A stretch of DNA of 34,323 nt from Muribaculaceae bacterium (GTDB lineage Bacteria > Bacteroidota > Bacteroidia > Bacteroidales > Muribaculaceae), in assembly GCA_017619355.1 (NCBI GenBank), contig JAFZSO010000029.1, forward strand, positions 1-34,323, read 5' to 3'. A program made the position numbers and the translations under genes. Shown here one piece after another: positions 1 through 34,323 of this stretch (position 1 is the stretch's first letter; every line of letters starts with the position of its first letter). The notes under the pieces were generated by a model that was not told where the DNA came from, did not search any database, and saw only the letters and a program-made list of their open reading frames with translations.

Positions 1-1893
1 CCAAGAGCGGCGGGCAATGCCGTTGTTCACATCCCACAGCAGCATTTCGCGGATGTGGCGGTCAGAGTCTTCGCTGCCGTCAATCACCATGCCGAAACCG
101 CCGTTGATGACTTCGCCCCAGCCAACGCCACCACCATTGTGGATGCTCACCCAGGTGGCACCACGGAAGGCGTCGCCAATCACATTCTGCACAGCCATAT
201 CGGCGCAGAACTGACTGCCGTCGTAGATGTTGCTGGTCTCGCGGAAGGGTGAGTCGGTGCCGCTCACATCGTGGTGGTCACGGCCGAGCACAACGGGTGC
301 TGAGATTTCGCCACGCTTGATGGCCTCGTTGAAGGCCAGCGCAATCTTGGTGCGGCCTTCGCAGTCGGCATAAAGGATGCGGGCCTGTGAACCCACCACC
401 AGGTGGTTCTTGCCAGCTTCGCGAATCCAGTGCAGGTTGTCGGCAAGTTGCCCCTTGATGTCGTCGGTCACATGGTTCATCATCTCGTCGATCACTTCGG
501 CTGCCAGGCGGTCGGTCACCTCCAGATCGTGCGGGTCGCACGAGGTGCACACCCAGCGGAAGGGACCGAAACCGTAATCGAAGAACATGGGACCCATGAT
601 GTCCTGCACATAGCTGGGATAGCGGAAGTGTGTCTCATCCTTCATGATGTCGGCGCCGGCACGGCTTGCCATGAGCATAAAGGCATTGCCATAGTCGAAG
701 AAGTACATACCGTTGGCGGTAAGGCGGTTGATAGCTGCCACCTGACGGCGCAGTGACTCGAACACGCACTCCTTGAAACGCTCGGGCTCTTCGGCCATCA
801 TGCGCTTCGACTCTTCCAGGCTGTAGCCCACGGGGTAGTAGCCGCCTGCATAGGGATTGTGCAGCGAGGTCTGGTCGCTACCCAGGTCCACATGAATGCC
901 TTCGTCGGCGAGGCGTTCCCACAGGTCCACCACATTGCCCACATAGGCCATCGACACCACGCGTTTTTCATCCACAGCCTTGCGGATGGCGGGGATGAGT
1001 TCGTCGAGGTTCTCATGCAGTTCGTCAACCCAACCCTGGTCGTAGCGCTTGCGGGCTGCCAGCGGGTTGATTTCGGCTGTCACGCTCACTACTTGGGCAA
1101 TGTTACCTGCCTTGGGCTGAGCACCGCTCATGCCACCCAGACCTGCGGTAACGAAGAGCGGGATGCGTTTTTCGCGTTCCTCGCCCATCACTTTGCGGGC
1201 AGCGTTGAGCACGGTGATGGTAGTACCGTGCACGATGCCTTGCGGACCTATATACATATAGGAGCCAGCAGTCATCTGGCCATATTGCGTCACGCCCAGG
1301 GCGTTGCCACGCTCCCAGTCGTCGGGTTTCGAGTAGTTGGGAATCACCATACCGTTAGTAACCACCACGCGAGGCGCATTCTTGTGCGAGGGGAAGAGTC
1401 CCAGCGGATGTCCGCTATACATCACCAGCGTCTGCTCGTCGGTCATCTCGCTCAGGTATTTCATCACCAGGCGATATTGTGCCCAGTTCTGGAACACGGC
1501 ACCGTTTCCGCCGTAAGTGATGAGTTCGTGCGGGTGCTGTGCCACCGCCTTGTCCAGGTTGTTCTGAATCATCATCATGATGGCAGCCGCCTGACGGCTC
1601 CTGTGGGGATACTCATCGATGGGTCGTGCCTTCATCTCGTAGCGGGGACGCAGGCGGTACATATAGATGCGGCCGTAGTCCTTCAGTTCCTGCTTGAACT
1701 CGGGCAACAGGGTCTTGTGGAATTTGGCGGGGAAGTAGCGCAGCGCGTTGCGCAATGCCAGTTTCTTCTGTTCTGGGGTAAGGATGTCCTTGCGCTTGGG
1801 GGCATGATTGATGTCGGCCTCATAAGGCATGGGTTCGGGCAGAACGTCGGGAATACCTGCCCTGATGTCGGCAATGAATTCTTCTTTTGTCAT
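1..1893 (-). CDS. hutU: Urocanate hydratase (urocanase), C-terminus cut by the window edge
   Basis: Converts urocanate to imidazolonepropionate with NAD+ as cofactor, the second step of histidine degradation, in the cytosol. The frame stays open from the ATG at 1893 to base 1 (631 codons), so the last few dozen residues lie outside the window. Visible family motifs are YGGNGAVFQNW, the glycine-rich GLGGMSGAQ expected for NAD+ binding, and FRWVCTSCDPHD around residues 445-455; I infer that its first cysteine (about residue 449) matches the catalytically important cysteine of bacterial urocanases. At over 630 residues it belongs to the long urocanase type rather than the roughly 555-residue Pseudomonas type. 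It lies 73 bp downstream of ftcD on the same strand, so cotranscription is likely. That gap holds a perfect palindrome and a TTTTTAG-type repeat. Function is near certain; only the 3' end is missing. Confidence 0.95.
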   Translation of the reverse strand, partial: MTKEEFIADIRAGIPDVLPEPMPYEADINHAPKRKDILTPEQKKLALRNALRYFPAKFHKTLLPEFKQELKDYGRIYMYRLRPRYEMKARPIDEYPHRSRQAAAIMMMIQNNLDKAVAQHPHELITYGGNGAVFQNWAQYRLVMKYLSEMTDEQTLVMYSGHPLGLFPSHKNAPRVVVTNGMVIPNYSKPDDWERGNALGVTQYGQMTAGSYMYIGPQGIVHGTTITVLNAARKVMGEEREKRIPLFVTAGLGGMSGAQPKAGNIAQVVSVTAEINPLAARKRYDQGWVDELHENLDELIPAIRKAVDEKRVVSMAYVGNVVDLWERLADEGIHVDLGSDQTSLHNPYAGGYYPVGYSLEESKRMMAEEPERFKECVFESLRRQVAAINRLTANGMYFFDYGNAFMLMASRAGADIMKDETHFRYPSYVQDIMGPMFFDYGFGPFRWVCTSCDPHDLEVTDRLAAEVIDEMMNHVTDDIKGQLADNLHWIREAGKNHLVVGSQARILYADCEGRTKIALAFNEAIKRGEISAPVVLGRDHHDVSGTDSPFRETSNIYDGSQFCADMAVQNVIGDAFRGATWVSIHNGGGVGWGEVINGGFGMVIDGSEDSDRHIREMLLWDVNNGIARRSW

Positions 1894-1897
1894 TGTA

Positions 1898-1930
1898 TTT
1901 TAGTTCTTGGTTTTTAGTTTTTAGTTTTAG
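1898..1930. repeat. Short T-rich tandem repeat in the hutU leader
   Basis: Imperfect units of TTTTTAG/TTTTAG read CTAAAAA on the hutU coding strand. They fill the space between the palindrome and the hutU start codon. This may be an unstructured A-rich leader that helps translation in a group with weak Shine-Dalgarno use, or a repeat-element remnant. Confidence 0.6.
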
Positions 1931-1956
1931 TTTGTTGCGTTGTACAACGCAACAAA
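1931..1956. repeat. Perfect 26-bp palindrome between ftcD and hutU
   Basis: The half-site TTTGTTGCGTTGT is followed directly by its exact reverse complement, with no spacer. It sits in the 73-bp gap between the ftcD stop and the hutU start. In RNA it could form a hairpin with a GUAC loop. On the minus strand it is not followed by a T-run, so it is not a standard intrinsic terminator. An operator for a dimeric regulator or an RNA-processing hairpin are both possible. Confidence 0.8.
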
Positions 1957-1966
1957 CGGAACAGCT

Positions 1967-3670
1967 TTAGAGCTTGGTTTCTACAATAGCAGTGATTTCG
2001 GCTTCTTCCTGGTTGGCGCGGGCAATCAGGTCGTTGGCTTCAGTGATGAGGGCCTCGGCCACGGTACGGTCCTTGAGTGATCCGGCATTGATTTTCACAT
2101 TCATGCCGGCACCCAGCACAGCGGCACGGGCGGCAAGTGCGCCCACGCCAGCGTCGCTCACGCTGTTAGGATTGCCGTCCACGGCCATGGCGCGGCACAG
2201 TTCAAACACCTTAAATGACTCCTTCATGGTGCGCAGGGGCACTTGGGTTGCATAGAGGGTGGCGTCCTGGATGGCGGCGCTGCGGGCCTCCTTGTCGGCA
2301 TCGGTAGTCTTGGGCATGCCAAAGGCGGCCATGATGCGGTTGAATGCCTGCGTATCTTCGTCAACAAGGTGCAGCAGTTCGGTCATCACCACCTGTCCCT
2401 TGTCGGCCCACTGGCTGAATTCGCCACAGCGTTCATCCCAACCAGGCTTGTGACTCGAGAGGTTGGCCACCATGGTACCCAGCGCAGCGCCCAGCGCGCC
2501 CATGTAGGCTGCGATGGTGCCACCGCCAGGAGCGGGTGATTCGCGTGAAGTCTCCTCGGCAAAACCTTTCACGGTGAGATCCACGAGTTTGCCCTGTGCG
2601 TCATCGTCCTCGCACATGAATTCAATCACTTTCTCGCGGGGGTTGAAGGGCTTGAGGTCGTCGAGACCCATCGACTTGATGGCGATTTGCATGATGTCGT
2701 CTTCGGGAATACCTGTAGAGCGGTTCTGTTTCTCGAGGAAGTATTTGCCGGCATCGATCAGGGTGCTCTTGGGGATAAGACCCACAATCTCGGTACCCGT
2801 GACGCGTATGCCGCGGTTCTGTGCGCAGCGGCACACCTCGTCGAAGGCCACATGCAGCGGTGTCACATTAATGTCGGTGATATTCATCGACACTTGAGCA
2901 ATCTTATATTCGTCGATATACCAGCCAATGGCTTTGGTGCCCTTGAGCGTGCCGGGTTGCATGATGGTGTTGCCGTTCTCGTCCTTTTTGGGCTTGCCGG
3001 TAATGGGGTTGCCCTCACGCACGGGGCGGCCTTTCTCGCGCACATCAAATGCGATGGCGTTGGCACGGCGGGTAGAGGTGGTATTGAGGTTGAAGTTGGT
3101 TGCGATAAGGAAGTTGCGTGCTCCCACTGCGGTGCAGCCGGTGCGTGCAATGCGCTCGTTGAGCGGCTTGGCACCGAAGTCGGGTTGTTTGCCCTCGGTC
3201 ACCAGTTTCTCGGCAATGGCCTCATACTCGCCTTGGCGGCATACCGCCAGGTTGCGGCGCTCGGGAGTGAAGGCGGCTGCCTCGTAGCAATAGGTGGGAA
3301 TCTCAAGTTCGGCTGAGATGCGCTCGGCCAGCTTGCGGGCCAGAACGGCACACTCCTCGAGCGTGATGCCGGCCACGGGAATGAGCGGGCACACATCGGT
3401 AGCGCCCATGCGTGGGTGTGCGCCGTGGTGGTTGCGCATGTCGATGAGTTCGCCGGCACGCTTCACCAGCTGGAAGGCGGCTTCGACCACCGAGTCGGGG
3501 TCGCCCACAAAGGTAACCACGGTGCGGTTAGTGGCCTCGCCAGGGTCCACATCGAGCAGTTTCACGCCCTTGGCTTTGCGAATCACGTCGGTTATGTTGT
3601 TAATGATCTCGGGGTTGCGCCCTTCGCTGAAGTTGGGCACACATTCAACAAGTTGTTTTAAATTAGCCAT
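1967..3670 (-). CDS. ftcD: Bifunctional glutamate formimidoyltransferase / formimidoyl-THF cyclodeaminase
   Basis: Moves the formimino group from N-formiminoglutamate to tetrahydrofolate, then deaminates and cyclises it to methenyl-THF; this links histidine breakdown to one-carbon metabolism. The 567 residues hold both activities. The formiminotransferase part covers about residues 1-330 and starts with CVPNFSEGRN; it carries HHGAHPRMGATDVCPL (81-96) with the conserved histidine. The cyclodeaminase part covers about 365-567 and begins with SPAPGGGTIAAY at 378. Many Bacteroidota encode the two activities as separate proteins of about 300 and 210 residues, so the animal-like fusion is worth noting. 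It is the first visible gene of a minus-strand histidine-utilisation unit with hutU downstream, and a good TTTG/TAnnTTTG promoter sits 63-94 bp upstream of the start. The start at 3670 places the family N-terminus correctly. Confidence 0.95.
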   Translation of the reverse strand: MANLKQLVECVPNFSEGRNPEIINNITDVIRKAKGVKLLDVDPGEATNRTVVTFVGDPDSVVEAAFQLVKRAGELIDMRNHHGAHPRMGATDVCPLIPVAGITLEECAVLARKLAERISAELEIPTYCYEAAAFTPERRNLAVCRQGEYEAIAEKLVTEGKQPDFGAKPLNERIARTGCTAVGARNFLIATNFNLNTTSTRRANAIAFDVREKGRPVREGNPITGKPKKDENGNTIMQPGTLKGTKAIGWYIDEYKIAQVSMNITDINVTPLHVAFDEVCRCAQNRGIRVTGTEIVGLIPKSTLIDAGKYFLEKQNRSTGIPEDDIMQIAIKSMGLDDLKPFNPREKVIEFMCEDDDAQGKLVDLTVKGFAEETSRESPAPGGGTIAAYMGALGAALGTMVANLSSHKPGWDERCGEFSQWADKGQVVMTELLHLVDEDTQAFNRIMAAFGMPKTTDADKEARSAAIQDATLYATQVPLRTMKESFKVFELCRAMAVDGNPNSVSDAGVGALAARAAVLGAGMNVKINAGSLKDRTVAEALITEANDLIARANQEEAEITAIVETKL

Positions 3671-3732
3671 GTGAATAGTATGTTTTATTATATAAGGTTT
3701 ATCTTAAGGATGCATTGTGTCTTGAAAGAACA

Positions 3733-3764
3733 CAAAATTACAAAACACTTTTGCAACGAGCAAA
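3733..3764 (-). promoter_or_regulatory. Promoter of the ftcD-hutU unit
   Basis: On the minus strand, TTTG (3764-3761) is followed after exactly 20 nt by TAATTTTG (3740-3733), an exact match to the Bacteroidota -33/-7 consensus. It lies 63 bp upstream of the ftcD start. Confidence 0.75.
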
Positions 3765-3874
3765 TTTTTTAAGTTGAAAGTTGGAGGATATAAGTAAAAA
3801 TGAAACCGAAGCAAAACGGGCCGCACTAATATGTTTAAATAATGTTTGAAATACTTAAAAAAATGGTGAGATAT

Positions 3875-3905
3875 TTTGAAAATTTAAGAAAACTTGCTAA
3901 CTTTG
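3875..3905 (+). promoter_or_regulatory. Promoter of the first dockerin-tagged protein gene
   Basis: TTTG at 3875-3878, a 19-nt spacer, then TAACTTTG at 3898-3905, an exact Bacteroidota-type promoter. Transcription would begin near 3912, giving a leader of about 40 nt before the ATG at 3953. It is divergent from the ftcD promoter, and the pair explains the 281-bp gap. Confidence 0.75.
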
Positions 3906-3952
3906 CTAAATTCTAATGCAAATCCATTTATTAACCTAAAAATAAGAAGATT

Positions 3953-5353
3953 ATGAAGAAATTTTTACTTATGACAGCGGTAGCGCTTCTAGGCTTTGCA
4001 AGCGCTTCAGCAGTAGTTGATCCTAACACCTATGAGCCGGTAAACGACATTAAGATTCAGAATCTGTGGCTGCTCGACCGTGCTCATGCTGCCGATGCGT
4101 TCACTAACCTGGACGCTTGTAACGCCAATGCCCGCATGGCTGTGATGACCGATGGCGTCGTCTATGTCTCGCGTTCTTGGGCTAAAGCCATCATTACCGG
4201 AACCGATACAGTGAGCGCTGCTGTGATTTATCGCTTCGATGCCAAGACTGGCGAAGAACTGCCCGAACTGGTGCTCACCATCGATGGCGGTTACGTCACT
4301 GCTCAGCTGGGTGCTAACAGCGTGGGTGTTGACAACTTCGGTCACCTTTGGGTGGCTCCTGCCTCGTTTATCGCTTCGGCAACAGTGCCCCTCTATTCGC
4401 TTGACAAGGAGACTGGTGAACTGACCCTTGTGGCTGAACTCGATAAGGGTGAGTTGCAGCGAATCGACTATTTCGATTTGATGGGTGACCTCACTCGTGA
4501 AGAGGCTCCCTGTAATGTGCTTGCCGTGGGTTCACAGGTGCCCACCATCTACAAGTGGCACTGCGACCAGGGTGATGATTACTGGGATGGCGGCTTCGAC
4601 GGCGACACCTACATGGACATCATCGACTTCTTCCCCGAGACTGTGACGCAATGGGGTTATGCTCCTTATGGCAAGATGATTCTGAACATGGAAGATGAAG
4701 AAGCTAAATATGATGGCGAACTCTTCTACATCGACGGTTTCAATTCTATGCCTGCCATTTACGACAACACTGGTTCAATGGTCGACAACTTCGAGAATGT
4801 TCCCACCGAATTGTGGCCAGTTGCTGGTACTAACGGTGTGGCTGAGTTCACACTCGAGGGTCGTAATTTCCTCGTCTATTCTATCGCTCAGTATGAGGGA
4901 TATGATGAGGGTACCGAAACTTGGCGTGCTTGCCAGGCCAACATCTGCGAACTGGGAGAGGGCATGAGTCTTGCCGGCATGACCAAGTACTGGCAAATTC
5001 CTGCCGACAAGTTGGGCGATGTGTCAGACGGTGGTACCCGTATCCACGCATTCAACGTGGAATATGCCGAAGAAGATGGTTCTGAGGTGGTGTATCTGCT
5101 CACCTTCAAGTGCTACAACGGCATGGGCGTTTACAAGATTGGTAAGAACGTCGGCGGCGGTGGCGAAGAGCCTCTGAAGGGCGACGTGAACGGCGATGGC
5201 AAGGTGAACGTGAGCGACGTTACTGCCTTGGTGAACATGATTCTGGGCGTCATTCCTAAGGACGAACAGCGTGCCGATGTGAATGGCGACGGCAAGATCA
5301 ACGTATCTGACGTTACTGCTCTCATCAACATCATTCTTGGTGTTGTTTCATGA
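3953..5353 (+). CDS. Secreted propeller-like protein with C-terminal dockerin-like module
   Basis: A 466-residue exported protein of unknown function. The N-terminus, MKKFLLMTAVALLGFASASA, is a signal peptide with no lipobox, so the product is exported as a soluble or surface protein. The body (about 21-400) shows repeated strand-turn patterns such as IYRFDAKTGEELPE, VGVDNFGHLWVAP and LYSLDKETGELTLVAELD, which resemble beta-propeller blades; I infer a propeller fold but cannot name a family. A linker, GGGGEEPL, leads to a dockerin-like tail (409-466) with two EF-hand loops of the form DVNGDGKVNVSD. It is a paralogue of the next gene, sharing EPVNDIK near the N-terminus and YNGMGVYKIGKNVGGGGEEP before the tail. 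It has its own promoter and terminator, so it is probably monocistronic. No catalytic motif is recognised. Confidence 0.85.
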   Translation: MKKFLLMTAVALLGFASASAVVDPNTYEPVNDIKIQNLWLLDRAHAADAFTNLDACNANARMAVMTDGVVYVSRSWAKAIITGTDTVSAAVIYRFDAKTGEELPELVLTIDGGYVTAQLGANSVGVDNFGHLWVAPASFIASATVPLYSLDKETGELTLVAELDKGELQRIDYFDLMGDLTREEAPCNVLAVGSQVPTIYKWHCDQGDDYWDGGFDGDTYMDIIDFFPETVTQWGYAPYGKMILNMEDEEAKYDGELFYIDGFNSMPAIYDNTGSMVDNFENVPTELWPVAGTNGVAEFTLEGRNFLVYSIAQYEGYDEGTETWRACQANICELGEGMSLAGMTKYWQIPADKLGDVSDGGTRIHAFNVEYAEEDGSEVVYLLTFKCYNGMGVYKIGKNVGGGGEEPLKGDVNGDGKVNVSDVTALVNMILGVIPKDEQRADVNGDGKINVSDVTALINIILGVVS

Positions 5354-5395
5354 TGCCAATTCAGCCGTGAATTAATACTAAAAATCATAGATATA

Positions 5396-5427
5396 ATGCT
5401 CTCTGAACACTCAGGGAGCATTTTTTT
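5396..5427 (+). terminator. Intrinsic terminator after the first propeller-like gene
   Basis: An 11-bp stem, ATGCTCTCTGA / TCAGGGAGCAT, with an ACAC loop and one G-U pair, followed by seven T residues. It lies 43 bp after the stop codon. Confidence 0.9.
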
Positions 5428-5444
5428 GTGATTTGTGATTGCTA

Positions 5445-5475
5445 TTTGACAAATTCTTATTAATTTTACAATTTG
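5445..5475 (+). promoter_or_regulatory. Probable promoter of the second propeller-like gene
   Basis: TTTG at 5445-5448 and TACAATTTG at 5467-5475. The -7 element has one extra base compared with TAnnTTTG (it can be read as ACAATTTG with a 19-nt spacer), so this match is weaker than the others. The leader to the ATG at 5516 is AT-rich. Confidence 0.45.
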
Positions 5476-5515
5476 AAATTCATATTAACATTATAACCCT
5501 TTAAATACGTATCTT

Positions 5516-6919
5516 ATGAAGAAAAAATTACTCTTTTCAATGCTTGCTCTTGTGGCAAGTGCAAGTGCCTGGGCCATCACTGATAATCAGGTGTATGAGC
5601 CAGTTAACGACATCAAATGTGTGAACAAGTGGATTTATGACCGTGTGCATACTCCCGAAGCCTACACAGCCGATGCTATTTGCAGTCAGCGTGCCCGTAC
5701 CGCTGTGATGGACGAAGGCGTTATCTATGTGTCGCGTTCTGAAGAGAAACTGGTGGTTGTTGGTAACGACTCACTCATGCAGAGTGTGATACACCGTTTC
5801 AATGCATCTGATGGTTCGGCTCTGCCCGACCTTCCTTTGACACTCGATGGTGCTCCCTATGCTCGCTTCCTGGGTGTGGCAAGTATTGGTGTCGACAACT
5901 TCCACCATATCTGGGTGGCTCCAATGACCAGTACTGCACAGAACGAGGTACCCGTCTATATGGTGGACACCGAGACTGGCGAGTTGACCCTCGTTGTGGA
6001 AATGGATAAGGGCGGTGACATTCAGCGTACCGACTACCTCGACGTGATTGGTGACCTCACTGGCGAGGAGGCTGAGTGCAACATCATGACCATTGCCGGT
6101 TCGTCGGCCGAGCCGGGCTTCCCCACGGTTTACAGGATGCACCTGAGTCAGGGCGAGACTGAATGGGAAGGCGGCTTCGACGGCGACACCCATGTTGATT
6201 TCGTCGACTTTTATCCTGAAACAGCCACTGGCTTCAGCCTTGGTCCTGTGGTGAAGATGCTGCAGAACTATGAGGATGAAGAAATGCGTTATGCAGGCGA
6301 GTATTTCTACATCGACTGCTTCGGTCGTGACCCTGTTCTCTATGACGTGACAGGTACCATCATCGATACATTTGAAGAGGCTTCTGATGATGTGAAACAG
6401 ACCGACAAGGGCGCCAACGGCGTTGTGGAATTCCAGCTCGAGGGCCGCAACTTCATGGCTTATCCCAAGGCTCAGTATGACAAGAATGGTAACGGATGCC
6501 AGATCTATGTGTGCGAGTTAGGCGAAGGCATGAGCCTCGCTGGCCTCACCAAGTACTGGCAGTTGCCCGCCGACAGTGTTGGCAAGATGAGCGATAGTGG
6601 TCTGCGTGTGCACTGCATCAGCATTGAGAAGAGCGTTGATGACGAGGGCAACGAGGTTGTGACCCTGTTCACCTTCAAGGCCTACAACGGTATGGGCATC
6701 TATGAGATTGGCAAGAACGTGGGCGGCGGTGGCGAAGAGCCTCTGAAGGGTGATGTGAACCGCGATGGCAAGGTGAATGTGAGCGACGTGACTGCTCTCG
6801 TCAACATGATTCTGGGTGTCATTCCCAAGGATGAAGAGACTGCCGATGTGAATAAAGACGGCAAAGTAAATGTTTCCGATGTCACGGCACTAATCAATAT
6901 CATATTGGGTGTCGTTTAA
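5516..6919 (+). CDS. Secreted propeller-like protein with C-terminal dockerin-like module (paralogue 2)
   Basis: A 467-residue paralogue of the preceding gene with the same order: signal peptide (MKKKLLFSMLALVASASAWA), propeller-like body with GVDNFHHIWVAP and YMVDTETGELTLVVEMD, linker GKNVGGGGEEP, and a two-repeat dockerin-like tail at about 411-467. The bodies are clearly homologous but well diverged, while the tails are nearly identical. In the tail one EF-hand loop reads DVNRDGKVNVSD and the second DVNKDGKVNVSD, keeping the calcium-ligand positions 1, 3, 5, 9 and 12. The last 70 bp use AT-richer codons than the rest of the gene. Its own upstream signals and a strong terminator suggest a single-gene unit. 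Substrate or binding partner is unknown. Confidence 0.85.
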   Translation: MKKKLLFSMLALVASASAWAITDNQVYEPVNDIKCVNKWIYDRVHTPEAYTADAICSQRARTAVMDEGVIYVSRSEEKLVVVGNDSLMQSVIHRFNASDGSALPDLPLTLDGAPYARFLGVASIGVDNFHHIWVAPMTSTAQNEVPVYMVDTETGELTLVVEMDKGGDIQRTDYLDVIGDLTGEEAECNIMTIAGSSAEPGFPTVYRMHLSQGETEWEGGFDGDTHVDFVDFYPETATGFSLGPVVKMLQNYEDEEMRYAGEYFYIDCFGRDPVLYDVTGTIIDTFEEASDDVKQTDKGANGVVEFQLEGRNFMAYPKAQYDKNGNGCQIYVCELGEGMSLAGLTKYWQLPADSVGKMSDSGLRVHCISIEKSVDDEGNEVVTLFTFKAYNGMGIYEIGKNVGGGGEEPLKGDVNRDGKVNVSDVTALVNMILGVIPKDEETADVNKDGKVNVSDVTALINIILGVV

Positions 6920-6945
6920 CTACGATTCTAACCTAACATCTCATA

Positions 6946-6984
6946 ACGCAGGGATTGGCTCAAGGGCTAATCCCTGTGTTTTTT
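6946..6984 (+). terminator. Intrinsic terminator after the second propeller-like gene
   Basis: Stem ACGCAGGGATT / AATCCCTGTGT (one G-U pair) around a loop of about a dozen bases, running into a T-rich tail. It lies about 27 bp after the stop codon. Confidence 0.85.
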
Positions 6985-7039
6985 GTGGCCCTGTAGAACA
7001 CCCTTTCCCAGTCTAATGATGAGTAGAAATAGAAATATA

Positions 7040-7071
7040 TTTGGACAATCCAATATATTATTGTAACTTTA
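7040..7071 (+). promoter_or_regulatory. Promoter of the three-gene NAGPA-type operon
   Basis: TTTG at 7040-7043, a 20-nt spacer, then TAACTTTA at 7064-7071; one mismatch in the last base of TAnnTTTG. It precedes the ATG at 7112 by 40 bp. Confidence 0.6.
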
Positions 7072-7111
7072 TGGTTTGAATTAAGAAGAAAATAATATAA
7101 TAATAATTGCA

Positions 7112-9532
7112 ATGAAAAAGATATTTACATCAATGGCTTTGTCGCTGCTTGCGACACTCAGTGCATGGGCTTCAGGCTCCATCAACCTGATGGGCACAAC
7201 CTATGTGGTCGATACCTTGTTTCACAATCAGGTGGGGCCGGGCACCATGCAGACGTCGCTCTGGCTCCACACAGGCTCGGCTAAATTGCGTGTGTTCTAC
7301 CTCACCATCGACATGACCAACCCCTATGTGACCCTGAGTGGCGTGTGTGCCACCGACAAGGTGGCGGGCAACGAGCGCGTGTCGACCATGGCTGAGCGCA
7401 AGTCTCGCCCTGGCAAGCGCTACTTTGCCGGCATCAATGCCGACTTTTTCGTGACCAGTGGCTACACCGCACGTGGCGTGAGCAAAGTGGGCACTCCAGT
7501 GGGTTCCACCGTGGTTGAAGGTCAGATTTTCCGTGCCCGCAACAATGCCACCCTTTACAAGAATTTCATCATGGACCGTGACGGCAAACTCTATGTCAAC
7601 CCCTTCTTCTTCGGAGGCACGGTGACAGGCCCCGACGGCACGCAGGCAACCTTGGGTGGCATCAATACCAATGCCAACGAGAGTGCCGCATCGAACAAGA
7701 ACAAGATAACCATCTATAACGACCTGTACTACGGCAGCACCGACGAAACCGCCGCATGTTGTGAGGTGCAGGCTGTGCTTGCCGATGGAGAAGTTTTCGA
7801 GACGGCCCGCCCCTTCAGGATGGTGGTCACGAGCGATACCAGTACGGTGGGCGATATGCTCATTCCCAAAGGTGGCTATGTGATTCATGCTCACGGTACC
7901 GCTCGCAACCTGGTGAACAAGTTGCAGGTGGGCGATACCGTTACGGTGTCACCCACATGGACCTTTAACGGCATGAGCGTGGAGCCGTGGGAGGTGATTT
8001 CTGGCAATCCCAAGATTGTGGAGAATGGCGAAGTCATCGATCAGGACTCTCATCGCCCCGATGCTACCCAGTTGCATCCGCGTTCGGGTGTGGGCTATAG
8101 CGACAATGGCAACAAGGTCTACTTTTGCGTAGTCGATGGTCGTTCCACTTTATCTGATGGCGTGCGCACCCGTGTGCTGGGTGAAATCATGCGCTATGCG
8201 GGCGCTACCGAGGCCATGAATGTAGATGGTGGCGGCTCCTCTACACTCTACACCAGCGCGCTGGGGGTTCGCAATCGCCCCAGCGACGGCAACGAGCGTG
8301 CCGATGGCAATGCCATCTTCGGTGTGAGCAATGCCCCCGACGACGACACCATTGCCATGATTCGTTTCCAGGATTTCAGGCTCCGTGTACCCAAATATGG
8401 GGTTTACACGCCCAAGTTCTATGGCTATAATAAATATGGTATGCTCCTTGACCTCGATGTGAAGGGTGTGACCCTCTCTTGCCCCGAGTCAATGGGTGAG
8501 ATCATCAACGACGGCACCACCTTCTATGCAACGGGCTCGGGAGTTGCGACACTCACTGGCCACTACAATGGCGCCATCATCGAAGCCCCCGTTGAGATTG
8601 TCGGGACAGTCGATGACATCGACATCACCAACGACTCGATTATCAACGACACCTATCGTGACTATGCAGTCGACGTGCAGTGTGTAGTACTCGATAACCA
8701 GATGCCCATCTATAGCGGTGCCCTCAGTTGGGCATCGAGCGATGAGAGTGTGGTGACCATTGATGCAGAGACGGGCGTGTTGCGCGGCATTACCGATGGC
8801 AAGGCCTATGTGACCGGCACCATCGACGGCGTAACCGACACCATGTGGGTGAGCGTGGAAAAGCCCACCGCCCGCGTGATGCCCATCGACCCCAATCTCG
8901 ATGTAAGTACCTGGAAGACTTCGCAAGCGGGTGGCAAGGAGGTAGAGGTGACAGCTGCAGGCGATGGATTCATTTACCAATACACAGGCTCGAGTACCCG
9001 CATACCCAAAATTACTTTGACCAAGAGTTTCAGACTCTGGAGCCTGCCCGATACCATCAGGGTGCGAGTGAACCCTGGTGAGGCCCCTATGAAATCGATA
9101 TCATTCGGCCTGCGGGCCTGCGGAGGGGGCATCAGTTATCCGGTAGTGGCTCCTGACACCATCGTGCCTAATGAGGAGAATGTGATTGACTTGCCCATCG
9201 CTTCGTGGATTGATGCCGACGATATGGGCAATTATCCCATCACCATGAGTTCTATGCAGATTGGCATGGACGCCTCGGAGGTGGGAAAGCGCTACACCAT
9301 GCAGTTTCTGGGTTTCGAGACGGTGTATGCCGCCGTTCCTCCTGAAGAACCTAAGCATGGCGATGTGAATGGCGACGGCCGTGTGAACGTGAGCGATGTG
9401 ACCGCTCTGGTCAACATGATACTGGGTGTTCAACCCGTGAATCTGGAGCGCGCCGACATCGATGGCAACGGCCGCCTGAATGTGAGTGATGTAACCCGAT
9501 TAATCAACATAATATTAGGATTGGAGTCATGA
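7112..9532 (+). CDS. Secreted phosphodiester glycosidase (NAGPA-type) with Ig-like, beta-sandwich and dockerin-like modules, copy 1
   Basis: An 806-residue exported protein. After a signal peptide (MKKIFTSMALSLLATLSAWA), residues about 30-420 match the NAGPA/phosphodiester-glycosidase family, whose known members hydrolyse sugar-1-phosphodiesters. The diagnostic motifs are GINADFF (107-113), HPRSGVGY (322-329), VVDGRS (340-345) and NVDGGGSST (370-378). Then follow a bacterial Ig-like domain (about 500-585, with WASSDESVVTIDAETGVLRG), a beta-sandwich of possible carbohydrate-binding type (about 586-745), and a two-repeat dockerin-like tail (748-806). All motif residues are intact, so activity is plausible; the substrate cannot be read from sequence. 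It is the first gene of a three-paralogue operon: its stop overlaps the next start (ATGA). The second dockerin loop begins DIDGNG, a slight variant. Confidence 0.9.
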   Translation: MKKIFTSMALSLLATLSAWASGSINLMGTTYVVDTLFHNQVGPGTMQTSLWLHTGSAKLRVFYLTIDMTNPYVTLSGVCATDKVAGNERVSTMAERKSRPGKRYFAGINADFFVTSGYTARGVSKVGTPVGSTVVEGQIFRARNNATLYKNFIMDRDGKLYVNPFFFGGTVTGPDGTQATLGGINTNANESAASNKNKITIYNDLYYGSTDETAACCEVQAVLADGEVFETARPFRMVVTSDTSTVGDMLIPKGGYVIHAHGTARNLVNKLQVGDTVTVSPTWTFNGMSVEPWEVISGNPKIVENGEVIDQDSHRPDATQLHPRSGVGYSDNGNKVYFCVVDGRSTLSDGVRTRVLGEIMRYAGATEAMNVDGGGSSTLYTSALGVRNRPSDGNERADGNAIFGVSNAPDDDTIAMIRFQDFRLRVPKYGVYTPKFYGYNKYGMLLDLDVKGVTLSCPESMGEIINDGTTFYATGSGVATLTGHYNGAIIEAPVEIVGTVDDIDITNDSIINDTYRDYAVDVQCVVLDNQMPIYSGALSWASSDESVVTIDAETGVLRGITDGKAYVTGTIDGVTDTMWVSVEKPTARVMPIDPNLDVSTWKTSQAGGKEVEVTAAGDGFIYQYTGSSTRIPKITLTKSFRLWSLPDTIRVRVNPGEAPMKSISFGLRACGGGISYPVVAPDTIVPNEENVIDLPIASWIDADDMGNYPITMSSMQIGMDASEVGKRYTMQFLGFETVYAAVPPEEPKHGDVNGDGRVNVSDVTALVNMILGVQPVNLERADIDGNGRLNVSDVTRLINIILGLES

Positions 9533-11916
9533 GAAAGAAGATAACTATTGCCTCATTGTTGCTTGCAGCCTCCACGCTTTGCATGCATGCCGAGAAAGCC
9601 ACTTACTCGTTAAGAGGCGTTGAATACACGGTCGACACGTTGTTTCATGCCTATGTAGGCCCCGGAACCACGCAGACCTCACTGCTCCTGCAGAGTGGCA
9701 ATAAGCACCTCAGGGTGTTCTATTCACAAATCGACCTGAGCTGTCCTAATGTCACGCTCAAGGCGGTGAGCGGTACCGACCGCATGACCGGCAGTGAAAC
9801 AGTGTCGAGCATGGCCCGGCGCAAGTCGGCCCCCGGCAACCGTTATTATGTGGGCGTGAATGGTGACTTCTGGATGACAAGCGGCTACACGAGCCGTGGC
9901 GTGTCGATGGTGGGCACGCCCATCTCGTCGAGCATGGCCGAGGGCATCATCTATCGTGGTCGCAACAACGATGGCGAGCTGCAGTTTACCCTCGATGCCG
10001 ATGAGGTGCCACACATTGGCCATGTGAACTTTGGTGGCACCATCGTGAAGTCCGACGGCACATCGGCTTCAATTTTCGGTGTGAACGTCGATGCCGGAAA
10101 CAATCAGATAACACTCTATAATCCCACCTATTATTCGGGCACCAACCAGACGGGCGACTGTGCCGAGGTTACCGTGCGTTATGTGGATGGCGACGACTCG
10201 TTTGCCTTTGGCCAGCCCTGCCAGTTGCAGGTGGTGGGCGCTCCCAGCACCGCTGGCGACATGGATGTGCCTACCGAGGGCCTCGTGCTGCATGGCCGTG
10301 GCTCGACCAAGGACTTCATCGCATCGCTTCAGGATGGCGACATCTTGACCATGACACTTGATGCCACGTTGAATGGAGTGGGCATTAATCCCCGTGAAAT
10401 CATCTCGGGCCAGCCCTGGATTGTGCTCAATGGCGAGACCAATCCCAATGGCAACCCCGATGTGCATCCTCGCTCGGCGCTGGGCTACAATGCCGACGGT
10501 ACTACTGCCATCTTCATGGTGGTAGACGGGCGTTCGTCAATCAGCGATGGCGTGACCACCGATGCACTGGGCGACTTGATGCGTTATGCAGGTGCCTATA
10601 TGGCGGTGAACGTCGATGGCGGCGGTTCATCTACCCTCTACACCAGTGCATTGGGGATTCGCAACCGCCCCAGTGATGGTTCTGAGCGAGCCGACTCTAA
10701 CGGCATTTTTGCTGTGTGTGATAGCCCCGACGACGATGAGGTAGCCTACATCCGCTTCCTCGACTGGAGCCTGACTATGCCCAAGTATGGCACCTATACT
10801 CCCGAATTCTTTGGCTACAACCAGTATGGAATGCTCGTTGATACCCATGTGCAGGGCGTGACCCTGTTGTGCCCCGAGAACATTGGCGTGGTGAAGAATG
10901 ATAGTGTGCTCTTTGCTAATGGGGAGGGGAGCGGCTTGCTCTCGGCAGTGTTCCAAGGCGATACCATCTCCATTCCCGTTACCGTGATTATGCCCACCGA
11001 TGGCATTCAGTTGCGCAACGATTCCATCATTACTGATACCTATCGTGACTATACCATAGAGTTGCAGAGTGTTATTCTCGACAAGGTGATGCCCATCGAT
11101 CCCGCAGCCCTTACCTGGACTAGCCTCGACGAGAGCGTGGTGATGATTGATGCCGAGTCGGGCGTGCTGCGCGGTGTGGCCGATGGCCGTGCCTGTGTGG
11201 TGGGCGAAGTAGGCGAGGTGAGCGACACCTTGCTGGTGATTGTGGAGAAACCCACGGCGCACGTCATGCCCATCGATCCCGACCTTGACATAAGCACCTG
11301 GAAAATTACGCAGTCTGGCGGCAAGAATGGTGTGGCCGAGGCTCATGGCGATGGATTCACCTACACCTACACCGGCGCAAGCAGCCGCGTTCCCAAAATC
11401 ACGCTCACCAAGACCATCAGACTGTGGAGCCTGCCCGACACCTTGCGTATGCGTGTGAATCCTGGTGAAGCCCCCATGACGGGCATCCAGTTCGGTCTGC
11501 GACCGCGCGGTAGCAATATCAGTTACCAGGCGGTGACCCCCGACACAATCATTGCCAATCAAGAGGTGGTGCTTGACCTGCCTATTGCCTCGTGGATTGA
11601 TGCCGACGACATGAGCAACTATCCCATTACGCTCAGTTCCATTCAGGTGGGCATGGGAGCTTCGGAGACGGGCAAACAGTACACGATGCAGTTCTTGGGC
11701 TTCGAGACGGTGTATAACGCCGTTGCGCCCGAAACGCTGCTCAAAGGCGACGTGAACCGCGACGGCAAGGTGAATGTGACCGACGTGACTGCCCTGGTCA
11801 ACATGATTCTGGGCGTCATTGCTAAAGACGAGGAAAGTGCCGATGTGAACCACGATGGTCGCATCAATGTGAGCGATGTCACCGCTCTCATCAACATCAT
11901 CCTCGGCATCATTTAA
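9529..11916 (+). CDS. Secreted phosphodiester glycosidase (NAGPA-type) with dockerin-like tail, copy 2
   Basis: A 795-residue paralogue with the same modules: signal peptide (MRKKITIASLLLAASTLCMHA), catalytic region, Ig-like domain, beta-sandwich and dockerin-like tail. The family motifs are intact: VNGDFW in place of INADFF, HPRSALGY (313-320), VVDGRS and NVDGGGSST (361-369). The start overlaps the previous stop by four bases (ATGA), so translation is probably coupled. Its catalytic and Ig parts resemble copy 1, while the stretch encoded by 11242-11897 is nearly identical to the matching part of copy 3, so the gene is a mosaic. The tail carries loops DVNRDGKVNVTD and DVNHDGRINVSD. Confidence 0.9.
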   Translation: MRKKITIASLLLAASTLCMHAEKATYSLRGVEYTVDTLFHAYVGPGTTQTSLLLQSGNKHLRVFYSQIDLSCPNVTLKAVSGTDRMTGSETVSSMARRKSAPGNRYYVGVNGDFWMTSGYTSRGVSMVGTPISSSMAEGIIYRGRNNDGELQFTLDADEVPHIGHVNFGGTIVKSDGTSASIFGVNVDAGNNQITLYNPTYYSGTNQTGDCAEVTVRYVDGDDSFAFGQPCQLQVVGAPSTAGDMDVPTEGLVLHGRGSTKDFIASLQDGDILTMTLDATLNGVGINPREIISGQPWIVLNGETNPNGNPDVHPRSALGYNADGTTAIFMVVDGRSSISDGVTTDALGDLMRYAGAYMAVNVDGGGSSTLYTSALGIRNRPSDGSERADSNGIFAVCDSPDDDEVAYIRFLDWSLTMPKYGTYTPEFFGYNQYGMLVDTHVQGVTLLCPENIGVVKNDSVLFANGEGSGLLSAVFQGDTISIPVTVIMPTDGIQLRNDSIITDTYRDYTIELQSVILDKVMPIDPAALTWTSLDESVVMIDAESGVLRGVADGRACVVGEVGEVSDTLLVIVEKPTAHVMPIDPDLDISTWKITQSGGKNGVAEAHGDGFTYTYTGASSRVPKITLTKTIRLWSLPDTLRMRVNPGEAPMTGIQFGLRPRGSNISYQAVTPDTIIANQEVVLDLPIASWIDADDMSNYPITLSSIQVGMGASETGKQYTMQFLGFETVYNAVAPETLLKGDVNRDGKVNVTDVTALVNMILGVIAKDEESADVNHDGRINVSDVTALINIILGII
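11242..11897 (+). repeat. Duplicated 3' block of the NAGPA paralogues, member A
   Basis: A 656-bp stretch coding for the beta-sandwich and dockerin-like tail of copy 2. It aligns without net indels to 13653-14308 in copy 3 and differs mostly by single bases. Similarity drops sharply upstream of the shared start GTGGAGAAACCCACGGCGCA, as expected from gene conversion or recent domain-level duplication. Confidence 0.75.
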
Positions 11917-11939
11917 TCATTTTCATATAGTAAAGAGCC

Positions 11940-14330
11940 ATGAAAAGAATATTGCTGACCCTATTGCTGTCGGCCCTGTTTGTGGTGGGGTATGCTCAAG
12001 CATATTACAACTTGCGTGGAACTGAATTTCAGGCCGATACCCTGCATCATGCCCAGATAGGCCCTGGAACCACCCAGACCTCGCTGCGCCTGCACAACGA
12101 GAGCGGGCGTCAGATGAATGTATTCTACTCGCGCATCGACCTGACCAATCCCTATGTGACATTGCGCACGGTGAGCGGACAGGACAAGTTCACGGGAACT
12201 GAAACCGTGTCGAGCATGTCGCAGCGCAAGTCGCAACCTGGAGCACGTTATTTCTTGGGTATTAATGCCGATTTCTTCCTCACGGCTGGTTATACTGGAA
12301 GAGGGGAGTCGCTTATTGGTGTGCCTTGTGGATCCATCATTGTCGATGGCGATATCGTGAAAGGGGAGACCAACAGCTATTACACGCAGTTTGTGTTTGA
12401 TGCCGACAAGAACCCTTATATCGGTACCACTGTCTTCAGCGGCCAGGTGATGAAAGGCGCTCAAGTGGCTCCTCTTGCCGGCGTTAATGCCGATGCGGGC
12501 GATAATGGCTTGGTATTCTACAATCCGTTTTACTTTGCGGGCACCAATCAGTATGGCAACTGTGCCGAGGTGCAGGTGCGTCTGGCCGAGGGCGAAACTT
12601 TTGTGATGGGCCATCCCTTCAGTGTGGTGGTGACAGGAACTCCCGCCACGGCCGGTGATATGGATATCCCTGCCGACGGCTTTGTGCTGCACGGACAGGG
12701 ACCGACGTTTGATTTTGTGAATGCCTTGCAGGCGGGTGATACCCTGCAGGTGCAACTCAATGTGAATGTGAATGGCTGCGAAGTGGTGCCGGTGCAGATG
12801 ATTTCAGGTTTCCCGAAAAGCGTTGACAATGGCATGGTGACTGAGACCGAGTGGATGCTCGACGAGTTCAGCACCAATCAGCCGGTGACAGAGATGGGCT
12901 ATGCCGATGGTGGCAAAACCATTTACTTCATAGTGATTGATGGCCGGTCGTCTTTGTCGAGCGGATGCCGTACGACCGAGGTGGCCGACTTGTTGCGACA
13001 GCTGGGCGTGACCGAAGCCATCAACTTCGATAGCGGTGGTTCCACTACTTTCTATACCACCGCCTTTGGCATCATGAACCGACCCAGTGATGGCACCGAG
13101 CGACCCGATGCCAACGGCATCTTTGCCGTGAGCACCGCCCCCGACGATTCAGTAGTGGCGTCATTCGCTTTCAAGGATTGGAATGTGAAGGTGCCCAGAT
13201 ATGGTACCTACCGCCCGCAATTCTATGGCTATAATCAGTATGGCTTGCTGGTCGATACCGACTTGCAAGGGGTTTCCTTGAGTTGCGACGAGAACTTGGG
13301 ATACACCGTCGACGAGGCTCATGCCTTTGTGGGAAATCAAGCGGGCAGTGGTATGCTAACCGCTACCTATCAGGGCCTTACGGCGCAAGTGCCTCTGGAG
13401 GTGTCGGGGTCGATTGATGGGATGAGCCTGCTGTGCGACACTGTGATCAACGACACTTATCGCGATTATGTCATTGAGGTGGTAAACACTGCTTTGGGGC
13501 AGACCCTGATGGTTGACCCATCGTTGCTGTCATGGACCGTAGATCAGAACGAGGTGGTGCAGGTCTCTGATGGAACATTGCGAGGACTGGCCGACGGTCT
13601 GGCTGTGGTGACGGGCACTCTTGAGGATTTTTGTGATACGCTCATGGTCAAGGTGGAGAAACCCACGGCGCATGTCATGCCCATCGACCCAAATCCTGAT
13701 ATGACAACATGGAGAATCACCCAGTCTGGCGGCAAGAATGGCGTGGCAGAAGCGCATGGCGATGGATTCACCTACACCTACACCGGTGCGAGCAGCCGTG
13801 CCCCCAAAATCACGCTCACCAAGTCCCTCAGACTGTGGAGCCTGCCCGACACCTTGCGCATGCGTGTGAATCCTGGCGAGGCACCCATGAAGAATGTGCA
13901 GTTCGGTTTGCGACCGCGCGGTAGCAATATCAGTTACCAGGCAGTGACCCCTGACACAATTATTGCCAATCAAGAGATAGTGCTTGACTTGCCCATTGCC
14001 TCGTGGATTGATACCGATGACATGGGCAACTATCCCATTACGCTCAGTTCCATTCAGGTGGGCATGGGAGCTTCGGCGACGGGCAAGCAGTACACGATGC
14101 AGTTCTTGGGTTTCGAGACGGTGTATAACGCCGTTCCTCCTGAAACGCTGCTCAAAGGCGACGTGAACCGCGACGGCAAGGTGAATGTGACCGACGTGAC
14201 TGCCCTGGTCAACATGATTCTGGGCGTCATCGCTAAAGACGAGGAAAGTGCCGATGTGAACCACGATGGTCGCATCAATGTGAGCGATGTCACCGCTCTC
14301 ATCAACATTATCTTAGGAATAGTGGCTTAG
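11940..14330 (+). CDS. Diverged NAGPA-type protein with dockerin-like tail, copy 3 (possible pseudoenzyme)
   Basis: A 796-residue third paralogue, 23 bp after copy 2. The signal peptide is MKRILLTLLLSALFVVGYAQ. The overall layout is kept (GINADFF at 108-114, VIDGRSS near 332-338), but two otherwise conserved motifs are changed. HPR[ST]xxGY has become QPVTEMGY (314-321), losing the histidine and arginine. The DGGGSST motif has become DSGGSTT (364-370), replacing the first glycine with serine. The reading frame is fully open and the downstream modules are intact, so it is not a pseudogene by frame. I infer altered specificity, reduced catalysis or a binding role. The Ig-like region is the most diverged of the three; the last 656 bp almost match copy 2. 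Its stop codon overlaps the stop of the convergent gene (shared TTAG). Confidence 0.85.
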   Translation: MKRILLTLLLSALFVVGYAQAYYNLRGTEFQADTLHHAQIGPGTTQTSLRLHNESGRQMNVFYSRIDLTNPYVTLRTVSGQDKFTGTETVSSMSQRKSQPGARYFLGINADFFLTAGYTGRGESLIGVPCGSIIVDGDIVKGETNSYYTQFVFDADKNPYIGTTVFSGQVMKGAQVAPLAGVNADAGDNGLVFYNPFYFAGTNQYGNCAEVQVRLAEGETFVMGHPFSVVVTGTPATAGDMDIPADGFVLHGQGPTFDFVNALQAGDTLQVQLNVNVNGCEVVPVQMISGFPKSVDNGMVTETEWMLDEFSTNQPVTEMGYADGGKTIYFIVIDGRSSLSSGCRTTEVADLLRQLGVTEAINFDSGGSTTFYTTAFGIMNRPSDGTERPDANGIFAVSTAPDDSVVASFAFKDWNVKVPRYGTYRPQFYGYNQYGLLVDTDLQGVSLSCDENLGYTVDEAHAFVGNQAGSGMLTATYQGLTAQVPLEVSGSIDGMSLLCDTVINDTYRDYVIEVVNTALGQTLMVDPSLLSWTVDQNEVVQVSDGTLRGLADGLAVVTGTLEDFCDTLMVKVEKPTAHVMPIDPNPDMTTWRITQSGGKNGVAEAHGDGFTYTYTGASSRAPKITLTKSLRLWSLPDTLRMRVNPGEAPMKNVQFGLRPRGSNISYQAVTPDTIIANQEIVLDLPIASWIDTDDMGNYPITLSSIQVGMGASATGKQYTMQFLGFETVYNAVPPETLLKGDVNRDGKVNVTDVTALVNMILGVIAKDEESADVNHDGRINVSDVTALINIILGIVA
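13653..14308 (+). repeat. Duplicated 3' block of the NAGPA paralogues, member B
   Basis: Partner of 11242-11897, of equal length. After this block the two genes differ again in the last codons (copy 3 ends in AT-rich codons encoding ILGIVA), so both edges of the similarity can be placed. Confidence 0.75.
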
Positions 14331-15199
14331 ATACTGCCGAGGACCAGGAAGACGACGCCCAAAATAAGGATGCACTGGTCAATGATTTTGAGTTTCACAT
14401 CCTTCTCATGGAGGATGAATATGCCGTAGAAGAATGCCACCAGCGCACTGCCTCGGCGCAACATGGATGCAATGGAAACGAGTGAGCCGGGCTCCGATAG
14501 CGCAAAGAAGTAGGAGAGGTCGGCAATGCAGATGAACACCGAAATCATGAGAATTGACCAGCGCCACTCGAAGTTTCTCCGATAGTTGGTGGCTCGCCAC
14601 AGGAAAGCCATGACGATGGTCATGATCACAAGCTGATAGAACGAGTACCAGGCCTCCACATTGATGGGCTTGAAGTGCATCATGAGGAACTTGTCGTAGA
14701 GGCCGCTTGCCGCCCACAGCACCACCGATGCCAGTCCTGTCCATATCCACTTGTTGCGCCGCAGTGAGAAACCCTCACGCTTGCCAATGAACCCTACCCA
14801 TAACAAGGAGAGAAAACCCAAAAGAATACCAATCCACTGTAATGTGTTGAGCTGTTCGCCAAAGATAATCATGGCGCCCACCAGCACCAGCACAGGCCTG
14901 AATGCATTGATGGAACTCTGGATGGTGAGGGGAAGGTTTTTGATGGCAAAATAGCCCAGCAGCCACGACGATGTGACGATGACCGCCTTAATGAAGAGCA
15001 GCAGATGATTGAACGGCTTGACGAAGTTGCTGGTGCTATCTGTAAGGGTGCCTATGAGGAATGGCGACATGATGACAGTGCAGAACAGCGTATTGATAAA
15101 CAGCACGATGAAGACATTATTGCCCTTCAACGCGAGTTTTTTCACCACGTCGTAGAAACCCAGGCAAATAGCCGAAATCAACGCATACGCAATCCACAT
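14327..15199 (-). CDS. EamA/DMT-superfamily membrane transporter
   Basis: A 290-residue very hydrophobic protein with about ten predicted transmembrane segments in two similar halves, the layout of the drug/metabolite transporter superfamily. It begins MWIAYALISAICLGFYDVVKK. The first half ends with GEQLNTLQWIGILLGFLSLLWVG (typical EamA glutamate plus final helix, read in parts). The second half repeats the pattern with MLRRGSALVAFFYGIFILHEK before its final helix. It probably moves a small metabolite across the inner membrane; the substrate cannot be inferred. It lies downstream of the nucleotide-sugar dehydratase on the same strand, separated by 81 bp with a likely terminator, so it may be transcribed separately. 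Its 3' end overlaps the convergent copy-3 gene. Confidence 0.85.
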   Translation of the reverse strand: MWIAYALISAICLGFYDVVKKLALKGNNVFIVLFINTLFCTVIMSPFLIGTLTDSTSNFVKPFNHLLLFIKAVIVTSSWLLGYFAIKNLPLTIQSSINAFRPVLVLVGAMIIFGEQLNTLQWIGILLGFLSLLWVGFIGKREGFSLRRNKWIWTGLASVVLWAASGLYDKFLMMHFKPINVEAWYSFYQLVIMTIVMAFLWRATNYRRNFEWRWSILMISVFICIADLSYFFALSEPGSLVSIASMLRRGSALVAFFYGIFILHEKDVKLKIIDQCILILGVVFLVLGSI

Positions 15200-15221
15200 A
15201 TCGTTCAGTTGTTGGTGGCAG

Positions 15222-15253
15222 AAAAAAGATGCGCAACTATGCGACGCTTTTTT
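15222..15253 (-). terminator. Probable terminator of the nucleotide-sugar dehydratase gene
   Basis: On the minus strand, AAAAAAG pairs with CTTTTTT around an inner CGCA-TAGT-TGCG hairpin, with a 3x3 internal mismatch between the stems. The arrangement is A-run, stem, T-run, so it could work in both directions. It lies 28 bp beyond the stop codon at 15281. Confidence 0.5.
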
Positions 15254-15280
15254 CGTGTCAATAGTCTAAATCATCATCCC

Positions 15281-17281
15281 TCAAGAATAGTACACTTCAG
15301 TTTCGGGTGATTTTATATTTTGTTGGTTTTCAGTAATTTCTTTGTCAATGACTTCAAATTCAGAGTGATTGCTCTTGTACTCGGGAACAAACTCCTTCAT
15401 GGCGAGAATCATGTCGTGAATCTTGGCATTCTTGGCATAGTAGATGATGCCCTCGATGTGGTTGCACACATCCTGATAGTCGTAGGTGCGCACCTTTGCA
15501 ATCATGATTTTCTCGTTTTCGGTCGAGATAGTTTTCTCCTTGTCGTTCAGTAACTCTTCATAGAGTTTCTCGCCTGGGCGAAGTCCTATTTCAATGATTT
15601 TGACGTCGATGTTGGGCCGCAGACCTGCCAGCGAAATCATGCGGGTGGCAAGGTCGTAAATCTTCACGGGTTCACCCATGTCGAAGATGTAGATTTCGCC
15701 GCCATGTCCCATACAGCCAGCCTCCAGCACCAGTGAGCAGGCTTCGGGGATGGTCATGAAGTAGCGTATGATGTCGCGGTGGGTGATGGTCACAGGACCG
15801 CCTTTCTCGATTTGCTTGCGGAAGATGGGAATCACTGAGCCGTTGCTGCCCAGCACATTGCCGAATCGGGTGGTGATGAACTGGGTGGTGGCACCTTTCG
15901 CCTTGGCTTCGAAGAAGAGTGACTGAGTGTAGATTTCGGCCAGTCGCTTGGTGCAACCCATCACGTTCGAGGGATTCACTGCCTTGTCGGTAGAAATCAT
16001 CACGAACTTATACACTCCATATTGCAGTGACAGGTCGGCGATGTTCTTGGTTCCCATCACGTTGGTGAGCACACCCTCGGTGGGGTTGAGCTCCATCATG
16101 GGCACATGCTTGTAGGCAGCAGCGTGGAACACATATTTGGGTCTGAACTTCTTGAAGGCCTCTTCCATGCGGTCCTTGTTCTGCACATCGCCCACAAAGA
16201 GCACGATGTTGGCGTTCGGGAAGCTCTCTTTCATTTCCAGCGATATGTCGTGCATAGGCGTCTCGGCCTGGTCAATGAGAATGATTTGCTTTGCCTTGTA
16301 GCTGGCCACCTGCCGCACAATTTCGCTACCAATGGAGCCGCAGGCACCGGTGATGAGCACCACCGAGTCCTTGATGTTGCTGCGCACCAGCGTGTTGTTG
16401 AGTACAATCTGGTCACGCCCCAGCAGGTCTTCGATCTGCACCTCCTTCACATGTGTCGAGATGCTTTCGCTGTCCTTATTGTCATCCCCCTCATACTCTT
16501 CCACCTTGTTGATCGAGAGCAGAGCCAGGTTGTTCTTCAGGAAGTAGTCGGCAATGCCGCTGTTGCGCACCTGCTTGATGTTAGAGGCATCGAAGATGAG
16601 CGCATGAATACTGTTCTCGACAAACAGGTTAGTGATGGCATCGGGGTCAAATTTATACACATTGAAGCCGTTGAGCGTGCTGTTCTCCTTGTCTTTCTTG
16701 AGACTGAGCAGACCTATGGGTTCATACGAACCGTTTACCTCGCTCTTGAGTGCGTTGGCAAGGATGAGCGAGTTGAGCGAGGTTCCCAGCACCAGCACCC
16801 GTTTCCTGCCGCTCTGAGCATGGTTCATGCGTGCATACAAGTGCTTGATGAGCAAGCGTTCCATGACCAGGAACGCAAACGAGATGGCACCCACAATCAG
16901 GATGCTCCAGAACCTGTAGAGTTCCTGCCCGCCAATGGACAGACACAGGATGTTCACCAGGATGAGCCCGATGGTGGAGATGACCACCACAAGGAACACC
17001 CTGTAGAGGTCTTCAATAACCGAGAGCCTGATAATGCTGGTGTAGCTCTTCATTACATAAGATGCAATAAGATAGAAACCTATGAAGATGGCAAGGTTTC
17101 TAATGAGTGTTATAGGCGATTGGGCTACATCCACATCGCTTGAGTCTGAAAGTGCAAGCAGGGCAAATGAGAAAGCTACGATGATAAGGTCGCACACCAG
17201 TACGAGCCATCTTGGGGCAGTCTTGATCTTAAATGACTTGAGCCATTTGTTTTCAAATATTTTGTCAAGTAACTCGTTCAC
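15281..17281 (-). CDS. Membrane-bound nucleoside-diphosphate-sugar 4,6-dehydratase (WbpM/CapD type)
   Basis: A 666-residue inner-membrane enzyme for making dehydrated UDP-sugars used in capsule, O-antigen or glycoprotein glycans. The N-terminus holds four likely transmembrane segments (about 25-45, 62-80, 93-116, 124-142). A CoA-binding-like Rossmann region follows (VLVLGTSLNS at 162-171). The C-terminal short-chain-dehydratase domain has the nucleotide motif TGACGSIGSE (311-320). The catalytic region reads MISTDKAVNPSNVMGCTK (428-445): the usual Tyr of YxxxK is Met441, with Lys445, matching the Ser-Met-Lys triad described for large WbpM-type dehydratases. Length fits that family. No other polysaccharide genes lie next to it, so its glycan product is unknown. 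A good promoter lies upstream, divergent from the PCMD lipoprotein operon. Confidence 0.92.
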   Translation of the reverse strand: MNELLDKIFENKWLKSFKIKTAPRWLVLVCDLIIVAFSFALLALSDSSDVDVAQSPITLIRNLAIFIGFYLIASYVMKSYTSIIRLSVIEDLYRVFLVVVISTIGLILVNILCLSIGGQELYRFWSILIVGAISFAFLVMERLLIKHLYARMNHAQSGRKRVLVLGTSLNSLILANALKSEVNGSYEPIGLLSLKKDKENSTLNGFNVYKFDPDAITNLFVENSIHALIFDASNIKQVRNSGIADYFLKNNLALLSINKVEEYEGDDNKDSESISTHVKEVQIEDLLGRDQIVLNNTLVRSNIKDSVVLITGACGSIGSEIVRQVASYKAKQIILIDQAETPMHDISLEMKESFPNANIVLFVGDVQNKDRMEEAFKKFRPKYVFHAAAYKHVPMMELNPTEGVLTNVMGTKNIADLSLQYGVYKFVMISTDKAVNPSNVMGCTKRLAEIYTQSLFFEAKAKGATTQFITTRFGNVLGSNGSVIPIFRKQIEKGGPVTITHRDIIRYFMTIPEACSLVLEAGCMGHGGEIYIFDMGEPVKIYDLATRMISLAGLRPNIDVKIIEIGLRPGEKLYEELLNDKEKTISTENEKIMIAKVRTYDYQDVCNHIEGIIYYAKNAKIHDMILAMKEFVPEYKSNHSEFEVIDKEITENQQNIKSPETEVYYS

Positions 17282-17349
17282 AGACTAGAAATTTTGGTTT
17301 TGAATACACGGAGATGCCAATTCAGCACCTTTGCTCTATATTTTGAGTG

Positions 17350-17380
17350 CAAAGATAGATGTTTTCTCTATAAAATTAAA
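17350..17380 (-). promoter_or_regulatory. Promoter of the nucleotide-sugar dehydratase gene
   Basis: On the minus strand, TTTA (17380-17377), a 19-nt spacer, then TATCTTTG (17357-17350). The -7 box is exact and the -33 box has one mismatch. It lies 69 bp upstream of the start at 17281. Confidence 0.65.
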
Positions 17381-17400
17381 GAAAAAACGAAAATAATTCA

Positions 17401-17408
17401 TAACTTTG
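17401..17408 (+). promoter_or_regulatory. Possible -7 element of the PCMD lipoprotein operon
   Basis: TAACTTTG matches the Bacteroidota -7 consensus exactly, but I see no clear TTTG at the expected -33 distance. If used, the leader to the ATG at 17502 is about 90 nt. Confidence 0.4.
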
Positions 17409-17501
17409 CATGTTCATTTCAGACAAACAATTGTGTGTAAAGAGTCAAATCACAGTTGTAATGATGAAATATACAATTATTTATAATTGAATTTTGAGAG
17501 A

Positions 17502-18644
17502 ATGAAGATAACAAAATTAGGGGTTTTGGGCTTGGGCTTGTCATTGATGATGACATCGTGCTTCAAGGACGAGCCCCTGAATGCCGAGTGCGATATTGAG
17601 CAGGTGATTCTGCACAGTACTGACGCCGAAGCGGTGTTCTTCAATTTGACCGACACCATACAGAATGTGCTTTTTGCCGATAGCATCATCAAGGTGAATG
17701 TGCGTTCAACTGCACCCCTTGAAACCGTGACACCCGAATTCAAGACCACTCCAGGTGCCACCATTCAGTGCATCGATGGCGATGTGAAGCAGGGTAAGGC
17801 TATCTATGTGGTGACGTCGGAAGACGGCAACTGGCATCGTCGCTATGAGCTTTCGCTTGTCCCCACCATGGTCACCGTGGTCGACACGATGAAGTTTGAC
17901 TTCGAGCACTATGAACTCGATCCCACCTACCACAAATTCTATGTGTGGCACAATGTGCTGCCCGATGGCACACTGGGCAATGACTGGGCCAATGGCAATG
18001 CGGGTTTCAAGATCAGTATGAGCAACGCTCAACCCGAAGATTATCCCTCGGTGCCCATCAAGGACGGTTATGACGGTTCGGCAGTGAAACTCACAACCCG
18101 CGACACAGGCCCATTTGGCGTCATGGTCAACAAGCGCATTGCTGCCGGTAACTTCTTCTTGGGCTCCTTCGATGTGCAGAACGCGCTTCTCGACGCCATG
18201 AAGGCAACCCACTTTGGCATACCGTTTGACCAAAAACCGGCCAAACTCTCTGGTTACTACAAGTATAAACCAGGAGCAACCTACATTGACCAGAAGGGCA
18301 ATGCTGTGGCCGGCAAGACCGATAGCGGCGATATCTACGCCGTGTTCTACCGCAACCACGATGCTGCCGGTAATCCCGTGATGCTCTATGGCGACGATGT
18401 GAAGACCAATTCTAACATTGTGGCTATGGCCAGCGTGAACCCGATGCAGGTGACCAGCGAGTGGACCTATTTTGAGATTGAGTTCAACTACAGCAAAGAG
18501 ATTGACCCTGCTGTGCTTGAGAATCGTGGCTATAGCCTCACCATCGTGTTCTCGTCGAGCATCGATGGAGCTATCTTCCAGGGGGCTGTGGGCAGCGAAC
18601 TGTGTGTCGATAAAGTTAGACTCATTTGCACAAGAGAGGAGTAA
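17502..18644 (+). CDS. PCMD-domain lipoprotein
   Basis: A surface or periplasmic lipoprotein of 380 residues. I choose the ATG at 17502 over an in-frame TTG 15 bp upstream because it gives a clean lipoprotein signal: MKITKLGVLGLGLSLMMTSC with the cysteine at residue 20. Residues about 30-125 look like a beta-sandwich (TPGATIQCIDGDVKQGKAIY). Residues about 135-380 resemble the PCMD (putative carbohydrate metabolism) domain, with DGYDGSAVKLTTRDTG, PAKLSGYYKYKPG and the closing GAIFQGAVGSELCVDKVRL. The domain has a jelly-roll fold in known structures and is presumed to bind glycans; no enzyme activity is established. The next gene starts 6 bp after its stop, so it forms an operon with the outer-membrane barrel protein. 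Confidence 0.82.
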   Translation: MKITKLGVLGLGLSLMMTSCFKDEPLNAECDIEQVILHSTDAEAVFFNLTDTIQNVLFADSIIKVNVRSTAPLETVTPEFKTTPGATIQCIDGDVKQGKAIYVVTSEDGNWHRRYELSLVPTMVTVVDTMKFDFEHYELDPTYHKFYVWHNVLPDGTLGNDWANGNAGFKISMSNAQPEDYPSVPIKDGYDGSAVKLTTRDTGPFGVMVNKRIAAGNFFLGSFDVQNALLDAMKATHFGIPFDQKPAKLSGYYKYKPGATYIDQKGNAVAGKTDSGDIYAVFYRNHDAAGNPVMLYGDDVKTNSNIVAMASVNPMQVTSEWTYFEIEFNYSKEIDPAVLENRGYSLTIVFSSSIDGAIFQGAVGSELCVDKVRLICTREE

Positions 18645-18650
18645 TCAACG

Positions 18651-19424
18651 ATGAAAAAGATATTTCTATCCATATTGATGCTTGCCACATCGGTTACTGC
18701 CATGCAGGCCGAGTCGTTTTTGACCAATGTGAAATCTTTCATCAAGCCGTGGCGGGTAGATGTGCGCCTGGGTTACGGCATAGGAGGTTCGGCTCCCATA
18801 GGAATGCCCGAGAGCATCAGAGAACTGAACAGATTCTCGTTGACTCCTAACTTGCTGCTTGGCCTTGACGCACACCGCGAGATCAACGACCGATGGGGTT
18901 TCATGACCGGCATTCACTTTGAAAACAAGGGTATGAGCATCGATGCCACCGTCAAGAACTACCACATGGAGATAACCCGTGGTGGACAGACCCTTGCCGG
19001 TCAGTTCACGGGTCGCGTGGTGACCGACATCACAGCGTGGATGTTCACCTTGCCGATTCAAGCTACCTTCAATGTGTCGAACAAGGTGCAGTTGAAATTA
19101 GGTCCCTATTTTTCCTACTTGACCAACCGCACCTTCGACGGCTATGCCTACAACGGCTATCTGCGCGTGGGCAATCCAACGGGCGAGAAGGTGGAGCTGG
19201 GTGCCGTTGAAGGTGAGCGTGGCGATTACGACTTCTCCGAGCACATGCGCCGCTTCCAGTGGGGTGTCGATGTTGGTGCCGACTGGCACATCAACAATCG
19301 CTTGGGTGCTTTTGCCGATTTGAGCTGGGGCTTGAGCGGCATTCACCAGAGCGACTTCCACACCGTTGAGCAGACCTTGTTCCCCATCTACGGAACAATT
19401 GGTATCTCATATAGGATTAGATAA
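18651..19424 (+). CDS. Outer-membrane beta-barrel protein (PorT-like)
   Basis: A 257-residue exported protein with a signal peptide ending near AMQA (residue 20). The mature part has alternating strands and turns typical of small outer-membrane barrels: VDVRLGYGIGGS, LTPNLLLGLDAHRE, WGFMTGIHFENKGMS, LPIQATFNVSNKVQLKLG, and a closing strand ending YGTIGISYRIR. This resembles the PorT/OMP_b-brl family found widely in Bacteroidota. It starts 6 bp after the PCMD lipoprotein gene, so the two are probably made together and may act as a surface lipoprotein and barrel partner; this pairing is inference. The next dockerin-tagged gene follows after 42 bp without a recognisable promoter, so it may belong to the same transcript. 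Confidence 0.8.
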   Translation: MKKIFLSILMLATSVTAMQAESFLTNVKSFIKPWRVDVRLGYGIGGSAPIGMPESIRELNRFSLTPNLLLGLDAHREINDRWGFMTGIHFENKGMSIDATVKNYHMEITRGGQTLAGQFTGRVVTDITAWMFTLPIQATFNVSNKVQLKLGPYFSYLTNRTFDGYAYNGYLRVGNPTGEKVELGAVEGERGDYDFSEHMRRFQWGVDVGADWHINNRLGAFADLSWGLSGIHQSDFHTVEQTLFPIYGTIGISYRIR

Positions 19425-19466
19425 GATTGCAAACTTAACATTTAAACAAATAAATTATTTTTTACA

Positions 19467-21026
19467 ATGAAAAAATTGTCTTTATTTTTAGCTGTAACCT
19501 TGTGTTCGCTTGCCTCGATGGCAACCGATTTTACAGGTACTCTTAAGGTTACAGTGAACGGTAATGTTCAGCAACAGAACGCTACAATCTCAATTGACCA
19601 GAACAATGGCAATTACAACCTGTTGCTCAAGAACTTTGTGTATGAAGTAAATGGAGTTTCGAAGGCCGTTGGCAACATTGCAGTGAGCGATGTGCCCGCT
19701 ATGGCAGCAAGTGGCAAGACCCTGTTCTATGCCTACCAGAATGTAAGTATCGCTAATGGCGATGATGCATCGGCCACATGGATTGGCCCCTCCCTGGGCG
19801 AAGTTCCCGTGAAGGTGGTTGCACGCATGCAAGGCGATTATGCTGTAGTCGACTTCGAGATGCAGTTGCAGGATGAGGTCTATGCTGTTTTTGAAAATGT
19901 GGGTGACCACTTCCAGATTCCCAACAGCGACTTCGAGGTTTGGACATCCTCGACAGGCGAGCCCGACCACTGGCACGGCTTCAAATCGGCAAGCGGTTGG
20001 CTTGCTGGCTCTGCTAAAGGCAAACTTGAAAGTTCTACCGATGTGCGTCCTGGAGTCACTGGCAAGAGTGCTCTGATCACTTCAGGCTCTACCTTTGGCA
20101 TTGTCAATAACGGCACGATGACCAATGGTCAGCTTAATGCAGGAAGCATGACTGCCGCGAGCCCCGACAACCATAGCCACATGAATGTCAACTCGACGGC
20201 TACCGACAATAACGGAGACCCGTTCTATACCGCTCTTTATGCTGCTCCCGATGCCATTAAGACTTGGATTAAATATACTCAAGGAAACAGTAGCGGTAAT
20301 GACAGTTATCATGCTAATTTGAGTGCTATCGCTTTTGATGGTAATTACTATCAGGATCCTGAAGACAAGACCTATACCAATGTGGCTGCCAAGGCTGTGG
20401 ATACGCTCATTGTGAGAGGTGATTGGCGTGAATTGACCATTCCTTTCGACTACAGCAGCTATGCAGCTAACAATGCTCCTGCACAGGCCATACTGGTTAC
20501 CATCTCGACCAATGCAAAGCCTGGCGTGGGCTTCAGTGGCGACAAGGTGTGGGTAGATGATATGGCACTGGTCTATAATGCCAATGTGACCAATCTTACC
20601 TACCAGGGCACTACCATTGAGGGTTTTGATGCGAACACTCATGAATACATCTTTGCGTGGGAAAGTGAAACTGCTCCTCAGGCCAGCGATTTTGTCCTCA
20701 CCGTCGAAGGAAAGAGTGCAGTAAAGGCTGTGAATGTGGAGGAAATTGAGAATGGTTACCGCGTGGTGGCAATCGCCACTTCGGGCGACCTGATGACCTG
20801 CAATGCCTACGTCATCAACTACGAGGTGCCCGCTCCCGTCGGAAAACCTGGCGACGCTAATGGCGACGACAATGTGGATGTGAACGACGTCACTACCGTC
20901 ATCAACTACATCCTTGGCAAGAATCCCACTCCGTTCAACAGCGACAATGCTGACGTGAATGGCGACAGCACGGTCGACGTGATGGACGTGACTCTTATCA
21001 TCAACATGATTCTCGGCATCAATTGA
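19467..21026 (+). CDS. Secreted calycin-like plus PCMD protein with dockerin-like tail
   Basis: A 519-residue exported protein. The signal peptide is MKKLSLFLAVTLCSLASMA. Residues about 20-140 form a calycin-like beta-barrel domain (FTGTLKVTVNGNVQQQ, LLLKNFVYEVNG, WIGPSLGEVPV). A PCMD domain follows (about 150-375: PNSDFEVWTSSTGEPDHWHG, LYAAPDAIKTWIKY, FSGDKVWVDDMALVY), then a short beta-sandwich (about 378-455) and a dockerin-like tail (about 460-519). This tail is the most divergent in the window: loops DANGDDNVDVND and DVNGDSTVDVMD, a longer linker (KNPTPFNSDN), and serine in place of the usual loop glycine in the second repeat. It lies downstream of a PCMD lipoprotein and an outer-membrane barrel and upstream of a small calycin protein, which suggests a shared glycan-related surface role. 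Confidence 0.82.
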   Translation: MKKLSLFLAVTLCSLASMATDFTGTLKVTVNGNVQQQNATISIDQNNGNYNLLLKNFVYEVNGVSKAVGNIAVSDVPAMAASGKTLFYAYQNVSIANGDDASATWIGPSLGEVPVKVVARMQGDYAVVDFEMQLQDEVYAVFENVGDHFQIPNSDFEVWTSSTGEPDHWHGFKSASGWLAGSAKGKLESSTDVRPGVTGKSALITSGSTFGIVNNGTMTNGQLNAGSMTAASPDNHSHMNVNSTATDNNGDPFYTALYAAPDAIKTWIKYTQGNSSGNDSYHANLSAIAFDGNYYQDPEDKTYTNVAAKAVDTLIVRGDWRELTIPFDYSSYAANNAPAQAILVTISTNAKPGVGFSGDKVWVDDMALVYNANVTNLTYQGTTIEGFDANTHEYIFAWESETAPQASDFVLTVEGKSAVKAVNVEEIENGYRVVAIATSGDLMTCNAYVINYEVPAPVGKPGDANGDDNVDVNDVTTVINYILGKNPTPFNSDNADVNGDSTVDVMDVTLIINMILGIN

Positions 21027-21078
21027 TTTCAGCGTGCCGATTGAAAGTGATTATAACTGAACACAAATTAATAACTGC

Positions 21079-21106
21079 GGGTGTCTTGCCCAAGGGTGAG
21101 ACACCC
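21079..21106 (+). other. Stem-loop in the leader of the small calycin gene
   Basis: GGGTGTCT (21079-21086) pairs perfectly with AGACACCC (21099-21106) around a 12-nt loop. No T-run follows, so it is a poor intrinsic terminator. It lies in the 105-bp gap between two dockerin-type genes, 25 bp before the ATG at 21132, where it could change relative expression or mRNA stability. Confidence 0.5.
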
Positions 21107-21131
21107 CCATTTAAAAAAAACATCAAAACCA

Positions 21132-21671
21132 ATGAAAAAAGCATTACTTCTTGTAGCAGGCTTCATGTGTGCAATGGCTGCATGGGCTACCGACTATACT
21201 GGCCAGCTTACCGTGACGGTCAATGGTGAGGCACACCAGATGTCGACCAAAATCAACCTTGTGGAAGAAGGCGGAAAATACAACTTCAGCCTCAAGAATT
21301 TCATCCTTGACCTTGGCGATGGTTTCACAATGGGTGTGGGCAACATCGAACTCGAAGGTCTCGACGCAGTAGAAGCATATGGAATTAAGACCATCACCGT
21401 CGATCAGGACATTATGATTACTGAGGGTGATGACCCCAACATTGACCAGTGGATTGGTCCCAATATCAGCCCGGTTCCTATTGTTTTGACCGCAAGGTTT
21501 AACAAGCAGGTGCTCTCGGTTGATATCGACATCGACATGAGTTCCACCTTACAGCAAATCATCAAGGTGAACTTTGTGGGTAACACTCCCGCTGGCGATG
21601 TGAACGGCGACGGTAAAATCAACGTTTCCGACGTGACCGCCCTCATCAACATCATTCTGGGTGTCATCTGA
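21132..21671 (+). CDS. Small secreted calycin-like protein with a single dockerin-like repeat
   Basis: A 179-residue exported protein. The ATG at 21132 is chosen because it directly precedes a signal peptide, MKKALLLVAGFMCAMAAWA; an in-frame TTG 51 bp upstream would add a charged, non-signal leader. The mature part (about 20-150) is a calycin-like domain closely related to the N-terminus of the preceding gene (TDYTGQLTVTVNGEAHQM, FSLKNFILDLGDG, WIGPNISPVPIVLTARF). The C-terminus (154-179) carries only one EF-hand repeat, DVNGDGKINVSD followed by VTALINIILG, matching the second repeat of the two-repeat tails elsewhere in the window. The frame is intact and a strong terminator follows. It is the probable last gene of the 17502-21671 unit. 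Confidence 0.82.
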   Translation: MKKALLLVAGFMCAMAAWATDYTGQLTVTVNGEAHQMSTKINLVEEGGKYNFSLKNFILDLGDGFTMGVGNIELEGLDAVEAYGIKTITVDQDIMITEGDDPNIDQWIGPNISPVPIVLTARFNKQVLSVDIDIDMSSTLQQIIKVNFVGNTPAGDVNGDGKINVSDVTALINIILGVI

Positions 21672-21694
21672 TATTCACTTAATGACTGAATGAT

Positions 21695-21731
21695 ATAAAG
21701 GTGAGCTTTGAAGGGCTCACCTTTATTTTTT
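21695..21731 (+). terminator. Intrinsic terminator after the small calycin gene
   Basis: A 12-bp perfect stem, ATAAAGGTGAGC / GCTCACCTTTAT, with an 8-nt loop, then a run of T. It lies 24 bp after the stop codon. Confidence 0.92.
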
Positions 21732-21763
21732 AGGTGATGATGATGTGAAATGCTGTCGAAAAG

Positions 21764-21795
21764 TTTGAATATTTGAGTGGTTTGAGTTATCTTTG
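21764..21795 (+). promoter_or_regulatory. Promoter of the unknown lipoprotein gene
   Basis: TTTG at 21764-21767, a 20-nt spacer, then TATCTTTG at 21788-21795, an exact consensus match 25 bp before the start codon at 21820. Confidence 0.75.
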
Positions 21796-21819
21796 TGAGT
21801 GTAAAACCTGATAAACGCT

Positions 21820-22548
21820 ATGAAGATGAGAAGAATAACATTTGCGCTGGCGGTGGCATGTGTGTGCCTTGCCGGTTGTGACAAGAGCCAGAATTCTCAG
21901 CTGGCCAGTGCCAGCGGTTCGCCTGAAGTGAGTGGCGAAGTAGAGACCGAAGTGAGTGGAATCACTTGCGAGTTGAAGGGAAAGGTGAACCACGATAAGT
22001 GGGAAGCCGACCAGTTGACCTCCGTCTCGTTTTCCGCCATCCCCACCACCATCGAGCAGTTCAAGGCGCTCCAGCGTGAGGTGGGCGTTGAACCTCAAGG
22101 TGCCCTGGCACTGCAGGTGCTCGCTTTCGAGATGTATCGCCGCGATGCAAAACTGGGCGAGGAAGCGCTCAGGCTCAACAACACCCAGGTGAACGTGCAG
22201 GCCACACAGCTCCAGCTCAAGGAAATGATGAACGTGAAAGATGCCTTCTATAGCCGGCCTTACATTGCCGCAGCACTCATGAAAGGCGCTTCAGCGGCCA
22301 ATGGCTATCAGCCCGACAAGCCTTACACCATTGAGATGCGGGTTGATCCCGCCAAGAAGTATCAGGAGTCGCAGTTGTTGGGTGGCACGGTCATCTATCT
22401 GCAAATCAACAGCAAGGGCTGGGACACCAACTGGCGTGGTGCCGAGGTGGTGAAACCAAATGGCTCTGACTACTATGTGGTGAGCAACTGCCCCGCACTC
22501 TACACCCAGTGCAAGCAAATGCAAGGAGAATGGCAACCCCTTGAATGA
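21820..22548 (+). CDS. Lipoprotein of unknown function
   Basis: A 242-residue protein with a lipoprotein signal, MKMRRITFALAVACVCLAGC, cysteine at residue 20. After a serine-rich spacer, the body contains FSAIPTTIEQFKALQREVG, an alpha-helical stretch (ALQVLAFEMYRRDAKLGEEA), NNTQVNVQATQLQLKEMM and a C-terminal beta region with QLLGGTVIYLQINSKG, WRGAEVVKPNGSDYYVVSNC and ALYTQCKQMQGEW. I have a vague memory of related Bacteroidales proteins of unknown function but cannot name the family. No enzymatic motif is apparent. The two C-terminal cysteines could form a disulfide. It has its own promoter and a hairpin terminator, so it is a single-gene unit, and it does not carry a dockerin tail. Confidence 0.8.
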   Translation: MKMRRITFALAVACVCLAGCDKSQNSQLASASGSPEVSGEVETEVSGITCELKGKVNHDKWEADQLTSVSFSAIPTTIEQFKALQREVGVEPQGALALQVLAFEMYRRDAKLGEEALRLNNTQVNVQATQLQLKEMMNVKDAFYSRPYIAAALMKGASAANGYQPDKPYTIEMRVDPAKKYQESQLLGGTVIYLQINSKGWDTNWRGAEVVKPNGSDYYVVSNCPALYTQCKQMQGEWQPLE

Positions 22549-22590
22549 CCGTAATGGTCATAGGGCCGATATGGGTCATTTGATGAAACA

Positions 22591-22630
22591 ACATGGGGCT
22601 GGCATTTTTTTTGCCGGCCCCATGTGTTTT
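22591..22630. terminator. Long hairpin between convergent genes, probable bidirectional terminator
   Basis: A 14-bp stem, ACATGGGGCTGGCA / TGCCGGCCCCATGT with one G-U pair, closes a loop made only of seven T residues. It is followed by GTTTTCG on the plus strand. The T-run sits in the loop rather than mainly after the stem, which is unusual. It lies between the convergent ends of the lipoprotein gene and the GHL10 gene. Confidence 0.7.
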
Positions 22631-22657
22631 CGTGCTTCGCAAGAAGTTTAGGAGAGT

Positions 22658-22697
22658 TCGATTGTTCGATTGCTCGACTACTCGACTATTCGAATAA
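22658..22697. repeat. 8-bp tandem repeat, about five units, all starting TCGA
   Basis: Units read TCGATTGT, TCGATTGC, TCGACTAC, TCGACTAT and TCGAATAA with an exact 8-bp period. It lies in the intergenic space just past the end of the GHL10 gene. The TCGA core is palindromic and fixed in every unit, while the other four bases drift. Confidence 0.8.
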
Positions 22698-22707
22698 AAA
22701 CTAAACC

Positions 22708-25317
22708 TTAGCTGATTCCCAGAATGATGTTGATAAGGGCGGTGACATCGCTCACGTTCACCTTGCCGTCACCATTCACATCGGCGGCCACCTTGTCGGT
22801 GGTGATGGTGCCCAGTATCATATTCACCAGAGCTGTCACGTCGCTCACATTGATGTTGCCGTCGCCGTTCACGTCGCCCTTTGCAGGATGTTCGGCCTTG
22901 TAAGTGAAGCTGATGATGTCGCCATAGTCGGTGCTGCGTTGCACGTTCTGTTCGTCGATGTAGGCAAGTTTTGCTCTTGCATAGTAGGTGGTTCCGTCTT
23001 CCATGAGACGGCTGTTCACCTTAATCTCGTTGGCGGGTTTCGATACCGTGGTGGCACCGTCTTTCAGCGTCTCGATAAAGCGAGTACGGGCCCACACGGT
23101 GGCCGAGTTGGAGATTTCTACGGTGTAGCTGTAAGCCTCGCTCTGAGCCTGCACCTCCACATACTGGTCGCCATACAGTTTGCCACCGTTGAGAGGCAGG
23201 ACAAACGATGGGGCGGCAAATTCGGTGATAAAGCTCACCACAGGACTGCTCTGTTCCAGTTCGTTGTAAGTGAGCGTTACATCGGCATAGTATTTGGTGC
23301 CGGGATTGATTTTTTTGGCGGGAATCACCAGCTCGCCAGTTGTTGAGGTTCCCGTGAACACTACCTCACTCATTTCCTCGTCAGTGGCAATGCGCAGTGT
23401 GGCTACGGTCACGTCGTCGGGGGCATTCCAGCGAATGGTGTCGGTAGTGCTGATGCCTTGCTGGCCATCGTAGGGATGGGTGATGACCAGGGTCAGGGGA
23501 ATAATAGAGCGAGCCTCGCTCACGCCGTTGGCATGACCCTCGCCACTGGCTTGCACACGCCAGTAGTGCGTGGTGCCGTTGCGGAAGTTGATGCCGGCGC
23601 TGCTCATCTGCGTCTCGGTGGTGGTGACGCGGGCTATCACGTGGTCAAATGTCTCGTCCTGTGCAATCTCGAGAATGTACTTCTCTGCATCATCTACAGG
23701 ATTCCACACAAAGGTAAACGGATTGTAGAGCGAAGCACCGTCGTCGGGACTCACCAGAGTGGGGTTGGGGAGCGGGTCGAGCGGATCGCCAAAAATCACA
23801 GGTGCATATTCATTGCCCACGCGGTCCAGAACACACACGGCAAACTGATAGCCCTCGCGGTACTGCTCGGGTATGGTGAAGAGCTCGTCGTAGGTCATGT
23901 CGAGCAGATACTCGCCGTTGCAGTTGAATAGCGACTGTGCCAGCGTGTTGGGGAAGGCATACACTGTGTAGCGCACGTTGTCATGACCCTTCCAGGTCAG
24001 TTGTTGGCCGTCGAAGTTCAGGTCGCGTACCGGTCCAGGGTCGGTCACTTCCTTCCACGGCATTGCCGGTGGCAGGGCAGGGCGGGTGTAGGTCACGCGA
24101 CTCAGATAGTGGGCAAACGATTCGTCGGCACCCAAGCGATAAATGTATTTGCACGAGTAGTAAATCGAGCCGGGAGCACCGTCTTCGTTGGTGGTGCGCA
24201 TCAGTTCAATCTGGTTGGCGTACTCGTCATAGTCGTTGCTGCTCGTCATGCTGGGCACGGGATCTTCTGAGCCGTAGCTGTTCTTGGTGAGCGATGAGAT
24301 GGAGTGCGATACAAACATGTGGCGCCCAAACTGCTTGGCAACGCGGTTCCACCACGGATCCAGTTTGCCATAGTCGGCGGCTGCATAGCCTATGTTCCAG
24401 TAAATCTGAGGCGAAATGTAGTCCACGCTCCTGTCGTTGTACCACGCCAGCGGGTCGCTGAAGATGCCGTTATACTGCCAGTCGCTGCCCGAGCTGCGCT
24501 CCACGCCCCAGTGGTCGGCATGTGCCTGGCTGGTGCAGGTCACGCCAGCGGGGGAGATGCCGAAGCGCACCCAGGGCTTGGTCTCCTGAATCATGTCGTA
24601 CACGGCCTTCACCATGCGGTTCACGTTGTCGCGGCGCCAGTCGGCCATGGTCATGTCGGTACCCGAGTCGACCCATTCCTGATAGTCGCCCGCCGAGGCA
24701 TCGGTGGGGATGCCGTTGGGGTAGAAGTAGTCGTCATACAGTATTCCGTCAAGGTCATAATTGGCCACCAGTTCGTGGCACACCTCCACAATGCGGTCGA
24801 TGGTGCGCTGCTGTCCTGGGTCAAGAATGATGGTAGAGCCGTGAGTCAGCAGCCAGCCTTCGTTCTTGAGTTGCTGGTCATAAGCGGTGTTCCAGTCGGT
24901 ACCGGTGCTCCATCGGTAGGGGTTCACCCACGCGTGGCACTCCATGCCGCGCTGGTGGCATGCTTCCACTATATATTGCAGGGGGTCGTAACCTGGATCT
25001 TTGCCACGTGTGCCCGTCAGGTAACTCGACCATGGTTCGATGCTCGACTGATACATCGCGTCGCACATCGAGCGCACCTGGAAGTTCACCGCATTAAAGT
25101 GGTTATTCTTGAGTGAGTCGAGCATGCGGTCGAGCTCGGCTTTCTGACTGTCGGGGGTGCTGGTTGTGGGCCAGTCGAGCTGCCACACCGTGGCAACCCA
25201 TGCCGAGCGGAATTCCTGCTTGGGCACCCCGAAGTTGGTTGCCATAGCATAGCCTGCGCCTATTAATAACGCTATGGCCAAAGCCATGAACTTGAGTGAT
25301 TTGAGTTTCATCATCAT
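22708..25317 (-). CDS. Secreted GHL10 (DUF187) glycoside-hydrolase-like protein with Fn3-like modules and dockerin-like tail
   Basis: An 869-residue exported protein. The signal peptide covers about residues 1-26 (MMMKLKSLKFMALAIALLIG then AGYAMA); three consecutive ATG codons make the exact start uncertain by two residues. Residues about 30-420 match the GHL10 family: VPKQEFRSAWVATVWQLDWP (31-50), FNAVNFQVRSMCDAMYQS, ECHAWVNPYRW and GILYDDYFYPNG (191-202) with acidic residues likely to be catalytic. A characterised relative, E. coli DigH, cleaves denuded peptidoglycan glycan strands, so a bacterial cell-wall substrate is possible but unproven. Several Fn3-like beta-sandwich modules follow (about 440-800, e.g. 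NPFTFVWNPVDDAEKYILEI), then a standard two-repeat dockerin-like tail (about 812-869). It is transcribed alone from its own promoter. Confidence 0.9.
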   Translation of the reverse strand: MMMKLKSLKFMALAIALLIGAGYAMATNFGVPKQEFRSAWVATVWQLDWPTTSTPDSQKAELDRMLDSLKNNHFNAVNFQVRSMCDAMYQSSIEPWSSYLTGTRGKDPGYDPLQYIVEACHQRGMECHAWVNPYRWSTGTDWNTAYDQQLKNEGWLLTHGSTIILDPGQQRTIDRIVEVCHELVANYDLDGILYDDYFYPNGIPTDASAGDYQEWVDSGTDMTMADWRRDNVNRMVKAVYDMIQETKPWVRFGISPAGVTCTSQAHADHWGVERSSGSDWQYNGIFSDPLAWYNDRSVDYISPQIYWNIGYAAADYGKLDPWWNRVAKQFGRHMFVSHSISSLTKNSYGSEDPVPSMTSSNDYDEYANQIELMRTTNEDGAPGSIYYSCKYIYRLGADESFAHYLSRVTYTRPALPPAMPWKEVTDPGPVRDLNFDGQQLTWKGHDNVRYTVYAFPNTLAQSLFNCNGEYLLDMTYDELFTIPEQYREGYQFAVCVLDRVGNEYAPVIFGDPLDPLPNPTLVSPDDGASLYNPFTFVWNPVDDAEKYILEIAQDETFDHVIARVTTTETQMSSAGINFRNGTTHYWRVQASGEGHANGVSEARSIIPLTLVITHPYDGQQGISTTDTIRWNAPDDVTVATLRIATDEEMSEVVFTGTSTTGELVIPAKKINPGTKYYADVTLTYNELEQSSPVVSFITEFAAPSFVLPLNGGKLYGDQYVEVQAQSEAYSYTVEISNSATVWARTRFIETLKDGATTVSKPANEIKVNSRLMEDGTTYYARAKLAYIDEQNVQRSTDYGDIISFTYKAEHPAKGDVNGDGNINVSDVTALVNMILGTITTDKVAADVNGDGKVNVSDVTALINIILGIS

Positions 25318-25365
25318 GAGTACAATGAGTTTATAGGGTTTTTACTGATGTCGCTTTTTCTTTCG

Positions 25366-25397
25366 CAAAGTTACTGCTTATTATCCACATAGTTAAA
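25366..25397 (-). promoter_or_regulatory. Promoter of the GHL10 gene
   Basis: On the minus strand, TTTA (25397-25394), a 20-nt spacer, then TAACTTTG (25373-25366). The -7 box is exact and the -33 box has one mismatch. It lies 49 bp upstream of the first ATG. Confidence 0.65.
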
Positions 25398-25449
25398 GGT
25401 TTTTATTCCCAAAAACCCTAAAAATCCTCTAAAAAATCATAATTCACCC

Positions 25450-25473
25450 AAAAGTGGACAGAAAACTGGCCAC
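25450..25473 (-). terminator. Probable terminator of the GNAT gene pair
   Basis: On the minus strand, GTGG-C-CAG pairs with CTG-T-CCAC around a TTTT loop (one mismatch) and is followed by TTTT. It lies 45 bp after the stop codon at 25518. Confidence 0.5.
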
Positions 25474-25517
25474 CCTTCTTGCAACTCATGCGTGAAGATG
25501 CCCCATCTCTTGAGGGG

Positions 25518-26036
25518 TCATGTGAGGTTGAGGCGGAGGACGCGGATGGGGCGGTTGTGGCCCTGGTATTGGGTTTCGTCGATGCAGGTCTCACCGGTGG
25601 GCTCGAAACCGCATTTCTCCATGACGCTTCCTGAGACGGGATTGTCGATGAAATGGCCGCTGATGAGCGATGGGATGTCGGTTGTTTCTTTGATGTGCTC
25701 AAGCATGAGGGTGAGGGCCTCGGTGCAGATGCCTTGGTTCCAATAGGGTTTGGCCACCCAGTAGCCCACAATGGGTTCGCCGTCATGGGCAGGCAGCTGG
25801 CAGTCGCACGACGGACCGTAGCCAATGGCGCCGATGGCCTCGCCGGTGGCTTTGAGCATGATGGCCCAGGTGGTGGGGTTGTGGAAGAGGGTGCGGATGA
25901 TGTTCAGGCTCTCTTCGACCGACTTGTGTGGCGGCCACCCGGCGCGCGGCCCCACCTCGGGGTCGCTGGCATACTTGAATAAAGCTTCAGCATCGCTGTC
26001 GCGCCATGGGCGCAGCAAGATTCGATCGGTTTCCAT
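25518..26036 (-). CDS. GNAT acetyltransferase, RimJ/RimL-like
   Basis: A 172-residue cytosolic acetyltransferase of the GNAT fold, acting on an unknown amine with acetyl-CoA. It begins METDRILLRPWRDSDAEAL, the typical opening of RimJ/RimL-like proteins. The acceptor/CoA region shows WAIMLKATGEAIGAIGY, IVGYWVAKPYWNQGICTEAL (the Q-N-Q-G-I-C segment replaces the classical RxxGxG/A loop) and the closing SVMEKCGFEPTGE. I choose the ATG at 26036 because it overlaps the stop of the upstream gene as TAATG, a classic translational-coupling arrangement. An in-frame ATG 12 bp further upstream adds only METL, and still longer extensions run into the other gene and are not plausible protein. Confidence 0.85.
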   Translation of the reverse strand: METDRILLRPWRDSDAEALFKYASDPEVGPRAGWPPHKSVEESLNIIRTLFHNPTTWAIMLKATGEAIGAIGYGPSCDCQLPAHDGEPIVGYWVAKPYWNQGICTEALTLMLEHIKETTDIPSLISGHFIDNPVSGSVMEKCGFEPTGETCIDETQYQGHNRPIRVLRLNLT

Positions 26037-26926
26037 TAATGTTTCCATCGTTTGAGCATGGGGAAGAAGCCTTGCATCATGGCTATGTACTGGTCGCGGG
26101 TCATGGGCTGGGGCATGTGCTTGTTGACCTCGTCCAGGAACTGGGCGCAGTGCTCTATCATCTCGTCCATGGTGCACTCTTGCAAGAACTTGCCGTCGGC
26201 ATAGCAATACTTGCAGTAGTCGAAGTTGATGCTGCCGTCGGCATTAGTGCCGCAATCATCATTACTGGTGAGGGGCATGCCGCAGCTCTGGCAGAACTGG
26301 GGCAGCTGACCGGGCTGCAAGGTCTTCTCCTTGGCAGGGAAAGTGGCCTCGTAGGCGGCAAAGGCTTCGGGGTTCTCATCGGCCACGAAATAGCCGTGTG
26401 GCGGACAGTAGGTGGCCTCAACGATGCCATGGTCTTTCAGCCAGCCAGGGATGAGCTCTTGCGCGAGAAAGTAGGGCACCTCGGCATCGCGCGGCTCGGC
26501 ATGATAGTGGATGCCTAGCTTGCTGGCAAGGCCGAAGCCGGCATGGCGGTAAAAGTCGATGTTGCCCTCCATGCACAGGAAGCCGATGCCCATGGCGCGA
26601 GCTTTTTCGAGGGCGTAGTTGAGCAACTTCAAACCATAGCCTTTGTGCTTGTAATCAGGATGGATGCTGATGGGGCCGAAGGTCCACGAGGGCTTGTGTG
26701 TGCCATCGTCGAGAACGAGTTCGGCCTTGGAGAACATGATGTGGCCTATGATCTTACCGTCTTCCTCCATCACGAAGTCGAGTTCGGGGATGAAGTCGGG
26801 GTTGTTTCTGAACTGGTTGAGCACGAAATGCTCGGTGCATCCAGGACGATAGATGTTCCAGAAGGCTTCGCGCGTGAGGTTCTCCACCTCACGGTAATCG
26901 CCGGGCTGTTCTAATCGAATGTTCAT
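26036..26926 (-). CDS. GNAT acetyltransferase fused to a C-terminal zinc ribbon
   Basis: A 296-residue protein with two parts. Residues about 1-170 form a GNAT N-acetyltransferase (MNIRLEQPGDYREVENL, then ISIHPDYKHKGYGLKLLNYA with the acetyl-CoA loop KHKGYG at 93-98, then NIDFYRHAGFGLAS). Residues about 210-296 match a putative zinc-ribbon domain rich in cysteine: CQSCGMPL (212-219), C225, CKYC (238-241), C251 and C260, ending in a helical tail with a PMTRDQYIAMMQGFFPMLKR segment. The ribbon domain also occurs alone in other bacteria. The combination may direct acetylation of a zinc-binding or nucleic-acid-linked target, which is inference. The stop overlaps the next GNAT start. A strong promoter lies 25 bp upstream. 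Confidence 0.85.
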   Translation of the reverse strand: MNIRLEQPGDYREVENLTREAFWNIYRPGCTEHFVLNQFRNNPDFIPELDFVMEEDGKIIGHIMFSKAELVLDDGTHKPSWTFGPISIHPDYKHKGYGLKLLNYALEKARAMGIGFLCMEGNIDFYRHAGFGLASKLGIHYHAEPRDAEVPYFLAQELIPGWLKDHGIVEATYCPPHGYFVADENPEAFAAYEATFPAKEKTLQPGQLPQFCQSCGMPLTSNDDCGTNADGSINFDYCKYCYADGKFLQECTMDEMIEHCAQFLDEVNKHMPQPMTRDQYIAMMQGFFPMLKRWKH

Positions 26927-26950
26927 CTTTGTCTCGTTGCAATTTTAATA

Positions 26951-26982
26951 CAAATGTAGTGCTATTCCACTAACCACACAAA
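26951..26982 (-). promoter_or_regulatory. Promoter of the GNAT gene pair
   Basis: On the minus strand, TTTG (26982-26979), a 20-nt spacer, then TACATTTG (26958-26951), an exact consensus match 25 bp upstream of the ATG at 26926. Confidence 0.75.
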
Positions 26983-26996
26983 TAATCTTCCGAAAG

Positions 26997-29126
26997 TTAA
27001 TTTTTCATGCGCTGTTGGGCGTCTTTGCCGGCGCCGGTGCCTTTGTATTTGCTGCGGGTGGCGTTGAAGCGGTAGTTGACCGAGATGCTGAACTTGTGGG
27101 TGGAGTAGCGGTTGTTCTGCTGAATCTGGTAATAGCCCATGTCGGCAAACTCGTTGAGGCGGTTGCGTTGCAGCACATCGAGCACTGAAGCCCGCAGGGT
27201 GAGGGCGTTGTCCTTCAGGAAACTCTTCTGCACCACAAACCCTAAACGGATGTTGTCGCAGTCGCAATAGAAGTTCTGCATGTGACCGCGCGAGCGGAGC
27301 ATGAAGTTGATGTCGAACTTCCAGTTGTGCTTCAGGCTGAAGGTGTTGAAGGCGTTGAGCGTGTACACGGGCTTGTTGTAGTAGTCGCGATGCGTGCCGT
27401 CTGGGCCCTCAATGTCGAGGTAGAAATCCTGTTTCTCCACACCCGCCGTTGCATTGAGCGACCAGATGCCCACCCGAGGCGTTGCAGAAATGAACGCACT
27501 ATAGGTGTTGATGGGCTTGTCGATGTTGATGTGCTTGATGAGTGCGGCATCGTCGTCGGTGATAAACGCCCATTGCGTGATGGCATTCTTGCAGCGCTCG
27601 TAGGTGGCCGTGAAGGTGAGCCATCGCCACGACAGGTTCAGCGAGAGGTCGCGCAGCCGCTCGTTGAGCAGTTGCGAGTTGCCGGCCTGCATCGAGTAGC
27701 GGCTGATGTAGGTCACGGCATCGTTCATGGCGAAGAAGCTGGGACGGTTGGTCTTGAAACTGTACGACAGCCCTGCATTCACATTGCCCAGCTTGACCGA
27801 GTAGGAAGCGGTGGGGAAGAACTCGTCCATGCTGCGATGCAGGAAGTCGCTGTTCATCTGGTCGGCATAGTCATAGAGGGTGTGCTCATAGCGCAGCCCC
27901 ACGGTTGCCTGGCCCCAGCGTTCGAGGTCGAGGCTGAACTCGGCGAATGCGGCAATGTTGTTCTCGGTGATGTCGGCATCGGTGTTGGCAATCGAGGCTA
28001 TGTCAATCCAATAGGTGTTGTGCCGTTTGGCGAAAGTCATCTCGGTGCCGCCCTCCACCTTGCCTTTCCACACGGGGTGGGAGAGTACCAGCTTGGTGGC
28101 ATAGAGGTGGCTGTTAGAGCCCGACTTGCTAAGCACAATATCATCATCGACCAGGCTCGTCTCGAGGTTTTCCCTGTCGGTGTTGATTTCAGTTTTCATG
28201 AAATCGAAGTTGAAGTCGATGCCCAGGTTGCCCACCTTGCCGCTGTAATAGGTGTTAGTGAGCCATCCCAGCGGTTTGGTCTCCTTGCTCGTCTGCTCCG
28301 AGTAGAGATGGTCGATGAGCACTTCGTTTTCGAGCACATCCTCATCATAGATCACCTTGTTGGTGCCGCCCAGATAGTGGGTGAGGTCGGCACGCACGCC
28401 CACCGAGTGGTCGTCAGTGATTTGCCAGTTCACGCCTGCAGTGTAGGTCAGCTGGTCGTTCTTCCAGGTCATGGTGTAAGGGCCGTTTTGACGGAAGATC
28501 TTGCTCGTTTTTGTTATTTCTTCCAAATCGCTGTACTGGCGGTAATCCTGATGGAAATAATAGACCGAGCCGAACACATCCACACCGTTAGTGCGGTAGT
28601 TGAGGTTCAGCCGGCCAGAGGGGCGGTTGAAGTCGTAGCGCAAGTCCTGTTCGTCGGTCAAAGTCAAGTCCATGCTCAGACCTTCGCCTTGCTGCTTGCG
28701 GGTGCGGATGCGCACCACGGCCCGCACCGTGGCATCATACTGCGCGCCGGGGTTGTTGATGACCTCCACATCGCGGATGTCTTCGCTGCGCAACTGCTTC
28801 AGCTCGCTCGCGTCGCGCATCATGCGGCCGTTGATGTAGATGAGTGGACTGCCTTTGCCGAGCACTTCGGGGCTGTCTTCACTGCCCGTCATGCCAGGCA
28901 CCTTGATAAGCATTTCGCCCACTGTGCCTGAGCTGGCAAGGGGCGTTCCCTCGATGCGGGTGACAATGGCATCACCCTTGAGGCGGGTGTTGGGGAAGTA
29001 GCCTTTCACCACTATCTCCTTCAGTTCCACCATCTGGTCGAGGTATAGGGTGGAATCTTGATCCTGCGCCAGCGCATTCAGGGCACTGACGCAGGCAAGA
29101 AATCCTATTAATAGATGTTTAACCAC
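26997..29126 (-). CDS. TonB-dependent outer-membrane receptor (OMP_b-brl type), GTG start
   Basis: A 709-residue outer-membrane receptor. The start is GTG at 29126: an in-frame TAA immediately precedes it and the first residues (MVKHLLIGFLACVSALNALA) are a signal peptide. No N-terminal carboxypeptidase-like domain is present. The mature chain runs almost directly into a plug domain (KEIVVKGYFPNTRLKGD, GTVGEMLIKVPGM, SPLIYINGRMMRDASEL, RDVEVINNPGAQYDA). The rest is a beta-barrel ending with NYRFNATRSKYKGTGAG, the closing signature of this receptor subfamily. Known relatives import or bind ligands at the cell surface; the ligand here is unknown. It sits 15 bp after the M13 peptidase gene and is almost certainly cotranscribed with it. 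Confidence 0.9.
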   Translation of the reverse strand: MVKHLLIGFLACVSALNALAQDQDSTLYLDQMVELKEIVVKGYFPNTRLKGDAIVTRIEGTPLASSGTVGEMLIKVPGMTGSEDSPEVLGKGSPLIYINGRMMRDASELKQLRSEDIRDVEVINNPGAQYDATVRAVVRIRTRKQQGEGLSMDLTLTDEQDLRYDFNRPSGRLNLNYRTNGVDVFGSVYYFHQDYRQYSDLEEITKTSKIFRQNGPYTMTWKNDQLTYTAGVNWQITDDHSVGVRADLTHYLGGTNKVIYDEDVLENEVLIDHLYSEQTSKETKPLGWLTNTYYSGKVGNLGIDFNFDFMKTEINTDRENLETSLVDDDIVLSKSGSNSHLYATKLVLSHPVWKGKVEGGTEMTFAKRHNTYWIDIASIANTDADITENNIAAFAEFSLDLERWGQATVGLRYEHTLYDYADQMNSDFLHRSMDEFFPTASYSVKLGNVNAGLSYSFKTNRPSFFAMNDAVTYISRYSMQAGNSQLLNERLRDLSLNLSWRWLTFTATYERCKNAITQWAFITDDDAALIKHINIDKPINTYSAFISATPRVGIWSLNATAGVEKQDFYLDIEGPDGTHRDYYNKPVYTLNAFNTFSLKHNWKFDINFMLRSRGHMQNFYCDCDNIRLGFVVQKSFLKDNALTLRASVLDVLQRNRLNEFADMGYYQIQQNNRYSTHKFSISVNYRFNATRSKYKGTGAGKDAQQRMKN

Positions 29127-29141
29127 TTAAATTTTAGTTTT

Positions 29142-31166
29142 TTACCACACGAGGGCACGCTCCGACTCGGGGAGGTACATCTTGTCGCTCTTCTTGATGT
29201 TGAAGGCCTTGTACCAGGGGGCAATCATGGGCAGAGCGGCATTGACGCGCAGTTCGTTGGGCGAGTGAGTGTCGCTGTCAACGAGGTTGGCAATCGACTC
29301 GGGGGTGCTGTTGCTGGCCCAGACGCGCGCGTAAGCCAGGAAGAAACGCTGTGCAGGCGTGTAGCCGTCGATTTTCTTGAGGGGTTCCTGTTTCATGCGG
29401 TTTTCGTAAGCGCGGAAGGCAATGTTCAGGCCACCGTTGTCGCTCACATTCTCGCCCAGAGTCTTCTCGCCGTTTACAAACACGCCGGGCAGAATCTCTT
29501 GCTTGCTGAACCAGTCGGCAATCACCTTGGTGCGCTGGTCGTAGTTGGCCTTGTCTTCGGGAGTCCACCAGTTGGCGAGGTTACCGTCCTTGTCAAAGAG
29601 GCAGCCCTTGTCGTCAAATCCGTGAGTCATCTCGTGGCCGATCACAACGCCGATGGCGCCATAGTTGCTGGCATAGTCGGCCTCAGGATCGAAGAAGGGA
29701 GGTTGCAGGATGGCTGCGGGGAAGTTGATGCTGTTGAAGCGAGAGTTGTAGAAGGCGTTAACCGTCTGCGGTGTGCATGCCATCACCGTCTTGTCGACGG
29801 GCTGGTGCCAGTGCTTGCGCAGCGAGGCCTGGGTGGTTTCCTGCGAGATGCGTATGTAGTTCTCTACCAGGTTCTCGTTCTCACGGATGTCGATGAATTT
29901 CTCCATATCCTGCCACTTGTCGGGATAGCCCACATTGATGTACATGGCATGCAGTTTCTCGATGGCCTTGGCCTTGGTTTCCTCGCTCATCCAGGTGTTG
30001 TCCTTCAGGCGATCTTCAAATGCCTGTTGCAAGTCTTTCACGAGTTTCACCACGCGCTGCTTGCTGCTCTCGGGGAAGTATTTCTGAACATAGAGTTTGC
30101 CAATGGTCTCGCCCAGACTGCCGCTGATGAGGTTCACGGCGCGTTTCCAGCGAGGCTGCTGCTCCTGAACGCCCGAGATTTTCTTGCTGGCCTCGAACGA
30201 GCGGTCGCTGAATTCATCGGACAGGAATCCCGCGAAACTCTTGACAATGCTAAGCTCCATAAATGCCTTCCAGTCGTCGATGCTGGTGTTGGCAAGCAGG
30301 TTTTCCACCACATGCAGCGGTTCGAGCTGACCCACATTCACGGTGTCGATGTCCTGAGGATAGTTGATGACATCGCGATAAGTCGCCCAGTCAATGCCCT
30401 TGAAGTCGTTGAGCAGCTGGTCCCAGGTCATGATGTGGATGCGCTTGTAGGGGTCGCGCGATTCTACCTGGTCGAGTTGAGTGATGCCAATCTGATGCTC
30501 GATAGCCCACTCGGCCTCCATCATGCGTTCGGCTTCCTCATCGCTATGGCCCACCATCTTCAAGAGGTCCTTGTTGAGCTCCTTGATGGTGCTTACCACC
30601 ACCTTCTGCTGCTCGCTGGGGTTGTCGTAGTATTCTTTCGAGAAAGAGGCTCCGCCATGTCCGGCGCCCATCATATACTCATTGGAGTTGAACGGATTCA
30701 TCGACAGATAAATGCCGAATGGAGCCGTGCCAAATCCCTTGGCGTCGAGGTCATACATCACCTTGAGCATCTCGTCGTGGGTCTTGATCGCACGCACTTG
30801 CTCGAGGTAGGGCAAAATGGGCTTATAACCCATCTCGTTGCGGCTCACGGTGTCCATGTACAGGCGGTAGAGACTGCCAATCTTCTGGCCATCGGAGCCT
30901 TGAGGCAACTGCTTGCCGGCATACTCCATGATGAGGTCGTTGATGCGGTCGTTGTTCTGTTCATAGAGGTCCATGAAGGCGCCGTTCTGGGTGTGCTGCT
31001 TGTCGAGCGGGTTGGCTTTGAGCCAGCCGCCCACGGCATACTGCCAGAAGTTGTCGCCGGGTTTCACACTCAGGTCCATGTTGGCCTTGTTCACATGTTG
31101 TTGGGTCTGTGCCGTGCCGGTCATGCATGCAAATGCGAGGGCAACGGCTAAAACTAATTTTTTCAT
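29142..31166 (-). CDS. Secreted M13-family zinc metallopeptidase (PepO/neprilysin-like)
   Basis: A 674-residue zinc endopeptidase. The signal peptide MKKLVLAVALAFACMTGTAQ lacks a lipobox, so the enzyme is periplasmic or secreted. The N-terminal M13 domain begins with KPGDNFWQYAVGGWLKANPL. The catalytic domain has the substrate-binding NAFYNS (470-475), the zinc motif HEMTH (511-515) and the third-ligand motif ENVSDNGGL; all are intact. The chain ends in ALVW, close to the CxxW ending of the family but without the cysteine. M13 enzymes cut peptides of modest length. The gene sits 15 bp ahead of a TonB-dependent receptor on the same strand and another receptor of the same type lies upstream, so a peptide-processing and uptake unit is a reasonable inference. 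Confidence 0.95.
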   Translation of the reverse strand: MKKLVLAVALAFACMTGTAQTQQHVNKANMDLSVKPGDNFWQYAVGGWLKANPLDKQHTQNGAFMDLYEQNNDRINDLIMEYAGKQLPQGSDGQKIGSLYRLYMDTVSRNEMGYKPILPYLEQVRAIKTHDEMLKVMYDLDAKGFGTAPFGIYLSMNPFNSNEYMMGAGHGGASFSKEYYDNPSEQQKVVVSTIKELNKDLLKMVGHSDEEAERMMEAEWAIEHQIGITQLDQVESRDPYKRIHIMTWDQLLNDFKGIDWATYRDVINYPQDIDTVNVGQLEPLHVVENLLANTSIDDWKAFMELSIVKSFAGFLSDEFSDRSFEASKKISGVQEQQPRWKRAVNLISGSLGETIGKLYVQKYFPESSKQRVVKLVKDLQQAFEDRLKDNTWMSEETKAKAIEKLHAMYINVGYPDKWQDMEKFIDIRENENLVENYIRISQETTQASLRKHWHQPVDKTVMACTPQTVNAFYNSRFNSINFPAAILQPPFFDPEADYASNYGAIGVVIGHEMTHGFDDKGCLFDKDGNLANWWTPEDKANYDQRTKVIADWFSKQEILPGVFVNGEKTLGENVSDNGGLNIAFRAYENRMKQEPLKKIDGYTPAQRFFLAYARVWASNSTPESIANLVDSDTHSPNELRVNAALPMIAPWYKAFNIKKSDKMYLPESERALVW

Positions 31167-31228
31167 TATTGAATATTATTAATGCAGTTAGTTGTTTATT
31201 TCAGTCGTATAATTGCGAATTCCGATTG

Positions 31229-31236
31229 CAAATATA
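31229..31236 (-). promoter_or_regulatory. Possible -7 element before the M13 peptidase gene
   Basis: On the minus strand TATATTTG matches the -7 consensus, 63 bp upstream of the ATG at 31166, in an AT-rich 129-bp gap. No clear -33 TTTG is seen at the expected distance, so readthrough from the upstream receptor gene is also possible. Confidence 0.35.
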
Positions 31237-31295
31237 ATCATAATCCTTTATTGAAACCGATGGTTTTTGTAAAAATAATGATAAATCATGAATCT

Positions 31296-33671
31296 TTACA
31301 TGCGGGCCTTCTGACTGTCGCCTGCGCCGGTGCCACGATACTTGCTGCGTACCGCGTTGAACTTCCAGGTAAGGTCGAGCGTGAATGTGCGTCGAGCCGG
31401 ATTGAAAGAGTAGATTTCGCGCGGACCGTAGACAATTGCGCCCGTCTTGCTGGTGTTGAAGATGTCATGACAGCGCAGGTCGGCGGTCAGTGTTCCCATT
31501 CGTCCCAGGCTGAAGTCGCGTTGCAGGCCCAGCGTTGTGTTAAAGCGGTTTTTATTGATACGGAAATTGTTATAATCGCCACGAGTCTCCCACAAAAGAT
31601 TGGCATTCAGACGGAATCCCTTGGGCAACTCAATGACATTCTTCCATGAGAGCTGCATAAAGGGATGATTAAGTGTTTTGATGGAACCATCGGCACAGGG
31701 AGTCTTATAGTTCTGAAACACGGTGAACACACTCCACTCAGGATGCCAGCAGCCAACCGTGGGAGCCGCAACAAAGATTACTGACAGCTGGTCGTAGTCC
31801 TCGTCGGTGTTGATGGGGTGAACGAGGCTGACCTTAGGGTCTTCGCTGCCTGGGTATGGCTCGGTCGACAAGGTCACGCTGTTCTTGATGCGCCCATAGT
31901 TGAGGATGATGTTGATCCACTTGTAAGCACTGTTCAGCACAAGGCTGTGGGTGTAGGTGGGTTTCAGGTAAGGGTTGCCGCTTTGGTAGGCATAGCGGTT
32001 GATATAGATAGTCGAACTCGTCAGGTTGCTGTAGTCGGGGCGCTTGATGTCACGGCGATAGGAGAGTGACAGCTGCACTTGGCCGACGGGCATTGAGATG
32101 ATTGCCGACGGGAACCAGTCGCCGTAGTTACGGCACACCTCGTCCTCGCGCACACCAAAGTTGAAGTAGTCGTTGGTCAAATGCTCATAGCGCAGACCCA
32201 CTTGTGCAAACACTCGGCCAAACGCCCTGCCATACTCGAAGAAGGCGGCAGTAGCCGATTCGTTGATTTCAGTGTCGGTGGCTTTCACGGGCACGGCGTC
32301 GGTAGCGATGAACGAATAGGCGTCGGTACGGTGGTTGTGTGAGTATTCACCACCCAGCGACAGTTCGCCATTCCACACGGGATAGGAGAAAATGAGTTTT
32401 GTTGCCCAGAAGTCGTTGCCGCTCTCGGTATTGCTCTCGATGCTGCGCTGTGCGGTCTCTCCTGTTGCCGTTGTGGCTTTCTCTACTGTGCTGCCTGGAG
32501 TTTCGGCCTTGTTGAAGAGCCCGTCTACATTGAAGTCGATGCCCAGATTGCCTGCTTTACCGTTATAATAGGCGTTGAAGATGTGCTTTCTTGATTCCTC
32601 GCTCTGACGGATGTCGCTCTCTGAATGCTCGGTAAAGATGTCGTTCTCATATTCGTCGGTCAGGAGCATGTCGGTGAAGTCAGACTTTGGATGGCGGTCA
32701 TACTTATAGAACGCGCCAAAGCTGTGGTTCTCGTTGATCATATAGTTCACCCTCAGTTGTGGTGACCAGCCCTTCCAGATCTCATCGCTTTCTTGCGTTG
32801 TGATGCCTTTATAGTGGTCGGGACCCACATAGTAGATGATGTCGTTGGCCTGCAGACTCTTGGAGCCGTAGCGACCTGCCCAGAACGATGCGGTGAGGTC
32901 GAGGCCTCCCGTGCGGTAGTTCACATCAAGGTTGTTGGTGAGTGTGGTGTTGTATTTATACATGCCTGTGAGGTTGTCCTGGAAACTGAAACCCTCGCCC
33001 TGTGCTTTCTTGAGCTGGATGCGCACCACAGCCTTGGTCGAGGCGGCATAGCGTGCACCAGGGTTCTGGATCACATCCACATGCTGTATCTGGTCAGAAC
33101 GCAGGCGCGAGAGTTCGCTCATGTCCTGCACTTTGCGGCCATTGATATACACCTCGGCATCGCCGCGTCCCAGCACCTTCACGGCACCGTCGCGTTCGGC
33201 CTCGAGCGATGGCACTCTGGCAAGAGCATCGCTTACCGTTCCAGCCTTTTCCAGAATGGTGCCCTCGATGGTGGTGCGCATGGCTTCGCCCTTCACACGG
33301 GTCTTGGGCAGGGTGCTCATTACCACCACCTCTCCAAGCAGTGTGGCCTCGGGCTGCATCGTGATGGTGCCCAAATCTATTCCATTGGTGATAATGTAGG
33401 CCGTCTTGTAACCAAGATACGAAACCTTTACAAGTCCACCATTTTGTAAGGCAGTGAGGTAAAACTTTCCCTGCTCGTCGGTGATGCCGCCTTGCACATA
33501 GGCCGAGTCGGGCATCGACATCATTACCACATTCACATAGGGCATGGGATCGCCGTTCTCATCTATTATCTTGCCACTAACATCGGGTGCTTTTGACCCG
33601 GTGGCACCAGCTGCCAATGCTATCATCATGCCTGCCATCACAGTTGCGATTTTTCCAAAAAACTTTTTCAT
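31296..33671 (-). CDS. TonB-dependent outer-membrane receptor with N-terminal carboxypeptidase-like domain
   Basis: A 791-residue outer-membrane receptor. The N-terminus is a signal peptide (MKKFFGKIATVMAGMMIALA, cleavage near the following AGA). Then comes a carboxypeptidase-regulatory-like beta-sandwich (about 29-110: VSGKIIDENGDPMPYVNVVM, GGITDEQGKFYLTAL, VKVSYLGYKTAYI), a plug domain (LGEVVVMSTLPKTRVKGEA, GTVSDALARVPSLEAERDG, AEVYINGRKVQDMSELSRLR, VDVIQNPGARYAA) and a long beta-barrel ending KFNAVRSKYRGTGAG. It is a paralogue of the receptor at 26997-29126, which lacks the extra N-terminal domain, and the two flank the M13 peptidase on the same strand. No SusD-like partner is present, so it is not a classic polysaccharide-utilisation pair. 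Ligand unknown. Confidence 0.92.
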   Translation of the reverse strand: MKKFFGKIATVMAGMMIALAAGATGSKAPDVSGKIIDENGDPMPYVNVVMMSMPDSAYVQGGITDEQGKFYLTALQNGGLVKVSYLGYKTAYIITNGIDLGTITMQPEATLLGEVVVMSTLPKTRVKGEAMRTTIEGTILEKAGTVSDALARVPSLEAERDGAVKVLGRGDAEVYINGRKVQDMSELSRLRSDQIQHVDVIQNPGARYAASTKAVVRIQLKKAQGEGFSFQDNLTGMYKYNTTLTNNLDVNYRTGGLDLTASFWAGRYGSKSLQANDIIYYVGPDHYKGITTQESDEIWKGWSPQLRVNYMINENHSFGAFYKYDRHPKSDFTDMLLTDEYENDIFTEHSESDIRQSEESRKHIFNAYYNGKAGNLGIDFNVDGLFNKAETPGSTVEKATTATGETAQRSIESNTESGNDFWATKLIFSYPVWNGELSLGGEYSHNHRTDAYSFIATDAVPVKATDTEINESATAAFFEYGRAFGRVFAQVGLRYEHLTNDYFNFGVREDEVCRNYGDWFPSAIISMPVGQVQLSLSYRRDIKRPDYSNLTSSTIYINRYAYQSGNPYLKPTYTHSLVLNSAYKWINIILNYGRIKNSVTLSTEPYPGSEDPKVSLVHPINTDEDYDQLSVIFVAAPTVGCWHPEWSVFTVFQNYKTPCADGSIKTLNHPFMQLSWKNVIELPKGFRLNANLLWETRGDYNNFRINKNRFNTTLGLQRDFSLGRMGTLTADLRCHDIFNTSKTGAIVYGPREIYSFNPARRTFTLDLTWKFNAVRSKYRGTGAGDSQKARM

Positions 33672-33756
33672 TTTTCTGCTTTTTTATTTTTTCGATTTGT
33701 TTGTGTTGTTTGTGCATTCGTTTGTTTTTTAGACGCAGCCACTGAACGAAATGTTT

Positions 33757-33764
33757 CAAAAGTA
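33757..33764 (-). promoter_or_regulatory. Possible -7 element before the distal TonB-dependent receptor gene
   Basis: On the minus strand TACTTTTG matches TAnnTTTG, 86 bp upstream of the ATG at 33671; no good -33 TTTG is seen. The leader between is unusually rich in A and C, with repeated ACAAAC steps, and looks unstructured. Confidence 0.4.
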
Positions 33765-33977
33765 GTCATGCCATGTTATGTTTTTCAGGAATATTAACAA
33801 TTACCCCGCAAAAAATCTCCCGCAAAAAAACTCCAACTCCCTCATCTCTAACCCCTCATCCCTAATCCCCTAAATGCGCTATTCACATTGCCCCTTGCCT
33901 CCCCATCCCTTATCTTCGCCCACATGAACCAAAATGAAATCATCATGTTAGCAATTATCACTCCATTCTTCCCAAGT

Positions 33978-34013
33978 TCTCTGAGTTCTCTGAGTCCTCC
34001 GAGTCCTCCGAGT
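33978..34013. repeat. 9-bp tandem repeat, four units
   Basis: Units TCTCTGAGT, TCTCTGAGT, CCTCCGAGT and CCTCCGAGT with exact 9-bp spacing; partial units continue on both sides. The opposite strand reads ACTCGGAGG / ACTCAGAGA. Confidence 0.85.
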
Positions 34014-34043
34014 CCACGAACGCGGTATAATCTCACCTCTATT

Positions 34044-34079
34044 ATACCACTTTCGTTATCCCGATCATACCACTTTCGT
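34044..34079. repeat. 13-bp direct repeat, two copies 23 bp apart
   Basis: ATACCACTTTCGT occurs at 34044-34056 and again at 34067-34079. The spacing of 23 bp is about two helical turns. No gene is close enough to assign a regulatory role. Confidence 0.65.
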
Positions 34080-34123
34080 CAACCCTTGTTTCTATCAATC
34101 GTCTGGAAATCAATAAATTCACG

Positions 34124-34169
34124 TTTTTCCCATTTTTCCCATCTTTCCCATCTTTCCCACATTTCCCAT
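34124..34169. repeat. 9-bp tandem repeat, about five units of CCCATCTTT type
   Basis: CCCA recurs at 34129, 34138, 34147, 34156 and 34165, with T-rich sequence between, so the period is exactly 9 bp. It is a different unit from the array at 33978 but has the same period and is only 110 bp away. Confidence 0.85.
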
Positions 34170-34189
34170 TTGATTCATCCTTCCTGTCT

Positions 34190-34323
34190 TGTCCTGAAAT
34201 AGGTTGACTAAAAATTAAACTTATTTTAGGATGAAACGTCAAAAAGTAAAGTGTTTTTCGGACGATGAGAAGCGAATGATTATCCAGGAGTATCTGGATG
34301 CCGGCGGTTATAACCAACAGAGC
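34190..34323 (+). mobile_element. Probable left end of an insertion sequence, truncated by the window
   Basis: The sequence changes from low-complexity repeats to TGTCCTGAAATAGGTTGACT at 34190. From memory this resembles the terminal inverted repeats of IS3-like elements in Bacteroidota. A short open frame starts 40 bp inside it, as expected for a transposase gene close to the element end. The other end lies outside the window, so neither the inverted-repeat partner nor a target-site duplication can be checked. Confidence 0.5.
34230..34323 (+). CDS. Start of a putative transposase (OrfA-like), cut by the window edge
   Basis: Thirty-one codons from the ATG at 34230 to the window end, read as MKRQKVKCFSDDEKRMIIQE followed by YLDAGGYNQQS. 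The basic start followed by FSDDEKRMIIQEYLDAGG resembles the N-terminal helix-turn-helix region of IS3-family OrfA proteins (pattern FSxEEKxxIVxEYL). It lies just inside the proposed element end at 34190. With so little sequence, another small HTH protein cannot be excluded. Confidence 0.5.

Follow-up and report, generated by a model that had tools for sequence, protein, structure and literature searches.

We propose that the genome of a gut Muribaculaceae bacterium, very probably of the genus Sodaliphilus, encodes a cellulosome-like surface assembly, in which cargo proteins carrying type I dockerins would be held by a small number of cohesin proteins anchored through the T9SS; we consider this reading of the sequence probable. 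Eight of the putative cargo proteins lie in a single window, by which we mean the whole 34,323-nucleotide stretch of DNA that was analyzed (contig C42).

Dockerin-Tagged Proteins of the Window

Eight ORFs between positions 3953 and 25317 match the Pfam family Dockerin_1 (PF00404) above its cut-off (E 1.1e-14 to 5.5e-6). Seven of the matches are complete and one is half, and each ends one or two residues short of the C-terminus. A secreted protein of 466 aa (3953..5353, + strand), for which Pfam found no body domain, ends in an alpha-type dockerin (5177..5338, +, E 1.1e-14) whose best PDB sequence match (E 2e-9) is the 88 aa chain 4fl4_A, labeled glycoside hydrolase family 9; it is followed by a 467 aa paralogue (5516..6919, +) with a dockerin of the same type (6746..6907, +). 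NAGPA-type protein 1 (806 aa; 7112..9532, +), NAGPA-type phosphodiester glycosidase 2 (795 aa; 9529..11916, +) and NAGPA-type protein 3 (796 aa; 11940..14330, +) carry C-terminal alpha-type dockerins at 9356-9517, 11743-11904, and 14154-14315, respectively. Proteins 1 and 3 were assigned by body identity, the body of protein 1 being 0.57 and 0.51 identical to those of proteins 2 and 3. Two calycin-like proteins are also present: one of 519 aa (19467..21026, +) has a C-terminal beta-type dockerin (20847-21014), and the ORF at 21081-21671, better started at an inner ATG (21132..21671, +, 179 aa), has a half dockerin (21591-21659) that covers positions 1-23 of the 57 in the profile and thus a single repeat. 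A GHL10 protein of 869 aa (22708..25317, -) ends in an alpha-type dockerin (22720-22881).

The body types given in the initial annotation were largely recovered (NAGPA in the ORF scanned singly, both calycin-like proteins, and GHL10), but Pfam found no propeller domain in the two bodies that it had called propeller-like (3953..5353 and 5516..6919). Its description of one shared dockerin-like C-terminal tag holds in that all eight ORFs match Dockerin_1, but the tags are of two subtypes and that of the 21081-21671 ORF is cut to one repeat. The tag is, as had been noted, more conserved than the bodies: identities are 0.91 against 0.55 in the first pair and 0.98 against 0.59 between NAGPA-type 2 and 3, and among ORFs with unrelated bodies the tags are 0.50-0.96 identical (0.96 being a value of the half tag) and the bodies 0.22-0.39. 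One tag searched against PDB sequences found 29, many of them cellulosomal enzymes or dockerins and the rest mostly EF-hand proteins. Judged by its sequence, the window tag is a type I dockerin.

Dockerins Across the Genome

A whole-genome search for the tag, as the initial annotation had proposed, gave 140 Dockerin_1 matches in 2.63 Mb, 139 of them over the cut-off and some partial, so that the module is far commoner than the window alone shows. By crude script rules, the dockerin lies within 13 aa of the C-terminus in 123 of the 136 dockerin ORFs, and the N-terminus is signal-like in 129 of 136, with a lipobox in four. In five ORFs the dockerin directly follows the signal peptide, and in some it is internal and precedes a T9SS tail. 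The aspartates of the calcium loops (alignment columns 2, 13, and 44) are invariant in all 129 tags aligned. Spectral clustering separated two subtypes, alpha and the minority beta, the latter represented in the window by the 19467-21026 ORF (silhouette 0.42, against a maximum of 0.053 in 20 column shuffles); with average linkage, the first splits removed nothing but single outliers, and a cut at six clusters gave groups of 91 and 34. At alignment columns 12 and 43, one in each repeat, alpha tags have S and beta tags N or M. The two subtypes may bind different cohesins.

Cohesin Candidates

The initial annotation had seen no cohesin in the window, and this stands: the four cohesin places by Pfam are on contigs C38, C44, and C67, and those listed by our profile A1 on C44, C56, C65, and C67. 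By profile A1, this genome has seven proteins that contain 11 divergent cohesin domains between them, all outside the window, among them proteins with three domains on C44, two on C67, and two on C65. Of these proteins, four have a T9SS-type C-terminal domain (CTD), in the order D-C-CTD or C-D-C-CTD (C, cohesin; D, dockerin), and three, with one, two, or three cohesins each, end in a dockerin; two of the dockerin-ended proteins are encoded immediately downstream of a CTD-cohesin gene. In 80 loci, which were chosen by the cohesin of the follower, a tailed cohesin ORF occurs in 49, a second cohesin ORF at most 300 bases after it in 39, and such a second ORF with a dockerin and without a tail in 29. 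A scaffoldin with several cohesins, a criterion for a cellulosome, is present both in this genome and in relatives, one of which (G030) has a 921 aa ORF with up to six tandem cohesins followed by a dockerin. In the Pfam scan of five own cohesin proteins, no carbohydrate-binding module was reported.

Several lines of evidence point to these domains being cohesins. Pfam (PF00963) places the C44 protein over its cut-off (65.6 bits for the whole protein, three stretches) and marks places on C67 and C38 below it; at E 0.01 it left cohesins unreported in four of the five own proteins scanned, among them L126, L127 (two), and L117. Searched against PDB, profile A1 found cohesins (best E 4.7e-6). Its rows came from 12 of the 37 genus genomes, this one included, and from G039 and G057, and they are divergent, the remaining 23 rows being 19-48% identical to the first. 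A structure-based search had also been suggested, and the first of two AlphaFold models from a relative (L181; pLDDT 87.4 and 89.5) bore it out: the best 50 of its 134 Foldseek matches in PDB (E 0.001) are all cohesins by title (best E 3.3e-9). For the second model a cohesin dyad leads, and the best 50 also contain integrins and other beta-sandwich proteins. Docking of cohesin and dockerin within one AlphaFold chain was tried and proved uninformative (pTM 0.65 and 0.73 for L181 chains), as a pTM of 0.65 defines no cohesin-dockerin packing.

A1 cohesins were found in all 37 genus genomes, including 25 from which the profile took no row, while Pfam at E 0.01 reported cohesins in 24. Among 198 Bacteroidales genomes, dockerin matches (E 0.001) occur in 16 of 16 A1-positive against 55 of 182 A1-negative genomes (Fisher p 2e-8), and in 13 of 13 A1-positive genomes once the three that gave rows are removed (p 5e-7); several A1-positive genomes have one weak dockerin match only. 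Seven of the 12 Bacteroidales genomes with at least 10 dockerin matches have no A1 cohesin, so that a large dockerin set is by itself no predictor of the cohesin.

T9SS-Type Tails, SprA, and PorU

The tails of the cohesin proteins were compared with T9SS signals through profile A8. Against PDB, four gingipain chains, which we take to be CTD structures, lead its matches (E 3e-5 to 6.5e-4), the next match being at 0.057, and hhalign aligned the tail profile with seven T9SS-type tails at 96.4%. A8 marks a tail on 51 of 142 cohesin ORFs, a count that is partly circular because A8 was built partly from the same loci, the PDB search being the independent test; it also misses some tails, as on the anchor L207, which has no profile match. 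With TIGR04183, one of 10 proteins passes (L020, 27.9 bits, NCBIfam cut-off 23), L015, L137, and L145 are weak, and six, including three own, are unreported; likewise, the own cohesin-protein tails are absent from the 16 TIGR04183 matches at E 0.1. Of the machinery itself, SprA is encoded on C52 (E 7.1e-196) and PorU, in two copies, on C64. Four cases seen in lists had suggested linkage of PorU clusters to cohesin anchors; the idea was dropped when only one of 20 further flanks (G005) showed it, several flanks being short at contig ends.

In the 37 genus genomes, TIGR04183 matches number 3-15 (median 9), counts that may be too low because this model misses divergent tails. The 24 other Bacteroidales compared have a median of 58, eight of them with at least 78. 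Dockerin cargo lacks a CTD, and homologous bodies carry either tail, once as adjoining genes: two adjoining C52 genes encode subtilases that share 38% identity over 496 columns, one with a CTD and the other with a dockerin, and the 5516..6919 protein has a relative (L241) whose end consists of C-D-C and a CTD-like tail, the body identity being 35% over 411 columns. Replacement of CTDs was rejected as a general rule, since the other cohesin-dockerin lineages G084, G111, and G215 keep 86, 96, and 113 CTD matches, and G147 and G157 combine low counts (seven each) with few dockerins.

Cargo

The Pfam tallies cover 132 of the 136 dockerin ORFs, omitting three pieces from contig edges, two of them scraps, and one ORF that was cut. 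BspA-type LRR proteins lead the cargo families (LRR_5 in 42 of 132), with peptidases next among enzymes; glycosidases include three alpha-amylases, one GH16, and one GH53. GH5, GH9, and GH48 do not appear among the best 25 of 30 and the best 25 of 43 cargo families, and within the same scope plant-cell-wall enzymes do not dominate. This composition points to cargo whose main activity is not cellulolysis.

A Proposed Assembly and Its Alternatives

In the assembly that we favor, the tags would be the dockerins of a calcium-dependent cohesin-dockerin system at the cell surface, and the 11 cohesin domains on seven proteins would be their sockets. As four of these proteins end in a T9SS-type CTD, SprA should export them and PorU should attach them to the cell surface or set them free, and the three dockerin-ended cohesin proteins would serve as adaptors. 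More than 100 Sec-exported proteins (LRR proteins, peptidases, and some glycosidases, the eight window proteins among them) would clip into the cohesins in place of T9SS tails of their own. The initial annotation had expected a conserved partner and had suggested that a surface assembly in Bacteroidales was possible, both of which now appear likely; a new class of receptor is not needed, given the cohesins of the genome and the T9SS-type tails on four of the seven proteins that bear them. How the cargo would cross the outer membrane is a further matter. One rather doubtful route is that tail-less cargo with a Sec signal clips onto cohesin-CTD proteins in the periplasm and passes through SprA together with them. 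If so, a handful of T9SS carriers would export more than 100 proteins, the dockerin would act as a T9SS signal in trans, and the covalent CTD would be largely replaced in the genus.

Other readings have been weighed against the same data. The cohesin-like domains might be mere structural spacers in T9SS proteins, with the dockerins binding glycan, an unknown receptor, or each other; their divergence, the dockerin-rich genomes without A1 cohesin, and the seemingly small number of 11 cohesin domains for 136 dockerin ORFs would fit. The predicted cohesin fold and the presence of dockerin matches in every A1-positive Bacteroidales genome argue against it, however, and six tandem cohesins with a dockerin, or stand-alone cohesin-dockerin proteins, would be hard to explain as spacers. 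A large excess of dockerins over cohesins is, moreover, already described in a passage on R. albus, for which one cohesin alone is believed to hold enzymes on the cell (PMC6118326), and we regard the spacer reading as quite unlikely. A further reading, in which the dockerin would act as a sorting domain of the T9SS type, read by the secretion machine with no need of a cohesin, would account for its mostly C-terminal position, for the exchange of tails on homologous bodies, and for the low CTD counts of a genus that retains SprA and PorU. Five dockerins just after the signal peptide and several internal ones before a T9SS tail speak against such a direct tag, as do its dockerin sequence, the co-occurring cohesins, and the many CTDs held by other cohesin-dockerin lineages. 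As a sorting signal, which would match the sorting machine that the initial annotation had entertained as a partner, the dockerin is therefore very improbable.

A true cellulosome for plant fiber would suit relatives that come largely from the rumen and hindgut, the amylases, GH16, and GH53 of the cargo, and the publication of Sodaliphilus dockerins as cellulosomal in the available part of PMC10872696. Nor does LRR and peptidase cargo exclude a cellulosome, since LRR_5-dockerin and dockerin-peptidase proteins are also noted for a rumen Ruminococcus cellulosome in sections of PMC7480376. With LRR_5 and peptidases in the lead and GH5, GH9, and GH48 missing from the best 25 families of each tally, a plant-fiber function is nonetheless extremely improbable.

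Relation to Known Systems

Sodaliphilus genomes have been credited with 63-107 dockerins each, counted as cellulosomal, in a paper whose main text, so far as available, has 0 uses of cohesin (PMC10872696). Portions of a second paper give dockerins without cohesin for Muribaculaceae C941 and, for Prevotella, "cohesion" modules with dockerins and proposed cellulosomes (PMC9863278), and a third states, in the part at hand, that it is not defined what Bacteroidetes dockerins do in PULs (PMC7480376). No link of rumen Bacteroidota dockerins to the T9SS appears in the accessible parts of these three. The initial annotation had allowed that a scaffoldin might already be described in this genus; none was recognized in the literature found. 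Candidate partners for the dockerins of the genus can now be named and linked to the T9SS, giving a short list for direct binding tests. With one of five proteins and 24 of 37 genomes detected, it is also clear that a Pfam-based survey can miss many cohesins.

The proposed assembly shares with the clostridial cellulosome the dockerin family, the predicted cohesin fold, C-terminal dockerins, and the combination of cohesin and dockerin on one protein. It differs in its occurrence in Bacteroidales, in the T9SS-type tails that four of its seven cohesin proteins bear, in cargo led by LRR proteins and peptidases, and in the lack of a reported carbohydrate-binding module on the five cohesin proteins scanned. 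Clostridium perfringens carries cohesins on secreted surface enzymes such as NagJ without a cellulosome, and with few components. The NagJ cohesins are among the PDB matches of both profile A1 and the AlphaFold model, but here the tag is genome-wide.

The idea of a T9SS-anchored scaffoldin is already in print for Cloacimonadota: the complex of 'Ca. Stygibacter', as outlined in the available text, combines dockerin-bearing peptidases and glycosidases with a tandem-cohesin scaffoldin whose T9SS C-terminal domain would allow direct attachment (PMC8542988). There, a single scaffoldin of 3,755 aa bears CBM2/CBM3 (PMC8542988), whereas the assembly proposed here, in another phylum, would rely on several smaller anchors and separate adaptors to serve 136 dockerin ORFs.

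Cohesins and Their Proposed Anchoring

The initial annotation saw no cohesin to meet the dockerin-like tags; a search of the whole genome (2.63 Mb, 74 contigs, 89% complete) found 11, on contigs C44, C56, C65, and C67, the window being C42. Pfam Cohesin marked four weak places in the genome, and a 688-aa protein of C44 with three cohesin stretches and a dockerin at its end reached a total of 65.6 bits. The figure of 11 was obtained with an HMM built on eight of the genome's own cohesin segments and then with a 24-row alignment (A1), and these cohesins fell in seven proteins once flanks were fetched, all seven also containing a dockerin or half dockerin. Written as strings of cohesin (C), dockerin (D), and predicted type IX secretion system (T9SS) C-terminal domain (CTD), C65 encodes a C-D-C-CTD protein (589 aa, its ORF unclosed where the contig ends) and, after it, a C-D protein (222 aa); C67 a D-C-CTD protein (1438 aa) followed by a C-C-half D protein with Big_2 (416 aa); C56 a pair of proteins with D-C-CTD ends (one of 706 aa, with LRR, the other of 623 aa); and C44 a C-C-C-D protein. 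A1 retrieved PDB cohesin chains by sequence search, and when a cohesin-dockerin protein of a relative (L181) was modeled with AlphaFold (26 rows, pLDDT 87.4), the 50 PDB matches listed for the model were all cohesins.

The tails of 17 anchors (CTD-tailed cohesin proteins), two of them from this genome, were combined in profile A8. In the PDB its best matches, at E 3e-5 to 6.5e-4, were four chains of gingipains, which we take to be CTD structures; the next match stood at 0.057. With hhalign it reached 96.4% against a set of seven T9SS-type tails that included five from this genome. NCBIfam TIGR04183, run on ten proteins, exceeded its cut-off in one (L020), was weak in three (L015, L137, and L145) and had no match in six, three own proteins included; the tails of the own cohesin proteins were likewise absent from its genome-wide matches. 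SprA was found in 34 of 37 genomes of the genus, this one included, and PorU in all 25 searched. We infer both anchoring by T9SS and cohesin-dockerin binding. In this genome (C64:1811-16188; loci L124 and L125) two dockerin ORFs on the minus strand adjoin two PorU-type genes on the plus strand, and of 20 PorU-cluster flanks fetched (L270-L289), 10 carried dockerin ORFs on the 3' side of the cluster.

A single scan of GTDB contigs with profile A2 gave 96 relatives; the best 80, which were taken, are largely rumen and hindgut MAGs labeled Muribaculaceae, Prevotellaceae, Prevotella, Bacteroidales, Candidatus Sodaliphilus, and a few others. A tailed cohesin ORF occurred in 49 of the 80 loci, with a second cohesin ORF at most 300 bases downstream in 39; in 29 this follower carried a dockerin while the profile detected no tail, some followers being truncated at the locus boundary. 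The order C-D-C-tail recurred in 34 proteins, with 12-21 residues between C and D. Of the cohesin ORFs closed by a stop, 142 in all, a dockerin was present in 118 and a tail in 51, the tail profile being built partly on the same loci; 47 had both features and 20 had neither. One locus of a same-genus genome (G031) is identical over 1903 bases (100%) to Ca. Sodaliphilus fimicaballi, and the genus is therefore very probably Sodaliphilus (Muribaculaceae).

Dockerin-Tagged Cargo

The tag proposed for eight window ORFs matched Pfam Dockerin_1 in all of them (5177, 6746, 9356, 11743, 14154, 20847, 21591, and, on the minus strand, 22720), completely in seven; the match at 21591 covers one repeat only. 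The genome as a whole has 140 such matches, 139 above cut-off, and stretches fetched around them yielded the 136 dockerin ORFs examined. The tag lies within 13 aa of the C-terminus in 123, is internal in six and begins before residue 60 in seven, namely five genuine N-terminal dockerins (two in L129, one each in L107, L119, and L121) and two contig-edge fragments. Body and tag are reversed in five own proteins, with the dockerin straight after the signal peptide (L264, L265, L266, L268, and L129). By simple script rules, 129 of the 136 have a signal-like N-terminus and four a lipobox. Identity comparison bore out the claim that the tag is better conserved than the bodies, window tags being far more alike. 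NAGPA proteins 2 and 3 (9529-14330) share 98% identity in tags and 59% in bodies, a pattern suggestive of gene conversion or of tags exchanged recently.

In the 132 of 136 ORFs scanned with Pfam, and among the 25 families listed in each tally, cargo included LRR_5 (42), DUF285 (13), peptidase C10 (11), peptidase M6 (6), GHL10 (4), and at least five NAGPA, three alpha-amylase, three CotH, and two subtilase proteins. Two adjacent C52 subtilases, one (L166) with a terminal CTD and the other (L114) with a terminal dockerin, share 38% identity over 496 columns; CTD-tailed L168 and dockerin-tailed L042 share 34% over 420; and the body at window 5516-6919 shares 35% over 411 with L241, a protein whose terminal C-D-C is followed by a tail detected by A8; L241 itself supplied one row to that profile. 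Bodies thus shift from one kind of tail to the other, a sign that both classes may reach the same place. How tail-less cargo is exported is the most interesting point. Amid the tagged genes stand a PCMD-domain and outer-membrane beta-barrel (OMP_b-brl_2) pair, both without dockerin (17487-19424), and a DUF6935 protein with a lipoprotein-like N-terminus adjoins the half-dockerin gene (21820-22548).

The 129 long tags split into 93 of an alpha type, with VSDVT in each of two repeats, and 36 of a beta type, with A at position 3 and often an NPxPF linker; mean identity is 0.75 within alpha, 0.71 within beta, and 0.55 between them. Columns 12 and 43, the residue preceding the last Ca-loop aspartate, distinguish the types: S in alpha (80 and 92%), N (69%) and M (72%), respectively, in beta. 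Since this is a partner-recognition position in clostridial dockerins, the types may represent two binding specificities. Seven window tags are alpha (one, the half tag, assigned by eye) and one beta.

Distribution across Bacteroidales

Among 61 relatives, A1 cohesins were found in all 37 genus genomes, which have from 29 to at least about 87 dockerin matches each, and in three of 24 others. The only dockerin-rich genome of those 24, G039, has 38 dockerin matches and 24 cohesins. It belongs to a different family of the order, encodes polycohesin ORFs of 2467, 1239, and 3777 aa (C25:211548-221546, C18:53572-58080) and retains 74 T9SS-tail matches. CTD matches number 3-15 in genus genomes and are many in most others, many being retained in other cohesin-dockerin lineages.

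In an evenly drawn sample of 198 Bacteroidales, 16 had A1 cohesins, and dockerin matches (E 0.001) occurred in 16/16 of these versus 55/182 of the rest; leaving out genomes that had supplied A1 rows, the figure was 13/13. Against pairing, seven of 12 genomes with at least 10 dockerin matches had no A1 cohesin (G088, G130, G131, G143, G152, G155, and G232; some of their matches are in very long proteins). Many matches listed for these genomes start at about profile position 8 and so may be of another kind; possibly they represent a different EF-hand module, or there is a different partner.

Comparison with Known Systems

Judged by sequence, the tags and cohesins of this genome make up a putative cohesin-dockerin surface assembly, a known kind in a little-studied setting. 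What was not found described for this order is the proposed anchoring: no account of Bacteroidales dockerins paired with T9SS-tailed cohesins was recognized in the literature searched, mostly short of full texts. In the available parts of these sources, Sodaliphilus MAGs are credited with 63-107 "cellulosome dockerins" (PMC10872696), Muribaculaceae C941 with dockerins without cohesin, and Prevotella with both, cellulosomes being proposed (PMC9863278); dockerins and cohesins are counted in cattle MAGs (PMC9763041), and cellulosomal parts are reported absent from Ca. Paraporphyromonas (PMC5831590). The role of Bacteroidetes dockerins in PULs is called "not defined yet" in a paper that also describes LRR_5-dockerin and dockerin-peptidase proteins in Ruminococcus (PMC7480376). 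R. albus is reported to have one cohesin only, thought to anchor enzymes (PMC6118326), and a Cloacimonadota study describes a scaffoldin carrying cohesins and a T9SS CTD (PMC8542988).
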